Assembly: GCF_019218265.1 (NCBI RefSeq)
Contig: NZ_JAHUZE010000001.1
Span: 310,001 to 374,000, forward strand
DNA length: 64,000 nucleotides
Reading direction: 5' to 3'
Source: Maritimibacter dapengensis
GTDB lineage: Bacteria; Pseudomonadota; Alphaproteobacteria; Rhodobacterales; Rhodobacteraceae
Below are positions 1-64,000 of the stretch, piece after piece. The notes below the pieces were generated by a model, which was not told the DNA's origin, ran no database searches, and saw only the letters and a program-made list of their open reading frames with translations. Position 1 is the stretch's first letter, and the number at the start of each line of letters is the position of its first letter. Made by a program: the position numbers and the translations under genes.

Positions 1-78
1 CTCGTCGCAGCCTACGCGCTCTTCATCCTGATCCTGCTCTTCCGTCCGCAGGGCTTTTTCGGAAAGAAACCGACATGA
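1..78 (+). CDS. Branched-chain amino-acid-type ABC permease LivH, C-terminal end only
   Basis: The first 25 codons form an open frame ending in a hydrophobic helix and the motif LLFRPQGFFGKK. That is the typical last transmembrane segment and tail of LivH/LivM-type permeases. Its stop overlaps the start of the next permease (ATGA), as expected for translationally coupled livH-livM. The rest of the gene lies outside the window. By family, LivH pairs with LivM to form the inner-membrane channel of a HAAT importer for branched-chain amino acids, amides, urea or aromatic acids. The substrate cannot be told from this piece. Confidence 0.8.
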   Translation, partial: LVAAYALFILILLFRPQGFFGKKPT

Positions 79-1007
79 AGCGGGCGGATTGGCAGAACCT
101 TGGCTGGGGCGCGGCCCTGCTCGTCGTGGCGGCGCTGCTGCCGCTCACCGGTGACGGCTACCTGATCTCGCTCGGCGTCTCGATCGCGATGTACACCGTG
201 CTCGCGACAAGCTGGGCGCTGTTCTCGGGGCCCACGCACTACATCTCGCTCGCCACGGCGGCGTTCTTCGGGATCGGCACCTATGTCATGGGGTCGGGGA
301 TCGAATACATCAACTATTGGCTGCTTCTCCCCATCGCCGGGCTGATCGGCGGCGTAATCGCAGCCCTCGTCGGCCTTGCCACGCTGCGCCTCTCTGGCGT
401 TTATTTCGTGATTTTCACGCTGGGGCTCGCGGAAATGACGCGCCAAGCGGTGACGTGGTATCAGAACCAGACAGGGCACAAGGGCACCTACGTGCTGACC
501 GAGCTGACCGATCCTCACATCTACTGGCAGCTCCTGGCCCTCGCCGCGCTGGTGTTCCTCTTGGGTTGGGCCATCGGCCGCTCCAAGCTTGGCTTTGCGC
601 TCAGGATCATCGGGGATGACGAGGATGTGGCGCGGCATGTGGGCATCAACACGGCGCTCTCCAAAGTCGCGCTCTTCGTCGTCTCGGGGGCCACTGCGGC
701 CATCGTCGGTGCGATGATCGCGCCGCGCTACATCTACATCGAACCCGCCACCGCCTTTACGCCTATGCTCTCGTTCCAGGTCGTCATCATGGCGCTTCTG
801 GGCGGCACCGGACGGCTCTGGGGTCCGCTCGTCGGGGTCATTCCCTTCACGCTCTTGTGGGAGGCGATCTCGTCCTCCTTCCTGAACCAGACCACGCTGC
901 TTCTGGGTCTCAGCTTCCTCGCCATCGTCTATCTGCTGCCCGGCGGCTTCGTCGGCCTCTATGACCGGCTCAGGGGCCGCGCGAAAAAGCGGAGTGCAAT
1001 GGCATGA
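75..1007 (+). CDS. Branched-chain amino-acid-type ABC transporter permease (LivM family)
   Basis: The 310-residue protein has about eight or nine hydrophobic segments and the LivM-type core YFVIFTLGLAEMTRQ near residue 112. The loop GGTGRLWGPLVGV near residue 245 is the family's ATPase-docking region. The tail LPGGFVGLYDRLR is also typical. It should form the inner-membrane pore with LivH. It overlaps both the upstream livH end and the downstream livG start by ATGA junctions, so the operon is tightly coupled. Length is normal for the family. Nothing in the sequence fixes the substrate; the neighbouring aldehyde dehydrogenase makes an aromatic or amine-derived substrate possible, which is inference only. 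Confidence 0.9.
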   Translation: MKRADWQNLGWGAALLVVAALLPLTGDGYLISLGVSIAMYTVLATSWALFSGPTHYISLATAAFFGIGTYVMGSGIEYINYWLLLPIAGLIGGVIAALVGLATLRLSGVYFVIFTLGLAEMTRQAVTWYQNQTGHKGTYVLTELTDPHIYWQLLALAALVFLLGWAIGRSKLGFALRIIGDDEDVARHVGINTALSKVALFVVSGATAAIVGAMIAPRYIYIEPATAFTPMLSFQVVIMALLGGTGRLWGPLVGVIPFTLLWEAISSSFLNQTTLLLGLSFLAIVYLLPGGFVGLYDRLRGRAKKRSAMA

Positions 1008-1738
1008 TGGCGAATACGGTCATATCGCTGCGTGGTGCGACCAAGCAGTTCGGCGGTCTGGTCGCGGTCGACAACGTCAGCTTCGACGTGCGCGAGCATG
1101 AGGTGCTGGGTCTGATCGGGCCAAACGGGTCGGGCAAGTCCACGACGCTGAACCTCATCTCCGGCGCGCTGCCCGCGACCGACGGAGAAATCTCCCTGCG
1201 CGGCGGCACCATCACCGGGCTGCCCGCGCGGGCCATTGCGCGCAAAGGCGTGTCGCGAACGTTCCAACTCGTCCGGCTCCTGCCCTCGATGAACGTGCTC
1301 GAAAACGTCATGGCCGGGGGCGTGTTCGGGCATCGCCGTCGCTGGGGGCAATCGGCCGAGCGCCACGCGATGCAGGTGCTCGAAATGATCGGCATGGCGG
1401 ACAAGGCCAAGTCTCATGTCGGCCAGCTGACCTACATCGACACCAAGCGTGTGGAACTCGCCCGCGCGCTGTCGGGCGAACCCGAAGTGCTCCTGCTCGA
1501 CGAATGGCTCGCGGGGCTGAACCCCACCGAACTCACCGAGGGCATCGACCTCATCCACCGCCTACGCGACGAGGGGCGTACGATCATCCTTGTCGAACAC
1601 GTCATGGATGCGATCCGCTCGCTGTGCGACAATTGCGTGGTCATGTCCTCGGGCAAGAAAATCGCGGAAGGGTCGACGGACGACGTGCTGTCCGACCCCG
1701 AAGTCATCCGCGCCTACCTGGGGGACGACGATGCTTGA
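1004..1738 (+). CDS. Branched-chain amino-acid-type ABC transporter ATP-binding protein (LivG family)
   Basis: This 244-residue ATPase carries the Walker A GPNGSGKST near residue 43 and the LivG hallmark GVSRTFQLVRL near residue 82. The Walker B is LLLDEWLAGLNPTE. The signature position reads TYIDTKRVELARAL instead of a canonical LSGGQ, a divergent form. Glu-to-Trp in the usual LLLDEP/A Walker B context is also unusual. The His switch is present in LVEHVMD. The ATG overlaps the livM stop, and the gene runs into livF with an 8-base overlap. It should power the LivHM importer as a heterodimer with LivF. Confidence 0.9.
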   Translation: MMANTVISLRGATKQFGGLVAVDNVSFDVREHEVLGLIGPNGSGKSTTLNLISGALPATDGEISLRGGTITGLPARAIARKGVSRTFQLVRLLPSMNVLENVMAGGVFGHRRRWGQSAERHAMQVLEMIGMADKAKSHVGQLTYIDTKRVELARALSGEPEVLLLDEWLAGLNPTELTEGIDLIHRLRDEGRTIILVEHVMDAIRSLCDNCVVMSSGKKIAEGSTDDVLSDPEVIRAYLGDDDA

Positions 1739-2966
1739 GGTGAAAGGACTCTCCGCCGCCTACGGCCAGCACCCGGCGCTGAACAAGGCATCCGTGCGCG
1801 TCGGCAAGGGCGAAATCGTCGTGATCCTCGGTGCGAATGGCGCGGGGAAATCGACGCTATTGAAGGCGATCAGCGGCATCTGCGAAGGCAAGGTCACAGG
1901 CTCGGCCCGCATGAACGGCCACGAACTCGTCGGCATGAAGCCCGACCGGATCGTGGAGGAAGGCATCGCACTGGTGCCCGAGGGGCGCGGCATTTTCGGT
2001 GATCTGACGGTCGAGGAAAACCTGACGCTTGGAGCCTACTCCGAGCGTGCCAAGGATGCTGAACGCACCAACCTCGACCGGGTCTATACGCTGTTTCCAA
2101 AGCTTCTGGAGCGGCGCAAACAGGTCGCGCGCACCATGTCGGGCGGCGAGCAGCAGATGGTCGCCATCGGTCGCGCGATGATGTCGAACCCGGCCATTCT
2201 GACGCTGGACGAACCCTCGCTCGGCCTCTCGCCGCTCTTGTCGAAGGAACTGTTCCAGAGCCTTCGGGCGGTGCGCGACACGGGGATCGGGATCTTGCTC
2301 GTCGAGCAGAACGCAAAGGCATCCCTCGCCATCGCGGATCGCGGGTATCTGCTCGAAAACACCGAGATCATTCACGAGGACACCGGCGCGAACCTCGCCA
2401 AAGACCCGGCGGTGCAAAAGGCATACTTGGGCGGTGCGGCGGCGAAATCTGCCCGCGGGCCCACCCGTCCCGGCCTCGAGCCGGGACCCCGTAGCGCAGA
2501 GGCCCCGGATCAAGTCGGGGGCGTGGCACCCGCCCCGCGCCCGGCAAAGGGCCCGTCGCCTTCGGACATCGCGGCTCAGGCGATGAGCGGTCTCGCCCCG
2601 GCGCGGCCCGCCAAGCCCGCGCCACCGCCGACCCCGCGCCCGGCACCGCCACCGGCCCCGCCGGTCGCCAGACCCGCGCCCCGGCCCGCGCTCGCCGCGA
2701 CGCCAACGCCCACAGGCATCGACACGGCCAGCATCGTCGCCAAGGCGGCGAGCCAGTCGTCGCGAAAGGGCGCCCCGCCCGCGCTGCCACCGCGCCCCGC
2801 GCCGATGCCCGAGCCGCCGAAGCCCGCCCGCGCAAGCCAACCGGCCCGACCCATGCCGGACCTCGGCCATCACAGCGACCGGCTGCGCGACATGCTCGAA
2901 GAAATCGAAACCGCCGCCCAACGGGCCCGCGACCGTTCGCGCACCCGCACCCGCGGCAAACCCTGA
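1731..2966 (+). CDS. LivF-type ABC ATP-binding protein with a Pro/Ala-rich C-terminal extension
   Basis: I chose the ATG overlapping the livG stop, giving 411 residues; an upstream in-frame start would run through livG. Residues 1-235 are a complete LivF ATPase: Walker A GANGAGKST, signature MSGGEQQM, Walker B LTLDEPSLGLSP and switch LVEQN. LivF proteins normally end there. Here about 175 further residues follow, mostly Pro, Ala, Arg and Lys, closing with a predicted amphipathic helix around RLRDMLEEIETAAQRA. The start of the tail is encoded by a palindromic repeat read in frame. The ATPase role is secure; the tail's role is unknown, perhaps membrane or protein contact. Confidence 0.88.
   Translation: MLEVKGLSAAYGQHPALNKASVRVGKGEIVVILGANGAGKSTLLKAISGICEGKVTGSARMNGHELVGMKPDRIVEEGIALVPEGRGIFGDLTVEENLTLGAYSERAKDAERTNLDRVYTLFPKLLERRKQVARTMSGGEQQMVAIGRAMMSNPAILTLDEPSLGLSPLLSKELFQSLRAVRDTGIGILLVEQNAKASLAIADRGYLLENTEIIHEDTGANLAKDPAVQKAYLGGAAAKSARGPTRPGLEPGPRSAEAPDQVGGVAPAPRPAKGPSPSDIAAQAMSGLAPARPAKPAPPPTPRPAPPPAPPVARPAPRPALAATPTPTGIDTASIVAKAASQSSRKGAPPALPPRPAPMPEPPKPARASQPARPMPDLGHHSDRLRDMLEEIETAAQRARDRSRTRTRGKP
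2467..2520. repeat. REP-like double palindrome inside the livF reading frame
   Basis: Two inverted repeats lie side by side: gtcccggc / gccgggac with a 5-base loop (2467-2487), and ccccg / cgggg around gatcaagt (2503-2520). A similar pair lies between the small box-operon gene and boxA at 40594-40672. The pattern resembles dispersed intergenic palindromes of alphaproteobacteria. Here it is translated in frame, at the junction between the ATPase domain and the Pro-rich tail. Confidence 0.6.
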
Positions 2967-2982
2967 GGGAGAGGAGACACCC

Positions 2983-4458
2983 ATGCTCGACAGTCCCAAC
3001 ACCGCGCCCAACATCAAGGGCATGTATATCGACGGCCAGTGGACGCCCGCGTCCCGCACCTTCGACGACCTGAACCCGTCCGACAATTCGCTTTACGCCC
3101 GCATCCCCGACGGCTCGCCCGAGGATACCCGGCGCGCCATCGCGGCGGCCAAGGCGGCGTTCCCGGCGTGGTCGGGCCTCGCCTTCCACGAACGCGCGCA
3201 TTACCTGCTGAAAATCGCCGAGATATGGGACAAGCGCCAAGGCGACTTCATCAACGCCGCCGTGCAAGAGGGCGGCGGCTGGTTCGGCAAAGGCGTGTTC
3301 GAGGCAGGCTACGTGGCCGAAGTGTTTCGCTCGGCTTCGGCGCTTTGTTATCAGAACATCGGTGAGGTGCTCCCGTCCGAGCACCACAAGTTCATGATGG
3401 CCACACGGTTCCCGCTGGGCGTCGTCAGCGTTATCTCGCCTTGGAACATGCCCGGTATCCTGACCTCGCGCGGATTTGCGGCGGCTCTCGCGGTGGGCAA
3501 CACCGTGGTTCTGAAACCGTCCGAAGACACACCATACGCCGGCGGATTGTATTTCGCCGAAATCCTCGACGAGGCGGGCATCCCGCCCGGCGTGTTCAAC
3601 GTCGTGACCTGTAGCCGCGACAGCGTGGGCGCCGTGGGTGACGAGATGATCGAGAACCCGACCGTCAAGGCCGTGTCCTTCACCGGATCGACCGCCGTGG
3701 GCCGCCACATCGCGGCCAAGTGCGGGGCGCATCTGAAAAAGGCCTGCGTGGAGCTCGGCGGCAAGGATTCCATGATTATCATGGACGACGCCGACCTCGA
3801 CCACGCCGCCAAGGCCGCCAACTTCGGCTCCTTCATGCACCAGGGTCAGGTCTGCATGTCGACCGAGAAGATCCTCGTGCAGGAGGGCGTCTACGACGAC
3901 TTCATGCGCCAGTTCCTCGCCCGTGCCGCCAAGCTGAAGACGGGACACACGAAGGACAAGGACAACGTGATCGGCCCGCTTGTGAACACGCGGCAGGCGC
4001 TGCGCGTCAAGGCGCTGATCGACGATGCCGTGGCCAAGGGTGCGACCGTCGAACTGGGTGGCAATGCGTGGGACAATTTCGTCGAACCCACGGTGCTGAC
4101 CAACGTGAACACCGACATGGACATCTGGCACGATGAAACCTTCGGCCCCGTCGTGATCGTCGCCCCGTTCCGCACGGAAGCCGAGGCGATCGCGCTCAAC
4201 AACGACACCGAATACGGGCTGACGGCGGCGATCATGACGCGGGACGAGGCCAAGGCCCTGCGCATGGCCGAGCATATCGAAACCGGCATCTGCCACGTGA
4301 ACTGCCAGAACATCAACGACGAGCCGCACGTGCCCTTCGGCGGCACCAAGGCGTCGGGCGTGGGTCGTTACGGCGGGCGCTGGTCGCTCGACGCGTTCAC
4401 CGAGCTGCGCTGGATCACCCTCGACCGTGGCGGTCGTCATTTCCCGCCGGTCTTCTGA
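2983..4458 (+). CDS. NAD(P)-dependent aldehyde dehydrogenase
   Basis: The 491-residue protein is a full-length ALDH-superfamily enzyme oxidising an aldehyde to the carboxylic acid. Visible landmarks are the cofactor-fold segments SPWNMPG and KPSEDTPYAGG, the SFTGSTAVGR turn, the general-base Glu in VELGGKDS, the catalytic Cys at residue 291 in HQGQVCMST, and the EPTVLTNV and ETFGPV motifs. AGGAG-type Shine-Dalgarno (gagaggagac) precedes the ATG. It follows livF by 16 bases, so it is probably co-transcribed with the importer and may act on a product of the imported compound. The substrate is not readable from sequence; aromatic aldehyde or semialdehyde enzymes are both possible. Confidence 0.9.
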   Translation: MLDSPNTAPNIKGMYIDGQWTPASRTFDDLNPSDNSLYARIPDGSPEDTRRAIAAAKAAFPAWSGLAFHERAHYLLKIAEIWDKRQGDFINAAVQEGGGWFGKGVFEAGYVAEVFRSASALCYQNIGEVLPSEHHKFMMATRFPLGVVSVISPWNMPGILTSRGFAAALAVGNTVVLKPSEDTPYAGGLYFAEILDEAGIPPGVFNVVTCSRDSVGAVGDEMIENPTVKAVSFTGSTAVGRHIAAKCGAHLKKACVELGGKDSMIIMDDADLDHAAKAANFGSFMHQGQVCMSTEKILVQEGVYDDFMRQFLARAAKLKTGHTKDKDNVIGPLVNTRQALRVKALIDDAVAKGATVELGGNAWDNFVEPTVLTNVNTDMDIWHDETFGPVVIVAPFRTEAEAIALNNDTEYGLTAAIMTRDEAKALRMAEHIETGICHVNCQNINDEPHVPFGGTKASGVGRYGGRWSLDAFTELRWITLDRGGRHFPPVF

Positions 4459-4471
4459 GAAAGGACACGTC

Positions 4472-6031
4472 ATGACTGCGATTGGATGGATCATCCTCCT
4501 CGTCATTGTCGCCGCCATTCTGATCGCGCTGGCCGCGTGGTTCTATGAACGGGCGACGAACGAGATGAGCCTTGTAAAAACCGGGGTCGGGGGGCGCAAG
4601 GTCGTCATCGACGGCGGCACGCTGGCGATCCCGTATTTCCACGAAATCAACCGCGTGAACATGCAGACGATCCGCATGGACGTGGTGCGCAAGGGCGACT
4701 CTGCGCTCATCACCAAGGACCGGATGCGCGTCGATGTGGGGGCCGAGTTCTATGCCTCGGTCGTGCCCGAACCCGAAGCCATCGCGCGCGCCGCACAGAC
4801 CCTTGGGCGGCGCACGTTCCAGCCCGACGAGTTGAAGGCGCTGATCGACGGCATGATGATCGACGCGCTGCGCACGGTCGCGGCGCAGATGACGATGGAC
4901 GAGCTGCATGAAAACCGCGCCGAATTCGTGCGTGAGGTGCGCGACATTCTGGGCGAGACGCTGGGGCGCTACGGGCTGCAACTCGACAGCGTGTCGCTAA
5001 CGGATTTCGACCAGACGCCGTTCAACTCGCTGGATGAGACCAACGCCTTCAACGCGGTCGGGATGCGCAAGCTGGCCGAGGTCATCGCCAAGTCGAAACG
5101 TGAACGCGCCCAGATCGAGGGCGACAGCGAGGTCGAAGTGCGCCGCACGGCGATGGAAGCTTCGCGCCGGAAGCTGGAGATCGACCTTGAGGAACGTCGG
5201 GCCGAGATCGCACAGGCGCAGGAGGTCGAAACCCTGATGGCCGCGCAACTGGCCGAGGTGGCGAGCCGCAAGGCCGATGCCGAACGCTCGGCCGCCCACG
5301 CGCGCATTCGGATGGAGCAGGAAATCCAGTCCGCCGACATCGCCCGCGAACTCGCGATCCGCGAGGCCGAGATCGCACAGGAACGCGCGCTTCAGATCGC
5401 CGAGCAGGAGCGGCAGATCCAGATCTCTGCCAAGTCGCAGGAAGAAAGCCGCGCCCGCGCCGAGGCCGACACGGCCCGCGCCGAGGCGGTGAAGGCCGAA
5501 GAAGCGATCCAGACTGCGCGCCAGATGGCCGAGGCCGAGCGGCGCAAGGCCGTCGCGCTTCTGGCGGCCCAGCAGGACGCCGAGACGGCTGCGACCCGCG
5601 CGCGCATCGCGGCGGAAAGCGACAAGGCCACGGCCAAGGACCGGACCGAAGCCAAGCGCGAGGAAGCGGAAGCGATGAAGCTCCTGAAACTCGCCGAGGT
5701 CGAGGCCGAAGCCGCGCGGATCAAGGCGCAGAACGCCCGCTCCGACGCGCTCGCCGCGCTGGAGATGGAGAAGATGCGGCTCGATGCCATGCCCGGCATC
5801 GTGAGCCAGATGGTGAAGCCAGCCGAGAAGATCGACAGCATCACGATCCACAACGTCAACGGGCTCGGTGGTCGCGGGCAGGGTGGGGGAGAGACCGTCG
5901 AGCGCGGCTCCCCGGTGTCTCAGATCGTCGACTCCATCCTCGATCTTGCCGTGTCCGCGCCCGCGATGAATCGGTTGGGGGAGGTGATCGGGAGTCAGGT
6001 CGGGGGGAAGGACGGGGACAAGGCCGACTAG
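4472..6031 (+). CDS. Flotillin-family membrane scaffold protein (SPFH domain)
   Basis: The ATG after gaaaggacacgtc is preferred over an upstream in-frame start that lies inside the aldehyde dehydrogenase, giving 519 residues. An N-terminal helix (about residues 4-25) anchors it in the inner membrane. An SPFH/band-7 domain follows (about 30-200). A long Ala/Glu/Arg-rich coiled coil with repeated EAE units occupies about 210-445. The tail KPAEKIDSITIHNVNG is the conserved flotillin C-terminal signature. By family it should oligomerise into membrane microdomains affecting protein placement and envelope stress. It is 13 bases downstream of the aldehyde dehydrogenase and could be the last gene of that operon. 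Confidence 0.9.
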   Translation: MTAIGWIILLVIVAAILIALAAWFYERATNEMSLVKTGVGGRKVVIDGGTLAIPYFHEINRVNMQTIRMDVVRKGDSALITKDRMRVDVGAEFYASVVPEPEAIARAAQTLGRRTFQPDELKALIDGMMIDALRTVAAQMTMDELHENRAEFVREVRDILGETLGRYGLQLDSVSLTDFDQTPFNSLDETNAFNAVGMRKLAEVIAKSKRERAQIEGDSEVEVRRTAMEASRRKLEIDLEERRAEIAQAQEVETLMAAQLAEVASRKADAERSAAHARIRMEQEIQSADIARELAIREAEIAQERALQIAEQERQIQISAKSQEESRARAEADTARAEAVKAEEAIQTARQMAEAERRKAVALLAAQQDAETAATRARIAAESDKATAKDRTEAKREEAEAMKLLKLAEVEAEAARIKAQNARSDALAALEMEKMRLDAMPGIVSQMVKPAEKIDSITIHNVNGLGGRGQGGGETVERGSPVSQIVDSILDLAVSAPAMNRLGEVIGSQVGGKDGDKAD

Positions 6032-6100
6032 GCGGGCGCCGCACCTCACCCGCCCCACGACTTGGGCGATCCCGGCAACCGTCTTACCGGCGGGGCTCGG

Positions 6101-7132
6101 TTACCCCGGGCTGAAAAGGTCGAGACGCGCTGTGGTGCCGTCTGCGCCCGCGCGTTCCGCGCCACCCACGACGAAAACGTCGCCACCGTACCCGGCGGCG
6201 CCAAGCCCGTGGCGCGGCACCGGCATTGGTCCAAGGGTCGTCCATCGGTCTTGCCCGACGCTGTAGCTGAGCGTTGTTTCGAAAACGCCCGACCCGCCCG
6301 GGCCGAACCATTCGCCGCCAAAGACATACATCGTCTCGCCGACGATGGCCGCCGCGTGACCGGCGCGTGCCTCAGGCATGGGGGCGAGGCGAACCCAGCC
6401 TCCATTGTCGCCCTGCGCAGGATCGAACATCAGGAGATCATCCGACAGGTCGCCCGATACCGTGCGACCGCCACAAACAAGCATCCTGTCGTCGATAGCG
6501 GCGGACGCGGCGCTGTTGCGTGGTGACGGGATTGGTGGCGCTTCGATCGAACGTCCCGCACCGGGGTCGAATACCAGATGCGTGTCGGTGTCGGTGTGGT
6601 CGCGCCAATTGGCGTTCGCCCGTCCCGAGGGCGTGCGCCCGGCGACGATGTGAATGCGACCGTCGATGATTGCCGCACAACATTCGGCGATCGGGCGCGG
6701 AAGTGGGTTCTGTGCGCGCCACCCATCGTCGCCAAGCACATGAACCGCATCGCTGGCGATCCAGTCTCCATTCGCATCCGTACGGAAACCGCCGATAAGG
6801 AAAAGCTGCCCGCCATGGCTTACAAGTTGGGCGTGATGCGAGGCATAGGGCAAAGCGCCCACGTCCCGCCACCTTCGCACGCCCGGGTCGTAAGCCAGAT
6901 GCCGGTCGGAGACATCCAGCCGCCCGTCTGCCCTGAGCGCCGCAATGCCGCCCGCGACGTGGAGCGTGCCGTTGTGGAAGGTCGGATAGATTTCCTGCGC
7001 AGGCGTGGGCATGGGCGGCGCGGTTGTCCAGGTCTCCGCCTGTGCGCGGCTCTCTTGAGGCGCGCCCGCGATCAGGCCGCAGGCACCGGAGATCATGACC
7101 GCACGACGCGAAAGATCGCCGTCCCGGCCCAT
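6101..7132 (-). CDS. Kelch-repeat beta-propeller protein, probably exported
   Basis: The 343-residue product begins with a Tat-like leader (SRRAVMISG, hydrophobic stretch, SRAQA cleavage region near residue 31). Kelch blades follow, each with a Gly-Gly pair and spaced Tyr/Trp: LHVAGG, LFLIGG, IHIVAG, MLVCGG, MYVFGG and VFVVGG. Six blades would make a closed propeller. Kelch propellers of this type act as ligand-binding scaffolds, or occasionally as sialate mutarotases or oxidases. No oxidase active-site set is evident here. It converges with the flotillin gene and starts 4 bases after a small upstream ORF on the same strand. Confidence 0.75.
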   Translation of the reverse strand: MGRDGDLSRRAVMISGACGLIAGAPQESRAQAETWTTAPPMPTPAQEIYPTFHNGTLHVAGGIAALRADGRLDVSDRHLAYDPGVRRWRDVGALPYASHHAQLVSHGGQLFLIGGFRTDANGDWIASDAVHVLGDDGWRAQNPLPRPIAECCAAIIDGRIHIVAGRTPSGRANANWRDHTDTDTHLVFDPGAGRSIEAPPIPSPRNSAASAAIDDRMLVCGGRTVSGDLSDDLLMFDPAQGDNGGWVRLAPMPEARAGHAAAIVGETMYVFGGEWFGPGGSGVFETTLSYSVGQDRWTTLGPMPVPRHGLGAAGYGGDVFVVGGAERAGADGTTARLDLFSPG

Positions 7133-7136
7133 GCGC

Positions 7137-7511
7137 CTATCGACCCGCCATCGTGATCAGAAACCGCGCGTCGGGCCCAACGGGACTCTCGATACCTCCG
7201 CACGGTGGGTCATCGTCGCGAAGCAGGAGATTATCAAGCACGTTTGCGCACTCCTTCATCAGGCCACCGATCTTTTTCGTCTGCATCGACGCCTGTTGGT
7301 ACTCATAGAGGTCCCGCGGCGTCAGGTCGACCCGGTTCACCTCGAACCGAAACCCGGCCGCGCGCGACTTCTGTTCCCGGGCCCATGCAGATTGCCCACG
7401 TGGCCATTCGAGAAGGTTGCATCGAAATCGGTCCTGCCTCGTGCACCGTCCAGCGGCGATTCTTTCGGGCGGGGCATGCGGCCCCCCCGTCCGGTCGTTG
7501 CGTTGCGCCAT
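7137..7511 (-). CDS. Hypothetical protein upstream of the kelch gene
   Basis: This 124-residue frame is not recognised. The part from about residue 45 reads like genuine protein (RFEVNRVDLTPRDLYEYQQ, then KKIGGLMKECANVLDNLL), with high third-position GC like its neighbours. The N-terminal 40 residues are Arg/Pro-rich and may not be translated. Internal starts are scarce. The frame ends 4 bases before the kelch start, which suggests an operon. An overlapping plus-strand frame is less protein-like. Treat it as a possible short gene whose start is uncertain. Confidence 0.4.
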   Translation of the reverse strand: MAQRNDRTGGPHAPPERIAAGRCTRQDRFRCNLLEWPRGQSAWAREQKSRAAGFRFEVNRVDLTPRDLYEYQQASMQTKKIGGLMKECANVLDNLLLRDDDPPCGGIESPVGPDARFLITMAGR

Positions 7512-7659
7512 GCCTGACGCGGGCCGAGTTTCCCGATGTTTTCACGCTGATCTCACACACGGTCCAATGCGAACCTGAGGCATCCTTCAATCGTCGCCCC
7601 GCTGCGGGGACGCATCGCCGGTTTTCGCGATGACACGGCATCAGAAGGAGATTTGGATC

Positions 7660-9570
7660 ATGAAGTATTCAACGTTCAGGCAACCGATCGTAATGTCCGC
7701 CGCCCTCGCGATGGCTATCACGGGCGCGGCGACAGCGCAGGACGCAGCCGAATTTCCGGCCGTCGATCTTCCGCCGGTTCCCGAAACCGCCCAGACCGTT
7801 CCGGGACGCATCATCGTGAAACTGCGCGAAACCGGGCTGGACCAGTTTGGCCGGCTCTCGACCGATCAGGTCGTGCCACTCGGGCTCGAGGCCGCGCCGG
7901 AGATTACGTCCGGCGGCGAGCTTATCTACCGCGTGAATGTCGCGACGCTGCTGAACGCACAAAACGCGCAGGAGCTCGGCGAAACCGTTCAGGGCATCGC
8001 GTCGGAAATCGCGGCGCTTCCCGATGTCGAATATGCGCAGCCGGACTGGGAGCTTTACCCGTTCCTCACGCCGGGGGACGCGCATTACCCGCTGCAATGG
8101 CATTACCACGACTTTGGCACCGGTCCCGACCAGTCGCCCGGTGGCATTGGCCTGCCCGCCGCATGGGACGTGACGACCGGAGACGGTTCGGTGACGGTCT
8201 CCGTGATCGACACGGGCATACTCGACAACCACGCGGATGTGGTCAGTTCCGGCAATATCCGCAGTGGTTATGACATGATCTCGGACCCGTCGCGCGCTGC
8301 TGACGGGGATGGCCGCGATGCGGACCCGTTCGATGCGGGTGACGCGGTCGCGGCGGGCGAATGCGGTCCGGGAAGCCCCGCGAGGGGCAACAGCTGGCAC
8401 GGCTCGCACGTTGCCGGCACGGTCGGCGTCGGAGCGTCGGACAATTCGGATGGCATCGCGGGTGTCGCGTGGAACGTGGGGGTCCAATCGATCCGTGTCT
8501 TGGGGAAGTGCGGAGGTTCCACCAGCGACATAAACGATGCCATCCGATGGGCGGCCGGTCTTCCGGTCCCCGGTGTCCCGGCCAACCCGACGCCGGCCGA
8601 CGTTATCAACATGAGCCTCGGCGCACCCGTGCCGTGCTCGGCCTCGCCCTCGACGCAGGCCGCGATCAACGATGCTGTGTCTGCTGGCACGACGGTCGTG
8701 GTGGCGGCTGGCAACGATACAATGTCGGCGTCCAACGCGTTCCCGGCGAGTTGCGCCAATGTCATCACCGTCGCGGCCTCGGACGCTCGGGGCCATCTCG
8801 CGCGGTATTCCAACTTTGGACCGGCGGTCGAGATCATGGCACCCGGTGGCGACGTTCAGCGTGACGACAATGGCGACGGTCAGCCCGACGGTGTGCTCAG
8901 TCTCGTGAGCGGTGGATACGCCTGGTACAACGGCACATCCATGGCCGCACCGCACGTCGCTGGCGCGGCGGCCCTGATGCTGGCGAACGATCCGAGCCTG
9001 ACCACGGCCGAAATCCTCGCCGAGCTTCAGGCCACCGCCACGCCACGAACCACGACCGAGTGCTCCGAAGCCTGTGGCGCGGGCCTTTTGAACCTCGTTC
9101 TCGAGGAGACCGACCCGCCGGAGCCGCCCGATCCTCGCGAAACGGCCTACAGGTATGACGCGAAGTTCATATGCGGGCAGCGGGAAACGATACTCGAAGG
9201 CGGCAAGGTGGGCTATGATACGATCGTGAACGTGATGAACCCGAGCCAGAAGGACATCATGATCGAGAAGCGCCTGAGCCTCGCGGTCCCGCCCGGACGG
9301 CAGCGACCCGGCGACACCCGCCGGATCGCGGAGGACGAGCTTCCTGCCGGTCATGCGCTCGCCGCCGATTGCGAAGACGTGGGCGATCGGCTGGGGAACC
9401 CGGTCGCGAGCGGCGCCTTCGTGGACGGGTTCCTGACTGTCCTGTCGCCGGTCCCGCTCGAAGTCAGGGCTGTTTACCGGACCGACGCGGCGGATGAAAA
9501 CGGTGGCATGATCTCCACGATGGACGTGGAAGATGTCGAGAGAACGGAGAGTCCCAAGAAGGAACGATGA
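7660..9570 (+). CDS. Secreted subtilisin-family serine protease (S8) with propeptide and C-terminal domain
   Basis: The ATG 10 bases after aaggag is chosen, giving 636 residues; the frame also has an earlier ATG without such a site. A Sec signal ends near residue 26 (GAATAQ). A propeptide (about 40-130) starts PGRIIVKL and ends LPDVEYAQPDWEL. The catalytic triad is visible: Asp184 in SVIDTGI, His247 in WHGSHVAG and Ser427 in NGTSMAAPH. Asn in the oxyanion region is in VVVAAGND. Residues after about 495, past an EPPDP linker, form a separate beta-rich domain with two Cys. It overlaps the next gene by ATGA and leads a cluster of secreted proteins. Likely a periplasmic or extracellular endopeptidase. 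Confidence 0.92.
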   Translation: MKYSTFRQPIVMSAALAMAITGAATAQDAAEFPAVDLPPVPETAQTVPGRIIVKLRETGLDQFGRLSTDQVVPLGLEAAPEITSGGELIYRVNVATLLNAQNAQELGETVQGIASEIAALPDVEYAQPDWELYPFLTPGDAHYPLQWHYHDFGTGPDQSPGGIGLPAAWDVTTGDGSVTVSVIDTGILDNHADVVSSGNIRSGYDMISDPSRAADGDGRDADPFDAGDAVAAGECGPGSPARGNSWHGSHVAGTVGVGASDNSDGIAGVAWNVGVQSIRVLGKCGGSTSDINDAIRWAAGLPVPGVPANPTPADVINMSLGAPVPCSASPSTQAAINDAVSAGTTVVVAAGNDTMSASNAFPASCANVITVAASDARGHLARYSNFGPAVEIMAPGGDVQRDDNGDGQPDGVLSLVSGGYAWYNGTSMAAPHVAGAAALMLANDPSLTTAEILAELQATATPRTTTECSEACGAGLLNLVLEETDPPEPPDPRETAYRYDAKFICGQRETILEGGKVGYDTIVNVMNPSQKDIMIEKRLSLAVPPGRQRPGDTRRIAEDELPAGHALAADCEDVGDRLGNPVASGAFVDGFLTVLSPVPLEVRAVYRTDAADENGGMISTMDVEDVERTESPKKER

Positions 9571-10088
9571 AATTTAAGAGAGCAATTTTCAACAAGTTCG
9601 GCGTCCCGCTTCTCTGCGGGGCGCTTATTGCCGGTTGTGGCCCGGGCCACGCACAGACGGGTCTGAGTGAGACAGGTCGCCTGATCGTCGGCCTTTCATC
9701 CGGCACCGAGCTTGCGTCCGCCTGGGACGACAACGCGGCTGGCGGGGCCGATGTCGAGGCGGAATCCGAGTTTGCCGTTGCGCTGGAAAACCTCGTGGGC
9801 CTTCCCATCCATGACATCAGGCTCGGATCGGGCCGCACCGTCAGTTTCGCGCCGGATTGGGAGGAAATGGGCGCCACGGTCCAGGGCCAGACGCTCCGCC
9901 TCGGTTTGGGCGACCCGCTGCTGGCGGCCGCGCTGGCGGCGCGTCTCGATCCGATTGCGCGCAGCGATCAGGGCGCGTCACTCGAACTCGACCCGCAACG
10001 GTCGGCAGCCGCCATCGCGGGCTGGCTCGTCAACCTCGAAGGCGTCGCTTTCGCGCAACCCGACATCGTGGTCGACATCCGCCAGTAA
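9567..10088 (+). CDS. Lipoprotein resembling a free-standing subtilase propeptide
   Basis: The 173-residue protein has a lipoprotein signal with lipobox LIAGC, so it should be lipid-anchored in the envelope. The mature part begins with GRLIVGL and ends with an AxxLxxLEGVAFAQPD segment. These match in order and spacing the start (GRIIVKL) and end (IAALPDVEYAQPD) of the propeptide in the adjacent protease, with a longer middle. Subtilase propeptides fold the enzyme and inhibit it. A separate, lipid-anchored version could chaperone or hold the protease. The start overlaps the protease stop by ATGA, supporting a partner role. No other family is recognised. Confidence 0.75.
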   Translation: MKFKRAIFNKFGVPLLCGALIAGCGPGHAQTGLSETGRLIVGLSSGTELASAWDDNAAGGADVEAESEFAVALENLVGLPIHDIRLGSGRTVSFAPDWEEMGATVQGQTLRLGLGDPLLAAALAARLDPIARSDQGASLELDPQRSAAAIAGWLVNLEGVAFAQPDIVVDIRQ

Positions 10089-10312
10089 TTCTTTTAATTC
10101 AGTGCGTTAATCCCCGCCATCTTCGTGAAGACTGTGCTTCACAGCCTTTTCACACGCGCTCCTCCAAGCTCCATTGCTACGGTTTTTCCACCGGCAATCT
10201 CGTTTCGTGCCGGACACATTTTGCGGCCGGACACGCGTCGGTGCGACCGGGTCCCGTTCGGGACCAATTCTCTCCTGACACGGATGGGGCCGCGCAAACC
10301 GGAGGAATGAAA

Positions 10313-11407
10313 ATGAATTTCAGATACGCGATGATTATGACAACCGCCTTCGTCATGAGCGGCATGGCCGTGCTGGCGCAGGACACCGATTTCGAACCCG
10401 GTAACACCGGGTCCGGACAGCCCGATGGCGGAGGATCTCCCACGATCACCGTGCGTTTCGACGACTCGACGCAGTTCGTGCCGCCCGAACGCCTGCCGAT
10501 CGTGGATACTTACATCAAGGACGCCCTGTCTCTCACCGCCGAACAGGCGCGTGACGAGCTGACGGCGGTGGCGGTGTCGCCCGACGGGACCGCAGAGGTG
10601 TTGCCGCCGGACGACGCGACGGTCGAATTGCTTCTCGAAACGCTTCAAGCATTGTCGATCGAGGATGGCCTCGCGCTCGAAACCGGCGGCGTGATCGAAG
10701 CCGGGGCAGAAGGCGACAACGAGGAAGCCGAGGCGCTCGCAGGCGAGTCCGTGAGCGCGGAAAGCGTCATCGGAACCGACACGCGCGTCCGCATCAACGG
10801 CACGACGAGCTATCCGTTCCGCACGATGGGGCGCATCGACATCGGTTGCACCGGCACATTGATCGGGCCGCGCCATGTCCTGACCGCGGGCCACTGCGTC
10901 TACAATATCGACAATGACAGCTGGTATTCCTCGCTGTCCTTCTCGCCCGGTCAGAACGGATCGGCGCGGCCCTATGGCAAGATCGGCTGGCGGCGCGCCG
11001 TCTCGGTCCGCGGCTGGACCCGCGATCACAAGCGCAATTACGACTACGCGATGATCGTGCTCGACAGCGATATCGGGGGCACCGTCGGATGGATGGGGTA
11101 TGGCTGGAAAAGCCCGATGCCCGACTACAACGTGAACATCAACGGCTACCCGGCCGACAAGCCTTGGGGTACGATGTGGCACGCTTATTGCAACCTCGGA
11201 CCGAAGACGACCTACCGCCTCTACTATCCCTGCGACACGTTCGGAGGCATGAGCGGCAGCGGCGTATACGTCTACAATTCCTCGGCAGGCAGCCGGATCA
11301 TCTACGGCATCCACGCTTACGGAACGGACTGGACGGGGCTCAACGGCGCGACGCGCATTCGCAAAGCGGTGTTCGAGAACCTGAAAAGCTGGAAAGCGGC
11401 CTATTGA
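10313..11407 (+). CDS. Secreted trypsin/V8-like serine endopeptidase (S1 family)
   Basis: Two close ATGs are possible; the second, 7 bases after ggagg, fits ribosome spacing better and gives 364 residues. A Sec signal ends near residue 21 (AVLAQ). Residues 25-160 look like an acidic propeptide. The protease core has His194 in LTAGHCVY, Asp244 in NYDYAMIVLDSD and Ser314 in GGMSGSGVY, the V8/glutamyl-endopeptidase style of triad. A Cys pair beside the His and a second pair (YCNLG...PCDTF) could form disulfides. It lies 224 bases after the lipoprotein in a gap with only a weak hairpin (10132-10144), so it may have its own promoter. Confidence 0.9.
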   Translation: MNFRYAMIMTTAFVMSGMAVLAQDTDFEPGNTGSGQPDGGGSPTITVRFDDSTQFVPPERLPIVDTYIKDALSLTAEQARDELTAVAVSPDGTAEVLPPDDATVELLLETLQALSIEDGLALETGGVIEAGAEGDNEEAEALAGESVSAESVIGTDTRVRINGTTSYPFRTMGRIDIGCTGTLIGPRHVLTAGHCVYNIDNDSWYSSLSFSPGQNGSARPYGKIGWRRAVSVRGWTRDHKRNYDYAMIVLDSDIGGTVGWMGYGWKSPMPDYNVNINGYPADKPWGTMWHAYCNLGPKTTYRLYYPCDTFGGMSGSGVYVYNSSAGSRIIYGIHAYGTDWTGLNGATRIRKAVFENLKSWKAAY

Positions 11408-11478
11408 CCCTGTTCCGACAGAGCGATCACCGCGAGGCCCGGCATCGACCGGGCCTCACCCATGAAAGGACAAATGAG

Positions 11479-12111
11479 ATGACGCATGGAACCAAGAAGG
11501 CGCTGGTCAGGATGATCGGCCTCATCGCCGGTGCCGGGGCGCTGCCGGCGTTCGCACTTTCGCTCGCCCCGGTCGCGCCGGGGCCGGCCTTGATTTCGGT
11601 GGAAGCGGGCGCGCTGGTGCTCGAATTCTCGAACGCGTGCAGGGCCGATGCCGGGGTCCGGTTGACCCACCTCAGGGACGGGGCGGGAGAAAATTTCCTG
11701 GTGGTCGAAACTGCCCCGACGCTTCAGGCCTGTCCCGAGATCTACCAGCCGGTGCGCGTCGCATTCGTGCTCCCGGACGGTCTTGCGATCACCGAGGACC
11801 GGGTCATTGCGCGACGACCCGCCGAAGGGCAGCCGGCGGGGGATTTGGTCGGTCGCGTCGATGCCGAGGTTCTTTCGCGGGTGCTTCCGGCCATAGGCTG
11901 GCAGGACGACCGGACCGGACGCATCGGCCTGTCGGACACCTGCACCGAAGGCGATATCGAAGCGCGCCTCCTGCCTGAAGCCGTCGCGCCGACGGGAGAG
12001 GCTCGTGGTTACGTCGCACTCACAGCCGAGTGCCATGACCCCGAGAGATCCCGCGAATTCACGCTGGACGCGGACCGCCCGGGCGCAATGCTCAACCCGG
12101 TTGCCGAATGA
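11479..12111 (+). CDS. Secreted protein of unknown function with four cysteines
   Basis: The ATG lies 8 bases after aaagga and gives 210 residues; I do not recognise the family. A hydrophobic leader (about 8-28, ending PAFALS) suggests export. The mature part has four Cys (NACRAD, QACPEI, SDTCTE, AECHDP), enough for two disulfides, and a beta-strand-rich pattern. The two segments around VRVAFVLPDG and the LLPEAVAPTGEARGYVAL stretch look like folded domains. It follows the V8-like protease by 71 bases and is the last gene of the secreted cluster. It may be a substrate, inhibitor or cofactor of the proteases, which is only inference from position. Confidence 0.7.
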   Translation: MTHGTKKALVRMIGLIAGAGALPAFALSLAPVAPGPALISVEAGALVLEFSNACRADAGVRLTHLRDGAGENFLVVETAPTLQACPEIYQPVRVAFVLPDGLAITEDRVIARRPAEGQPAGDLVGRVDAEVLSRVLPAIGWQDDRTGRIGLSDTCTEGDIEARLLPEAVAPTGEARGYVALTAECHDPERSREFTLDADRPGAMLNPVAE

Positions 12112-12143
12112 AAAAAGGCCCGGTTCCGTATCGGAGCCGGGCC
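12111..12143 (-). terminator. Intrinsic terminator for the small minus-strand gene
   Basis: A 12-bp stem (ggcccggttccg / cggagccgggcc, one G-T pair, 3-base loop) is preceded on the plus strand by six A. On the minus strand it therefore ends in six T, a classic intrinsic terminator 17 bases after the minus-strand stop. On the plus strand no T-run follows, but the stem could still protect the 3' end of the secreted-protein mRNA. Confidence 0.75.
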
Positions 12144-12159
12144 AAGAAAAGGGAGAAGC

Positions 12160-12363
12160 TCAGGGTTCGACGTCGTGATGCAGGTCGTTCGGGCCCACGC
12201 GATCAACCGTGGCGATCATCGATTTGAGGATCGTTCGCTCAAATTCGCGAAGCCGGTCAGAATTCGCAAGATCCAGCATCGCATTCCGCAATTCCGGCCA
12301 ATGCCGGTAGAATTCGAACAGGTTCTCGATCCCCGTGATGTCTTTACCGTCTTCCATCATCAC
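12160..12363 (-). CDS. Small hypothetical protein, 67 residues
   Basis: A short frame encoding an acidic, mostly helical protein with blocks NLFEFYRHWPELRNAMLDLA and REFERTILKSMIATVDRVG. No signal peptide, no Cys and no known motif. Three Met at the start leave the exact initiation site open. It is read divergently from the regulator at 12491 and is followed by a strong terminator, so it is a single-gene unit. The alternating hydrophobic pattern and terminator support a real gene. Function unknown; a small partner or antagonist of the divergent regulator is conceivable. Confidence 0.65.
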   Translation of the reverse strand: MMMEDGKDITGIENLFEFYRHWPELRNAMLDLANSDRLREFERTILKSMIATVDRVGPNDLHHDVEP

Positions 12364-12490
12364 TCCCGCCGAACCCCTCGCACGGCCAGCTTACGACAAG
12401 GGGCAAAGCGGTCAGGCGTGAGAAAAGCGTGAAACTCTATACAGCGGGCGTGGCCGGACCCTAGAGTGACGCTAGGGAAAGGATTGTGAC

Positions 12491-14119
12491 GTGAGCCAAG
12501 TCGACATCTCCCTGTTCGGAACATGTTCGGTCCGGGTCCCCGGAGAACCGGGCGTCGACGTGCGCGGTGCCAAGCACCGTGCGCTCTTCGCCTTGCTCGC
12601 CACCGCGCCGATGGGCCGCCGGTCGCGCGCCTACCTTCAGGAAATGCTCTGGGGGCAGGCGGATTACGACAGCGGCCACCAGAACCTGCGCCGCGCCTTG
12701 TCGGATCTGCGCAAGATGATGGGCGACGATTTCGACCGGATCTTTCACACGACCATGACCGACATCCAGCTCGATCTCGACCGGGTCCGATTTCAGGACG
12801 GTCGCGGCGTGTTCCTGCATGATCTGAACGTGCGTGAACGCCGGTTTCTCGAATGGGTCGAACAGATGCGCGGGTGCGAGGATGAACTCGTCGTGCTCCG
12901 CCGGGCCGCAGCGCGCCCGTCGCAAAGACTGCGACCCACGATCACGGCACTTCCGCTGACCAGCCCCGATGGCGATCCGGTCCTTACGGTCCTGGGCGAT
13001 TGGGTGGCCGAGGAACTCTGTCGCACATTGTCCCGCTCCACCCTGATGACGGTCATCTCGCACCTTTCCGGGCGGCGCATGGCGTCGCGTATCGTGGACC
13101 TCGAAGATGTGCGCGAGCGGCTTGGCGTCGATTATGTCGTCACCGGATGCCTGCGCGCGCACGGAAACGAAGTCATCTGCGATCTCGATTTTCTGGATAC
13201 GGAAACCGGGCGCATCCTGTGGAACCGCAACGTCGTCGTGCCCAGCGGGCGTGCCAGCGAAGCCTTGCTTGAGGAAGTGGGACATATCGTGCGGGGCGTC
13301 GGCCATACCGTTGCGGAATGGACCATGAAATCCACGCGGGGTCAGCCGATCCCGCAGATCGCGGACCATGAACTGCTGATCACCGGCGTCTCGCTGATGC
13401 ACCGCAGCCGCCTGCGCGATTTCCTTGCCGCGCGTAGCTACCTGTCGGAAGCCGCGAAACGCGCACCGCACGAGTCCGATGTTCATGCCTGGCTCGGCAA
13501 CTGGCACGTCCTGAACGTCTTCAAAGGGTACACGACCGACCGTGACCACGACACGCAGAACGCCCTGCGCTGCACCGGGCAGGCGCTCGATCTCGACCCG
13601 GAGTCGAGTTTCGCGCTGACCATCGACGGCTTCATCCACGGCAACCTTCTCGGGCGTCTCGACGAAGCGGGGGTGCGCTACACCGCGGCGTTGGACAGGA
13701 ACCACAATGAAAGCCTCGGCTGGCTACTGCGCGGCTCTCTCCTGGCTTTTCAGGACAAGGGCGACGCCGCTGTTCAGGCGGCCGAAACCGCGCGGCGTCT
13801 GTCGCCGCTCGATCCGTTCGGATATTATTTCGACAGCCTTGCCAGCACCGCCTACCTTTCAGCCGGAGACCTGCCGCGGGCGTTGGAACTGGCAAATCGC
13901 AGCCTGATCGTGAACGACCGGCACATTTCGACGCTGCGCGCCAAGATCACGGCCCAGTACGGGCTTGGCGATGGTGCAGGCGCACGCCAGACGGCGATCG
14001 AACTCAAGCGGAAATTTCCGACCTTCAGCCTCGAAGAATATCGCAAGACCCACCCGTCGATGGAAGGCAAGCTGGGTCAACGCGTGGTCGAAGCTCTTGG
14101 TGCGGCGGGCGTGAATTGA
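12491..14119 (+). CDS. Winged-helix / TolB-like / TPR transcriptional regulator
   Basis: A GTG start 8 bases after gaaagg gives 542 residues. Residues 1-100 look like an OmpR/SARP-type winged helix (ISLFGTCSVRV, then KHRALFALLATAP and HQNLRRALSDLRKMMG). Residues about 150-265 match the TolB-like domain found in CadC- and adenylate-cyclase-type regulators (ITALPLTS, VDYVVTGCLR, GRILWNR). The rest is TPR-like helical repeat. No transmembrane helix is evident, so it should be cytosolic. Such proteins activate adjacent genes after sensing a partner through the TPR. It sits 22 bases upstream of the PAP2/subtilase block, its likely target. Confidence 0.8.
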   Translation: MSQVDISLFGTCSVRVPGEPGVDVRGAKHRALFALLATAPMGRRSRAYLQEMLWGQADYDSGHQNLRRALSDLRKMMGDDFDRIFHTTMTDIQLDLDRVRFQDGRGVFLHDLNVRERRFLEWVEQMRGCEDELVVLRRAAARPSQRLRPTITALPLTSPDGDPVLTVLGDWVAEELCRTLSRSTLMTVISHLSGRRMASRIVDLEDVRERLGVDYVVTGCLRAHGNEVICDLDFLDTETGRILWNRNVVVPSGRASEALLEEVGHIVRGVGHTVAEWTMKSTRGQPIPQIADHELLITGVSLMHRSRLRDFLAARSYLSEAAKRAPHESDVHAWLGNWHVLNVFKGYTTDRDHDTQNALRCTGQALDLDPESSFALTIDGFIHGNLLGRLDEAGVRYTAALDRNHNESLGWLLRGSLLAFQDKGDAAVQAAETARRLSPLDPFGYYFDSLASTAYLSAGDLPRALELANRSLIVNDRHISTLRAKITAQYGLGDGAGARQTAIELKRKFPTFSLEEYRKTHPSMEGKLGQRVVEALGAAGVN

Positions 14120-14141
14120 TGACAACGGAAAGGATCAGACC

Positions 14142-15263
14142 ATGAGCCAATACGGTGGCGTAGGGGGAGTAGGTGGAGTAGGCGGAGTCGGTGGTGTGGG
14201 CGGCGTCGGGGGCGTCGGGGGCGTTGGAGGCGTCGGTGGCGTCGGCAATTTCATCGGGATCGGCTCATTCCTCGGAGCGGGAGACGTGGGCGGCTACGAT
14301 GGCCTCACGACGACCGGCCTCGGACTGACTGCCGAGGCCCTGCGACATCTTATGGACGAGGGTGACGCACCGGCCCCGGCAGACCTCGTGCCGGGCGATC
14401 CGTCCAATTTCGGGCGCATGGCGGTCTGGGTCCGAGGCTCGCTTTACGTAAGCGAGTTCGTTTCGGGGCTGTCCTGGCGTACCGACGGCGAAGGGGGCCA
14501 ACATCGCGCGACGCTCTCGATCGACGGCGCGGATTGGGTCACGCTCCACCGGCCCGATGGCGAAACTCTCGCTGCGCAGTGCCGCCACGTGAGGAACTAT
14601 GCGGCGCTTCGCGATGAACGCGGCGTCGAGGTCATTTCCCAACTGGGCTTCCCGACACCGTATTTCGCGATGGTCCTTGGGCTGAACACCGCCGAGCACA
14701 AACACACATTCGAGCTTGTCACCGCGACGCAGGTCGCCGCCGCGCATACGGCGATGATCCTGAAATCGCTGCTCGCGGTGCGACGTCCCGATCAGGTCGA
14801 CGGCCGCATAATGCCGATGATCCCGACGCCGGGTCACGGCTCTTTTCCATCCGCTCACGCGACCGAAGCCTACGCCGTCGCAACGGTGCTCGAGGCGCTG
14901 ACGACGCAATGGGCGAGCCTGGCCGATCAGGACGGGCGCGTCCGTGTGCTGCGCGCACTGGCGGAACGTATTGCCGTGAATCGCACAATCGCGGGCGTTC
15001 ACTACCCCATCGACAGCTGGGCCGGCGCGACACTCGGCACGGCGGTCGGCCACGCGATCCTGGGCCGTTGCGGGTTGGACGTATCCACGAACGTTGCCGG
15101 TCTGAATGCGGCCGATGTCGATTTCTTCGATGCTGATTTCCGCGACGACGACGCCCGCGATGCCGCGGGCCTGACCTTCGACGAGGCGCAGGTATCGGCA
15201 AACGCGTCTCCGGCCTTCACCTGGCTCTGGGACGCGGCGATGGCCGAACGTCAGGTCGGTTGA
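14142..15263 (+). CDS. PAP2 / vanadium-haloperoxidase-superfamily protein with a (GGV)10 N-terminus
   Basis: After MSQY, ten exact Gly-Gly-Val units precede a globular region (373 residues in all). The phosphatase/haloperoxidase pocket is visible in order: KSLLAVRRP (Lys, Arg), GSFPSAHATEAY (Ser-Ala-His) and NRTIAGVHYPIDS (Arg, His, Asp). The family transfers phosphate or, with vanadate, oxidises halide. No signal peptide or membrane helix is present, unlike lipid phosphatases, so the soluble haloperoxidase-like branch fits better. SAH replaces the usual SGH of phosphatases, again favouring that branch. It begins 22 bases after the regulator and ends 1 base before the subtilase start. Confidence 0.8.
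   Translation: MSQYGGVGGVGGVGGVGGVGGVGGVGGVGGVGGVGNFIGIGSFLGAGDVGGYDGLTTTGLGLTAEALRHLMDEGDAPAPADLVPGDPSNFGRMAVWVRGSLYVSEFVSGLSWRTDGEGGQHRATLSIDGADWVTLHRPDGETLAAQCRHVRNYAALRDERGVEVISQLGFPTPYFAMVLGLNTAEHKHTFELVTATQVAAAHTAMILKSLLAVRRPDQVDGRIMPMIPTPGHGSFPSAHATEAYAVATVLEALTTQWASLADQDGRVRVLRALAERIAVNRTIAGVHYPIDSWAGATLGTAVGHAILGRCGLDVSTNVAGLNAADVDFFDADFRDDDARDAAGLTFDEAQVSANASPAFTWLWDAAMAERQVG
14154..14243 (+). repeat. Ten tandem 9-bp units encoding Gly-Gly-Val
   Basis: Ten consecutive GGN-GGN-GTN codon triplets encode (Gly-Gly-Val)10. Synonymous sites differ between units (gta in the first three, mostly gtc later), so the repeat is not a recent slippage product and the amino-acid sequence has been kept. 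Unit number could still vary between strains. Confidence 0.95.
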
Positions 15264-15264
15264 C

Positions 15265-17235
15265 ATGGCGTCGGTCGGGCAGAAGGGCGGGTTCGAAACG
15301 TATGCCGGACCGTATGAACGCTGGGTGTTCTCGCCCGCATTGGGGCGTCCCTTTGCCTTCCCGGCGGTGCGACGGCCTTCCTCGATCATGGCGGCGATCC
15401 TGGAAGGCGGGGGCGATCCTCACGCATTGGAAAACGCCGAGGTCCGCATTCCGCCATTGTGGCGACCGGACGCCCAGCCCCCCGCCGCGGTTCCCTTTGC
15501 ATTCCGCGATCTCGACACTGAAGACGTATCCGACGAAACCCTGACCCGGTGTCTCGGTGCATTCACACACGGCAAGGACACATCCCGTGTCCGCCTGAAC
15601 CTTCCGGTTCCCGAACTCACATGGCCTGCCACCTACGACCCGGACAGCGCCGCCGAACACTGGCGCGAACCCGATGTCCGGCCGACCGCGATCGTTGCGG
15701 TGATCGACGACGGCCTTCCATTCGCAAATCGCGCCTTTCTCGCCGCGAACGGAAACACGCGCATCAGTCACCTGTGGCTGCAATCCGCCCGTGCGCGGGA
15801 GGCCGACCGCGTTCCGTTCGGCCGCGAATACGCAAACGGAGAGATCGACGACCTGCGCGCAGGCTTCGGCACCGACGAACGCGCACTCTACCGGGCGTGC
15901 GGCGCCATCGACAGCGAAATCCATGAACTCGGCAGCGTCCTCGACCAACGCGCCACTCACGGCGCACATATCCTCGGGCTGGCGGCGGGCAACAGCGCGT
16001 TCGCGGAGTTGCCCGCACAGGGCGATGAGGTCGCGATCATCGGTGTGCAACTCCCGAACACGGTGGCCTGGGACACATCCGGCTTTGGCAAGGAGACCTA
16101 CATGCTCGCGGCATTGCATTACGTCTTCGCGCGGGCGCAGGAGCTTTCGGATGCCATCGGCGCGCAAGCACCTTTGCCGCTGATCGTGAACCTGTCCTAT
16201 GGCTGGAACGCCGGTCGGCACGACGGGGACTCGGTCGTCGAAACCGAGATCGAGGCGCTTCTCCAAAGCCGGCGCGCCCTGCAACCGAAGACCGCCATCG
16301 TCCTTCCGATGGGCAACCACTTCGACGCCGAGATGCATGCTGAGATCGACAGTGCCGGGTTCGTTGAGGGCCGCGCGCGGATTGGCTGGGCGCTGCCACC
16401 CGACGACAGGACGTCGAGTTATCTCGAACTCTGGTTGCCCGACGGGTTCGACCCCGCCGGTTGGAGCGTAAGGGTGATCCCACCTTCGGGCACAGTGCTC
16501 GAAAGCGACAGGATCGACATTTCACCGGATGACGCGCTCTGCGCATCCGGCGACCCGCGCCGCTACGCCTCGATCCTGATAGGCGGCCGCACGATCGGCC
16601 AGCTTTCGGCCGACCTGGACCGTGGGTCGCGCTGGCGCGTGCTGATCGCGCTGATCCCCACAGCCGAGACCGGCACCGCCCGGCGCTGTCCTTCGGGCAC
16701 GTGGCAGGTCGAGATCAACCGGGGAACAGGTGACGGGCTTGCAGACGGCGAGATGGTGGAGTTGTGGGTGCAGCGCGACGACGATCCGCGCGCGCTTGGG
16801 ATGGGCGGGCGGCAGAGCTATCTCGTGGGCCCATACGTGACCGGCTTCGGCGCGATGAGCGCAATCGCCTCGGCGCCCTCCGCGACGCGCATTGCCGGCG
16901 TGATCGCCGGTACATCCCGTCCCGCACCCTATTCAGGCGCAGCAAGCGTGCGTCAGGACGGGGACGCGTCAAAGGCGTCGCGGGCCGAACCCACGGTCGC
17001 CGCGCCGTCCGAACAATCGGACCTCATCGGCGGCATCCGCTCGATCGGCGTGGTCACAGGGTCCGGCTCGCGTGTCACAGGAACATCCGCCGCCGCCGCG
17101 CTCGCGTCGCGCTGGATGGTCACCAATGCCGCCGCCGGTCGCGAAATGTTCGACGGTCTCGTCGCCCTCGCGGACGCCCCGGACGATGATCCGGCCCAGA
17201 GGCAAGCACGGCTCGGGGGCGGTCTCGTTCCCTGA
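15265..17235 (+). CDS. Subtilisin-family (S8) protease without signal peptide
   Basis: The 656-residue protein has an S8 triad at Asp148 (VAVIDDGLPF), His232 (ATHGAHILG) and Ser608 (TGTSAAAALA). Spacing between His and Ser is about 375 residues, much longer than in ordinary subtilisins. The insertion (about 360-540) is beta-rich, like a C2 or jelly-roll insert. There is no leader, and no propeptide like that of the first protease. The Asp motif VIDDGLPFANRAF resembles large bacterial subtilases of uncertain role. It starts 1 base after the PAP2-like gene, so the pair is translationally linked. A cytosolic or non-classically exported processing protease is possible. Confidence 0.85.
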   Translation: MASVGQKGGFETYAGPYERWVFSPALGRPFAFPAVRRPSSIMAAILEGGGDPHALENAEVRIPPLWRPDAQPPAAVPFAFRDLDTEDVSDETLTRCLGAFTHGKDTSRVRLNLPVPELTWPATYDPDSAAEHWREPDVRPTAIVAVIDDGLPFANRAFLAANGNTRISHLWLQSARAREADRVPFGREYANGEIDDLRAGFGTDERALYRACGAIDSEIHELGSVLDQRATHGAHILGLAAGNSAFAELPAQGDEVAIIGVQLPNTVAWDTSGFGKETYMLAALHYVFARAQELSDAIGAQAPLPLIVNLSYGWNAGRHDGDSVVETEIEALLQSRRALQPKTAIVLPMGNHFDAEMHAEIDSAGFVEGRARIGWALPPDDRTSSYLELWLPDGFDPAGWSVRVIPPSGTVLESDRIDISPDDALCASGDPRRYASILIGGRTIGQLSADLDRGSRWRVLIALIPTAETGTARRCPSGTWQVEINRGTGDGLADGEMVELWVQRDDDPRALGMGGRQSYLVGPYVTGFGAMSAIASAPSATRIAGVIAGTSRPAPYSGAASVRQDGDASKASRAEPTVAAPSEQSDLIGGIRSIGVVTGSGSRVTGTSAAAALASRWMVTNAAAGREMFDGLVALADAPDDDPAQRQARLGGGLVP

Positions 17236-17399
17236 TCCGCTCGACCGTTCTGGCGCCTGTCGCGTTGATCTGAAGCACTTTTCCCACGGCCACGCCATCA
17301 TGGGCTTTGCGTGAGACGCCGCGACTCGCTTTAATGGACCACGTCGCCCGATCCGTATTGCGGGATTGCGCGCGGAAGGGAACGAAGGGGACCTCGGCC

Positions 17400-18458
17400 A
17401 TGGCACGAAGCAGAACCAGAAAGCATGAGTCCGGCAAGAGGATTCATGTGCGGGTCGTGAACCCGCCCGAGGACACCGCGCGCCTTCTGCCGACCGAGCC
17501 GATCCGAAACTCGGTCAACGCGATCCTTTTCCTGGCGCTCATCCTGTTTTGCGGGCTCTGGACCTGGCTCTACTCCGACTGGTTCGCCGCGTTTTCCGGG
17601 ACGGTCGGCCTCACCGTGCTTCTGGGTGCGGTCCCGACGCTTCGAAGCTTCATGACATCGGATCACAACGACAAGTGGAGCGGCTGGATCGACACCCTTC
17701 TGTTCAAGAGCCGGTTGGCCACCCTCCTTTACCCAGTCCTCCTCGCAATCGTCCTGATCGTGGGGTTCGGCCTCTACCAGCCCGTCGCGATCCGGTCCGC
17801 CGAAGCCGCGAGCGACGTGGTCACGGTCACGATGCTCGGCTATCCCGATGAGAGCGAGCGCACGACGCGTATGCAACTCGAACCGGACCGGACCCAGAGA
17901 CAGCCCGTGCGCCGCCCCATCCTTGGGGGACCCGACCGCATCGTCGTGAAGGCCCGCGCCCTGCCGATCGTGGAGCGCAGCCTGCGTGGGATGCCGTGGA
18001 AGAGCCTCGTGTTTCCGCTCGATTTCTGGGCCGAACCCACGATCCTCCTGCACCCAGCGCCGTCGATCCTTGCCGACCTGCGCGACCGCAGGCACGATCT
18101 CCAGCTGACGCTGCGACGAGGCGGTGAAGACGATGTCATGTGCCTTGTTCAGGAGGATTACCTTGGCGAGCCTGTCTGGCTGGGCACGAAGAGCCGCGCC
18201 CTTCCTGTCTCCGATCACATTCAGAACGCATGGCGCGAACAGGCGAACCTGCACGGCCTGCGTCGCGGTCCGGCGGACCTCGAAGCCTACGTCATCGCCA
18301 CACCGATCTCGCCCGATTGCCTGACGACGCTGGAGGCGGGCGATGTGGTAGAATGGGCCTTGTTGGGGTCGGGAGGGTCGCCGCTTCAGCAAGGGAGCGT
18401 CACCATAGGGGGGGGCGAGACCTACCCCCTCGAAATCGCGATGGAGGGAGCGTCATGA
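17400..18458 (+). CDS. Membrane protein of unknown function
   Basis: The ATG after gaaggggacc is chosen over one 93 bases upstream, giving 352 residues. A basic N-terminus (ARSRTRKHESGKR) precedes three hydrophobic stretches at about residues 39-58, 60-80 and 102-123. A soluble region of about 220 residues follows, with strand-rich segments such as DVVTVTMLGYPDE and EPTILLHP. The positive-inside rule places the N-terminus in the cytosol. No family is recognised. It follows the leaderless subtilase by 164 bases and overlaps the next gene by ATGA, so it probably works with the exported protein encoded there. Confidence 0.75.
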   Translation: MARSRTRKHESGKRIHVRVVNPPEDTARLLPTEPIRNSVNAILFLALILFCGLWTWLYSDWFAAFSGTVGLTVLLGAVPTLRSFMTSDHNDKWSGWIDTLLFKSRLATLLYPVLLAIVLIVGFGLYQPVAIRSAEAASDVVTVTMLGYPDESERTTRMQLEPDRTQRQPVRRPILGGPDRIVVKARALPIVERSLRGMPWKSLVFPLDFWAEPTILLHPAPSILADLRDRRHDLQLTLRRGGEDDVMCLVQEDYLGEPVWLGTKSRALPVSDHIQNAWREQANLHGLRRGPADLEAYVIATPISPDCLTTLEAGDVVEWALLGSGGSPLQQGSVTIGGGETYPLEIAMEGAS

Positions 18459-20275
18459 TGAGGGGATTGACCGTCATTTTCGCCGGACTGCTGTCGGCGG
18501 GCCTGTGGTTGGTGGCCGGTGCAGGGGTGGCCCGCGCCGATCCGCTCGACCTGCGTATTCAGGTCGACCTCACCGGCATCGCGCATTTCACGGACCATCC
18601 GAGCCCGGATGCAATCGTCTCCGATGTCACGGACCTCTTGCATCAGCACATCTCGGATTATCTCTACTTGCAGTGGCACGTCACCGATGATCCCACAAAT
18701 ACCACGCTCCTGTTCCGCGTGCGGCAGCATGACGCCCGCCGCAAGTTCGACTTTCTGCTGGAGTTTCGCGGAGACGACGACAAGGGCGTATCGTATCGCG
18801 GTGAGGAGCCGGAAAGCGTGCCCCGTCAGGGCGCCGAATTCGACACCGACCTGATCGACGCCGTGTATGAGTTCCTTTACGAGAAGGGGCCTGAAATCGA
18901 GGGCGCGTCCGCCCATGTTCATGCAGAATCCGACGATGCGCTCGACACGCTGCTCCACCTCGATCGCCCGCTCGACGACGAAAGCCGCCTTCGGTTCCGG
19001 TCCGAGAAACTCGATATCCTGTGGGACAGGATCCCCCGCTACATGACATACGAGCATGTCGGCCCGGACAGGTTCGACATTCCGTTCCAGCTTCGGCCGG
19101 GTGAGACACGAAGCGGTCAGCTTCGGCCTCAGATCGTGCGCAGCCACGAAGGCGAACTGCCGGTTGCTGATTTCTGTATCTCGCGCCCGGATGTCGCCGA
19201 TCCATCTGATGGGAGCGTGCCGGAAATCGAGCTGAACTGCCCATTGGACGGCACCTGCGCCTTGAACAACGCCGTGCCGTCGAACTGGGCCGAGGACGCC
19301 TGCCGGAACGAAGCCCGGAGCCTGCAGGAAGATCCTCCGCGCTGGGCTTTCGGGGCGGCCTTCGCCGCGACGCCGAGCGCGCCGAACTGGAATGTGCCGC
19401 CGCTCGACGTCTTGTTCGACCGCATCGAGCAACATCCCGGCCGGTTCGTCGGCTTCACTGAATTCAAGGTCGAGAACCGCGATTTTTCGGGCCTCGATGC
19501 CGATGCCTTCACAGTCGGCGTCTTTGCCAACGGCGTCCCGATCCACATCAACGGCGAAGTGCCCGGAGACCGCTTGCGCAGGTTCGATCCGGCGCGCGGC
19601 CTGTCCTTCCGGTTCGGGCTCGAGAACCTAAAGTTTGCAGGCCGCGACAACGGATGCGAGCGCCTAGACCTTCAGCTTCGGTTCTATCGTGACGGCGAAC
19701 CTGTCGGCGATGACGTCGTGCTCACCCGCGACTACGCGGCCCTGCGCCATGCGCCTGAGCGATTCATTGAGACTCAGGTTGGCACCTTCAGCTGGACGGG
19801 GACATATGTCGCCCCCGGAAACCGCAATGAAACCGCGATCTTCCTTGCAAGCGCGCTTTACCGGATCGGTGATGATGCCGACGAAGATCGGAGCCTTGCG
19901 GGGCTGAACGACCTGCGGATGCGCCTTGACGAGCGGCGCTGGACGATCCGAGCAAGCGAGCTTGGTCTGGGTCTCGGACTGGAAAGCGTGCTCGCGGGCG
20001 ATGCCGAGCTCGCCATCGTCGGCAAGCTGCGCCCGCCGCGCACCGTGCGCGACGACGGCACGGCGGCCTATGGTCTTCTTGTCGGGGTCGAGGAACCCAG
20101 CGGCCAGCTTCAGTTCACCTTCGATGGCGACCAGCAACGCGCGCTTGCCGCGCATCTCGCCGCCCGCCGCGCGACCGATCCCGAAGCCCGAAGCCTCGTG
20201 CCGACAGACCTTTATATCTACGCCTACAGCGAAGAGCGCCGGACCGGCCCCGATTGGGTCTGCCGCGCCGGCTAG
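18455..20275 (+). CDS. Large exported protein of unknown function
   Basis: The ATG overlapping the previous stop is chosen (606 residues); a longer in-frame extension inside that gene is a shadow. A Sec signal ends at about residue 27 (GVARADP). The mature part has no membrane helix. Seven Cys, four of them in a cluster around residues 245-285 (DFCIS, LNCPLDGTCALN, EDACRN), suggest disulfides in the periplasm. Segments such as LTGIAHFTDHPSPDAIVSD and LLFRVRQHDARRKFDFLLEF do not match a family I know. It closes the regulator/PAP2/subtilase/membrane-protein block. Confidence 0.75.
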   Translation: MMRGLTVIFAGLLSAGLWLVAGAGVARADPLDLRIQVDLTGIAHFTDHPSPDAIVSDVTDLLHQHISDYLYLQWHVTDDPTNTTLLFRVRQHDARRKFDFLLEFRGDDDKGVSYRGEEPESVPRQGAEFDTDLIDAVYEFLYEKGPEIEGASAHVHAESDDALDTLLHLDRPLDDESRLRFRSEKLDILWDRIPRYMTYEHVGPDRFDIPFQLRPGETRSGQLRPQIVRSHEGELPVADFCISRPDVADPSDGSVPEIELNCPLDGTCALNNAVPSNWAEDACRNEARSLQEDPPRWAFGAAFAATPSAPNWNVPPLDVLFDRIEQHPGRFVGFTEFKVENRDFSGLDADAFTVGVFANGVPIHINGEVPGDRLRRFDPARGLSFRFGLENLKFAGRDNGCERLDLQLRFYRDGEPVGDDVVLTRDYAALRHAPERFIETQVGTFSWTGTYVAPGNRNETAIFLASALYRIGDDADEDRSLAGLNDLRMRLDERRWTIRASELGLGLGLESVLAGDAELAIVGKLRPPRTVRDDGTAAYGLLVGVEEPSGQLQFTFDGDQQRALAAHLAARRATDPEARSLVPTDLYIYAYSEERRTGPDWVCRAG

Positions 20276-20582
20276 CGCCTGTCGCAGCCTTGGTCGGCGA
20301 AAGGCTCGCGGAGTCCGGTGTGCGCCAAGCACATGCCGATTCCCGCCAAAGAAACGGGTGAAACCCGCCGCCCCTGCGCGGGGGTCGCGATTGCACAAAA
20401 ATTAATCGGTTCAGGACATCACTTGGGCGCTGCAGCGCAGAATGAGCGATAATGAGCAGGACATTGCCGATCTCGCGTCGGAACATGCGCGGATAGGTGA
20501 TCGCCCGACGAACGGCCCTTGTAATTTCAAACGCATAACTAATGTTTCGCGCTGACACGCGACGATATCGGGACATCGCATT
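20276..20582. other. Intergenic region upstream of opgG
   Basis: No convincing gene. It holds a GC-rich hairpin near 20376-20390 (cccctgcgcgggg), a perfect 12-bp palindrome gcgctgcagcgc at 20427-20438, and two direct copies of AATGAGC ten bases apart just after it (20441-20457). An AT-richer stretch near 20405 and 20520-20545 could hold the opg promoter, but no clear -35/-10 pair stands out. Confidence 0.4.
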
Positions 20583-22190
20583 TTGCACACTCCAGCACGA
20601 ACACACCTCGGCCACGGCACCCGCCGTCAGGTCGTCTTGGGCCTTTTGGCCTCGGCCGCAACGGTCACCACTCTGCCGCCCCGCCTCGCGGTCGCGCAGA
20701 CGGACGGCGACGTGGCCGATGACGGTACGCCATTCTCGTTCGACTCCCTGACCGAAGACATGCGCGCGGCGGCGCAGGAGCCGTTCAAACCCGCGAAACC
20801 CGTCGAAGGTTTTCTGGCCGATTTCGATTACGATGATTATCAGCGCGTGCGCTTCGAGCGCGAACGGACCCGCTGGGCCGGCGAGGATGACGCGCGTTTC
20901 CACCTGAACGCCTTCCATCTCGGCTGGCTTTTCAAGGAATCCGTGCATCTGCACGAGGTGTCGGACGGCATGTCCCGACCGATGAAATTCTCGACCAGGG
21001 ACTTCGATTATTCCAACGTCACCGCGGACATTCCGGCCGATTTCGAGATGCCGGGCGTGGCGGGGTTCCGCCTCATGACCGCACTCAACAGGGTCGATCA
21101 CTACGACGAGCTGGCGGCGTTCCTGGGCGCAAGCTATTTTCGGGCCTTGGGGCGTGGCAACGTCTATGGCCTGTCGGCCCGTGGTCTTGCGGTGAACACC
21201 GGCATGTCCAACGGCGAAGAGTTTCCGCGCTTCACCGACTTCTGGATCGAGCGCCCCGATACCCAGTCCGAAGCGGTCGTGCTCTACGCCGCCCTGCGGT
21301 CGCAATCGGTCACCGGTGCCTACCGCTTCGTGCTTCGGCCAGGCGAGACCACCGAGGTCGACGTGACGATGCGGCTCTTTTTGCGCGAAGATGTGCAGCA
21401 ACTCGGCATCGCGCCCCTGACCTCGATGTTCCTGTTCGGCGGGGCCGATCCCGGTGAGTTCGACGATTTCCGTCCCGCCGTGCATGACAGCGACCATCTC
21501 GTCCTGAATACGCGGAGCGGCGAAACCTTCCTCAGACCCCTCGTCAATCCGGCGCGGCTCGGCAATTCCTATCTCGCGGCCGAGAACCCGGTGTCCTTCG
21601 GTCTCGTCCAGCGCGAACGTGATTTCGAGAATTATCTCGACGCGCAGGCCCATTACGAACGCCGCCCCTCGCTCATGGTCGAGCCTGTCGGCGAATGGGG
21701 GGCGGGCCATGTCCGCTTGATGGAGATACCGTCCGATCTCGAGGGCAACGACAACGTGGTCGCCTTCTGGGTTCCGGCCGGTGCGACGCGGGCAGGGGAC
21801 ACGTTCGAATTTTCTTACCGGCTCCATTGGGGCATGTCGCCACCGGGCGATCATTCCTCAGATCACGCACAGATTTTACGCACCCGTGTCGGAAAAGGCG
21901 GCGTTGCGGGCGTTCGGGAGGAAACCGACCGCAAGAAATTCGTGATCGACTACAAAGGCGGTCTCTTGTCGGAACTTCCACGCGACGCAGACATTGAACC
22001 GAAAGTAACCGTGATGCGGGGCGACCTCGCGCAGGCGATCCTGTCGCCGATCGAGGGCACCGACATGTGGCGACTTGTCATCGAGGCCGTGCCGTCTGGC
22101 GAAGAGAGCTCGATGGAAATTCAGGCCGCCGTGTTCGGATACGGCCGAACGTTGAGCGAAACCTGGCTCTACCAATGGATAGGCGAATGA
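20583..22190 (+). CDS. opgG: Periplasmic glucan biosynthesis protein OpgG/OpgD family (MdoG)
   Basis: The 535-residue protein is a MdoG-family enzyme needed for making osmoregulated periplasmic glucans. A twin-arginine leader (GTRRQVVLGLLASA) points to folded export through Tat, as in OpgD. After cleavage near residue 38 come typical MdoG segments: FLADFDYDDYQRVRF, WLFKESVHLHEV, GMSRPMKFSTRDFDY, SSYF-like GASYFRALGRGNVYGLSARG, and a C-terminal beta domain. The apparent start is TTG and no strong ribosome site precedes it, so the true start is uncertain. It overlaps a small ORF and is followed by opgH and opgC. Confidence 0.92.
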   Translation: MHTPARTHLGHGTRRQVVLGLLASAATVTTLPPRLAVAQTDGDVADDGTPFSFDSLTEDMRAAAQEPFKPAKPVEGFLADFDYDDYQRVRFERERTRWAGEDDARFHLNAFHLGWLFKESVHLHEVSDGMSRPMKFSTRDFDYSNVTADIPADFEMPGVAGFRLMTALNRVDHYDELAAFLGASYFRALGRGNVYGLSARGLAVNTGMSNGEEFPRFTDFWIERPDTQSEAVVLYAALRSQSVTGAYRFVLRPGETTEVDVTMRLFLREDVQQLGIAPLTSMFLFGGADPGEFDDFRPAVHDSDHLVLNTRSGETFLRPLVNPARLGNSYLAAENPVSFGLVQRERDFENYLDAQAHYERRPSLMVEPVGEWGAGHVRLMEIPSDLEGNDNVVAFWVPAGATRAGDTFEFSYRLHWGMSPPGDHSSDHAQILRTRVGKGGVAGVREETDRKKFVIDYKGGLLSELPRDADIEPKVTVMRGDLAQAILSPIEGTDMWRLVIEAVPSGEESSMEIQAAVFGYGRTLSETWLYQWIGE

Positions 22191-22363
22191 CCGATACGCA
22201 GAAGAATTTCAGTTCCGGCACGCTCCTGATGTCCGACACTCCGGAGGATTGGGGGCCGCCTGAAGCACCGCTCGACATGCCGTGTCAGGATCTGGCCCCG
22301 CGCATGTGGCGTTTCGACCTGTTCAGTGTCGTCCGGCAGTTCCTGCCGCGCCAGAACGTGTAA
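22187..22363 (+). CDS. Small protein of 58 residues between opgG and opgH
   Basis: The ATG overlaps the opgG stop (ATGA) and the frame ends 19 bases before the opgH GTG. The product is acidic and Pro-rich at first (EDWGPPEAPLDMPCQDLAP), then has a basic/aromatic end (MWRFDLFSVVRQFLPR). No leader or membrane helix. It is in a different frame from opgH, so it is not simply an extended OpgH. It might correspond to the cytosolic N-terminal segment that longer OpgH proteins carry. Translational coupling and conserved reading support a real gene, but no family is recognised. Confidence 0.6.
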   Translation: MTDTQKNFSSGTLLMSDTPEDWGPPEAPLDMPCQDLAPRMWRFDLFSVVRQFLPRQNV

Positions 22364-22382
22364 GCCCGACCAGAGACCCGCC

Positions 22383-24179
22383 GTGAATAATCGTTCCCAC
22401 ATTCCACCGGACCGCGCGACGGTCCGGGTTCGGGCGCTGGCAATCGGGTTCGCCGCTGCCGCCGCGATAGGTGCGACCGTGCTGGTCGCCGATGCCGGGT
22501 TGCAGGACGGGTTCCAGATCTGGGATGCGTTCCGCATCTGCCTCATCCTTCTGACCACGGGTTGGCTCGCCTGGGGTGCCGCCTTGTCCCTGACCGGGCT
22601 CTGGCCGGTGCGCGGGGCTCGCAACGGCACAGTGAAGCTTTCCAGCTCCTCGACCGTCGTCCTCGTGCCAATCTGCAACGAGGACCCGGTTGCGACATTC
22701 GCCCGGATCGCGGCGATGGACGGGTCGATCCGCGAGGCCGGCCTCGACCTCGACATCGTGATCCTGTCCGACACACGCTCAGTGGACGGTCAGGCCGCCG
22801 AACAGGCGGCGTTCCGCATGCTCATCGCGGAAACCCAAGGCGGCGGGCACATCTACTACCGCAACCGAACCGACAACCGCGGCCGCAAGGCCGGCAACGT
22901 GGAGGATTTCATCCGCACGTCCGGCGGGGCCTACGACTACGCGGTGACGCTCGACGCCGACAGCCTCGTGTCAGGGTCCGCGCTTGCTCACATGATCGCA
23001 CGGATGGACGAGGACCCGAAACTCGGCTTGTTGCAAACGCTTCCGAAAATCATCGGCGCGCGCAGTTTCTTCGGACGCGCGATGCAATTCTCGTCGTCGT
23101 TCCACGGCCCGGTCTTCACGCGCGGGCTGGAACGGATGCAGGGCGCGACAGGGCCTTACTGGGGCCATAACGCCATCGTGCGCGTCTCGGCCTTCGCGCA
23201 ATCCTGCGGATTGCCCGAACTCCCCGGCAAGGCGCCCTTCGGGGGGCATATCCTGTCTCACGACTACGTCGAGGCCGCGCTTCTCGCGCGGGGCGGCTGG
23301 CGTGTGACGGCGGATGCGACCATTGGCGGTTCATACGAGGAAGGCCCCGAAAACGTCCTCTCCTACGCAAAGCGCGACCGCCGCTGGTGTCAGGGCAACC
23401 TGCAGCACATGCGCCTGTTGCGCGCGCCCGGTCTCGCCGGCTGGAGCCGCTTCGTCTTTGTCCAGGGCATTTTCGCCTACCTCGTGTCGCTGCTGTGGGC
23501 CGCCTTTCTCGTCACCACGGTCGCAGGCACCGTGCTCGCCCCCGAGCCGGACTACTTCCCCGACGTCTACCAGCTCTTCCCGGCGTTCCCGTCCGACCGA
23601 AGCCGTGAAATCACCGCGCTCGCGCTGGGCATCGTCGGGCTGCTCATCATGCCGAAATTCGCGATCCTCCTGAAATCCGCGATCACGCGCCGCGCCCGCG
23701 CGTTCGGTGGCGCAGTCAGAGCGTTGGGCTCGGTCGTCGTCGAGATCCTCCTGACCTCGATGCTTGCGCCCGTGATGTTGCTCTTTCAGACCCGCGCCGT
23801 GCTTCAGGTCCTTTTGGGTCAGGACGGCGGCTGGCCCGCCAATGCGCGGGGCGAAGGGGCACTGTCGGTGACGGAAGCCGCCCGCGCCTCGGGTTGGATC
23901 GTCCTCACCGGATTTGTCGCACTCGGCGCGACCGCCCAACTCGCGCCTGCGCTCCTGCCTTGGCTGCTTCCCGTGACCTTGCCGATGATCGGTGCGCCGT
24001 TCCTGATCTCGTGGTCGTCACAGCCGGTCGGCCAGAGCGTCTTTCGCGTGCCGGAAGAGATCGACCTGCCGCCCCTCGTCGCGGCCTATCGCGAAATACA
24101 CCAGCGCTGGAAGCAGGGCATTAGAACCGCTCGCCCCGTAAGCTCGGAGCCGATGGAGGCCGCCCGTGTCCCGGCCTGA
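22383..24179 (+). CDS. opgH: Glucans biosynthesis glucosyltransferase OpgH (MdoH)
   Basis: A GTG start gives 598 residues, short for OpgH, which in enterics is over 800 because of a longer N-terminus. It is an inner-membrane GT2 enzyme that polymerises UDP-glucose and threads the beta-glucan out. Two helices (about 15-35 and 45-70) precede the GT domain, with VPICNEDP, LDADSLVSG and the DRRWCQGNLQH acceptor motif. Further membrane helices span about 360-390, 420-440, 460-490 and 510-560. It overlaps the opgC start. With OpgG and OpgC it should build modified cyclic or linear glucans. Confidence 0.93.
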   Translation: MNNRSHIPPDRATVRVRALAIGFAAAAAIGATVLVADAGLQDGFQIWDAFRICLILLTTGWLAWGAALSLTGLWPVRGARNGTVKLSSSSTVVLVPICNEDPVATFARIAAMDGSIREAGLDLDIVILSDTRSVDGQAAEQAAFRMLIAETQGGGHIYYRNRTDNRGRKAGNVEDFIRTSGGAYDYAVTLDADSLVSGSALAHMIARMDEDPKLGLLQTLPKIIGARSFFGRAMQFSSSFHGPVFTRGLERMQGATGPYWGHNAIVRVSAFAQSCGLPELPGKAPFGGHILSHDYVEAALLARGGWRVTADATIGGSYEEGPENVLSYAKRDRRWCQGNLQHMRLLRAPGLAGWSRFVFVQGIFAYLVSLLWAAFLVTTVAGTVLAPEPDYFPDVYQLFPAFPSDRSREITALALGIVGLLIMPKFAILLKSAITRRARAFGGAVRALGSVVVEILLTSMLAPVMLLFQTRAVLQVLLGQDGGWPANARGEGALSVTEAARASGWIVLTGFVALGATAQLAPALLPWLLPVTLPMIGAPFLISWSSQPVGQSVFRVPEEIDLPPLVAAYREIHQRWKQGIRTARPVSSEPMEAARVPA

Positions 24180-25374
24180 GTCCATCACCCATCCGCCAGC
24201 ACGGCGGCCTCGCGATCCGCGGATCGACGTTTTCAGGGGCGTGCTCCTTCTGATGATCTTCATCGACCACGTGCCGGGGAACTGGTTCGAGAACATCACC
24301 TTGCGCAATTTCGGCTTCTCGGACGCCGCCGAAAGTTTTTTCGTCATGTCGGGAATTGCCGCTGGTCTCGCCTATACCGGAAAGCTCGCCGCGTGGCGCG
24401 AGACGGGGCTGTGGGCCGGTATCGCGCCGATGTGGAAACGCGCCTGGGTGCTTTATCTCACGCACATCTTCCTGACCATCGCCGGAGTCGCGATCTTTGT
24501 CGTCGCTGCGGAAGCCTTCGGTCTCGACGCGCTTCTGACGAAGAACAACCTGCGCCAGATATTCGAGAACACGGGCCCGGCCATTCTGGGCATGGTGACG
24601 CTTGGCCACCAGATCGGATACGTGAACATCCTCCCGGCCTATTCCGTCCTGCTCGTCGCCGCGCCGCTGGCCATATTGGCCGCGCGCCGCTCACCCTGGC
24701 TGGTTCTTGCCGCATCGGTCGCACTCTGGTTTGCAACGGGCCTCTTCAGGCTGAACATCCCGGCCTATCCCAATTCCGGCGGCTGGTTCTTCAACCCCTT
24801 CGCCTGGCAGCTCGTCTTCACCGTCGGCCTTCTGACCGGCATCGCCCTGCGCGACGGCAAGCGGTTCGTGCCCAAGACCCGGTTCCTGTTCTGGCTCGCC
24901 GCCGGTTGGCTGGTCTTCGTGCTGGCGTGGCGCTACGTGCCGGAATTCGGCCCGGCGATGAACCACGGCATGGCATGGCTCGGCTCGCACGGCCTGCCGT
25001 TTCACATCACCTCGCATGACAAGACGTTCCTGCCGATGCTGCGGCTGCTCCACGTCCTCGCGCTGGTCTATGTCGTGTCCTGCCTGCCGATCGTGACGCG
25101 CCTGTGTGCACATGGTCTGGCCGAACCGCTCCGTGTCATCGGGCGTCAGGGTCTTCTGGTCTTCTCCGCGGGGGCGCTCCTGTCGCTCGCCGGACAGGCG
25201 GTGCTGGCCTTTTACGACGGTGTCGCGATCGTGCCGTGGATCTACATTCCGGCAGGTGTGGTCGCGCTCTGGGCAATCGCATGGCTCGGCGACTGGAAGC
25301 GCCGCGCACCCGGCCGCACCGCTTCCAAACCGGCATCGCACCCCGAGCGCACGCACGCCGTCATCGCAGAATGA
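24166..25374 (+). CDS. opgC: OpgC-family glucan-modifying acyltransferase-like membrane protein
   Basis: A GTG start 6 bases after ggagg, inside the end of opgH, gives 402 residues. The protein has about ten membrane helices and the OpgC start RDPRIDVFRGVLLLMIFIDH, followed by ESFFVMSGIAAGLAY. OpgC belongs to the acyltransferase-3-like group and adds succinyl groups to periplasmic glucans in other proteobacteria. The His in the IDH motif is the likely catalytic or substrate residue. Position after opgH fits that role. The C-terminus is basic and probably cytosolic. Confidence 0.9.
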   Translation: MSRPESITHPPARRPRDPRIDVFRGVLLLMIFIDHVPGNWFENITLRNFGFSDAAESFFVMSGIAAGLAYTGKLAAWRETGLWAGIAPMWKRAWVLYLTHIFLTIAGVAIFVVAAEAFGLDALLTKNNLRQIFENTGPAILGMVTLGHQIGYVNILPAYSVLLVAAPLAILAARRSPWLVLAASVALWFATGLFRLNIPAYPNSGGWFFNPFAWQLVFTVGLLTGIALRDGKRFVPKTRFLFWLAAGWLVFVLAWRYVPEFGPAMNHGMAWLGSHGLPFHITSHDKTFLPMLRLLHVLALVYVVSCLPIVTRLCAHGLAEPLRVIGRQGLLVFSAGALLSLAGQAVLAFYDGVAIVPWIYIPAGVVALWAIAWLGDWKRRAPGRTASKPASHPERTHAVIAE

Positions 25375-25524
25375 CCACCGCCTGATCGCTGCGAGCGACG
25401 CCCGTGCACCGTTCGAACCCTTGCATTTAACTGGTTGAACCTCTTCGTCCATAATTTACCGACTGCGTGGTCGAAAAAACTTGATCCAGCGACCTTTCCC
25501 GTGTCTCTATGAGCCGGGGAGGTC

Positions 25525-25549
25525 TTCACGCAGGAAAGCCTTGCGTGAA
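25525..25549. promoter_or_regulatory. Inverted repeat upstream of the TRAP operon
   Basis: Arms ttcacgca and tgcgtgaa are exact complements, 9 bases apart; the inner bases (gg ... cct) nearly extend the pairing. It could be an operator for the MarR protein encoded downstream (29676-30158) or an RNA hairpin after opgC. It lies about 120 bases before the palindrome with the TATAAT box. Confidence 0.45.
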
Positions 25550-25667
25550 ATCGTTATGTCTTATATCTATCTGCCGCGAACGCTGGATTTCCTTTGCCTG
25601 AAACCGAGGGATCACAAAGAATCTTGTGGAAACATATGGCAATATATGTCAGCTTCGCGGTGATTGT

Positions 25668-25681
25668 GGCATTATAATGCC
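25668..25681. promoter_or_regulatory. BoxR-type operator overlapping a TATAAT box, TRAP operon
   Basis: The 14-mer GGCA-TTATAA-TGCC is the core of a perfect 16-bp palindrome (25667-25682) and fits the element TGCA-YTATAR-TGCA found at the box promoters. Its centre contains an exact TATAAT (25673-25678), so a bound protein would block the promoter. It lies 28 bases before the dctP start. Confidence 0.6.
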
Positions 25682-25709
25682 AAATCCAAAGGTCAAGGGA
25701 GGAGAATCA

Positions 25710-26765
25710 ATGACCAAATCCGTTATCAAGGGCCTCGTTGCCGGCGTCGCTCTTTCGGCGCTTACCGCTGGTGCGGGCTTCGCACAGGAAGTCACCATCA
25801 AGATGCACCAGTTCCTGCCGGCGCAGGCGAACGTTCCGAAAGACGTGCTCGAAGTCTGGGCAGACAATGTCGAAAAGGCTTCCGAGGGCCGCATCAAGGT
25901 CGAACGCTATCACGCGATGGCGCTGGGCGGCACGCCGCCGGAGCTCATGGACCAGGCTATCGACGGCATTGCCGACGTCGTCTGGACCGTTGTGGGCTAC
26001 ACGCCGGGCCGCTACCCGACGACCGAGGTGTTCGAGCTTCCGTTCATGGTGTCGGACGCCCGCGAAGCCTCCTGCGCCTACTGGAAGATGTTCGATGAGC
26101 ACATGAAGGACGGTGAGTTCGCAGACCTCAAGATCATCGGAACTTGGGTGCACGGACCCGGCATGTTCCACACCGCCGAGCCGGTCGAAACGCCTGAAGA
26201 CCTTCAGGGCATGAAAATCCGCGGCGGTTCGCGTCTCGTGAACGATCTTCTGACCCGCGTCGGCGCCGAGCCGATCGGCATGCCGGTTCCGGCCGTGGCC
26301 GAGGGTCTGTCCAAGGGCGTGATCGACGGCACCACCATTCCGTGGGAAGTGACCTACGCTCTGAAAGTGCCGGAACTCGTGACCAACCACACCGAATTCG
26401 AAGGTCCGGCGCTCTACAACCTCACCTTCGTGCTCGCCATGAACAAAGAGAAATACGAGAGCCTCTCGGATGAGAACAAGGCGGCGATCGACGCCAACGC
26501 CGGTCTCGAATTCTCGGTCTTCGCCGGTGGAACGCAGGCCGACGCCGATGGCCCGGCCCGCCAGGTCGCCGTCGATCTCGGCAACAACATCATCACCGTG
26601 TCGGAAGAGGACGCGAAAGCGGCCTGGGATCCGATCGTGAACCCGATGTATTCGGAATGGGCCGCGGGCATGGAGAACGGTGACGCGCTTATCGAGGAAG
26701 CCAAATCGCTCATGCAGCAGTGCGGCGCCGACATGGCCAACATCGACACCTACGGCAAGATGTAA
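25710..26765 (+). CDS. TRAP transporter substrate-binding protein (DctP family)
   Basis: The ATG after gggaggagaatca is chosen (351 residues). A Sec signal ends near residue 24 (AGFAQ). The mature protein shows DctP features: an initial strand TIKMHQFLPAQAN, VERYHAMALGG, LPFMVSDAREASC, and the ligand-Arg region LQGMKIRGGSR near residue 170. It would capture an organic acid in the periplasm and deliver it to DctQM. The neighbouring CoA ligases for aromatic acids and the BoxR-type site in its promoter suggest an aromatic carboxylate such as a hydroxycinnamate or benzoate; that is inference. Confidence 0.92.
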   Translation: MTKSVIKGLVAGVALSALTAGAGFAQEVTIKMHQFLPAQANVPKDVLEVWADNVEKASEGRIKVERYHAMALGGTPPELMDQAIDGIADVVWTVVGYTPGRYPTTEVFELPFMVSDAREASCAYWKMFDEHMKDGEFADLKIIGTWVHGPGMFHTAEPVETPEDLQGMKIRGGSRLVNDLLTRVGAEPIGMPVPAVAEGLSKGVIDGTTIPWEVTYALKVPELVTNHTEFEGPALYNLTFVLAMNKEKYESLSDENKAAIDANAGLEFSVFAGGTQADADGPARQVAVDLGNNIITVSEEDAKAAWDPIVNPMYSEWAAGMENGDALIEEAKSLMQQCGADMANIDTYGKM

Positions 26766-26774
26766 TTGCCAATT

Positions 26775-26800
26775 GCGCGGCGGGGTGGACCTCGCCGCGC
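26775..26800 (+). terminator. Hairpin between dctP and dctQ (attenuator or mRNA protector)
   Basis: An 8-bp perfect stem (gcgcggcg / cgccgcgc, 10-base loop) lies 10 bases after dctP and is followed by atgatttt. Such hairpins commonly stabilise the abundant binding-protein transcript and reduce read-through to the membrane subunits. The second TRAP operon has a similar one. Confidence 0.55.
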
Positions 26801-26833
26801 ATGATTTTCTGATCGAACGACCAGAGTGTTTTC

Positions 26834-27343
26834 ATGAACCGCTATATCCTGGGCTTGTCCAAAGGGCTGGCAATCGTCGGCGGCTTTGTTCTGAGCCTTC
26901 TCATCCTCATCGTCGTCGTCTCGATCATCGGTCGTGAAACCGGGCTTGGCGCGGTCACGGGCGATTACGAACTGGTCGAGGCCGGCATGGCCTTCGCCGT
27001 GTTCGCCTTCCTGCCCTATGCGCACATGACAGGGGCACATGCGACCGTCGACATCTTCACAGATTGGCTGGGCGATAAGAGCTACCGCTGGTTGACGGCG
27101 GTGATCGACGTCGTTTTCGCGGTCGCCCTCGTCATCATCGCGATCCAGCTGTTCGACGGGATGCTCTCGAAACAACGCTCCGGACAGACCACGCTCCTTC
27201 TGCAATTTCCCGTCTGGTGGGCCTACGCCCTGTCCAGCTTCGCCGCCGTGATCGGTGCATTCGTCGGGATCTGGCACGCGTTGGTGCGGATTTACGAAGC
27301 CGTCACCGGCACGAAGATCGCCGTCGAGGGGGGCGGAGAATGA
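26834..27343 (+). CDS. TRAP transporter small membrane subunit (DctQ family)
   Basis: The 169-residue protein has four hydrophobic segments at about 12-32, 48-66, 88-110 and 130-150, the DctQ topology. The conserved GREtGLGAVTGDYELVEAGMAFAVF-type region is present (seen as FVLSLLILIVVVSIIGRE then ELVEAGMAF). It forms a complex with DctM at the inner membrane. It follows the hairpin and overlaps dctM by ATGA. Confidence 0.9.
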   Translation: MNRYILGLSKGLAIVGGFVLSLLILIVVVSIIGRETGLGAVTGDYELVEAGMAFAVFAFLPYAHMTGAHATVDIFTDWLGDKSYRWLTAVIDVVFAVALVIIAIQLFDGMLSKQRSGQTTLLLQFPVWWAYALSSFAAVIGAFVGIWHALVRIYEAVTGTKIAVEGGGE

Positions 27344-28836
27344 CACCTATCGAAATCGGCCTGTGGTCCTTCCCGGCACTTCTGCTCCTGATCTTCCTGC
27401 GCGTGCCCATCGGGCTGGCCATGTTCCTCGCGGGTTTCGTGGGGCTGGGCATCATCAATGATGGCTGGCACATCGCGCTCGCACGCCTGAAGACCGAAAC
27501 GTTCACGACGTTCTCGTCCTACTCGCTGTCCATCGTTCCGATGTTCCTTCTGATGGGTCACTTCGCGACACTCGGCGGCATGTCACAGGCACTTTTCCGG
27601 GCCGCTGAAAGCTGGATCGGACACCGCCGCGGCGGGGTCGCGATGGCGGCGATCGGTGCCTGCGCGGGCTTCGGCGCGATCTGTGGCTCGTCGCTCGCGA
27701 CCGCGGCCACGATGGGCCGCGTGGCGCTGCCGGAACTCAAGAAATACGGCTATTCCGGCGGTTTCTCGACCGCCACGCTCGCCGCCGGCGGCACTTTGGG
27801 CATCCTGATCCCGCCCTCCATCGTGCTCGTGATCTACGCGATCCTCGCCGAGCAGAACATCGCGAAGCTCTTCGCCGCAGCCGTCATCCCCGGCATCCTC
27901 GCCGCCGTCGGTTACATGGTCATGATCTCGATCTACGTGCGCCTGCATCCCGACAGCGCCGGCGTGCGCGAGCCCGTCCCGATGGGCGAGCGCTTCCGCG
28001 CCATGTTCGACGTCTGGCCGGTGCTGATCGTCTTCGGCCTCGTCGTGGGCGGCATCTATGGCGGGTTCTTCACGCCGACCGAAGGCGCCGCCGTCGGTGC
28101 GCTCGGCACTGCGGTCATCGCCTTCTTCAACGGCGGGCTGAACGTCGAGTCGCTGCTCGGCTCGTTCACCGCGACCGCCCGCTCGACCGCGATGATCTTC
28201 TTCATCGTGCTCGGCGCGGCCTTCTACAACGGCTTCCTCGCCGTGACGCAGGTGCCGCAGACCATGGCGACATGGGTCGGTGAACAGGGCTTCTCGCCCT
28301 ACACCGTGCTGCTCATCATCCTGGTGTTCTACCTCCTTCTGGGCTGTCTCATGGACTCGCTGTCGATGATCCTGCTTACCATCCCGATCTTCTTCCCGAT
28401 CATTTCGGTGCTCGATTTCGGCATGGTCGATTTCGTCACCATGCAGCACGACATGATCCGTGACGCCATCGCATCCGGCGCCGCCGAAGGTGTGGCGCAG
28501 GACGTGATGGACCAGATCAACGCCTTGATGGCGGCGGGGCAGGAAGTGCCGCGACAGCTGTCCGGCGAACTGGGCGTCCGTCTGACCGAATTGCGCGCCA
28601 ACGCGATCGGCATGGAATACACCGCGATCTGGTTCGGCATCCTCGTGCTGATCGTTGTGGAAACCGGCCTCATCACGCCGCCGGTGGGCATGATCCTCTT
28701 CATCATCAACGCGATGGACCGGCAAACCCCGATTGTCGAAACCTACAAGGCCGTGGCCTATTTCATCACCTCGGACCTGATCCGCGTGCTGCTCTTGGCG
28801 GCCTTCCCGGCCATTACCCTGTTCCTCGTCTACTAG
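27340..28836 (+). CDS. TRAP transporter large permease (DctM family) with a 65-residue insertion
   Basis: The ATG overlapping dctQ is chosen (498 residues). The Na+-driven permease core is clear: PIGLAMFLAGFVGLG, SLSIVPMFLLMGHFA, GFGAICGSSLATAATMG, GTLGILIPPSIVLVIYA, GGFFTPTEGAAVGA, SLSMILLTIPIFFPI and ETGLITPPVGM. DctM is usually about 430 residues. The excess is a hydrophilic, helical insertion at about residues 363-428, between TIPIFFPIISVL and TAIWFGILVL. The second DctM in this window lacks it. The insertion contains HDMIRDAIASGAAEG and LSGELGVRLTELRAN and would sit in a loop. Confidence 0.9.
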   Translation: MTPIEIGLWSFPALLLLIFLRVPIGLAMFLAGFVGLGIINDGWHIALARLKTETFTTFSSYSLSIVPMFLLMGHFATLGGMSQALFRAAESWIGHRRGGVAMAAIGACAGFGAICGSSLATAATMGRVALPELKKYGYSGGFSTATLAAGGTLGILIPPSIVLVIYAILAEQNIAKLFAAAVIPGILAAVGYMVMISIYVRLHPDSAGVREPVPMGERFRAMFDVWPVLIVFGLVVGGIYGGFFTPTEGAAVGALGTAVIAFFNGGLNVESLLGSFTATARSTAMIFFIVLGAAFYNGFLAVTQVPQTMATWVGEQGFSPYTVLLIILVFYLLLGCLMDSLSMILLTIPIFFPIISVLDFGMVDFVTMQHDMIRDAIASGAAEGVAQDVMDQINALMAAGQEVPRQLSGELGVRLTELRANAIGMEYTAIWFGILVLIVVETGLITPPVGMILFIINAMDRQTPIVETYKAVAYFITSDLIRVLLLAAFPAITLFLVY

Positions 28837-28908
28837 ACGGGGGGCAGGCCCCATGCCGGGCCGAAGTCCGGCCAGATAGATACAAGGTATAACGAAGGAG
28901 CCAGTGTT

Positions 28909-29676
28909 ATGGCCGACATCATAAAGGTCGAAACCGCCGAAAACGGCGTGACCACCGTGACCATGAACCGCCCCGGCAAACGCAACGCCATGAGCGACGA
29001 ACTGCTCCATGCGCTCGACGGTTTTTTCCGCGCGCCTCCCGAGGGCACCAAGGTCATCGTCCTGACCGGGACCGAGGGGCATTATTGCTCCGGCCTCGAT
29101 CTTGCCGAGCACAAACAGCGTGACGCCGAAGGCACCATGCGCCACTCGCGTGGCTGGCATGAGATCATGGATCGCATCCAGTATGGCGGCATCCCGGTCG
29201 TGTCGGCCATGTTCGGCGCGGTGATCGGCGGCGGGCTGGAACTCGCCACCTCGACCCATGTGCGCATCGCGGAACCCTCCACGATCTTCCAGCTTCCCGA
29301 AGGCAAGCGCGGCATTTTCGTCGGCGGCGGCGCCACCGTCCGCGTAGGTCGGATCATCGGCGCAGACCGGATGGTGGAAATGATGCTGACGGGTCGCAAA
29401 TACGGCGCGGACGAAGGTCTCGCGCTCGGCCTCGCGCATTACTCGGTGGGCGAAGGCGAGGCCCTCCCGCTGGCTCAGGAACTGGCGGCCAAGATCGCGA
29501 CCAACGCGCCGTTGTCGAACTACATCATGATCCAGGGCATCTCCCGGATCGAGGACATGGCCAAGGCCGACGGCCTGTTCACGGAATCGCTCTGTGCCGC
29601 GCTCACGCAGACTTCGCCCCATGCGGTCGAGGGCCTTCAGGCGTTCCTGCAAAAGCGCGACCCCAAGTTCGGCTGA
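28909..29676 (+). CDS. Enoyl-CoA hydratase/isomerase-family protein (hydroxycinnamoyl-CoA hydratase candidate)
   Basis: The 255-residue crotonase-fold protein has NRPGKRNAMSDEL at the CoA site, oxyanion-hole segments HYCSGLDLAEH and FGAVIGGGLELA, and FQLPEGKRGIFVGGGATVRV. The Glu of EGKRGIF is a plausible catalytic residue. Beside a feruloyl-CoA-synthase-like ligase and an acyl-CoA dehydrogenase, it could hydrate cinnamoyl-type CoA thioesters, either for retro-aldol cleavage or for beta-oxidation. aggag precedes the ATG. The stop overlaps the MarR start by one base. The substrate is inferred from neighbours. Confidence 0.85.
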   Translation: MADIIKVETAENGVTTVTMNRPGKRNAMSDELLHALDGFFRAPPEGTKVIVLTGTEGHYCSGLDLAEHKQRDAEGTMRHSRGWHEIMDRIQYGGIPVVSAMFGAVIGGGLELATSTHVRIAEPSTIFQLPEGKRGIFVGGGATVRVGRIIGADRMVEMMLTGRKYGADEGLALGLAHYSVGEGEALPLAQELAAKIATNAPLSNYIMIQGISRIEDMAKADGLFTESLCAALTQTSPHAVEGLQAFLQKRDPKFG

Positions 29677-30158
29677 TGGCGCTTTCGACGCGCATAAAAG
29701 GGTCCCCGACGGCCCCGCGCATCTCGGACGAGGCGCTAAGGCCCTTTGTCGGCTATTCGATCAAGCGCGCGATGAACGTGATCCGCGCCGACCTGCGCGA
29801 TGTGCTCGACCCGATGGACCTGCGCATGATTACCTTCTCGGCGCTGACCCTGATCGGTGACAACCCGGCGCTCAGCCAGGCACAACTCGCCGCCGCGTTG
29901 TCGGTCGAACGCCCCAACCTCGTCGCCGTAATCGACGAACTCTACGGACGCGGCCTGATCTCGCGCGAAAAGGTGCCGACCGACCGTCGAACTTACGCGC
30001 TCCGGCTCACCACGCAAGGCGCACGCCTTCTGGCGCGCGCGACCGAGGCCGTGCAGGCGCACGAAGACAAGCTGCTCGAAGGTCTCGACCCCGATGACCT
30101 CGCGACCCTGCGCAGGGTTCTCGCAGACATAGAACGCAATGGGACAGAGAGGAGCTGA
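29676..30158 (+). CDS. MarR-family transcriptional regulator (CouR-like by context)
   Basis: The 160-residue protein has the MarR layout: N-terminal helix, then LSQAQLAAALSVERPNLVAVIDEL (helix-turn-helix, about 65-90), the wing SREKVPTDRRTYALRLT and a C-terminal dimer helix. The DRR motif in the wing is typical. Its start overlaps the hydratase stop. In Rhodopseudomonas, CouR of this family represses a p-coumarate operon and is released by p-coumaroyl-CoA. An equivalent role here follows from gene order only. Confidence 0.88.
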   Translation: MALSTRIKGSPTAPRISDEALRPFVGYSIKRAMNVIRADLRDVLDPMDLRMITFSALTLIGDNPALSQAQLAAALSVERPNLVAVIDELYGRGLISREKVPTDRRTYALRLTTQGARLLARATEAVQAHEDKLLEGLDPDDLATLRRVLADIERNGTERS

Positions 30159-30162
30159 CCTG

Positions 30163-31971
30163 ATGCCGACATACCGCCCCCATGAAACCAGGCTCGACAA
30201 ACGGGACGACGGCGCGCTGATCTATCGCGCGGCCTATGATCTCGACCATGTCGCGGAGCGCACCGGCGACTGGCTTCACCACTGGGCCGAAGCCGCCCCG
30301 GACCGCACGTTCCTCGCCGAGCGTTACGGCGCAGGCTGGCGCGAAGTCACTTATGCCGAGGCGCTCGAACAGGTCCGCGCCATCGCGGGCGGTCTGCTCG
30401 CGCGCGGGTTCGATACCTCGACCCCGGTGCTCGTGATGTCCGGCAATTGCGTGGATCATGGGCTTCTCGCGCTCGCCGGGCAATATGTCGGTGTCCCGGT
30501 CGTCCCGGTGGCGGAACAATACGCGCTGATCCACGGCGCTCACGGTCGCCTGCGCCACGCGGTCGAGATGACGAAGCCGCGCATGGCATATGCGGTCGAC
30601 GCGGGCCAGTATGCCGAGGCCATCGCGCTCAACATCTTCGACGACATCGAAGTGGTCGCTTCCAATCCGGCAGGCAATGCCAAGGTCACGCCCTTCGCCG
30701 ACCTGCTAGCGGCCGACACTTCCGGCGTCGATGCCGCCTTCGCCGCGACCGGACCGGACACGGTGGGCAAGATCCTCCTGACCTCCGGCTCCACCTCGGC
30801 GCCCAAAGGCGTGCCGACCACCAATCGCATGATGTGCACCAACCAGGCGCAACTCGGGGCCGCCCTCCCGTTCCTGAAGGAACGCCCGCCCGTGCTTGTG
30901 GACTGGCTCCCGTGGAACCACGTCTTCGGCGGCTCGCACAATTTCAACATGGTGCTCGCCAATGGTGGCACGCTTTATGTAGACGATGGCAAGCCGACCC
31001 CCGCGCTCATCTCGCGGACGGTCGAAAACCTCACCATGGTCTCGCCTACGATCAGCTTCAACGTGCCGGTCGGCTTCGCCGGTCTGGTGAAGGCGATGGA
31101 AACCGACGACGCGCTGCGCAAAAGCTACTTCGCGGATCTCGACATGATCTTCTACGCGGGGGCCTCGCTCCCGCAGGACGTCTGGGAAGGGATCGAGCGC
31201 GCGGCGCGCAAGGAAGGCGGCGAGCCGCCCCTCATGAACTCCTCATGGGGCCTGACCGAAACCGCGCCCGCCGCACTTCTCCAGCACGAACTCACCGACC
31301 GCTCGGGCATCGTCGGTGTCCCGCTTGCCGGCGTTGAGGTCAAACTCCTGCCCGATGAGGACATGCGCTGCGAGGTCCGCGTCAAAGGTCCGTCGATCTT
31401 CGCGGGCTACCTCGACAACCCCGAGAAGACCGCCGAAGCCTTCGACGATGAGGGGTTCTTCCTCACCGGCGATGCGATGAAATTCGTCGATGACGACAAC
31501 CCGGACATGGGCCTCAAATTCGATGGCCGCATCTCCGAAGACTTCAAGCTCCTGACCGGCACATGGGTCCGCGCCGCCCAGCTTCGCCTCGACATGCTCG
31601 CACATCTCGGCCCGCTCGTCTCCGACCTCGTCGTGACCGGCGCGGACCGGAACGAGATCGGCGTCATGATCTTCCCGAACGTCGCGGAACTCGAAAAAGA
31701 AGGCTATGCCACCGACAGCGAGCGCGGTGCGCTGACCGACAAGGCGCTCAAATTCGACATCGCGCGCCGTCTCGCCACCCGGCTCGCCGAAGTCTCCGGC
31801 TCATCCTCCCGCGTGACCCGCGCGCTGATCCTGGCGGAACCGCCCTCGATGGGCGACGGCGAGATGACCGCCAAGGGCAACCTGAATTACCGCAAGATTC
31901 TCGACCGCCGCAAAACGCTGCTCGAGCGGCTCTATGACGACGCGGACCCGGCAACCATCAAGGCAAGCTGA
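30163..31971 (+). CDS. Acyl-CoA synthetase of the feruloyl-CoA synthase type
   Basis: The ATG after gagaggagctgacctg is chosen (602 residues). The ANL-family adenylation motifs are LLTSGSTSAPKGVP near residue 205, SSWGLTETAPAALL near 365 and TGDAMKFVDDDNP. The hinge/A8-type region GRISEDFKLLTGTWV is the variant typical of feruloyl-CoA synthases. It would convert ferulate, coumarate, caffeate or phenylpropanoates to the CoA thioester with ATP. The catalytic Lys region near the C-terminus reads MTAKGNLNYRK. It overlaps the flanking frames closely (stop 1 base before the dehydrogenase start), so it is in the operon. Confidence 0.87.
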   Translation: MPTYRPHETRLDKRDDGALIYRAAYDLDHVAERTGDWLHHWAEAAPDRTFLAERYGAGWREVTYAEALEQVRAIAGGLLARGFDTSTPVLVMSGNCVDHGLLALAGQYVGVPVVPVAEQYALIHGAHGRLRHAVEMTKPRMAYAVDAGQYAEAIALNIFDDIEVVASNPAGNAKVTPFADLLAADTSGVDAAFAATGPDTVGKILLTSGSTSAPKGVPTTNRMMCTNQAQLGAALPFLKERPPVLVDWLPWNHVFGGSHNFNMVLANGGTLYVDDGKPTPALISRTVENLTMVSPTISFNVPVGFAGLVKAMETDDALRKSYFADLDMIFYAGASLPQDVWEGIERAARKEGGEPPLMNSSWGLTETAPAALLQHELTDRSGIVGVPLAGVEVKLLPDEDMRCEVRVKGPSIFAGYLDNPEKTAEAFDDEGFFLTGDAMKFVDDDNPDMGLKFDGRISEDFKLLTGTWVRAAQLRLDMLAHLGPLVSDLVVTGADRNEIGVMIFPNVAELEKEGYATDSERGALTDKALKFDIARRLATRLAEVSGSSSRVTRALILAEPPSMGDGEMTAKGNLNYRKILDRRKTLLERLYDDADPATIKAS

Positions 31972-31972
31972 C

Positions 31973-33565
31973 ATGAAACCCTTCAAGGCCCCGCTCGACG
32001 ACATCTACTTCATCCTGAACCACGTGGTCGGGGCCGACCGGGTGGAGGGGTTCGACCCTGACTTTTCCCGAGAGATCACCGAGCATTTCGCGGGTTTTGC
32101 CGAAGGCGTCATCGCGCCGACCGACGAAATCGGCGACCGCATCGGAGCGAAGCTCGTCGATGGCCGGGTGAAAATGCCCGACGAATTCCACAACATGTTT
32201 CAGGCCTATGTCGAACAGGGCTGGCCGGGCCTGATGCTGCCCGAGAAATACGGTGGTCAAGGGGTCGATGGCGTCACCGGCGGTGTCGTCCATGAAATCC
32301 TGATGGGCGCGAACCACGCGTTCCAGATGCTCGTCTCGCTGGCCGTGGGTCAGAACCGCGTGTTCGAGCATTTCGGCACCGAGGCGCAACGCGCGAAATA
32401 CGTGCCGCGTCTGGTCGAGGGCAAGCTTCTGGGCACCATGGCGCTCACCGAACCGGGGGCCGGATCGGACCTTGGCCGCATCCGCACCCGCGCGGTGCAG
32501 GACGGCGACCTCTACCGTATCACCGGCGAAAAGATCTTCATCTCCGGTGGCGATCAGGATCTCTCCGAAGGTGTGTTGCACCTCGTCCTCGCCCGCACTG
32601 GTGAGATGGATTCCGGCGTGCGGGGCCTGTCGCTCTTCGCCTGCCTCTCCAACCTCGACGACGGCACGCGCAACGCGGTCAAGGTGACGCGGATCGAGGA
32701 AAAGATGGGGCTCCACGCCCAGCCGACCTGCCAACTCGCCTTCGACGGGGCCGAGGCCGAACTGATCGGCGAGGAAGGGCAGGGGCTCAAGGCGATGTTC
32801 GAACTGATGAACCACGCCCGCGTGGACGTCGCGCTCCAGGGCGTGGCGCATTCCTCCCGCGCGTGGGACATCGCCACCGACTACGCTCGCGAACGCGTGC
32901 AGGGTCGCAATGCCGACGGCCCCGTGACCATCGACCAGCACGGCGACGTACGCCGGATGCTGGATGAGATCGACTCGGTCGCCATGGGCGCCCGTGCGAT
33001 GACCCACCTCACGCTCGTCACGCTGGAAACCGGCGAAGACCCGTGGCTGGTCGAGCTGCTGACTCATCTCATCAAATGGTATGCGACCGAGATGGGTCTG
33101 CGCGCGGTCGAGACTGGCATGCAGGTGCTGGGCGGCTACGGGTTCCTCTCGGAATACCGCGTCGAACAGACCTACCGCGACCTGCGCATCGCCGCGATCT
33201 ACGAGGGAACCTCGGGCATCCACGCCATGGGCGTCGCTGCCCGGCTTCTACGTCTGGAGAACGGGGCCGCGATGGACGCCTTCGTGCGTTTCGTCAAATC
33301 CGTCGAAGGGGGCGAACGGCTGTCGGCGTCGCTCGCCACGTGGGAAAAGGCCCGCGCGCATCTGGAAACCGGGGCCGATCCCGGCCCCATCGCCACGCCC
33401 TTCATCCGCCTGACCGCCCGCGTGCTGGAACAGGCACTCTGGGCGCGCATGGCGGCGGCGGCCGACAACCACCCGGACCCCGAACGCATTCGCCGGGTCG
33501 CCGCTCTCGTCACCCGGCAAGCGGCGCGGGTCGATGCCGACCTCGCCGAAATCCTCGCGGCCTGA
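31973..33565 (+). CDS. Acyl-CoA dehydrogenase
   Basis: The ATG immediately after the ligase stop is chosen (530 residues). It has ACAD motifs MALTEPGAGSDLGRI (flavin/substrate contact), a GEKIFISGGDQ strand, FELMNHARVDVALQG, and MQVLGGYGFLSEYRVEQTYRD near residue 382. The catalytic base Glu is likely in YEGTSGIHAM. The length exceeds classic 380-residue ACADs and fits the FadE-like/AidB-like long group. It would introduce a double bond in an aryl-propionyl-CoA or longer acyl-CoA. Together with the ligase and hydratase it suggests side-chain beta-oxidation of phenylpropanoids. Confidence 0.88.
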   Translation: MKPFKAPLDDIYFILNHVVGADRVEGFDPDFSREITEHFAGFAEGVIAPTDEIGDRIGAKLVDGRVKMPDEFHNMFQAYVEQGWPGLMLPEKYGGQGVDGVTGGVVHEILMGANHAFQMLVSLAVGQNRVFEHFGTEAQRAKYVPRLVEGKLLGTMALTEPGAGSDLGRIRTRAVQDGDLYRITGEKIFISGGDQDLSEGVLHLVLARTGEMDSGVRGLSLFACLSNLDDGTRNAVKVTRIEEKMGLHAQPTCQLAFDGAEAELIGEEGQGLKAMFELMNHARVDVALQGVAHSSRAWDIATDYARERVQGRNADGPVTIDQHGDVRRMLDEIDSVAMGARAMTHLTLVTLETGEDPWLVELLTHLIKWYATEMGLRAVETGMQVLGGYGFLSEYRVEQTYRDLRIAAIYEGTSGIHAMGVAARLLRLENGAAMDAFVRFVKSVEGGERLSASLATWEKARAHLETGADPGPIATPFIRLTARVLEQALWARMAAAADNHPDPERIRRVAALVTRQAARVDADLAEILAA

Positions 33566-33615
33566 TCGAGGCCGGTTGCGGCGTGCGCCGCGTTTACCAA
33601 GTCACCCGCTCATCG

Positions 33616-33670
33616 CGTATGGGGTCTTTGCCATACGCTTTCCATACGTGTTCCATACGTCCTCCATACG
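33616..33670. repeat. Phased array of CCATACG sites upstream of the box promoter
   Basis: CCATACG occurs at 33631, 33642, 33653 and 33664, exactly 11 bases apart, and once inverted (CGTATGG, 33616-33622). One helical-turn spacing puts all four direct copies on the same DNA face, as in operator arrays. It lies 75 bases before the -35 of the DUF4863/box promoter and 51 bases after the dehydrogenase stop. No hairpin or coding role is apparent. Confidence 0.7.
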
Positions 33671-33713
33671 TGGACGCTTCACGGCCCGGCATCGGTTAAC
33701 GCGACCGAACTTA

Positions 33714-33727
33714 TGCAAAAAAGTGCA
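33714..33727. promoter_or_regulatory. BoxR-type operator, upstream copy, box operon
   Basis: TGCA-AAAAAG-TGCA has both half sites with the six-base spacing shared by the other copies, but not the usual YTATAR centre. It lies 51 bases, about five helical turns, upstream of the copy overlapping the -10. Confidence 0.5.
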
Positions 33728-33744
33728 ATATCGCCTGCGACAAC

Positions 33745-33774
33745 TTGTCAGCAAGGCTAGATTGTGCATTATAT
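33745..33774 (+). promoter_or_regulatory. Predicted promoter of the box operon
   Basis: TTGTCA (33745-33750) and TTATAT (33769-33774) with an 18-base spacer fit a sigma-70-type promoter. The -10 lies inside a BoxR-type element, which suggests repression by steric block. Confidence 0.5.
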
Positions 33775-33778
33775 AGCA
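33765..33778. promoter_or_regulatory. BoxR-type operator overlapping the -10, box operon
   Basis: TGCA-TTATAT-AGCA fits the shared consensus at all but one arm base and covers the predicted -10. It lies 31 bases before the DUF4863 start. Confidence 0.6.
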
Positions 33779-33809
33779 TCAGCGAGTCGCACAGATTCAG
33801 GGAGGAATC

Positions 33810-34280
33810 ATGTCCGCAGCCGAACAATTTTCCATGCTCCTGGGCTCCATCGCCGCCCGCCTCGAAGGCGTGCCGCTGGATGATGACATGGCCGCTTTCC
33901 TTAATGCCGAATACCCGCCGGAAAGCGAGGAATTTCAAGAGCTTGCCGCTCTCTGCGCCGAGGGTGAGCGCGACGGCTGGCTGATGAGCCGCGAGGCGGG
34001 CGGGATCAAGTTCGGTCGCGCGATCAAGCCTGGCGCGGCTGCCGGAAGCTTCTCGGTCGACGTCGTGCGGATGAAGGACGTCGCCGGACCTCACCACATC
34101 CACACCAACGGCGAAATCGGCGCGGTCATGCCTATCCAAGGCGAACCCCGCTTCGACGATTTCGCGCCCGGCTGGTATGTTTATCCGCCCGGCTCCGACC
34201 ATCATCCGACCGTCTCGGGCGGCGATGCCTATGTGCTCTATCTCCTGCCGGAAGGCGCCATCGAGTTCACCGGCAAGTAG
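33810..34280 (+). CDS. DUF4863-family cupin-like protein, first gene of the box operon
   Basis: The 156-residue protein has a small helical N-terminus and a cupin-like C-terminal half with metal-site-type His and Glu residues in GPHHIHTNGEIGAVMP and PPGSDHHPTVSGG. DUF4863 members include 4-hydroxylaminobenzoate lyase-type proteins and often occur in box clusters. Here there is no nitrobenzoate reductase nearby, so a lyase role is not supported by context. It may sense or handle a benzoyl-CoA intermediate. gggagg precedes the ATG, and the benzoate-CoA ligase follows after 56 bases. Confidence 0.75.
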   Translation: MSAAEQFSMLLGSIAARLEGVPLDDDMAAFLNAEYPPESEEFQELAALCAEGERDGWLMSREAGGIKFGRAIKPGAAAGSFSVDVVRMKDVAGPHHIHTNGEIGAVMPIQGEPRFDDFAPGWYVYPPGSDHHPTVSGGDAYVLYLLPEGAIEFTGK

Positions 34281-34336
34281 CTGAAAAACAATGCGAACAC
34301 GCCCACGCGGGGAGGCGCGGGCAGGGAGGATCATCA

Positions 34337-35872
34337 ATGACGAACGAGAACGCGGCGGTCTATTTCCTCGACCGCAACGTCGACGAGGGCCGGGGCGACA
34401 AACCCGCCTTCATCGAAGCCGACGGGGCGCAGCGTACGCTGACCTACGGAGATCTTCAGACGCAGGCCGGATGCTGGGCCGGTGCGCTCGAACGGCACGG
34501 CGTCCGGCGCGAAGAGCGCGTCGCGATGATCGTGCGCGACCAGATCGAGTTTCCCGTCGTTTTCTGGGGGTCGCTCAAGGCCGGCGCGATTCCGGTGCCG
34601 CTCAATACGTTGTTGTCGGCGTCGGTGTACGAGGCGATCCTGCACGACAGCCGCGCCTCGATCCTCGTCGTCTCGGCGCAGTTGTGGGAAACGGTGAAAC
34701 CCGCGATCGACGGAAACCGCTACCTGCGAACCGTGGTCGTGATCGGTGACCACCCGGAAGGGACCGAGACTTACGAGCAATTCATTGACGGTGCCGATTG
34801 CCTCGACACCTGCGACGCTTCTGCCGACGAACTGGCCTTCTGGCTCTATTCCTCCGGCTCCACCGGCACACCCAAAGGCGTGCGCCATGTTCATGGCTCG
34901 CTTCAGGCGACCGCCGACACATTTGGGCGCGACGTGCTCGGCATCCGCGAAGACGACACCGTCTTTTCGGCGGCCAAGATGTTCTTCGCCTACGGGCTCG
35001 GCAACGCCATGTCGTTTCCCATGTCAGTCGGCGCGACAACGGTGATCTTCGCGGGCCGTCCCACGCCAGACGGTGTGCAGGACGTGCTAACCAACTACAA
35101 ACCAACGATTTTCTGCGGCGTCCCGACGCTTTTCGCCGCGATGGTCGCCGCGACCGAAGCCAAGGGGTCTGCGCCCGAGCACGCCCTGCGCCTTTGCACC
35201 TCGGCTGGCGAAGCACTCCCGCGTGAGATCGGGGAACGGTGGGAACGGCATTGGACCGCGCCCATCGTCGATGGCGTCGGCTCGACCGAGATGCTGCACA
35301 TCTTCCTCTCCAACCGCCCCGGCGACATCGTCTATGGCACCTCTGGAACAGCGGTTCCGGGTTACGAGGTGAAGCTGGTCGACGAGCATGACGAAGACGT
35401 TCCCGAAGGCGAAGTCGGCGAACTTCTCGTGCGCGGCCCGTCCTCTGCCGAAGGCTACTGGAACCGCCGCCACAAATCACAGTCGACCTTCCAAGGGCAC
35501 TGGACCCGCACCGGCGACAAGTATGAGCGCACCCCGGAAGGCCGCTACGTTTACTGCGGGCGCACGGACGACATGTTCAAGGTCTCCGGCATCTGGGTCT
35601 CGCCCTTCGAGGTCGAACAGGCGCTGATCGACCATCCCGCCATCCTTGAAGCCGCCGTCGTCGCGCGGGGGGACGAAAAAGACCTCATCAAGCCAGCGGC
35701 TTACGTGGTTCTGAAAGAAGGTCAGGCCAATCTTTCCGTCGACGACATCAAGGAATTCGTCAAGGAAAAGATCGGGATGTGGAAATACCCGCGTTGGGTC
35801 GAGGTTGTGGATGAACTGCCGAAGACGGCGACCGGCAAGATTCAGCGCTTCAAACTGCGCGAGGGGTGCTGA
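34337..35872 (+). CDS. bclA: Benzoate-CoA ligase
   Basis: The 511-residue ANL enzyme activates benzoate to benzoyl-CoA, the entry reaction of the box pathway. It has the P-loop YSSGSTGTPKGVRH near residue 172, benzoate-ligase segments AKMFFAYGLGNAMSFP and VDGVGSTEMLHIFLSN, the hinge GRTDDMFKVSGIWVSPFE, and a C-terminal PKTATGK. Lys501 in that motif is the adenylation Lys. The pattern P-x4-G-K is the site acetylated by Pat-type enzymes in Rhodopseudomonas acyl-CoA ligases. It overlaps the hydrolase start by one base. Specificity for benzoate rests on family resemblance and the box genes. Confidence 0.93.
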   Translation: MTNENAAVYFLDRNVDEGRGDKPAFIEADGAQRTLTYGDLQTQAGCWAGALERHGVRREERVAMIVRDQIEFPVVFWGSLKAGAIPVPLNTLLSASVYEAILHDSRASILVVSAQLWETVKPAIDGNRYLRTVVVIGDHPEGTETYEQFIDGADCLDTCDASADELAFWLYSSGSTGTPKGVRHVHGSLQATADTFGRDVLGIREDDTVFSAAKMFFAYGLGNAMSFPMSVGATTVIFAGRPTPDGVQDVLTNYKPTIFCGVPTLFAAMVAATEAKGSAPEHALRLCTSAGEALPREIGERWERHWTAPIVDGVGSTEMLHIFLSNRPGDIVYGTSGTAVPGYEVKLVDEHDEDVPEGEVGELLVRGPSSAEGYWNRRHKSQSTFQGHWTRTGDKYERTPEGRYVYCGRTDDMFKVSGIWVSPFEVEQALIDHPAILEAAVVARGDEKDLIKPAAYVVLKEGQANLSVDDIKEFVKEKIGMWKYPRWVEVVDELPKTATGKIQRFKLREGC

Positions 35873-36678
35873 TGCTCTGGGGTGAAGGCCATCTGTCGGC
35901 GGGCGGCAAGTCGCTCGAATACAAGACGTACGGTGAGAAATCCGACGGTCCGGTGATCGTCATGCTGCACGAAGGCCTGGGGTCGGTCTCGCTCTGGCGC
36001 GACGTGCCGGACCGGATCGCCAAGGCCACCGGCCTCCCGGTGTTCGCCTATTCCCGCGCCGGCTACGGACAGTCCGATCTCGCCGATCTGCCGCGCCCGC
36101 TCGACTACATGACCCGCGAGGCCGTCGACGTGCTGCCCGAGGTGCTCGATCAGGTCGGGGCCTCGCATTACATCCTTCTGGGCCATTCCGACGGCGCGAC
36201 CATCGCCGCAGAATATGCCGGTCGGGTGTCGGACATGCGTGTTCGTGGCATCATCCTCATCGCCCCGCATTTCTTCACCGAAGAGATGGGGCTGGCCGAG
36301 ATTGCCAAGGCGCGCGAGGCATATGAGGCGACCGATCTGAAGGACAAGATGGCCCGCCATCACCGCGACCCGGACAACACCTTCCGGGGCTGGAACGAAA
36401 GCTGGCTCGCACCGGGCTTCAAGGATTGGAACGTGGCCGAAGTCATCGACTACTGGCGCATCCCCTGCCTTGCGATACAGGGGGGTGACGACCAATACGG
36501 CACGCTCGCACAGATCGAGGAAATCGAAACCCGGACCTATTCTCCCGCCGACATCGCCGTGATCGACGGCGCCCGCCATGCCCCGCATCTCGAAGCGCCG
36601 GAGGAGACGCTCGCCGCGATTGCGGACTTCTGCGACCACCTTGAGACCATGGAAGCGGCGGAGCCGGAAGGCGTATGA
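35872..36678 (+). CDS. Alpha/beta hydrolase of the box operon
   Basis: I chose the ATG overlapping the ligase stop, six bases after gagggg, over a GTG two codons earlier (268 residues). The fold is clear: MLHEGLGSVSLWRDVP oxyanion region, nucleophile elbow LLGHSDGATIAA, acid near QGGDDQYGT and His in GARHAPHLEAPE. It could hydrolyse a thioester or ring-opening product, or rescue stalled CoA esters. Similar hydrolases accompany box genes elsewhere. Its substrate is unknown. It overlaps the DUF309 gene by ATGA. Confidence 0.85.
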   Translation: MLWGEGHLSAGGKSLEYKTYGEKSDGPVIVMLHEGLGSVSLWRDVPDRIAKATGLPVFAYSRAGYGQSDLADLPRPLDYMTREAVDVLPEVLDQVGASHYILLGHSDGATIAAEYAGRVSDMRVRGIILIAPHFFTEEMGLAEIAKAREAYEATDLKDKMARHHRDPDNTFRGWNESWLAPGFKDWNVAEVIDYWRIPCLAIQGGDDQYGTLAQIEEIETRTYSPADIAVIDGARHAPHLEAPEETLAAIADFCDHLETMEAAEPEGV

Positions 36679-37034
36679 CACGCCCGCCGCATATCCCGGG
36701 CCAGAACGCCCGTCCGCCCGAGGGGTCGATCCCTGCCGGCGTGGACGAGGGCAAGCGTCAGTTCGCGGCGGGCTATTACTGGGAGGCGCATGAGGCGTGG
36801 GAACCCGTCTGGATGGGCTTGCCCGACGCCAGTTCTGAGCGCGCGCTGGTGCAGGCGATGATCCAGATCGCCAACGCTCGTCTGAAACTGGTCATGGGCC
36901 GCGACAAGGCGGCGCGCCGGATCGCGGACATCGCGCAGGTTCACCTGGACGAAGCGCGCGGAGCGGATGGTGCGGACTGGGCCGGGCGCGAGATGGAATC
37001 ACTGCGCGCCGACCTGAAATCAGATGTGCATTAA
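36675..37034 (+). CDS. DUF309-family protein
   Basis: The 119-residue protein carries the DUF309 signature YYWEAHEAWEPVWMG near residue 34 and the helical ALVQAMIQIANARLKL. The His and two Glu of the signature could bind metal. The family has no established reaction. Its position in the box operon is consistent with a role in aromatic-CoA metabolism, though DUF309 genes occur in many contexts. The last codons overlap a TGCA-type regulatory element. Confidence 0.8.
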   Translation: MTRPPHIPGQNARPPEGSIPAGVDEGKRQFAAGYYWEAHEAWEPVWMGLPDASSERALVQAMIQIANARLKLVMGRDKAARRIADIAQVHLDEARGADGADWAGREMESLRADLKSDVH

Positions 37035-37040
37035 AATGCA
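37027..37040. promoter_or_regulatory. BoxR-type operator at the end of the DUF309 gene
   Basis: TGCA-TTAAAA-TGCA has two perfect half sites with exact palindromic arms tgcatt / aatgca. It covers the DUF309 stop codon and is 76 bases upstream of the next copy. Confidence 0.55.
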
Positions 37041-37102
37041 TAAACACACAGCAACTTGCGCCCTTTGACCGTAAGTTGCTGAAATAAATAGAAACTTTAG
37101 TT

Positions 37103-37116
37103 AGCACTATAGTGCA
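37103..37116. promoter_or_regulatory. BoxR-type operator upstream of the boxC -35
   Basis: AGCA-CTATAG-TGCA contains the perfect palindrome gcactatagtgc and matches the consensus except for one arm base. It lies 9 bases upstream of the predicted -35 and exactly 40 bases before the next copy. Confidence 0.65.
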
Positions 37117-37124
37117 CGTTTGGG

Positions 37125-37153
37125 TTTACCTGAGGACCGTAACGCACTATATT
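37125..37153 (+). promoter_or_regulatory. Predicted promoter of boxC
   Basis: TTTACC (37125-37130) and TATATT (37148-37153) are separated by 17 bases, a good sigma-70-type pair. Operators lie on both sides, the downstream one covering the -10. This gives boxCBA its own promoter inside the box cluster. Confidence 0.6.
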
Positions 37154-37156
37154 GCT
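37143..37156. promoter_or_regulatory. BoxR-type operator overlapping the boxC -10
   Basis: CGCA-CTATAT-TGCT fits the shared 14-bp element with two changed arm bases. It overlaps the predicted -10 and lies 27 bases before the boxC start. Confidence 0.6.
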
Positions 37157-37183
37157 CTTAACGCGAACAAGGAGACCGGGCTT

Positions 37184-38842
37184 ATGAGCAAGGTGATCGA
37201 CTTTCAAACCGACCCGTCCAAGTACCATCACTGGAAGGTGGAATACGATGGCCCCGTGGCCACCGTTTACATGGACGTGGATGAAAACGCGGGCCTGTTC
37301 GACGGCTACAAGCTCAAGCTGAATTCCTACGATCTCGGCGTCGATATCGAGCTGGCTGATGTTGTGCAGCGGATGCGGTTCGAGCACCCCGAAGTGAAAA
37401 CCGTGGTGATGAAATCGGCCAAGGATCAGGTGTTCTGCGCTGGCGCGAACATCCGCATGCTGGGCGGTGCGGCCCACAGCCACAAGGTCAACTTCTGCAA
37501 GTTCACCAATGAGACGCGCAATACCTTCGAGGCGGCCGAGGCCGACAGCGGGCAGAAGTGGATCGCTGCCGTGAAGGGGGCCTGTGCCGGGGGTGGATAC
37601 GAGCTCGCTCTCGCCTGCAACCACATCATGCTGACCGACGACTCGACCTCCTCGGTCGCGCTGCCGGAAGTGCCGCTTCTGGCTGTGCTGCCGGGCACCG
37701 GGGGTCTCACCCGCGTCACCGACAAGCGCAAGGTGCGCCGCGACCGCGCCGACATCTTCTGCTCGATCGAAGAGGGCATCAAGGGCAAGCGCGCGAAGGA
37801 TTGGCGGCTCGTGGACGAGGTCATCCCGAACTCGAAATTCGAGGAAACGGTGACCGAACGCGCCCGCGAATTCGCTGCCAATTCCACCAAGACGGACGTC
37901 GAAAAGGGTATAGAGCTGACCCCGCTTAACCGCACCATCGACGACAAGGGCGTTCATTACGACCTCGTCGAAGTCGAAATCGACCGTGAGGGCCGCAAGG
38001 CGACCATCACCTTGTCCGGCCCGGAAGCCGACGCGCCGGGCTCGACCGACGAGCTTCTTGCGCAGGGGGCCGAGGGCTACATGCTCAAGCTTGCCCGCGA
38101 GCTGGACGACGCGATCCTGCATCTGCGGCTGAACGAGATGGAAACCGGCCTGTGGGTGTTCCGCACCCAGGGCGATCCCGAAGCTGTCACGGCGCATGAG
38201 AACATGCTGCTCGAGAACGATGACTTCTGGCTCGCAGGCGAAATCCTCCAGTACTGGAAGCGTGTCCTGAAGCGGATCGACGTAACTTCCCGCTCGCTCG
38301 CAGCACTTGTCGAGCACGGGTCCTGCTACGCCGGTGTGCTCGCGGAAATCCTTTTTGCCGTGGACCGCACCTACATGATGGAGGACGAGTTCGAGGGCGA
38401 CAATCGCCCCACCGCCACCGTCACGTTGTCGGAGTCCAACTTCGGGCGCTACCCGATGGGCAACGACCTCAGCCGGCTGGAAACCCGGTTCCTCGGTGAG
38501 CCGGAAAGCCTCACCGCCGCGAAAGAAAACATCGGTGAAGCGCTCGAGGCGGAAGAGGCCGACGAGCTGGGCCTCGTCACCATGATCCTCGACGACATCG
38601 ACTGGGACGACGAGATCCGCATCTTCATGGAAGAGCGCGCCTCGTACAGCCCGGACGCGATGACCGGGATGGAAGCCAACCTGCGCTTCGCCGGACCCGA
38701 GACGATGGAAACCCGCATCTTCGGTCGCCTGACCGCCTGGCAGAACTGGATCTTCAACCGCCCGAACGCGGTCGGTGAGAACGGGGCGCTCCAGCGCTAC
38801 GGCACCGGCGTGCGCGGCGAATACAACATGGAACGCGTGTAA
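37184..38842 (+). CDS. boxC: 2,3-epoxybenzoyl-CoA dihydrolase BoxC
   Basis: The ATG after aaggagaccggg is chosen (552 residues, normal for BoxC). BoxC opens the epoxide ring of 2,3-epoxybenzoyl-CoA to 3,4-dehydroadipyl-CoA semialdehyde and formate. It is a fused crotonase protein. The first half has FCAGANIRMLGGAAHSHKV and KGACAGGGYELALACNHI with VALPEVPLLAVLPGTGGLTR. The second half has HGSCYAGVLAEILFAVDRTYM. Glu residues for catalysis lie in these oxyanion-hole regions. It has its own promoter and three upstream operators. Confidence 0.95.
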   Translation: MSKVIDFQTDPSKYHHWKVEYDGPVATVYMDVDENAGLFDGYKLKLNSYDLGVDIELADVVQRMRFEHPEVKTVVMKSAKDQVFCAGANIRMLGGAAHSHKVNFCKFTNETRNTFEAAEADSGQKWIAAVKGACAGGGYELALACNHIMLTDDSTSSVALPEVPLLAVLPGTGGLTRVTDKRKVRRDRADIFCSIEEGIKGKRAKDWRLVDEVIPNSKFEETVTERAREFAANSTKTDVEKGIELTPLNRTIDDKGVHYDLVEVEIDREGRKATITLSGPEADAPGSTDELLAQGAEGYMLKLARELDDAILHLRLNEMETGLWVFRTQGDPEAVTAHENMLLENDDFWLAGEILQYWKRVLKRIDVTSRSLAALVEHGSCYAGVLAEILFAVDRTYMMEDEFEGDNRPTATVTLSESNFGRYPMGNDLSRLETRFLGEPESLTAAKENIGEALEAEEADELGLVTMILDDIDWDDEIRIFMEERASYSPDAMTGMEANLRFAGPETMETRIFGRLTAWQNWIFNRPNAVGENGALQRYGTGVRGEYNMERV

Positions 38843-38858
38843 GCGCGAAAGTCTGGAA

Positions 38859-38880
38859 GGGTGGGCTATCGTGCCCACCC
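38859..38880 (+). other. Hairpin between boxC and boxB
   Basis: An 8-bp perfect stem gggtgggc / gcccaccc with a 6-base loop lies 17 bases after boxC. No T-run follows, so it is more likely an mRNA processing or stability element than a terminator. Confidence 0.55.
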
Positions 38881-38902
38881 CAACCTTTAGGGAGAACGAC
38901 AC

Positions 38903-40354
38903 ATGGTCGACGTGATCAATGTCAGCTACGACACCCAGATTCCGAACAACGTAGGGCTGTCCTCGGACCGTAAGGTTCTGAAGGCACTTGAAAAATGGCA
39001 CCCCGGTTACATCAACTGGTGGAACGACCTGATCCCCGAGAAATTCCAGAAAAGCATGGTCTACCTGCGCACGGCCGTCTCGGTGGATCCCAAGGGCTGG
39101 GCCAAATTCGATTACGTGAAAATGCCCGAATACCGCTGGGGCGTTCTGCTCGCTCCGCAGGTCGAGGATCGGACGATTCCCTGTGGCGAACATTTCGGTG
39201 ATCCGGCCTGGCAGGAAGTGCCGGGCGAGTACCGCAACCTCCTCAAGCGCCTGATCGTCATTCAGGGTGACACCGAGCCGGGGTCGGTCGAACAGCAGCG
39301 GTTCCTGGGCCTCACGGCTCCGTCGCTCTACGACATGCGCAACCTGTTCCAGGTGAACGTGGAAGAAGGCCGTCACCTCTGGGCGATGGTGTACCTGCTT
39401 CAGAAGTATTTCGGACGCGACGGGCGCGAAGAGGCCAACGATCTGCTGGTCCGCTCCTCCGGCTCGGAAGAAGCGCCGCGTATGCTGGGTGCGTTCAACG
39501 AAGAGACGCCAGACTGGCTCTCGTTCTTCATGTTCACCTACTTCACCGACCGTGATGGCAAGATGCAGCTGGAATCGCTGGCGCAGTCGGGCTTCGACCC
39601 GCTGAGCCGCACCTGCCGCTTCATGCTGACCGAAGAAGCTCACCACATGTTCGTGGGCGAAACCGGCGTGGGCCGCACGATCGAGAAGACCTGTCAGGTG
39701 ATGCGCGAGAACGGCATCGACGACCCCTACGACACCGACAAGATCCGCTCGCTCGGCGTCATCGACCTTCCGACGATCCAGAAGAAGCTGAACCTGCACT
39801 ACACCCTGTCGCTCGACCTGTTCGGGCAAGAGGTGTCGACCAACGCCGCCAACGCGTTCAACGCAGGGATCAAAGGCCGCTTCCACGAGCATCGGATCGA
39901 CGACGACCACATGCTCAAGAACGACACCTACGTCGTGTGGGATTTCGAGGACGGCAAGGCGGTGCAGAAAGAGGTGCCCGCCCTGACCGCGATCAACATG
40001 CGGCTGCGTGACGATTACATCAAGGACGCCGCCGGTGGTGTGGGCCGCTGGAACAAGATCATCGAGAAAGCCGGGATCGAGTTCGAGATGAAGCTTCCGC
40101 ATGAAAGCTTCAACCGCAAGATCGGCGTCTTCTCGGGGCATAACTTCAACCCGGACGGCGAGATGGTGTCTGGCGCGGAGTATGACGCGGGCCTGCCGAA
40201 CTGGCTCCCGACCCATGCCGACGGCGACTTCATCCAGTCGCTGATGGTCCCGGTGACCGAGCCGGGCAAATACGCATCCTGGATCGCCCCGCCGAAAGTC
40301 GGTATCGACAACAAGCCGGGCGACTTCGAATACGTCAAACTGCACATGGCGTAA
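38903..40354 (+). CDS. boxB: Benzoyl-CoA 2,3-epoxidase oxygenase component BoxB
   Basis: The 483-residue protein is the di-iron oxygenase that turns benzoyl-CoA plus O2 into 2,3-epoxybenzoyl-CoA, with electrons from BoxA. Candidate iron ligands are visible: Glu in QVNVEEGRHLWAM (E-x2-H), and Glu in MLTEEAHHMFVGETG (E-E-x-H-H). The second lies about 95 residues after the first, the usual four-helix-bundle arrangement. Length is normal. It follows boxC by 60 bases with an agggag site, and is followed by a strong hairpin and a small Cys-rich gene. Confidence 0.95.
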   Translation: MVDVINVSYDTQIPNNVGLSSDRKVLKALEKWHPGYINWWNDLIPEKFQKSMVYLRTAVSVDPKGWAKFDYVKMPEYRWGVLLAPQVEDRTIPCGEHFGDPAWQEVPGEYRNLLKRLIVIQGDTEPGSVEQQRFLGLTAPSLYDMRNLFQVNVEEGRHLWAMVYLLQKYFGRDGREEANDLLVRSSGSEEAPRMLGAFNEETPDWLSFFMFTYFTDRDGKMQLESLAQSGFDPLSRTCRFMLTEEAHHMFVGETGVGRTIEKTCQVMRENGIDDPYDTDKIRSLGVIDLPTIQKKLNLHYTLSLDLFGQEVSTNAANAFNAGIKGRFHEHRIDDDHMLKNDTYVVWDFEDGKAVQKEVPALTAINMRLRDDYIKDAAGGVGRWNKIIEKAGIEFEMKLPHESFNRKIGVFSGHNFNPDGEMVSGAEYDAGLPNWLPTHADGDFIQSLMVPVTEPGKYASWIAPPKVGIDNKPGDFEYVKLHMA

Positions 40355-40367
40355 GCCGGACGCAAAT

Positions 40368-40392
40368 CCGGGGGCGGTGCGCCCGCCCCCGG
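40368..40392 (+). other. Strong hairpin between boxB and the small Cys-rich gene
   Basis: A perfect 10-bp G+C stem (ccgggggcgg / ccgcccccgg, 5-base loop) lies 13 bases after boxB with no T-run. It probably stabilises boxB mRNA or tunes expression of downstream genes. Confidence 0.65.
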
Positions 40393-40417
40393 AGACGACC
40401 CCAAGGGAGGCCACACA

Positions 40418-40582
40418 ATGCATATCGACCGAACCGCCGGACCTACGACCCGCGCACGCGACCTCGCACAGCAGGTTTCAGGGTTGAGGCAAGGCTGCCT
40501 TGGCTGCGATGATTGCAAGGGCCGCTGTCACGAACTGGTCGAGGCCATGCTGGTCCCCGACATCGTGTTGAAGGGCAAATAG
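40418..40582 (+). CDS. Small four-cysteine protein between boxB and boxA (54 residues)
   Basis: An ATG preceded by aagggagg starts a 54-residue frame that is easily missed by size cut-offs. The first 25 residues are basic/helical (TRARDLAQQVSGLRQG). The core is GCLGCDDCKGRCHEL: Cys27, 30, 33 and 37 with spacing C-x2-C-x2-C-x3-C. The tail is hydrophobic (VEAMLVPDIVLKG). This spacing is that of one [4Fe-4S] ferredoxin motif, without the usual following Pro; a zinc knuckle is the alternative. Lying between the oxygenase and its reductase, it may help electron transfer or di-iron assembly of BoxB. Confidence 0.75.
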   Translation: MHIDRTAGPTTRARDLAQQVSGLRQGCLGCDDCKGRCHELVEAMLVPDIVLKGK

Positions 40583-40672
40583 GTCGCGGAGAGGTCCCGG
40601 ATCACGTCCGGGACGCGACCCTCGGCCCGCGCGTCAGCCATCCCGAAAACCCGCCCCGGGCCTGACCCGGGG
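40583..40672. repeat. REP-like double palindrome upstream of boxA
   Basis: Two hairpins: gtcccgga / tccgggac (40594-40614), flanked by further pairing arms gtcgcg / cgcgac, and ccccggg / cccgggg with loop cctga (40654-40672). It resembles the element translated inside livF. It sits between the small four-Cys gene and boxA and may limit read-through or mRNA decay. Confidence 0.6.
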
Positions 40673-40694
40673 CCTCGTTTCCAACGGTAGCCAC

Positions 40695-41885
40695 ATGAAC
40701 AAGCCGCTCAAACAGCACCTCATCGACCCGGAAATCTGTATCCGCTGCTACACCTGCGAGATGACCTGTCCGATCGAGGCGATCACCCATAACGACGACA
40801 ACGTCGTGGTGGATGCCGAGAAGTGCAATTTCTGCATGGATTGCATTCCTGTCTGCCCGACCGGGTCCATCGACGAATGGCGCGTGGTGAACGAGCCCTA
40901 TTCGCTCGAAGAGCAGTTCGAGTGGATGGAGCTTCCCGAGCAGGAGGAGATCGAGGCGGGCGGCGATGGTGACGATGGCGAGGCGCTCGACGCTGCCATG
41001 GCGGCGCTTCTGGCCGAAGCGCACAGCGGGGCAGGGGGCAAATCCATCGCGCCGAAATCCGCCTCCAAGGCGACCGTGAACCTTTACAACCTTGGCAAGC
41101 CGGTGACCGCGACCGTTCAGGGTAACTATCGCCTGACCGCAGAGGATTCCGACGCCGACGTGCGTCACATCATCCTGGACTTCGGCGCGGCCCCCATGCC
41201 TGCGCTCGAAGGCCAGTCCATCGGGATCATTCCACCGGGTGAAGATGCCGAAGGCAAGCCGCACCTGCCGCGTCTCTACTCGGTCTCCTCGCCCCGCGAC
41301 GGCGAGCGCCCCGGCTATAACAACATGTCGCTCACTGTGAAGCGCGAAGAGCACGGGGTGGCGTCGAACTATGTCTGCGATCTGAAGAAGGGCGATGAAG
41401 TGAAGGTCACTGGGCCGTTCGGTTCGACCTTCCTCCTTCCGTCCGATCCGGACGCGGAGCTTCTGATGATCTGCACCGGCACCGGCTCGGCCCCGTTCCG
41501 TGGTTTCACAATGCGCCGCCAGCGCGAGATGCCGACCAACAAGGGCAAGCTCACGCTCGTCTTCGGCGCGCGCAAACAGGGCGAGTTGCCGTATTTCGGG
41601 CCGCTGAAGAAAGTGCCGGACGCGTACATGCACAAGGTCTTCGCCTTCTCCCGGCTCGAAGATCAGCCCAAGCAGTATGTGCAGGACAAACTGCGCGACG
41701 AGAAAGAGCGCGTGGCGAAGCTTCTGACCTCCGACAAGGCCTATATCTACATCTGCGGCAAGAAAGAGATGGAGCACGGGGTCGAAGAGGCGCTGGCAGA
41801 CATTGCGCGAGGCGAGGGGCTGGAATGGAAAGCCATCCGTGACGCGATGCGCGAAGATGGTCGTTACCACGTCGAAACCTACTGA
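40695..41885 (+). CDS. boxA: Benzoyl-CoA 2,3-epoxidase reductase component BoxA
   Basis: The 396-residue protein passes electrons from NADPH to BoxB. The N-terminus holds two [4Fe-4S] motifs, CIRCYTCEMTCPIEAI and CNFCMDCIPVCPTG. A linker (about 70-125) rich in Glu and Ala follows. The rest is a ferredoxin-NADP reductase module: FAD site PRLYSVSSP near residue 193, NAD(P) site MICTGTGSAPFRGF near 258 and YICGKKEMEHGVEEAL. The tail VETY resembles FNR ends. No strong ribosome site precedes the ATG, which lies just after the palindromic repeat. Confidence 0.95.
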   Translation: MNKPLKQHLIDPEICIRCYTCEMTCPIEAITHNDDNVVVDAEKCNFCMDCIPVCPTGSIDEWRVVNEPYSLEEQFEWMELPEQEEIEAGGDGDDGEALDAAMAALLAEAHSGAGGKSIAPKSASKATVNLYNLGKPVTATVQGNYRLTAEDSDADVRHIILDFGAAPMPALEGQSIGIIPPGEDAEGKPHLPRLYSVSSPRDGERPGYNNMSLTVKREEHGVASNYVCDLKKGDEVKVTGPFGSTFLLPSDPDAELLMICTGTGSAPFRGFTMRRQREMPTNKGKLTLVFGARKQGELPYFGPLKKVPDAYMHKVFAFSRLEDQPKQYVQDKLRDEKERVAKLLTSDKAYIYICGKKEMEHGVEEALADIARGEGLEWKAIRDAMREDGRYHVETY

Positions 41886-41953
41886 GGCGCGGCGGTTCCG
41901 TTGAAAGAACCCGACCGGACAACCTCGACAAAAACGGCGAGCCAGAAAGCGGA

Positions 41954-42370
41954 ATGACCCAGCCATTCACCCACGAAATCCTCGTAAGCTGGGGCGATTG
42001 CGACCCGGCGCAGATCGTCTACACGGGGCGTATCCCGAATTTCTGTCTCGACGCGATCAATGCGTTCATGGATGCGGAAATGGGCGGCGGCTGGTTCATT
42101 CAGGAGTTGGACCACAACATGGGGATGCCCTTCGTCAAGATGGACATCGACTTTCGCGCGCCCGTCACACCGCGACATCGACTGGCGTGCACCGTTCGGG
42201 TCGAGCGGTTGGGCACAAAGTCCGTCACCTTCCGGGTCGAGGGGCATCAGGACGGCAAGCTCTGCTTCGAAGGCAGCTTCACCGAAGTTTTCACCATCGC
42301 CGACCAGTTCAAATCGCAGGAGATTCCGGGTCACGCTCGCGAAGTGTTGGAAAAACACCTCATCGCCTGA
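41954..42370 (+). CDS. 4-hydroxybenzoyl-CoA-type thioesterase (hotdog fold)
   Basis: The 138-residue protein has the 4HBT active-site motif VSWGDCDPAQIVYTGR (Asp near residue 18) and a hotdog helix NFCLDAINAFMD. It would cleave benzoyl-CoA or an intermediate to free CoA, a safety valve when CoA esters pile up. It follows boxA by 68 bases and precedes boxR, and the two operators of the boxR promoter begin 10 bases after it. Substrate is inferred from context. Confidence 0.85.
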   Translation: MTQPFTHEILVSWGDCDPAQIVYTGRIPNFCLDAINAFMDAEMGGGWFIQELDHNMGMPFVKMDIDFRAPVTPRHRLACTVRVERLGTKSVTFRVEGHQDGKLCFEGSFTEVFTIADQFKSQEIPGHAREVLEKHLIA

Positions 42371-42379
42371 CCGGAAATA

Positions 42380-42393
42380 TGCACTATATCCCG
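42380..42393. promoter_or_regulatory. BoxR-type operator upstream of the boxR -35
   Basis: TGCA-CTATAT-CCCG has one perfect arm and the conserved centre; the other arm is degraded. It lies 8 bases before the predicted -35. Confidence 0.5.
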
Positions 42394-42400
42394 AATCTCT

Positions 42401-42429
42401 TTGAAAGGTGGGGCCAAACCGCCTAGGAT
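42401..42429 (+). promoter_or_regulatory. Predicted promoter of boxR
   Basis: TTGAAA (42401-42406) and TAGGAT (42424-42429) are separated by 17 bases. Operators flank it on both sides, the downstream one near the expected start of transcription, which suggests autoregulation. Confidence 0.55.
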
Positions 42430-42432
42430 TTG

Positions 42433-42446
42433 TGCATTATAGAACA
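42433..42446. promoter_or_regulatory. BoxR-type operator at the boxR transcription start
   Basis: TGCA-TTATAG-AACA keeps one perfect arm and the exact centre. It lies 12 bases before the boxR start codon and 53 bases after the upstream copy. Confidence 0.55.
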
Positions 42447-42457
42447 GGGAGCCCGGC

Positions 42458-43357
42458 TTGGCCGAGATCACCAATTTCCGCGGAGAAGCCCGCTCGGACG
42501 AGGCAAGTCACGTCGACGATCTGATCGCACGGGTCGGGGAACGCGTGCGCCGGGCGCGCGATCGCAAGGGTATCCCGCGCCGGGTGCTGTCGGAGAAATC
42601 GGGTGTCTCGCCCCGCTACCTTGCCCAGCTCGAAGCGGGCGAGGGGAACATCTCCATCGGGCTTTTGCAGAAGGTCGCGCATGCGCTCGACCACAAGATC
42701 GAATGGCTTGTGGGCGAAGATGACCCCTGGACCTCCGAGGCGCTGCGCGTCGCTGACCTGTTCCGCACGGCGGATGCGGGAACCCAGCGGCAGGTGCTCT
42801 CGACCCTGACCCCGGAACCGGCGGCGCAAAGCCGGGCGCATCGTATCTGCCTCGTCGGTTTACGGGGCGCGGGCAAGTCCACGCTCGGGCGGCGCGCGGG
42901 CGAGGCGCTGGGCATTCCCTTCGTCGAGCTCAACCGCGAGATCGAGGAACAGGCCGGGATGCCGGTGGACGAGGTCATGGCGTTTTACGGGCAGGAAGGC
43001 TATCGGCGGCTCGAAGCGCAGGCGCTTTCCCGTGTGATTGCGACCCATGACACGATGATCCTCGCCGTCGCGGGCGGCATCGTCGCCGAACCCGAGACTT
43101 ACAATCGCCTGCTGACCCATTTCCACACGATCTGGGTGAAGGCTACGCCAGCCGAACACATGGCGCGGGTGCGCGAACAGGGCGACGAGCGCCCGATGGC
43201 GGGCAACCCTGAGGCGATGGACCAACTCAAGTCGATCCTCACCTCCCGTGAGGCGCTTTATGACAAGGCGTTGGAGAGCCTCGACACGTCGGGCAAGACC
43301 GAGGACGAAAGCCTTGCAGAAATGTCCGCCCTGATCCGCGAACGCGGGTTTCTCTGA
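42458..43357 (+). CDS. boxR: BoxR/BzdR benzoyl-CoA-responsive repressor (HTH plus shikimate-kinase-like domain)
   Basis: A TTG start 7 bases after cagggag gives 299 residues. Residues 20-85 are an XRE-type helix-turn-helix (VLSEKSGVSPRYLAQLEAGE). A linker leads to a shikimate-kinase-like domain from about 130: P-loop LVGLRGAGKSTLGR, FVELNREIEEQAG, YRRLEAQAL and LAVAGGIV. This architecture is that of BzdR/BoxR, where benzoyl-CoA binds the kinase-like domain and releases DNA. The family binds TGCA-containing repeats, matching the elements in this window. The stop is 28 bases before the convergent deacetylase stop. Confidence 0.93.
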   Translation: MAEITNFRGEARSDEASHVDDLIARVGERVRRARDRKGIPRRVLSEKSGVSPRYLAQLEAGEGNISIGLLQKVAHALDHKIEWLVGEDDPWTSEALRVADLFRTADAGTQRQVLSTLTPEPAAQSRAHRICLVGLRGAGKSTLGRRAGEALGIPFVELNREIEEQAGMPVDEVMAFYGQEGYRRLEAQALSRVIATHDTMILAVAGGIVAEPETYNRLLTHFHTIWVKATPAEHMARVREQGDERPMAGNPEAMDQLKSILTSREALYDKALESLDTSGKTEDESLAEMSALIRERGFL

Positions 43358-43384
43358 ACGCTCCGGTTCCTCCCCCGGACGCTT

Positions 43385-44308
43385 CTAACCGATCAGCACG
43401 TCGATATGGCGCACGACCGAGCGGGCGAGCACGCCGGGCTCATAGCCGCCTTCGAGCATCGACACGATGCGTCCTTCCGCGTGGCGGGACGCGACCCCGG
43501 CGAGTACGCGTGTGACCCATTCGTAATCGTCGTCGGTCAGTGAAACGCTCGACATATCGTCCGCAACATGGGCGTCGAACCCGGCCGAGATCAGGACCAG
43601 TTGCGGCTTGAACGTGTCCAGATGCGGCAACCAATGCTCCTCGACCGCCGCACGGAATTCCTTGGACCCGGCACTGGCCGAAAGCGGGATGTCCACGAGG
43701 TTGTCGGTCTCCTTCTCGTGGCCCGTGAACGGATAGAACGGATGCTGGAACGACGAGCAGAACAGGACGCGTGGTTCGGTGCGAAAGATGTCTTCGGTGC
43801 CGTTGCCGTGGTGAACGTCGAAATCCACGATCGCGACCCGGTCCAGCCCATGCGCCTCGAGCGCGTGGGCCGCCGCGACGGCGATATTGTTGAACAGGCA
43901 GAACCCCATGGCGACACCGCGTTCCGCGTGATGACCGGGCGGGCGCACGGCGCAGAAGGCTGGGTTCGCCTCGCCCGACATGACGAGGTCGACCGCCAGC
44001 ACGCCCGCGCCCGCCGCGCGTTCGGCGGCGCGCATGGTTCCGGGGGACATCACGGTGTCGCCGTCGACCTCGATCGACTGCATCCCCTCGCCGGGCGCAA
44101 TGGCATAAACGCGGTCGATGTAATCGGCGTCATGCACGCGCAAAAGCTGCTCGCGTGTCACGCAAGGGGCGTCGTAATGGCGCAGAACATAGTCCAGCCC
44201 GGATGAGATCAACTGGTTGTTGATCGCCTCGAGCCGCAGAGGCTGTTCGGGGTGCATAGGCCCCGCATCGTGGTCATGGCACTCGTGGTGCGAAATGAAT
44301 GCGAGCAT
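43385..44308 (-). CDS. HDAC-family zinc deacetylase (LdaA-like by context)
   Basis: The ATG 4 bases after gaggga gg is chosen over one seven codons upstream (307 residues). The class-II-HDAC-like active site is complete: VRPPGHHAERG (two His), VDFDVHHGNG (Asp, His zinc ligands), ISAGFDAHV (second Asp) and a Tyr in LEGGYEPGVL. Substrates in the family are acetyl-lysine on proteins or acetylpolyamines. It is transcribed after the acetyltransferase at 44397-47078. In Rhodopseudomonas palustris, LdaA of this family deacetylates the benzoate-CoA ligase; the neighbouring box genes make a similar role plausible. Confidence 0.88.
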   Translation of the reverse strand: MLAFISHHECHDHDAGPMHPEQPLRLEAINNQLISSGLDYVLRHYDAPCVTREQLLRVHDADYIDRVYAIAPGEGMQSIEVDGDTVMSPGTMRAAERAAGAGVLAVDLVMSGEANPAFCAVRPPGHHAERGVAMGFCLFNNIAVAAAHALEAHGLDRVAIVDFDVHHGNGTEDIFRTEPRVLFCSSFQHPFYPFTGHEKETDNLVDIPLSASAGSKEFRAAVEEHWLPHLDTFKPQLVLISAGFDAHVADDMSSVSLTDDDYEWVTRVLAGVASRHAEGRIVSMLEGGYEPGVLARSVVRHIDVLIG

Positions 44309-44396
44309 ATGTCCTCCCTCGTCCGGCACGAGGTCGCGCCGGTCCTCATGATCATCCTATCACATCCGGCATGGACCCGCGCCGTGACACGTCGCC

Positions 44397-47078
44397 TCAA
44401 AGCCTGCGTTCGACGATCACAAGTTCCGGGTCGTCCGGGTCGTAGCGCTGGGTGAACCCCAACTCTTTCATCAGTTTCAGCATTGGCGCGTTGTTTCTGA
44501 GAACCGTGCCCTCGATCACCGACAATTCGTGGTCGCGCGCGGCTCCGAACAACGCCTTCATCAGTCGTGTGCCGATGCCCTGGTGCTGCACCTGGTCACC
44601 GACCACGATCGCGAACTCGCAAGACGTGCCATCGGGGTTCATCACGTAGCGCGCGACGCCGCATTGCACCTCTTTTCCGTCGATCTCGGCCATCGCCACC
44701 AGCGCCATTTCGCGGCGGTAGTCGATCTGCGTGAACTGGACCAGCATTTCGGGCGACAGCTCGTTCAGAACGCCCATGAAGCGGAACATCCGCGCCTCTT
44801 CGGACAGGCTCTTCACGAAATCCTGCTCGCTTTTCGCGTCCTCAGGCCGGATCGGGCGGATGGTGAGCGGCGTGCCGTCGGACAGATGCTCGTGCTGGAT
44901 CAGGTGACGGGGGTAGGGGTGGATCGCCATGTGGTCGTAATGGCCGTCACGGGCGGGCGGACGGGCGACACGGATGCGGGCGTCCACTGCCATGACACCG
45001 TTGGTGCCGGCGATAAGCGGGTTGATGTCCAGTTCGATGATCTCGGGCAATTCGCTGATCATTGCGGAGACCCGGCGCAGAACATAGATCACCGCGTCAC
45101 GGTCGGCGGGTGCACGATCGCGGTAGCCGTCGAGCAGCCCGGACACGCGGGTGCGCGAAATCAGGCGCTCGGCGAGCATCGCGTTCAGCGGCGGGATCGC
45201 GACCGCGCTGTCTTTCAGCACCTCGACGGCCGTGCCGCCCGCACCGAACAGGATCGTTGGGCCGAACACGTCGTCGCGGCTGCATCCGATCACCAGTTCG
45301 CGCGGCTCGTCGATATGGGCCATTGCCTCGACGGTGACGCCGCGCACCTGCGCGTTGGGGCGCATGCGGCGCGTGTTCTCGCAGATCGTTCGGAACCCGC
45401 GTTTCACTTCGGCAGGATCGTTGATCCCGATCCTCACGCCGCCTACGTCGGACTTGTGGACGATGTCCTGAGACGCGATCTTCATCGCGATCGGAAATCC
45501 GACCGATTGCGCGGCGACCAGAGCCTCCTCGGCGGTTTCGCATTCGATGGTCATGTTGACCGGGATGCGGAACGCCTTGAGTAGCGCCTTGGCTTCGATG
45601 TCGGACAGAAGCTCGCGGTCGTCCGCAAGGACCGCGTTGACGATCATGCGGGCACCTTCGAGGTCCGGCGCGTTTTCGGGTGACAGGGGGCCAAGGGTCT
45701 GCAACGCGAGTCTCCGGTTACGGTGATGTTTGGCAAGGTAGGAGAATGCCTCGACCGCCCGTTCCGGCGAGATGAAATCCGCGATCCCGTTCTCGGACAG
45801 GACTTTGCGCCCTTCCGACACGGTCGCCTCCCCCATCCAGCAGGCGAGCACCGGCTTCTTGCGCCGTTTCGGTAGCGCCTCGACCACCGACCAGGCCGCG
45901 GCTGTCGGGTCCGTCATCGCCTGTGGCGTGAGCATGACCAGAACGCCGTCGTTGCTCGGATCGTCGTAAACCGCCTTGACCGCAGGCCCGTAGCGTTCGG
46001 GGCCCGCGTCGCCGAGGATGTCGATCGGGTTCGCAGCGGTCCAGTGTTTCGGGAGCAGTTTGGCCAAGGTTTCGCGGGTCGTCTCGGACAGGTCCGCAAG
46101 CGCGATGTTCAGGTCAGCGCCCCGGTCTGCGGCCAGAACGCCTGCGCCGCCTCCGTTGGTGATGATCGAAAGACGGTTGCCGGTGGCCTTCTTGTTCGAC
46201 GACAGGATCTCGGCGGCGGCGAACAACTGGCCGAATGTCATCGCCCGCACGGCACCGGCGCGCTCCAGGACCGCGTCGAACACATCGTCCGACCCGATCA
46301 GCGCCCCCGTGTGGGTATGGGCGGCTTTCGATGAGGCGGCGTGGCGACCGGTCTTCAGCACGATCACCGGCTTCAGCCGCGCGGCGTAGCGGAGCATCGA
46401 GATGAATGCCGGCGCGTGCTGCACACCTTCGACGTAGAGCAGGATTGCGTCGGTATGCGGGTCGGAGGCCAGGTAATGCAACATGTCGCCGAAGTCGATG
46501 TCGTTGGAGTTGCCAAGCGACACGAGCGCCGAGAAGCCAAGATGATGGGGGCTGGCCCAGTCGGAGATCGCCGAGCACAGGGCACCCGATTGCGAAATCA
46601 GCGCCAGACGCCCTCTTGGTGTTCCGCCCTTCAGGTAGGATGCGTTCATCTTCGCCCAGGGACGAACCAATCCGATGCAGTTCGGCCCCATGAAGCGAAC
46701 GCCCGACCGCCTTGCGGCTGCGATGAGGTCCGCTTCGTAATTCCGGCCGGTGTTGCCGCCTTCGCCGAACCCGGCGGACAGCACGACGGCGTTCTTGATC
46801 CCGGCCTCGCCGCAATCCCGGATGATCCCCGCGACCGAGCGCGCGGGGGTGCAGATCACGGCTAGGTCGATCTCTTTGCCGATGGAAGAGGCGGATCGGT
46901 ATGTCTTGTGCCCGAAGACCGTATCGTGTTTCGGGTTGATCGCATAAAGCGCCTTGTCGAACCCGTCGTCCAAAAGGTTCTGGAATACCCGTGACCCGAC
47001 CGATCCTTCGGTCTCGGACGCTCCGAAGACGGCGATCGAACTCGGGTCCATCATGCCCTTGAGGGGGTTCTCTTCCAT
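44397..47078 (-). CDS. Pat-like protein acetyltransferase (acyl-CoA synthetase-like domains plus GNAT)
   Basis: The 893-residue protein starts with a CoA-binding domain (PSSIAVFGASETEGSVG) and a ligase domain with LISQSGALCSAI and LVSLGNSNDIDFGD. An ATP-grasp region follows (about 480-700; AMKIASQDIVHKSDVGGV). A C-terminal GNAT domain completes it (about 725-893; MALVAMAEIDG, VVGDQVQHQGIGTRLM, LRNNAPMLKLM). This is the layout of Pat, which acetylates and inactivates acyl-CoA ligases. The HDAC gene follows 88 bases downstream on the same strand. The active-site His of ADP-forming synthetases is not obvious, favouring Pat over a true synthetase. Confidence 0.85.
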   Translation of the reverse strand: MEENPLKGMMDPSSIAVFGASETEGSVGSRVFQNLLDDGFDKALYAINPKHDTVFGHKTYRSASSIGKEIDLAVICTPARSVAGIIRDCGEAGIKNAVVLSAGFGEGGNTGRNYEADLIAAARRSGVRFMGPNCIGLVRPWAKMNASYLKGGTPRGRLALISQSGALCSAISDWASPHHLGFSALVSLGNSNDIDFGDMLHYLASDPHTDAILLYVEGVQHAPAFISMLRYAARLKPVIVLKTGRHAASSKAAHTHTGALIGSDDVFDAVLERAGAVRAMTFGQLFAAAEILSSNKKATGNRLSIITNGGGAGVLAADRGADLNIALADLSETTRETLAKLLPKHWTAANPIDILGDAGPERYGPAVKAVYDDPSNDGVLVMLTPQAMTDPTAAAWSVVEALPKRRKKPVLACWMGEATVSEGRKVLSENGIADFISPERAVEAFSYLAKHHRNRRLALQTLGPLSPENAPDLEGARMIVNAVLADDRELLSDIEAKALLKAFRIPVNMTIECETAEEALVAAQSVGFPIAMKIASQDIVHKSDVGGVRIGINDPAEVKRGFRTICENTRRMRPNAQVRGVTVEAMAHIDEPRELVIGCSRDDVFGPTILFGAGGTAVEVLKDSAVAIPPLNAMLAERLISRTRVSGLLDGYRDRAPADRDAVIYVLRRVSAMISELPEIIELDINPLIAGTNGVMAVDARIRVARPPARDGHYDHMAIHPYPRHLIQHEHLSDGTPLTIRPIRPEDAKSEQDFVKSLSEEARMFRFMGVLNELSPEMLVQFTQIDYRREMALVAMAEIDGKEVQCGVARYVMNPDGTSCEFAIVVGDQVQHQGIGTRLMKALFGAARDHELSVIEGTVLRNNAPMLKLMKELGFTQRYDPDDPELVIVERRL

Positions 47079-47246
47079 GTCCTGCTCCTTTGGCCGGGTG
47101 CCGGCCGGACCGCGTCATCCCCCCTGCGCCGCACCTTGCGCCATATTGACCGGGATTCTTTGACACGGGTCAAGAAGACGTCAGCCGAGCGCGGTTTTTC
47201 GGCAAAACGCTTTGCTGACATCGGCTTGGAGCATAAGGTGGGCGCG

Positions 47247-47813
47247 ATGAACGCTCTTGTGAAGAAACTGTCCGGCGTCGTGGTCGTGGTTCTTTTCCTG
47301 GCCGGCCCGACCGTGGCCGAACCCGAAGCATTCGTGCGGAATGTCGGGGTCGAGCTTGCGCAGGCCGCGCAGACCGCAAAGCAGGACACAGGCGCGGGCC
47401 TTGCCGCGATCACATCTGTCCTGAACCAACGCTTCTCCGTTGCGAGCCTGGCCGCGTCGGCACTGCCGGAAGCCTACCGGGACAAACGCGACAGCGCCTA
47501 TGTGGAGGCCTATCGCGATTACCTCGCCCGTGTCTTCGTGCGCGAGACACTTGGCAGCGGGACCGCACAGATCGAGCCGATCGGGAACAGGCCAGGAAGC
47601 GGGTTGATCCTTGTCGGTGCGAACATAAAGCAGGACGGGAGCATCCTGCGCATGGTCGAGTTCATGTTGCGCCCCGAGGGAGCGGGGTATCGCATCGTGA
47701 ACATGTCGGTCGAAGGCGTGCTGGTCACGGCCCAGCAACAAAAGGATTTCATGCCGCATCTTCTTTCCGGCGACATGCCCGGGCTCATCGCGTTCCTGAC
47801 AGGCGGCGCATGA
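47247..47813 (+). CDS. MlaC/Tgt2-like periplasmic protein
   Basis: The ATG after aaggtgggcgcg is chosen over a longer frame running through the divergent promoter region (188 residues). A signal peptide ends near residue 24 (TVAEP). The mature part follows the MlaC pattern: FSVASLAASALPEAY, YVEAYRDYLARVFVRE, VGANIKQDGS and YRIVNMSVEGVLVTAQQQKDF. MlaC carries phospholipid across the periplasm. Here it is joined by ATGA to a LolD-like ATPase and an FtsX-like permease instead of MlaDEF, an uncommon pairing. It is divergent from the acetyltransferase gene. Confidence 0.75.
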   Translation: MNALVKKLSGVVVVVLFLAGPTVAEPEAFVRNVGVELAQAAQTAKQDTGAGLAAITSVLNQRFSVASLAASALPEAYRDKRDSAYVEAYRDYLARVFVRETLGSGTAQIEPIGNRPGSGLILVGANIKQDGSILRMVEFMLRPEGAGYRIVNMSVEGVLVTAQQQKDFMPHLLSGDMPGLIAFLTGGA

Positions 47814-48475
47814 GCCTCGCGATCCATGCGTCCGGGCTGGTCAAACGCTTTGCGGGGATGGATCATCCGGCGCTGGACCATGTGGACCTGGACATGACCG
47901 AGGGCGAAATGCTCGCAATCACCGGGCCGTCGGGGTCGGGCAAGTCCACCGCGCTTTACGCGATGGCCGGGTTGATCACGCTCGATGCCGGGCAGGTAAC
48001 GTTGTTGGGCGAGGCGCCGAAGACCCGCGCCGCATGGGCCGACGTGCGCGCACGGCGCATCGGGCTGGTGTTTCAGGAAGATTGGCTCCTGCCCACCCTG
48101 ACGGCCTGCCAGAATGTCGAATTGCCGATGATCGGGGTCGAGACGTCGCCGACGAAACGCAAGGAACGGGCCGAGGCCGCGCTGGCGAGTGTCGGAATGG
48201 CAGGCCATGCCGGTCGCGCACCGGCCGGTTTGTCGGGCGGGGAACGCCAGCGCGTCGCGCTCGCCCGCGCATTGGCGAACCGGCCCGACCTCATCCTTGC
48301 CGATGAACCCACCGGCGAGTTGGACCGGGCCAATTCCGATCGGGTCATCGGCCTTCTCAAAGACCTGAACCGGGCCGGGACCAGTATCGTGATCGTGACG
48401 CATGACCCCCATGTGGCAGAGGCCTGTTCGCGCGAGGTGCGGATCACGGACGGTCGGTTGGAGGCGGTGCGATGA
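47810..48475 (+). CDS. ABC transporter ATP-binding protein (LolD/MacB group)
   Basis: The 221-residue ATPase has Walker A TGPSGSGKST near residue 40, VFQEDWLLPTLTACQN, signature LSGGERQRVALARAL and Walker B LILADEPTGELD. The LPTLTA and DEPTGELD context marks the LolD/MacB/FtsE group, which powers mechanotransmission with FtsX-like permeases and not solute transport through the membrane. It overlaps both neighbours by ATGA, giving a three-gene MlaC-like/ATPase/permease unit. Confidence 0.9.
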   Translation: MSLAIHASGLVKRFAGMDHPALDHVDLDMTEGEMLAITGPSGSGKSTALYAMAGLITLDAGQVTLLGEAPKTRAAWADVRARRIGLVFQEDWLLPTLTACQNVELPMIGVETSPTKRKERAEAALASVGMAGHAGRAPAGLSGGERQRVALARALANRPDLILADEPTGELDRANSDRVIGLLKDLNRAGTSIVIVTHDPHVAEACSREVRITDGRLEAVR

Positions 48476-49611
48476 CCTTGTCCGGGATCGCCTTCCGAAA
48501 TCTCGCTCACAGACCCTGGCGCACCGGGTTGACATTTCTGGGCGTGGTGCTCGCCATTGCCGCTTACGTGGCGCTGGTCGGCCTCGTGCGTGGGATCGAG
48601 GGAACGCTTCTGGCGAATTTCGAAACCCGCGGGGCCGACGTGATCATGACCGAAGCGGGGGCGGCCGACATGCTTTCGTCTGTGGTCCCGGTCGCGGTCA
48701 CGGATGACGTGCGCAGGGTCGAGGGGGTGGCCGAGGCCTCTCCCGAACTGGGGCGGATGACGACGATCGGCGAGGTGACGACGAGTTTCGTCTATGGATG
48801 GCCGCCCGAAGGCTGGAGTTGGGAGGCGCTTGAACTCACCGAGGGGCGTTTTCCGGTCGCCGGCGACGGTGCGGCCGAAGGCGCGGTGGGCGGCGTGACG
48901 CTGGGCGTGCGGCTTGCCGAAAGGATCAGTGCCGGGCCCGGCGACCTCGTGACCATCTTCTCGGCCCCGTTCATCGTCACAGGGCTGCACACGACCGACA
49001 GCGTTCTCAATCGAAACGGTGCGGCGATGCTGCTTTCCGACATGCAGGCGCAGACCTATCGCGACGGGTTTTCGACCTCGATCGTCGTGAGGTTCGCGGA
49101 CACATTGTCGTCGACCGAGCGTGACGCCGCAATCGCCACGCTTTCCAGTCAGTTTCCGGGCCTGGCCGTGGACGAGACCGAAGCGATGGTGGACGATTAC
49201 GTGAACGTACGGATCGCGCGCATCCTGTCATGGGTCGTGTCGACGGTCGCGGTCGTTTCTGCTGCGCTTGCGGTGATGAACACGATGGCGATGGCGGTGA
49301 ACGAACGGCGCGGGGAAATCGCGATCATGGGTGCCGTCGGATGGCCGCGCGGGCGGATCATTCGTTGCCTGCTTCTGGAAGGTGCGTGGCTGACGGGTGC
49401 GGGGTCAGCCATTGGCATAGCCCTCGGGGTCGCCGCGGCCTGGCTTGTCGCGCGCTCACCCAATGTCGAAGGATTCGTCGAGCCCGAGATTGGCGTTTCG
49501 CTGGTGTGCGGCGCTGTAGCGCTGGGGCTTGGGATCGGTGTCGTCGGCACGCTCGTGCCAGCGGTTCGCGCCGCGTTGCAGGACCCGGCCAGCGTCTTGC
49601 GCGGAAAGTGA
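48472..49611 (+). CDS. ABC transporter permease (MacB/FtsX family)
   Basis: The 379-residue protein has one N-terminal helix (about 20-40), a large periplasmic MacB-PCD-like domain (about 45-240), and three C-terminal helices (about 250-275, 300-325 and 340-365). This is the MacB/LolC topology. Segments TFLGVVLAIAAYVALVGL and NTMAMAVNERRGEIAIMGAV (with the ERRGEI coupling loop) are typical. With the MlaC-like protein it may move a lipid or lipoprotein between membranes; substrate unknown. Confidence 0.88.
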   Translation: MTLSGIAFRNLAHRPWRTGLTFLGVVLAIAAYVALVGLVRGIEGTLLANFETRGADVIMTEAGAADMLSSVVPVAVTDDVRRVEGVAEASPELGRMTTIGEVTTSFVYGWPPEGWSWEALELTEGRFPVAGDGAAEGAVGGVTLGVRLAERISAGPGDLVTIFSAPFIVTGLHTTDSVLNRNGAAMLLSDMQAQTYRDGFSTSIVVRFADTLSSTERDAAIATLSSQFPGLAVDETEAMVDDYVNVRIARILSWVVSTVAVVSAALAVMNTMAMAVNERRGEIAIMGAVGWPRGRIIRCLLLEGAWLTGAGSAIGIALGVAAAWLVARSPNVEGFVEPEIGVSLVCGAVALGLGIGVVGTLVPAVRAALQDPASVLRGK

Positions 49612-49630
49612 CAACGGATCCGGCGCTTGG

Positions 49631-50647
49631 TCAGGGAAGGCTCAGGTCGGGGGCCTGACCGATCGGGACCGGACCCAGAAACGCACGACCATTTTCGAAC
49701 CGAAGCGTCGCGTCGAGCGTATCGGGGTCCCCTGACAGCCCCGCGATCATCGTCCCGGCCCTTGTCACCGCACCGACGAGCGATTCAGGCAGGGCCCCGC
49801 TGGCGTAAGCGAGGTCGATCATGGCGCGCCAGTTCTCGGCGCGGACCTGAATTTCGCCCTCAGGCCGACCGGCGGCACCGACGGTCAGCGTCCCGCTGGC
49901 CGCGAGCGTCAACTCGCCCCATTTCGCGTCAAGGCGCGTGAGTTCGATTTCGCGCGGCTGCGGGCGGGCGCGTTCCAAAGCGTAACGGTCCCAGGGCGCG
50001 TCGAACCGTATCGTGCCGGCGACCCTTACCGTTTCGAGCGCATCCGAGAAGGCGCCGGATGCGTTCAGGCGCTCCATGAAGGCCGGATCGGGCCGCAGTC
50101 CGGCGACATTCACGTCGAGATCATAAACGTCACCCTCCCGGTCAGGTGTTTCACGCATCGAGATCAACGCGGTGTCCAGGCCGGTGACGCGACCATCCGA
50201 GGTCGTCACCGTCGCGGCGCCGATTTCAACCGTGCTTCTCAGGATCGGCAGTTCGAACTGGGGGCCAAGCGCCGCGGAAGCCCGGAAGGTTTCACTTTCG
50301 ACCCGGTAGGTCTCATCGCGCGCGGCGAAGACCTGTTCACCGGGGAAAACGGCGATGACTTCCGTCGGGCGGTAGACCAGCGACAGGTTCTGAAACACGG
50401 GCGCCTGCCAGGAGATGCCGGTGTCAGGGTCCGCCAGAACGACACCTTCGATTGTTGTGTCGAGCCGATTGGGAAACCCGCCGGTGTTCAGGCTGTCGTA
50501 GCTGGCTGTCCAGCCCTCGGCGCGCCGGTCTTCGAACCAACCCGTCAGCACACGCTCCGTCCCCCGCGACGCGACGAGCCAGAAGCCGCCCCAACCGACG
50601 AGCATGAGGATCATGATCAGGATGATGATGCGCGGTGCCTTGTGCAT
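49631..50647 (-). CDS. DUF2125-family membrane-anchored protein
   Basis: The ATG giving MHKAPRIIILI is chosen (338 residues) over an upstream extension inside the divergent gene. One N-terminal helix (about 6-25) anchors a periplasmic beta-rich domain. DUF2125 markers are GWTASYDSLNTGGFPNR and ALSGAVTR-like LVGAVTRAGTMIAGLS, with ENGRAFLGPVPIG at the end. The family is common in Rhodobacterales and other alphaproteobacteria, with no established role. It is divergent from the ChaC-like gene. Confidence 0.8.
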   Translation of the reverse strand: MHKAPRIIILIMILMLVGWGGFWLVASRGTERVLTGWFEDRRAEGWTASYDSLNTGGFPNRLDTTIEGVVLADPDTGISWQAPVFQNLSLVYRPTEVIAVFPGEQVFAARDETYRVESETFRASAALGPQFELPILRSTVEIGAATVTTSDGRVTGLDTALISMRETPDREGDVYDLDVNVAGLRPDPAFMERLNASGAFSDALETVRVAGTIRFDAPWDRYALERARPQPREIELTRLDAKWGELTLAASGTLTVGAAGRPEGEIQVRAENWRAMIDLAYASGALPESLVGAVTRAGTMIAGLSGDPDTLDATLRFENGRAFLGPVPIGQAPDLSLP

Positions 50648-50704
50648 GGCGTCCTCTCTGTTAGCTTCGCCACTTCTATCGGGGTGCCAGCAGGAGGGAA
50701 AGCG

Positions 50705-51241
50705 ATGACGGACGGCGACATGTGGGTCTTCGGCTATGGTTCGCTGCTCTGGAATCCGGGCTTTCCCCATGTCGAGACGGTCGTCGCGACGCTTGACGGC
50801 TATCATCGGTCGTTCTGCATGCGCTCGATCCACCACAGGGGGACGGAGGCGGAGCCCGGCCTCGTCCTTGCGCTCGACGCGGCGGAGGGGGCTTCGTGCC
50901 ACGGAATGGCCTTTCGCGTCGATCCGGCCCATCACGAACCGACCTTGGCCGAGCTTCGCGCGCGAGAGCTGATCTCATCCGCCTATGTCGAGCGGGTTCT
51001 GCCGCTTGCCCTTCGGGACGGGCGGGAGGTTGCGGCGCTGTGTTACGTAATCGACCCCGACCACGTGCAATATTGTCATCTCGACCTCGACGAGCAGGCC
51101 CGGATCATCGCGCGTGCCGTGGGCGGGCGGGGTCCGAACACCGAGTATCTTTTCAACACCGCCGACCATTTGTCGGAGATCGGAATCGAGGATGCGGAAC
51201 TGACGTGGCTCGCACAGGAAGTCCGGCGTCTCGCGGGCTAA
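50705..51241 (+). CDS. ChaC-family gamma-glutamylcyclotransferase
   Basis: The ATG 7 bases after ggaggg is chosen (178 residues). The substrate loop VFGYGSLLWNPGF is at residue 9, followed by HRSFCMRSIHHRGTEAEPGLVLAL and a catalytic-Glu region near AHHEPTLAELRARE. ChaC enzymes release 5-oxoproline from glutathione. The C-terminal GPNTEYLFNTADHLSEIGI is family-typical. It precedes a MotA-like protein by 74 bases; no functional link is evident. Confidence 0.88.
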   Translation: MTDGDMWVFGYGSLLWNPGFPHVETVVATLDGYHRSFCMRSIHHRGTEAEPGLVLALDAAEGASCHGMAFRVDPAHHEPTLAELRARELISSAYVERVLPLALRDGREVAALCYVIDPDHVQYCHLDLDEQARIIARAVGGRGPNTEYLFNTADHLSEIGIEDAELTWLAQEVRRLAG

Positions 51242-51315
51242 TCGCCGCTTGGCACGGGCGGCAGGTTTCCTTATCCTCACCACAACAAAGGGAAAGTCCG
51301 GAAGGAGTTCTCCGT

Positions 51316-52473
51316 ATGGAGCAGCCGGATCGCGGGGCCGAGCCGAAATTCGCAAGACCGTTTCGCCAGATCGTCACGATGTTCATCGTGCTCGGGCTGG
51401 TGGCTGTCGGCGTGTTCTTCGCCCTGCCGCAGGTTATGCCGGTCTTTCTGGCGAACCTTTATCTTAACGCGTTCATCCTGTTCGTTTTCCTGATCGGGCT
51501 GGTCGCCTGTTTCTGGCAGGTGATCCAGATCGCCAATTCCGTGGGCTGGATCCAACGTTTCGCCGCCGGCGTTCAGGATAGCCGCAATGCGCCGCGTCTG
51601 CTCGCCCCGCTCGCCGGATTGATGCGGGAACGCGGGTCACGGGTTCAGATCGGGGCGTCGTCGGCGCGGTCAATCCTCGACTCCGTTGCGACACGTATCG
51701 ACGAAGAGCGCGATATCACGCGCTACATCACCAACCTTCTGATCTTCCTCGGTCTGCTCGGGACGTTCTTCGGCCTCGCCACCACGGTTCCGGCGGTGGT
51801 CGAGACGATCCGCTCGCTCGCCCCGTCCGATGGCGAGGGCGGCGTCGAGGTGTTCGAACGGCTGATGACCGGGCTCGAGGCGCAGCTTGGCGGCATGGGC
51901 ACGGCGTTTTCCTCGTCGCTGCTGGGGCTGGCGGGCTCGCTGGTCGTCGGTTTGCTTGAGCTTTTCGCCTCGCATGGCCAGAACCGGTTCTACCGTGAGT
52001 TGGAGGAATGGCTGTCCTCGATCACCAAGCTGGGGTTCGCGCCCGGTGACGACATTTCGGGCGAGGCCGGGACGACTGCCTATCTTCAACACATGGCCGA
52101 ACAGGTCGACGCATTGCGCCAGGCGATCGAGATGTCGGAAGAGGGACGCGCGACGTCGGATGCGCGGCTCTGGCAGTTGGTGGACGGGATGGACCGGCTC
52201 ACCGCCAAGCTCGGCGACGACACGGACGGTGGCACCAGCCTGCGCCGCGTCGCGGAGGCACAGGAGCGGCTGACGTCGGTTCTGACGGCACGCGAGGAAA
52301 ACGACGACCAGCACGGCGAAGCGGAGACGCGGATGCGGCTTCGGTCGATCGACGTCCAGATGCTTCGCATTCTCGAGGAAATGTCTGCCGGACGGCAGGA
52401 GAGCATGGCGGAACTGCGCAATGACATTCAGGCGCTGACGCGTGCGATACGGAGCCTTGGAGGGCAGCGCTGA
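51316..52473 (+). CDS. MotA/ExbB-like stator membrane protein
   Basis: The ATG after ggaaggagttctccgt is chosen (385 residues); the longer frame lies in the ChaC gene. Four membrane helices fit the MotA/TolQ plan: about 17-40, 47-72, 137-162 and 195-222. The last pair reads LLIFLGLLGTFFGLATTVP and GMGTAFSSSLLGLAGSLVVG, the ion-channel helices. A C-terminal coiled coil (about 255-385) rich in Glu, Arg and Gln would reach into the cytosol. It overlaps the OmpA-domain gene by one base. The pair likely forms a proton-driven stator of unknown purpose. Confidence 0.85.
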   Translation: MEQPDRGAEPKFARPFRQIVTMFIVLGLVAVGVFFALPQVMPVFLANLYLNAFILFVFLIGLVACFWQVIQIANSVGWIQRFAAGVQDSRNAPRLLAPLAGLMRERGSRVQIGASSARSILDSVATRIDEERDITRYITNLLIFLGLLGTFFGLATTVPAVVETIRSLAPSDGEGGVEVFERLMTGLEAQLGGMGTAFSSSLLGLAGSLVVGLLELFASHGQNRFYRELEEWLSSITKLGFAPGDDISGEAGTTAYLQHMAEQVDALRQAIEMSEEGRATSDARLWQLVDGMDRLTAKLGDDTDGGTSLRRVAEAQERLTSVLTAREENDDQHGEAETRMRLRSIDVQMLRILEEMSAGRQESMAELRNDIQALTRAIRSLGGQR

Positions 52474-54158
52474 TGGCTCTGGCCCGCCGATCCGTGCGCA
52501 CCGTCTCGGGCTCGATTTGGCCCGGTTTCGTCGATGCGATGACCGCGCTCCTGCTCGTTCTGATGTTCGTTCTGACGATTTTCATGGTCGTGCAATTTGT
52601 CCTGCGCGAACAAATTTCGGGTCAGGCGACCGAATTGGACGCGCTTTCCTTGCAGGTTTCCGATCTCGCCGATGCGCTCGGGCTGGAACGACAGCGCAGT
52701 TCGAACCTGCGCGACGAGCTTGGAAGCATCACTGCGACGTTGAGCGACACGCGGGCGGAAAACGCGGCGCAGGTGGCGCGGATTGCAGAGTTGACCGCTC
52801 AGAGCGAAGCGCAGGCTGCGCGGATCGCTTCGTTCGAGGATCAGGTCGCGTCGCTTCTGGCGCAACGGGATGATGCACTTCAAGCGGGCGAGGCGCTGAC
52901 CGCGGATATCGCCGAACTCGAAGAGGCGCAGCGGCAACTCATCGACGAGAAGGAAGCGCTTCAGCTTGCGTTGGCGCAGGCGCGGGAGGAAGTGGATTCC
53001 GAAGCCGAGGCGGCGCGTCTGGCCGCGGCTCGGCGCGAGGCGGTCGAGGCGATGCTGGCCGAAATGCGGGTCGAGCAGGACGAGCTGGAAGCCACCATCG
53101 CCGAGCAGACCGAGGTGATTTCGGAGGCCGAAGAAGCGCGGCTCGCGGATGCGGCGGCGCTTCAGGCGCTTCGCGACCGGCTGGAAAACGCGGATGACGA
53201 GATAACGGCAATGTCGCTCGCCCTCGAGGCACAGCGCAAACGTGCCGAGGATACGCTGACGCTTCTGGCCGCGGCGAATGCGTCGCGAGAGGAGCTTGAA
53301 GCGGCGCGGGATCAGGCGTTGAGCGAAGCCGACCGACAGGCTGCGCTTCTGGCCACCGCGCGGGACGAACTGGCGGGTGAGGAGGAGCAATCGGAGGCCG
53401 CGCAGCGGCGGGTCGCGCTTCTCAACGAACAGATCGCGGCGCTCCGCTCGCAGCTTGGCAATCTTGAGAACGTGCTGGACGAGGCAGAGGCGCGCGAGGA
53501 AGAGGCGCAGGTTCAGATCGAAGCGCTGGGATCGCGGTTGAACACCGCGCTGGCGCGCGTGGCGGCGGAGCAAAGGCGGCTCGCACAGTCGGAAAACGCG
53601 CGGGCCGAGGCCGAGACGGCGCGGGCGGACGCCGAGGCGCAGACCGCGCTTCTGGAAGCGGCGGAGGCCGAGCGGTTGCGGGCCGAGGCGGCCGAGCTTG
53701 AAAACTACCGCTCCGAGTTCTTCGGCAAGCTGCGGCAAGTTCTGGGTGACCGGGACGGCGTACGCATCGAGGGGGACCGGTTCGTGTTCTCGTCCGAAGT
53801 GCTTTTCGAGGTGGGCGGTGCCGATCTCGGGGCAGGGGGACGCGCGCAGATCGCGAATGTGGCGAGCATCTTGCGGGATGTCGCATCGGAGATTCCCGAT
53901 GAGATCGACTGGATCCTAAGGGTCGACGGGCACACCGACGCGACCCCGATCCGGGGAGCCGGCCCCTATGAGGACAATTGGGAACTCAGCCAGGCGCGCG
54001 CCTTGTCGGTTGTGCGTTTCATGGAAGAGGAGCTTGGTTTCCCGCCGGACCGGCTCGTGGCTGCGGGATTTGGCGAGTATCAGCCGGTTGTTGAAGGTGA
54101 CGATCCGGACGCACTCGCCGCGAACAGGCGGATCGAGCTGAAGCTGACCGAGAAGTGA
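52473..54158 (+). CDS. MotB-like protein with long coiled coil and OmpA peptidoglycan-binding domain
   Basis: The 561-residue protein has one helix (about 18-42) starting WPGFVDAMTALLLVLMFVL. Its Asp near residue 21 sits where MotB/ExbD carry the proton-carrying acid. A coiled coil of about 350 residues follows, much longer than in MotB. The C-terminal OmpA domain (about 440-561) has VDGHTDATPIRG and NWELSQARALSVVRFM, so it should grip peptidoglycan. With the MotA-like partner it forms a stator that may span the periplasm. It is followed convergently by an M23 peptidase. Confidence 0.88.
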   Translation: MALARRSVRTVSGSIWPGFVDAMTALLLVLMFVLTIFMVVQFVLREQISGQATELDALSLQVSDLADALGLERQRSSNLRDELGSITATLSDTRAENAAQVARIAELTAQSEAQAARIASFEDQVASLLAQRDDALQAGEALTADIAELEEAQRQLIDEKEALQLALAQAREEVDSEAEAARLAAARREAVEAMLAEMRVEQDELEATIAEQTEVISEAEEARLADAAALQALRDRLENADDEITAMSLALEAQRKRAEDTLTLLAAANASREELEAARDQALSEADRQAALLATARDELAGEEEQSEAAQRRVALLNEQIAALRSQLGNLENVLDEAEAREEEAQVQIEALGSRLNTALARVAAEQRRLAQSENARAEAETARADAEAQTALLEAAEAERLRAEAAELENYRSEFFGKLRQVLGDRDGVRIEGDRFVFSSEVLFEVGGADLGAGGRAQIANVASILRDVASEIPDEIDWILRVDGHTDATPIRGAGPYEDNWELSQARALSVVRFMEEELGFPPDRLVAAGFGEYQPVVEGDDPDALAANRRIELKLTEK

Positions 54159-54202
54159 CGGAATGACGATAGAACGGGCTGTGCCGAGCCACGTTCTGTC
54201 GA

Positions 54203-55177
54203 TCAGTTGCCGACCATGATGCGCTGGCTGGTCAGGCTGATCGGTTTGCCATCGCGGATCAGGCGCACCCCGACGACGTATTCGCCACTGGGCCATCCGC
54301 CCTCCGGCACACCCTTGCCAGCGGCGCGAAACAGCATTGCCTGTGTTTTTTCCAATTTCACCCGGTCTCGGATCATCTGGCTGCGGTCGGGAAACAGGAT
54401 TTCGATCTCGACCTCGTCGTTGGCGCGTCCACCGGCGATCAAGCCCCATCCGACAAGCGCCGGGGCGTCGGGCGGGAAATTCCGTTCGCGATAAGCGCCG
54501 GCTTTCAATGCCTCGTAGTCAGGCACCTCCGTGGCCATCCCGAGCGCGAAGATCCGGCCCGCATCGTAAGGTATGACCGTGCCCCACAGATCGTCTTCGG
54601 GTCCATCGTCTCCGCCGCAGGAAATGATCTGGTCGGTGTTGAATGGGTCGACGACCTTGCCGTTGCTTCGGACCGTCACATGGACGTGGGGGAACTGCGT
54701 TCGACCGGAGAAACCGACATCGCCGAGCGTTGTCGCGAGCGAGACGCGCTGGCCTTTCTTCACTGCGATGCTGCCGTTTTTCAGGTGGCAGTATTGCGAA
54801 GACCACCCGTTGCCGTGGTCGATCAGGACGCCGTTGCCGCAATCCCTGTTTGCAAGCAATTCCGAGGGTGTCCCGGACATTCCCGCATCCGGCATTCCGT
54901 CGCGCAGATGCGTGACAACGCCGGGTGACACGGGCCGGACCGGCACGCCCGCACGCATCGCATCGAAGGACAGGACGGCGAAATCGGTGCCCTGATGGCC
55001 GTCATAGCTGCGCGGTCCACAGGTGAAATCCGCGGCGCCGGGTCCGGGGTCGGCATCGACGTAATTCAGAATGAAGCAATCTTCACCCAACGTGCAGATC
55101 AGCGGCTGCATCAGGACCGGGTCGCGGGCGAGGGCCGGCGACGCAATCACGAGGGCGAGAAGCAATGCGCGCAACAT
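54203..55177 (-). CDS. M23-family (LytM-type) peptidoglycan peptidase
   Basis: The 324-residue protein starts with a signal peptide (RALLLALVIASPALARD). The LytM zinc site is complete: SYDGHQGTDFAV (His and Asp) and FPHVHVTVR (His-x-His). VLIDHGNGWSSQYCHLKNG is the typical substrate-groove strand. It should cut or bind peptide cross-links of the cell wall. The C-terminal 130 residues form an extra beta-rich domain. It faces the MotB-like gene tail to tail with 44 bases between. Confidence 0.88.
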   Translation of the reverse strand: MLRALLLALVIASPALARDPVLMQPLICTLGEDCFILNYVDADPGPGAADFTCGPRSYDGHQGTDFAVLSFDAMRAGVPVRPVSPGVVTHLRDGMPDAGMSGTPSELLANRDCGNGVLIDHGNGWSSQYCHLKNGSIAVKKGQRVSLATTLGDVGFSGRTQFPHVHVTVRSNGKVVDPFNTDQIISCGGDDGPEDDLWGTVIPYDAGRIFALGMATEVPDYEALKAGAYRERNFPPDAPALVGWGLIAGGRANDEVEIEILFPDRSQMIRDRVKLEKTQAMLFRAAGKGVPEGGWPSGEYVVGVRLIRDGKPISLTSQRIMVGN

Positions 55178-55264
55178 CCCTCGATCCTAGCGAGGGGCGC
55201 TCAACCTGCAAGCAGGAGCGTCGGTGTCACCTCGGTTCTCGCTCTATCGTGAGCGCCAGTCGGT

Positions 55265-56035
55265 CTAGTCGATATCGCCGTCCTCACCGCGAGACAGGAG
55301 ATAGGTGTCCATGACCCAGCCTTTTTCGTCGCGGGCCTCGGCGATGCGGCGGGAAATCTCGTCGCGGACTTCGCTCAGTCTGCCGGCGATCAGGATTTCG
55401 TCCTCGGTGCCGACGTATGCGCCCCAGTGGATGTCCATGTCTTCGGTGACGGAGGCGAAGGCATCGCGGGTGTCGAGCATGACGACGACGTTTCCGCCAG
55501 TGTCGGGGAGCCGCTTGGATACCTGCCGCCCGGTGGTGATCGTAAGGGGTTCGCCGATCCGGTTGAGCGCGACCTTGTGGCGTGCGGCGAGAGCCGAGAC
55601 GCTGCTGATCCCGGGTATGACGTCGAATTCGAGATCGAACTTGCCCGAGGATCGGATCGCGTCGAGGATACCCATCGTCCCGTCGTAAAGGGACGGATCG
55701 CCCCAGACGAGAAAGGCGCCGATTTCGTCTTCACCGATTTCGTCCGACAGAAGCCTTTCATAAGTGGACTGCACCGCGGCCCGCCAATCCGCCACGTCGG
55801 CGCTGTAGGCCCCGGCCTTGGAGCGTTCCGGCACGTCGAAATCGACGAGGCGATAGTCGGAGCCTTCAATGAAGCGTTCGCAGATGTCACGGCGGAGACG
55901 ATGCAGGTCGCTTTTGTCATCGCCCTTGTTCGGTATGAACAGGACCGATGCCCGGTTGAGCGCGTTGATGGCCTGGACCGTGATGTACTCCGGGTTTCCT
56001 GCGCCAATCCCGATGACGAGCATTCTGCGTTTCAT
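55265..56035 (-). CDS. cobF: Precorrin-6A synthase (deacetylating) CobF
   Basis: The ATG at MKRRMLVIGIGAGNPEY is chosen over a start 25 codons upstream (256 residues). CobF methylates precorrin-5 at C-1 and releases acetate in aerobic cobalamin synthesis. SAM-tetrapyrrole-methylase features are GIGAGNPEYITVQA, FLVWGDPSLYDGTMGIL and DVIPGISSVSALAARH. No other cob gene is in the window, so it is isolated from its pathway. Confidence 0.88.
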   Translation of the reverse strand: MKRRMLVIGIGAGNPEYITVQAINALNRASVLFIPNKGDDKSDLHRLRRDICERFIEGSDYRLVDFDVPERSKAGAYSADVADWRAAVQSTYERLLSDEIGEDEIGAFLVWGDPSLYDGTMGILDAIRSSGKFDLEFDVIPGISSVSALAARHKVALNRIGEPLTITTGRQVSKRLPDTGGNVVVMLDTRDAFASVTEDMDIHWGAYVGTEDEILIAGRLSEVRDEISRRIAEARDEKGWVMDTYLLSRGEDGDID

Positions 56036-56189
56036 TGGTATGCTGACTCCGTCGGGACCGTTCAGGGCGAGTTCGTGCCTCGTCCTGCCGGGTCGTCGGC
56101 CGATTTGCAACCATCGCTGACAGGAAACGGGCTGCGCGCCCGACGACCGGGGCGGGTTGCACGCCGAATTGGGCGAACCGGGTGGCCCG

Positions 56190-57149
56190 TCAGCCCGGTT
56201 TGACGATGCGGTTTCTCAGTACGCCGATGCCCTCGACCTCGAGTTCTACGACATCGCCGGGCGACAGGAACTTCATGTGTTCCAAACCGCACCCGTTGCC
56301 GACCGTACCGGAGCCGAGAAACTCGCCGGGCCGGATCGTCTCGGACGCCGAAATGTGCTCGATGAGATCGGCAAAGCTCCAGTGCATCGTCGAGGTCGAG
56401 CCGCGCCCCCATTCCTCGCCGTTGACCCGGCAGATCATGGTTTTGTCATAGGGATCGCCGAACTCATCGGCGGTCACAAGGCACGGACCCATCGGGTTCG
56501 CCGTGTCGAAATCCTTGCCTTTCGCGGGGCCGAGCGAGCCGCCCATTTCGGCGGTTTGGGCGTCGCGGGCGGTGAAATCGTTGAAGATCGTGTAGCCGAA
56601 GATGTGATTCATCGCGTCGGCTTTCTTCACGTCCTTCGCGGGCTTGCCGATGTAGACGCCGAATTCCAGCTCGAAATCCATGAAGTTGGAGTAACCCGGC
56701 CAGATCACGTCATGTTCATGGCCGACAACGGAGAATCGGTTGGCCTTGTAGTAAATCGGCTGGTCGTAGAACGTCTGCGGCACCGACAGGATGCCTTTTT
56801 CCTCCATCTCGCGTTCGGCGGCCTCGGGGTCGGGCATCTGGCTGGCCCTGAGTTTGCGCGCCTGTTGGAACGCCTGGATGAGGTGGGTTTCGAAGCACAG
56901 GCAGTCGCGCATCTGGGGGGGCGGTTCGATCGGGGCCATCAGCCGCACGGCGTCGAGGGACAGTTTCGCGGACCCTTTCGCGGCGTCTTCGGCCTGCGCC
57001 AGTGCGCTTTCTCCGCCTTCCGCGATCCACAGGACCGATGCGACCGCGCCGGACGAGTTGGCGGCGAGGTCCGCGATCGTTTTCCCATCGTCGATGAGTG
57101 CGCCGGGCCGCCCGATGCCGTCGCCCGTGTCGTAAGTGACCAGTTTCAT
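56190..57149 (-). CDS. Fumarylacetoacetate hydrolase-family protein
   Basis: The 319-residue protein has FAH-domain marks: FELEFGVYIGKPAKDV (metal Glu), IFGYTIFNDFTARDAQ, GKDFDTANPMGPCLVT, and the C-terminal GSGTVGNGCGLEHMKFLSPGD. The family includes fumarylpyruvate and 2-keto acid hydrolases/decarboxylases used in aromatic ring degradation. ggagga precedes the ATG. It is in front of TetR on the same strand and divergent from a TRAP operon, so it may act on the imported compound. Substrate unknown. Confidence 0.87.
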   Translation of the reverse strand: MKLVTYDTGDGIGRPGALIDDGKTIADLAANSSGAVASVLWIAEGGESALAQAEDAAKGSAKLSLDAVRLMAPIEPPPQMRDCLCFETHLIQAFQQARKLRASQMPDPEAAEREMEEKGILSVPQTFYDQPIYYKANRFSVVGHEHDVIWPGYSNFMDFELEFGVYIGKPAKDVKKADAMNHIFGYTIFNDFTARDAQTAEMGGSLGPAKGKDFDTANPMGPCLVTADEFGDPYDKTMICRVNGEEWGRGSTSTMHWSFADLIEHISASETIRPGEFLGSGTVGNGCGLEHMKFLSPGDVVELEVEGIGVLRNRIVKPG

Positions 57150-57171
57150 GCGTTTCTCCTCCCTGAGAATC

Positions 57172-57840
57172 CTAGTTTCCGCGCGTCAAGGTTCGGTCCC
57201 GGTGTTTCAGACCGGCGACGAGGATCGCGCACATATGGAGCGCGGCCTCTTCCCAATCGTCAGCGCGCACTTCGCCGTCCGACAACCGGGCCATGCGTCC
57301 GTTATCCGTCATGACGATGGTCATCGCGCCGAGCATCGTATGGTAGGCCCAGTGCACCTCTTTCGTTGTCCAGTCGGGGAAGCATTCCGCGATGGCTTCG
57401 GTCAGCATCTGGGCCACGGGATCGAACATGTCGCGGAATATGCCGCGCGTTTCGGATTGCGGGTCCGACATCTCGCGCACGATGATCCGGCCGAAATCGG
57501 CGGACGGGCTTTCGCCGCGCAAACTGAACATCGGGTAGATCAGCGCCTTGACCACGAGGTCGACCCGGCGATCGAGATCGGGTTCGGCACGTGCAAGGCG
57601 CAGACCGGCGATCCGCTGGTCCATGATGGTCGGCGTGCGTTTCTCGAAGATGGCGCGATACAGCCCCTGTTTGGAGCCGAAATGGTAGTTGATGAGCGCG
57701 ACGGGAACGCCGGCGGCTTCGGAAATCTTGCGGACCGTGGCGGCGTCGAATCCCCATTCCGCAAAGACGGGTTCTGCCGCGGCGAGGATGCGCGCCTTGG
57801 CGGATTCGGTGGGCTCGACCCTTTTTTTCATTGGTTTCAT
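57172..57840 (-). CDS. TetR-family transcriptional regulator
   Basis: I place the start at MKPMKKRVE (222 residues); a frame 19 codons longer would overlap the likely operator. The N-terminal HTH reads ESAKARILAAAEPVFAEWGFDAATVRKI followed by VALINYHFGSKQGLYRAIF. The rest is a ligand/dimer domain. It lies between an FAH-family hydrolase and a divergent TRAP operon, with a perfect inverted repeat in the shared region. It probably controls both. Confidence 0.87.
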   Translation of the reverse strand: MKPMKKRVEPTESAKARILAAAEPVFAEWGFDAATVRKISEAAGVPVALINYHFGSKQGLYRAIFEKRTPTIMDQRIAGLRLARAEPDLDRRVDLVVKALIYPMFSLRGESPSADFGRIIVREMSDPQSETRGIFRDMFDPVAQMLTEAIAECFPDWTTKEVHWAYHTMLGAMTIVMTDNGRMARLSDGEVRADDWEEAALHMCAILVAGLKHRDRTLTRGN

Positions 57841-57881
57841 GTTTATCAACCGCCCGTTTGTTGAACGGTATGATAATAATC

Positions 57882-57897
57882 TTGAACGACTGTTCAA
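57882..57897. promoter_or_regulatory. Inverted repeat, likely TetR operator
   Basis: ttgaac-gact-gttcaa is a perfect inverted repeat in the divergent space between TetR and the second TRAP operon. A further half site (gttgaac) lies at 57870-57876. AT-rich sequence between them could hold the -10 boxes. Confidence 0.65.
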
Positions 57898-57951
57898 TCC
57901 CCGTTAGCGTCTGAATCGGAGGAAACGGCGAAAGCCATCAGGGAGGAAAAC

Positions 57952-59031
57952 ATGAAGAACATACGGCTTAGTATGTCCGTTCTGGCCGCCTCGGCGGTTC
58001 TGGCGGGCAGCTCGGCTCCGGCGCTTGCGCAGGAGACATTGAACCTGACAGTGGCGACGGGGCACCCGGCGGTGTTCCTGTGGGTCAAGCATATCGGCGA
58101 GACGTTCATCCCGACGGTGAACGCGGAGCTGGCGAAGACCGGCGAGGTCGAGATCGAATGGAACGAGGCCTATGGCGGCACGCTGGTCAAGCTGGGGGCC
58201 GAGGCGCAGTCGCTTCAGGACGGGTTGATCGACGTCGGTCAGGCGATGGGCGTGTTCGATCCGGCCAAGATGGGCATTCTGAACATGACCTATGCGATGC
58301 CTTTCGGACCGACCGACGCCAAGCTGGTGACGGAGGCCGCCGAACATGCGCTGATGTCGAGCGAGGGCTTTCTTGATCAGCTCGCGGATGCGACCGGGGC
58401 AGTCTATATCGGCGGCGGCATCGCCATCGACGGCTACAATATCGCCACCACCACGCCGCTCAAGACGCGCGCGGACATGGCGGGCGTCAAGATTTCGGGT
58501 GCTGGTCCGAACCTGTCATGGCTCGACGGCACCGATGCGGTGGGCGTGCAAGGCAGCTACGTCAGCTTCTACAACGACATCAAGACCGGGGTGTCAGACG
58601 GGCTGATCGGATGGATCACCGCCAACGCGCCGGCCAAGATCTGGGAAGTCGCGCCGTATTACAACAAGGTCGATTTCGGCGCGATGTATGTCGGCGGGCT
58701 GGCCGTTTCAAAGGATCGGTGGGACGGGTTCTCGGACACCACGAAAGAGGCGTTCCGGGTGGCCGCGCAAGCCTATCAGGACGCCTATTTCGAAGAGCAG
58801 AACGCGCGGATCGAAGGGTCGACGCAGGCGATGCTGGATGGCGGCGGCGAGATCGTGGAGTTCGACGAAGCCGAGAAACAGGCGTGGATCGAAAACATGG
58901 CAAACCCGTCAAGCGCATGGATGGAGGCCGCGCGGGCGCGTGGCGAGCCGGTAGACGAGATCATGGCGGCCTATGTCGCCTATCTCTCGGACGCGGGGTT
59001 CACCTTCACCCGCAACTACATCGAAGAATGA
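57952..59031 (+). CDS. TRAP transporter substrate-binding protein (DctP family), second system
   Basis: The ATG after gggaggaaaac gives 359 residues. A signal peptide ends near residue 26 (APALAQE). DctP features are NLTVATGHPAVFLWVK, QSLQDGLIDVGQAMGVF and the ligand region TRADMAGVKISGAGPN. It is clearly different from the first DctP in the window. Ligand unknown; the neighbouring FAH-fold hydrolase and metallo-beta-lactamase-fold protein may process what it imports. Confidence 0.9.
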   Translation: MKNIRLSMSVLAASAVLAGSSAPALAQETLNLTVATGHPAVFLWVKHIGETFIPTVNAELAKTGEVEIEWNEAYGGTLVKLGAEAQSLQDGLIDVGQAMGVFDPAKMGILNMTYAMPFGPTDAKLVTEAAEHALMSSEGFLDQLADATGAVYIGGGIAIDGYNIATTTPLKTRADMAGVKISGAGPNLSWLDGTDAVGVQGSYVSFYNDIKTGVSDGLIGWITANAPAKIWEVAPYYNKVDFGAMYVGGLAVSKDRWDGFSDTTKEAFRVAAQAYQDAYFEEQNARIEGSTQAMLDGGGEIVEFDEAEKQAWIENMANPSSAWMEAARARGEPVDEIMAAYVAYLSDAGFTFTRNYIEE

Positions 59032-59040
59032 CGGCACAGG

Positions 59041-59062
59041 CCCCGGCGCAGGCGCGCCGGGG
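59041..59062 (+). other. Hairpin between dctP and dctQ, second TRAP operon
   Basis: A perfect 8-bp stem ccccggcg / cgccgggg with a 6-base loop lies 9 bases after dctP, without a T-run. It mirrors the hairpin in the first TRAP operon and probably protects the dctP message. Confidence 0.6.
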
Positions 59063-59080
59063 TCTCGCCAGGAGAGTGAC

Positions 59081-59629
59081 GTGACGGATGTGAACGACGC
59101 GACCCCCGCGCGCGGGCAGGGCGGGGGCGGTGACGGGCCATTGGGGCCGGTCGTCGCCGGACTGAACGCCCTCGGATCGGTGTGGATCATCGCGATCATG
59201 CTGTTGATCTGTGCTGACATCACGATGCGCACCCTTTTCAACGCGCCCATCGCGGGGGTGGCTGAGATGGTGGCGTTTTCCATCGTCGGCATCGTCTTTC
59301 TGCAACTGGCCCACACGCTGAGGTCCGGGGCGCTCACCCGGTCGGACCTGTTGCTCACGCTTGTGGCGCGTAGATCGGAGCGGGCCGCACGCTTCATGCG
59401 GGCGCTGTTCAACCTGACCGGCGCTGCGCTCCTCGCGCTGACGTTCTGGTATTTCGTTCCGGTGTTGGCGAAAGCCTGGACCAACCCGGAACGCAACTTC
59501 ATGGGCAACCCCGGCTTTTTCGTCATCCCGACATGGCCGCTCTACGCCCTCATGGCGATCGGCATGGCAGCGACGGTGCTGCAATACCTCGCCTCGGCCT
59601 GGGCCAACCTGAAGGGGCGACGACCATGA
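59081..59629 (+). CDS. TRAP transporter small membrane subunit (DctQ family), second system
   Basis: A GTG start after ggagagtgac gives 182 residues. After a Gly-rich N-terminus four hydrophobic segments follow (about 30-50, 65-85, 110-130 and 145-165). ADITMRTLFNAPIAGVAEMV and FLQLAHTLRSGALTRSDLL are family patterns. It overlaps dctM by ATGA. Confidence 0.88.
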   Translation: MTDVNDATPARGQGGGGDGPLGPVVAGLNALGSVWIIAIMLLICADITMRTLFNAPIAGVAEMVAFSIVGIVFLQLAHTLRSGALTRSDLLLTLVARRSERAARFMRALFNLTGAALLALTFWYFVPVLAKAWTNPERNFMGNPGFFVIPTWPLYALMAIGMAATVLQYLASAWANLKGRRP

Positions 59630-60939
59630 CCGGGCTCGAGATCGGTTTCGCGTCGATCGTGGTCATGCTGATCCTGATCTACTCGGGGCTTCATGTGGCG
59701 ATCACACTCATGCTCGTGAGCTTCGTGGGCGTGTGGATGATCCGTGACAATCCCGACATGGCGGCCAAGCTCATGGTGGCCGCGTTCAAGGATTCCATTT
59801 CCGACTACCTCTTCGGCGTCGTGCCGCTCTTCGTTCTCATGGGGCTGGTGGTGTCCGTCGCCGGGATCGGGCGCGATACGTTCGACGTGGCGCAGCAGGC
59901 GTTTCGCAAGATCCTCGGCGGTCTGGGCGTCGCCACGGTCGCGGCCAACGCGATCTTCGCGGCGATCACCGGCATCTCCATCGCGTCGGCCGCCGTGTTC
60001 ACCAAGGTCGCGGTGCCCGAGATGCGGCGGCATGGATATACGCCGCACTTTTCGGTCGGCGTGGTCGCGGGTTCGGCGGTGCTTGGAATGCTCATTCCCC
60101 CATCGCTTCTGTTCATCCTCTATGGCGTTCTGACAGAGCAATCCGTTGGCGATCTGTTCATTGCAGGTGTGATCCCGGGCCTCGTGCTGGCAATGACCTA
60201 TGGTTTGGGCATCGTCGCGATGGGTCGATGGGCGCCGGGATTCATCGGCGGGACCACCGTGTCCACCGACGACATGCCGACCATGAGTTTCGGCGAGATG
60301 GCGGCCAAGCTCGCCCCCATCGTGATCCTCGTGGCGCTGGTCTTGGGTGGCATTTACGGCGGCATCTTCACGCCGACCGAGGCGGGCGCTGCGGGCGCGG
60401 CCGGCGCGCTCATCATCGCTATCGTCAAACGCCGCCTTGGCTGGCGCGACTTCTGGCAGGTGCTGGTTCAGACCGGGCATACAACTGCCTCGATCTGTTT
60501 CCTCATCATGGGAGCGAGCCTGTATTCGCGGATGCTGGCGCTCTCGGGTATGCCGGGGTGGCTGGGCGACACGGTGCTGGGCGCGGGCTTTGGCGTGAAC
60601 GGCGTCGTGATCGCGATGATCCTGATCATGGTGCTGCTCGGCACGATCCTCGACAGCGCGTCGATCATGCTTCTGGTCCTGCCCATCGCGGTGCCGATCC
60701 TGATCGGGCTTCAGGTCGATCTGATCTGGCTGGGGGTCATCGCGATCCTCGCCGTCGAGATCGGGCTGCTGACCCCGCCCTTCGGGCTTGCCGTCTATGT
60801 CATCAAGTCCACGTTAGGGCCCGACACCGACATCACGCTGGGACAGATATTCAAGGGTGCGGCGCCCTTCGCCCTGATGATGGCGCTGGTGCTCGCGCTC
60901 GTCTTCATCTTTCCGTCGCTCGCCACCGCACTTCTCTAG
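59626..60939 (+). CDS. TRAP transporter large permease (DctM family), second system
   Basis: The ATG overlapping dctQ gives 437 residues, the normal DctM length. Motifs include YLFGVVPLFVLMGLVVS, GVVAGSAVLGMLIPPSLLFI, GIYGGIFTPTEAGAAGA and EIGLLTPPFGLAVYVI. It lacks the loop insertion of the first DctM. A metallo-beta-lactamase-fold gene follows after 11 bases. Confidence 0.9.
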   Translation: MTGLEIGFASIVVMLILIYSGLHVAITLMLVSFVGVWMIRDNPDMAAKLMVAAFKDSISDYLFGVVPLFVLMGLVVSVAGIGRDTFDVAQQAFRKILGGLGVATVAANAIFAAITGISIASAAVFTKVAVPEMRRHGYTPHFSVGVVAGSAVLGMLIPPSLLFILYGVLTEQSVGDLFIAGVIPGLVLAMTYGLGIVAMGRWAPGFIGGTTVSTDDMPTMSFGEMAAKLAPIVILVALVLGGIYGGIFTPTEAGAAGAAGALIIAIVKRRLGWRDFWQVLVQTGHTTASICFLIMGASLYSRMLALSGMPGWLGDTVLGAGFGVNGVVIAMILIMVLLGTILDSASIMLLVLPIAVPILIGLQVDLIWLGVIAILAVEIGLLTPPFGLAVYVIKSTLGPDTDITLGQIFKGAAPFALMMALVLALVFIFPSLATALL

Positions 60940-60950
60940 GGAGGAAACTC

Positions 60951-61952
60951 ATGTCGAAATGGAAATTTACGAAAGGTCTGCACGATCTTGGGAACGGCTG
61001 CTGGGGATACCTCGTTCCAGATGGGTCCTGGGGCTGGTCCAACGCGGGGATCATCACGGATGGAGAGGCGAACCTTCTGGTCGACACGTTGTTCGACCTG
61101 AAATGCACCAAGGAAATGCTGGACGACATGCGGGCCAACGTGCCGGGTGCGGATGACATCGGCATCCTCGTGAACACGCATGCGGATGGGGACCACACGT
61201 TCGGCAACCAGTTGGTCAAGGGCGCGCGGATCATCGGGACCGAAGGAACCGTGGCCGATTTCAATCGCTTCGACCCGAAAATGCTGGACGAGGTGAACCG
61301 CAACCCCGCCAAGTTCGGCGCAGCGGGCGAGTTCATGGCCGAGTGCTTCAAGCCGTTCGATTTCTCGGGGATCGAGCTGACCCCGCCGACGGAGACCTTC
61401 AAGGACAAGATGACGATCATGGTCGGCGACAAGCGCGTGGAACTGATCGAGGTCGGCCCGGCGCATTCGCTGGGCGACGCGCTGATCTATGTGCCCGAGG
61501 ACAAGGTGCTCTACACCGGCGACATCCTGTTCTCGGCGGGCACGCCGATCGCGTGGTATGGCCCGGTCGTGCGCTGGATCAACGTGTGCAACATGGTGCT
61601 CGACATGGATGTCGAGGTGATCGTCGCGGGCCACGGCCCGATCTCGACCAAGGACGACGTGCGCAAGATGCGCGACTACCTGATGGACGTCACCGAAATG
61701 GCGCGCCCGCTCTACGAGCAGGGGGTCGATTTTCTCGACGCCGCCTACAAGATCGATCTGGGCGACTATAAGGATTGGACCGATGCGGAGCGCGTGATCG
61801 TCACCATCCAGACGCTTTACGATGACTTCGAGGCGGCGGACGAGCGGCCCGTGCGTGTGCCGATCCCGTATTTCGAGATGATGAAGAACATGCGCGATCA
61901 CATGGGCAAGCCGCGTGTTCACGACGAATGGTGCAAGGCGCACGATCACTGA
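60951..61952 (+). CDS. Metallo-beta-lactamase-fold hydrolase
   Basis: The ATG after gggaggaaactc is chosen (333 residues); the longer frame lies in dctM. The metal motif is NTHADGDHTFGN, giving H-x-D-x-D-H where the classic form is H-x-H-x-D-H. Other ligands are in GPAHSLGDALI and VAGHGPIS, with Asp in LYTGDILF. The first-site change occurs in some subfamilies. C-terminal helices (about 245-333) form an extra domain. It belongs to the second TRAP operon and may process the imported substrate; no reaction can be assigned. Confidence 0.85.
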   Translation: MSKWKFTKGLHDLGNGCWGYLVPDGSWGWSNAGIITDGEANLLVDTLFDLKCTKEMLDDMRANVPGADDIGILVNTHADGDHTFGNQLVKGARIIGTEGTVADFNRFDPKMLDEVNRNPAKFGAAGEFMAECFKPFDFSGIELTPPTETFKDKMTIMVGDKRVELIEVGPAHSLGDALIYVPEDKVLYTGDILFSAGTPIAWYGPVVRWINVCNMVLDMDVEVIVAGHGPISTKDDVRKMRDYLMDVTEMARPLYEQGVDFLDAAYKIDLGDYKDWTDAERVIVTIQTLYDDFEAADERPVRVPIPYFEMMKNMRDHMGKPRVHDEWCKAHDH

Positions 61953-62399
61953 GGCATTGGGTTCCATGGCGAAGGCCTGACGTGCGTCGTTCGGGCTTCA
62001 GCGGAGACGCCGGTTCACGTTGATTGCTGTGTGAAGACCTGCGGCAGGGGGTTCGGGCGACTCGATCGTTCCAACCGAAAACCGCCAAAACGAGTCTGTT
62101 GGCGAGACTGCGACCGTGCCGGTTGAACGGCGACGGCGGGCATCGGTGGATGTTCGCCGTAATGCCGCTCATTCGGCGAAACCTCGCTCGTCTTTCACCA
62201 CAACATGATGCGCGCCTGCATCAGATCGGGCCAACCGCTGGGCGGGAGGCTTCACGTCATCGCGCCGGATTTTGCACAAGTGCGCCATGGGTCGCCCCTT
62301 GGACGGTGAGCAGTATTTCCGTCGAGAGGTGGCGCATCGGTCCATCGGAGCGGGTGGCCGGATTGAAGAGTAGCTCTTTCTGCTTGGAGTGAAAGATTA
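61953..62399. other. 447-base gap with no recognised gene
   Basis: A 122-codon frame (62024-62392) exists but its product is Arg/Cys/Trp-scattered with no domain and no ribosome site, so I do not call it. No repeat, terminator or tRNA stands out. The last 60 bases drop in GC and likely hold the promoter of the next gene. Confidence 0.5.
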
Positions 62400-62720
62400 A
62401 TGAAAAATAACATGTCAGAAACTGACAGGCGCAGGCAAACCGTGGGTCGCGACAGCGACGTTTCGGGCGACGATGTGAAGCGGAGCAATAGCAAGCGCAG
62501 TCAATCACAGATTATCGACAAATTGTTCGTCGTGATTCTCTTCGTCGTCGTGGGCGGGTTCGAACTTCTGCTTGGTTGGGCGGTCTATCGTGAAATCGCA
62601 CAGCCTGTAGGCTACACCGGATCGTCCGTGAACCTCGTGCCGCTGATTGCACTCGGCATACTCACCTTAATTGCGGCGGCGGCGGTGTTTCCACGGAACC
62701 CGGAGTTCGATCAGCGCTAG
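62400..62720 (+). CDS. Small two-helix membrane protein, 106 residues
   Basis: The protein is not recognised. A polar, Ser/Arg-rich N-terminus (about 1-36) precedes two hydrophobic helices, LFVVILFVVVGGFELLLGW (about 42-62) and VPLIALGILTLIAAAAVF (about 80-97). Both termini are probably cytosolic. A ggag lies 10 bases before the ATG. The start region is lower in GC than the surroundings. It converges with the endonuclease-fold gene with 18 bases between. Confidence 0.6.
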   Translation: MKNNMSETDRRRQTVGRDSDVSGDDVKRSNSKRSQSQIIDKLFVVILFVVVGGFELLLGWAVYREIAQPVGYTGSSVNLVPLIALGILTLIAAAAVFPRNPEFDQR

Positions 62721-62738
62721 TGAGACCGTTCGTCCGGC

Positions 62739-63656
62739 TCAGGGCAATGCGATGGATGCGAGCCGCCCCTCGTGGTCCGAGCCGTGTTCGGGGCGCGCTG
62801 TCATGCGCCCTGTCGCGCCAGTAGGCACGAGCACCTGGTCGATCGGCAAAGGCAGGAAGGGGCCGCCTTTTTCATAACTGGTTTGGATGGGACCAAGCGA
62901 TCGGGTGCCGCTTGCCTTGCGTATCATGCGCGCGCTCCGACCCCATGGCACCATGTTGAAATCGCCGCCGATCACCACGGGCCCATCGAGGGTTTCGAGC
63001 TTGTCCGCGATGCGCAGGGCCTGGGACATCTGATCGTAGGGGAAGGGCCATTCCAAGTGTAGCGACAGGGCCCAGACATATTTTGCATCGGGCGTGATGA
63101 CCTGCACGCCGGCCAGTCCGGCCCCCTCGAGACAGAACGCCGACCCCACGATGATGGGGAGAGACGTGAGCAGCCCCACGTCCTGTCGGGGGCGGAATGG
63201 GCAGATGACCTTGGTGGGGTAGTGGTCATACATTCGGGCCATGTACTTTCGATTGTGGTCGGATACCTCCTGAAGCGTCACGATATCTGCGCCGGAAGCG
63301 ATGATGTCGTCCGCGAGCGGATAGCGCGGCCAGGCGCGCGAGAGCAGGTTTTTCTGATAGAGCGTGAGGCAGGTGTTCTTGCAGGGCGTGCCGGAAGCGA
63401 GGAAGACCGGGGCGAGGGAGCCGAACGAAACGAAGCTTCCGAGCAGGCACAGGATGGCCAAGCGTCGCGCTGACTGACGGAACAAACCGATTGCGATCGG
63501 CGCAAGCAAGGTTCCGGCGAGCGGGCGCACCACGGCAAAGGTATCGCCTGCCGCAAGAACGCCACCCAGAAACCCCAAAGCAACGACCGCAAGCAGACCC
63601 CAAGCGCTCGCTCGCACGGCAAACCGTGCTGCATCGTCAAATTTACCGTTACCCAT
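62739..63656 (-). CDS. Endonuclease/exonuclease/phosphatase (EEP) family membrane-anchored protein
   Basis: The 305-residue protein has two or three N-terminal hydrophobic stretches (about 14-38, 42-60 and 66-86), then an EEP domain. Active-site motifs are LYQKNLL (Asn), TLQEVSDHN (Glu), LHLEWPFP (His), GGDFNMVPW (Asp-x-Asn), PIDQVLV and GSDHEGR (Asp-His). The domain should face the periplasm. Family members hydrolyse nucleic acid, inositol phosphates or sphingomyelin; the substrate here is unknown. Confidence 0.85.
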   Translation of the reverse strand: MGNGKFDDAARFAVRASAWGLLAVVALGFLGGVLAAGDTFAVVRPLAGTLLAPIAIGLFRQSARRLAILCLLGSFVSFGSLAPVFLASGTPCKNTCLTLYQKNLLSRAWPRYPLADDIIASGADIVTLQEVSDHNRKYMARMYDHYPTKVICPFRPRQDVGLLTSLPIIVGSAFCLEGAGLAGVQVITPDAKYVWALSLHLEWPFPYDQMSQALRIADKLETLDGPVVIGGDFNMVPWGRSARMIRKASGTRSLGPIQTSYEKGGPFLPLPIDQVLVPTGATGRMTARPEHGSDHEGRLASIALP

Positions 63657-63958
63657 CGTAATCTGAACCTATCGACGCTTCCGGCCCGTGGGAAGTGTGC
63701 CAAGAACGATCAATCGCGCGCCACCATGACCGCGGATTGACCATACAAACTGCGCCGCGACCAAAAGTCCGCCGGTCTGTTGCCAATTTCCATGCACAGG
63801 CCGTTCATGGTGCCCGAAAGGTGTTCACTGACACTCATGACGAATGCCTCGCCTCTTGCGGGGCGACGAAAACAGATGCACCATTTGAGGAAATTCAACG
63901 GCATACATGGGCTGGGCTTTTGCCTAAGGCCTTGTGGTTGCACGTGGGGCGAGACTGA
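63657..63958. other. 302-base gap with no convincing gene
   Basis: Short frames on both strands overlap here, one of which ends by an ATGA junction with the next start (63780-63962, 60 codons). None shows a domain, a leader or a good ribosome site. I see no repeat, tRNA or terminator. Confidence 0.4.
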
Positions 63959-64000
63959 ATGACCAGATCCGAAGACGCCGTCTTTCTGAAACTTGACGAC
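63959..64000 (+). CDS. Start of a possible gene cut by the window end
   Basis: An ATG six bases after ggggcgag opens a frame with 14 codons visible, MTRSEDAVFLKLDD. Too little is present to assign a family, and the start itself is uncertain. Confidence 0.3.
   Translation, partial: MTRSEDAVFLKLDD

Follow-up and report, generated by a model that had tools for sequence, protein, structure and literature searches.

Predicted BoxR-type operators and a candidate CouR-like element before a TRAP transporter operon in Maritimibacter dapengensis

Introduction

The stretch of DNA analysed here, which we call the window, comprises 64,000 nucleotides (G000:C1, 310001-374000) of the genome of the marine bacterium Maritimibacter dapengensis and carries a long run of genes on the forward strand. 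Read from 25710, these are dctPQM, a crotonase gene, marR, fcs and acd; then a PnbB-fold gene, bclA and a hydrolase gene; then boxC, boxB, boxA and a thioesterase-like gene; and, at the end of the run, boxR (Table 1). Judged by the CoA ligase, the nearest named relatives are Maritimibacter MAGs, at 83% and 76% identity. BoxR has both the architecture of the BoxR/BzdR family, an XRE-type HTH fused to a shikimate-kinase-like domain (HTH_3 and SKI), and its genomic context, since boxR adjoins boxABC and bclA. For the MarR protein encoded within the dctP operon, 6c28, an entry named CouR, is the best of the 39 matched sequences. The DctP protein gives a 577-bit match to 7nr2 and 7nra, which may be structures of the Sagittula stellata TarP studied with aromatic ligands; the database entry names a DctP subunit only.

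Table 1. Genes, BoxR-type sites and the candidate second element in the window
Feature	Position	Strand	Remarks
Candidate operator for the CouR-like MarR protein of the dctP operon	25548..25565	+	18.5 bits with the MarR-type motif
Weak second BoxR-type site before dctP	25637..25652	+	5.5 bits
BoxR-type site before dctP, TATAAT in centre	25667..25682	+	14.6 bits; 14.0 after retraining
dctP, TRAP solute-binding protein	25710..26765	+	NF037995; best solved relative 7nr2, 577 bits
dctQ and dctM, TRAP membrane subunits	26834..28836	+	dctQ PF04290; dctM TIGR00786
ech, crotonase/enoyl-CoA hydratase	28909..29676	+	NF006013, 341 bits
MarR-family regulator	29676..30158	+	closest solved relative by sequence CouR, 6c28, E 9e-24
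Acyl-CoA synthetase, here called fcs	30163..31971	+	NF009232, 653 bits, below model cut-off 777
Acyl-CoA dehydrogenase (acd)	31976..33565	+	
BoxR-type site before PnbB-fold gene/bclA operon	33713..33728	+	17.4 bits
BoxR-type site before PnbB-fold gene/bclA operon	33764..33779	+	18.6 bits; overlaps promoter-like second hexamer
PnbB-fold gene, benzoate-CoA ligase bclA, hydrolase	33810..36678	+	PF16155; TIGR02262, 737 bits
BoxR-type site before boxC	37026..37041	+	20.0 bits
BoxR-type site before boxC	37102..37117	+	18.5 bits
BoxR-type site before boxC	37142..37157	+	16.9 bits; overlaps promoter-like second hexamer
boxC, boxB, boxA, thioesterase-like gene	37184..42370	+	TIGR03222, TIGR03225, TIGR03224; 4HBT_2
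Half-site before boxR	42379..42394	+	8.2 bits, left half only
BoxR-type site before boxR	42432..42447	+	12.5 bits
boxR, HTH and shikimate-kinase-like repressor	42458..43357	+	NF006015, 390 bits, cut-off 204; HTH_3 and SKI

Methods

BoxR-type sites were scored with a 16-bp symmetric matrix built without the window, on 152 sites that lie before boxC or boxR in other genomes (85 promoter regions). At this step 13 of 110 loci were left out as second copies of the same genomes or as sequence of the window's own genome. A further matrix for held-out scoring was retrained on 66 regions, all from other genomes. Homologues of dctP were collected from 394 genomes of the family, with a match in 106 genomes and a BoxR match in 84. 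Outside the window's genome there were 124 dctP matches, which gave 109 loci when only the first of each tandem was kept; the 300 bp before each dctP were scored, a site being any position of at least 9 bits. The loci were then classed as having BoxR within 25 kb on the same contig (45 loci), having it elsewhere or on another contig (26), or having none detected (38); the absence of BoxR was judged partly from draft genomes, and membership of the latter two classes depends on assembly. By a cou-type set we mean marR, or ech plus fcs. Because a reversed palindrome keeps its shape, reversed sequence is uninformative as a control for palindromic motifs, the MarR-type and the BoxR-type alike, and we used held-out scoring and dinucleotide shuffles instead.

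Results

The matrix, whose consensus is nTGCAhTATAdTGCAn, reaches at least 12 bits at seven positions of the window; in 30 dinucleotide shuffles the number of such positions averages 0.5 and never exceeds 2. All seven precede dctP, the PnbB-fold gene, boxC or boxR, and they are recovered unchanged when the matrix is retrained on fewer genomes. The earlier note had described eight sites with the spacing half site-N6-half site, and seven of them stand as these matches: when one to three mismatches are allowed, TGCAYTATARTGCA fits seven of the eight coordinates, where 1.70 are expected by chance and none of 100 shuffles reaches seven. The description was too strict, however, as none of the eight is a perfect match to TGCAYTATARTGCA and both TGCA half-sites are intact at 33714 and 37027 only. 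The position at 42380 is a half-site (left half TGCACTATA, followed by TCCCG), and that at 25668, GGCATTATAATGCC, is perfectly palindromic but has GGCA and TGCC in place of intact TGCA half-sites. Counting the core by itself is uninformative, since the bare TGCA-N6-TGCA with at most one mismatch is not enriched in the window (10 found, 19.5 expected), nor is a relaxed core pattern genome-wide (3 matches, with 3 in the reversed control).

The distance of 40-53 bp that had been given for paired sites holds for three pairs, at 51, 40 and 53 bp, but 37027 and 37103 lie 76 bp apart; the two sites before dctP, at 25637 and 25667, are separated by 30 bp. Repetition is also found at the box promoters of other genomes, where 42 of 42 boxC regions have at least two sites of at least 9 bits, the matrix having been trained partly on those regions. 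As for the proposal that the sites overlap or flank predicted promoters, the single promoter-like match at the PnbB-fold gene and the single one at boxC do place their second hexamer inside the sites at 33765 and 37143, respectively. Before dctP the perfect TATAAT is present as reported, at 25673-25678, but the promoter scan gives it no -35 partner, the sole match in the dctP region being 25427-25455. A sigma-54 promoter has its GG and GC spaced by 10 bases, and such a promoter was rejected by eye, as the GG and GC within the site are 9 bases apart. The use of TGCA-containing repeats by BzdR and BoxR, which the earlier note had mentioned, is borne out by the published betaproteobacterial motif ATGCACTATAGTGCAT, whose sites are almost always multiple and mainly 3-5 helical turns apart (PMC6449761). 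Given the matrix scores and the agreement with this motif, the sites at the box promoters would thus be ordinary BoxR-type operators, with motif, repetition and helical spacing already known.

In the three nearest relatives (L001, L002 and L111) the dctP promoter has diverged from that of the window except for a few islands, namely part of the element at 25548, GTGGAAA, TGGCAATATATGKCA (25637), GTGGCAWTATAATGCCA (25666) and the ribosome-binding region. The pair of sites at 25637 and 25667 is kept in all three and most of the promoter is not. In L111, which belongs to the same genus, the counterpart of the 25637 site scores 11.1 bits.

Across the 109 loci, BoxR-type sites precede dctP in 31 of the 45 with BoxR within 25 kb, in 12 of the 26 with BoxR elsewhere and in 3 of the 38 in which BoxR was undetected (Fisher p=4.4e-8), and the direction of this association is unchanged at 11, 13 and 15 bits. 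With the retrained matrix the counts are 31/45, 12/26 and 4/38 for all loci, and 17/28, 6/13 and 2/23 for genomes unused in training (p=1.6e-4). The site threshold is reached at 5 of 435 starts of ten other cluster genes, acd and boxB included, and in 96 of 2180 dinucleotide-shuffled dctP promoters; set against these rates, the loci without BoxR (3/38, or 4/38 after retraining) are near background, their site rate being close to that of the shuffles. Poor conservation of the sites was what the earlier note had said would count against its idea, and we find them conserved in step with BoxR, with an association that is modest on the dctP tree. On a tree built from 110 DctP proteins, at least 23 gains or losses are needed to explain where the site occurs. 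Among independent pairs that differ in BoxR linkage, the site follows in 5.9 of 10 and opposes in 0.2 (median p 0.03), and among pairs that differ in BoxR presence the corresponding values are 6.7 and 0.6 of 9 (median p 0.07). Controlled for the tree, then, the association is modest and the test weak, so that it offers support, not proof.

The classes are not uniform. Among the positives classed as having BoxR elsewhere, several (L161, L162, L165, L169, L173 and L176) have boxR on another contig although box genes adjoin dctP or the locus runs into the end of its contig, and L195, one of the three BoxR-less loci with a site, belongs to a genome that is 77% complete. On long contigs, sites are also found at dctP loci far from boxR (L159 in G073, L160 in G009 and L174 in G368); no dctQM homologue was recognised beside dctP in L160 and L174. 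Among BoxR-bearing genomes, loci near box or fcs genes that lack the cou-type set have a site before dctP in 24 of 28 cases, loci with that set in 14 of 28 and loci with neither in 5 of 15; within the linked class, 19 of 24 loci without cou-type genes have the site and 9 of 21 with them lack it. In fourteen of the 45 linked loci the 300 bp before dctP contain no site. Two of these have a 13-bit BoxR-type site 300-1100 bp upstream, and in eight of the fourteen, seven with cou-type genes and one without, the MarR-type motif described below is present instead. Among the 109 dctP promoters, the commonest distances between successive sites are 19 bp (13 cases) and 29-31 bp (16 cases).

From the promoters of marR-type operons unlinked to box we learned a different motif, an inverted repeat of which TAATnGTTATGnnTCATA is typical. 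Nowhere in the window does it fit better than at 25548-25565 (18.5 bits), and 30 shuffled windows reach at most 14.1; when the motif was retrained on 25 loci the same position still came first, at 15.0 bits, the next being 12.6 bits elsewhere. In genomes unused in training the motif occurs before dctP in 7 of 16 cases with cou-type genes and in 0 of 48 without. A BoxR-type site of at least 9 bits was found in none of 54 regions before dctP or ech in the 37 marR-type loci classed as unlinked to box. The MarR-type motif is degenerate, and its first version reached 13 bits in 16 of 42 boxC promoters, probably on account of a shared AT-rich centre. Both elements are present at separate places in 5 of the 109 loci, as they are in the window, with the BoxR-type site nearer the start codon in four and farther out in L114. 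Judging by these matches, 25548-25565 is probably bound by the operon's own CouR-like MarR protein. The earlier note did not mention this element.

Outside the window, on contig G000:C3, two BoxR-type sites of 20.5 and 11.0 bits lie 19 bp apart, 160-195 bp before a thiolase gene. A pair with equal spacing (19.6 and 12.8 bits) precedes the thiolase in G248, of the same genus, and in G080 a 64% identical thiolase lies between fcs and boxB. Sites are found before the thiolase in two of the eight genomes that carry it, our own and G248. None was found in the other six, so that a place for the thiolase in the BoxR regulon is a lead only.

Discussion

We computed the sites themselves, their association with BoxR across genomes and a separate second motif. 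The reading that we favour, and regard as probable, is that the sites are operators of the BoxR encoded at 42458, and that BoxR and a CouR-like protein exert dual control over aromatic uptake and CoA activation, which would feed the box pathway. BoxR would repress the PnbB-fold/bclA operon, boxCBA, boxR itself and the operon of TRAP, ech, marR, CoA-ligase and acyl-CoA-dehydrogenase genes until benzoyl-CoA accumulates, acting at dctP through the strong site at 25667 and the weak one at 25637. About 120 bp upstream, the operator at 25548 would serve the CouR-like MarR repressor encoded in the operon, for which a CoA ester of the hydroxycinnamoyl type is the probable releasing effector. With phenylpropanoids imported by the TarP-like TRAP system, the operon would read two thioesters, one derived from the phenylpropanoid substrate and one from the aromatic ring that it delivers. 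As the MarR-type element is upstream of the BoxR-type sites, BoxR could either shut off a second promoter near 25673 or stand in the way of transcription that begins farther upstream. In all this we infer binding, repression, both effectors and benzoyl-CoA as the product of the pathway. BoxR and BzdR are known as repressors (PMC6449761), and BzdR responds to benzoyl-CoA (PMC4985591); we extend both properties by analogy to the present BoxR.

The suggestion that the TRAP/CoA-ligase operon belongs to the BoxR regulon gains comparative support, since dctP sites occur at 43 of 71 loci in boxR-bearing genomes against 3 of 38 in genomes without detected boxR. It is upheld as a prediction, but in a narrower form, because the second operator-like element at 25548-25565 would make BoxR at most one of two inputs.

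Several other readings of the dctP sites deserve consideration. MarR proteins bind inverted repeats (PMC4737184), a marR gene lies inside the operon, and the sequence at 25668, fully palindromic, has neither TGCA intact, so it might be the operator of that MarR/CouR-like regulator and have nothing to do with BoxR. Such a site is absent, however, from all 54 of the dctP/ech regions at the unlinked marR-type loci and is present at 24 of the 28 dctP loci near box or fcs genes that lack marR-type genes, and the unlinked marR-type loci share another motif, which is present separately at 25548. On this distribution and the separate motif we rejected 25668 as a MarR operator and consider that reading very unlikely. 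It may be objected instead that binding was deduced from motif and co-occurrence and that 3 of 38 loci without detected BoxR carry the site, as would be expected if another regulator that merely travels with BoxR recognised it. Yet the dctP sites are found by a matrix learned from the promoters of boxC and boxR, the consensus of that matrix matches the published BoxR/BzdR motif (PMC6449761), and one of the three exceptions is L195, with its incomplete genome; a co-travelling regulator thus seems highly improbable.

The TATAAT within 25668 could also be a mere -10 hexamer in a chance palindrome that serves no regulator. This we find hardly credible: four promoters that have otherwise diverged retain GTGGCAWTATAATGCCA, other genera too have sites before dctP whose occurrence follows that of BoxR, and seven window sites of 12 bits face at most two in 30 shuffled windows. 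Finally, BoxR may bind before dctP and have only a small effect on expression, the CouR-like protein being dominant. The CouR-like element lies in the same promoter, and BoxR control appears dispensable at the 9 of 21 linked cou-type loci that do without a BoxR-type site; against this, 19 of 24 linked loci without cou-type genes have such sites, which is what one would expect of a BoxR able to serve as the main input, and we regard CouR-like dominance as unlikely.

Returning to dual control by BoxR and the CouR-like protein, one switch probably ties the uptake of plant-derived aromatic acids to their breakdown, since the same BoxR tag recurs before these genes in many BoxR-bearing relatives. 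For a broader proposal we put the chances at about even: in the Rhodobacteraceae, BoxR would be a wider regulator of aromatic uptake, and the dctP promoter of one TRAP family would have switched repeatedly between CouR-like and BoxR control, some genomes, this one among them, having both as a two-thioester gate. The regulon would reach unlinked loci such as the thiolase on another contig, with the consequence that removal of the phenylpropanoid side chain and opening of the benzoyl-CoA ring would be induced together. The prediction provides a TRAP uptake system of many marine Rhodobacteraceae with a regulator and a likely inducer. It offers a case, open to experiment, in which transporter promoters have been rewired between two sensors of CoA esters, and it widens the predicted BoxR regulon to genes other than those for benzoate and to bacteria outside the Betaproteobacteria.

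Parts of this arrangement are familiar from other bacteria. In Rhodopseudomonas palustris, TarPQM is a phenylpropenoid TRAP transporter encoded at a coumarate-gene locus, an arrangement like the one proposed here, and couAB are under CouR, a MarR protein that responds to p-coumaroyl-CoA; the likeness is drawn from the published description, and the available text describes no control of that locus by BoxR (PMC3610893). CouR of Rhodococcus jostii RHA1 is likewise a MarR repressor of hydroxycinnamate genes, released by p-coumaroyl-CoA, but its box, cATTGA-N5-TCAATg, differs from the element proposed here (PMC4737184). In the open-access literature searched, we found no description, in the portions available, of a TRAP or hydroxycinnamate operon under BoxR, and neither 'TRAP' nor 'cinnam' occurs in the text of PMC6449761. 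The closest comparison is with the BoxR/BzdR regulons of Betaproteobacteria (Suvorova and Gelfand 2019, PMC6449761), which share with the present case the type of regulator, the palindrome ATGCACTATAGTGCAT and multiple sites mostly 3-5 turns apart, and which likewise include box genes, bclA, a pfam16155 protein and transporters. Their transporters, as listed there, are ABC systems and BenK, whereas here the sites precede a TRAP/CoA-ligase operon with a second regulator's predicted element. The motif and its repeats at 3-5 turns having been published already, what is new is the predicted BoxR-type control of the dctP/TRAP operon.

TRAP genes joined to bclA and other predicted BoxR sites

In some related loci (L129, L130, L137 and L123), bclA directly follows dctPQM, with ech, marR and fcs absent in between, and pairs of BoxR-type sites, spaced about 29 bp apart, precede dctP. 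This arrangement is a hint that benzoate itself may be what this TRAP family serves. Among the 38 dctP loci from genomes in which BoxR was not detected, three nevertheless carry a BoxR-type site before dctP: L195, whose source genome has a completeness of 77%; L199, in which bclA adjoins dctP; and L200, in which fcs is present.

A thiolase gene outside the window is preceded by two BoxR-type sites with a spacing of 19 bp, a pair that is retained in the same-genus genome G248; the gene may belong to the BoxR regulon as a distant member.

Predicted site pairs and genes beyond boxR
Feature	Location	Strand	Basis
BoxR-type site pair before thiolase gene	L223 1929-1963 (own genome, G000:C3, outside window)		matrix match
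BoxR-type site pair before thiolase gene	L231 1306-1340		matrix match
Histone-deacetylase-family protein	window 43385-44329	minus	PF00850
Match to ADP-forming acyl-CoA synthetase models	window 44397-47078	minus	profile match

Flanking genes

The histone-deacetylase-family gene and boxR face each other head-on. The gene matching acyl-CoA synthetase models adjoins the box cluster, and the C-terminus of its product is acetyltransferase-like. Upstream of dctP lie three genes (window 20583-25374), the third without a match in the NCBIfam search; by eye they resemble a periplasmic glucan (opg/mdo) operon.
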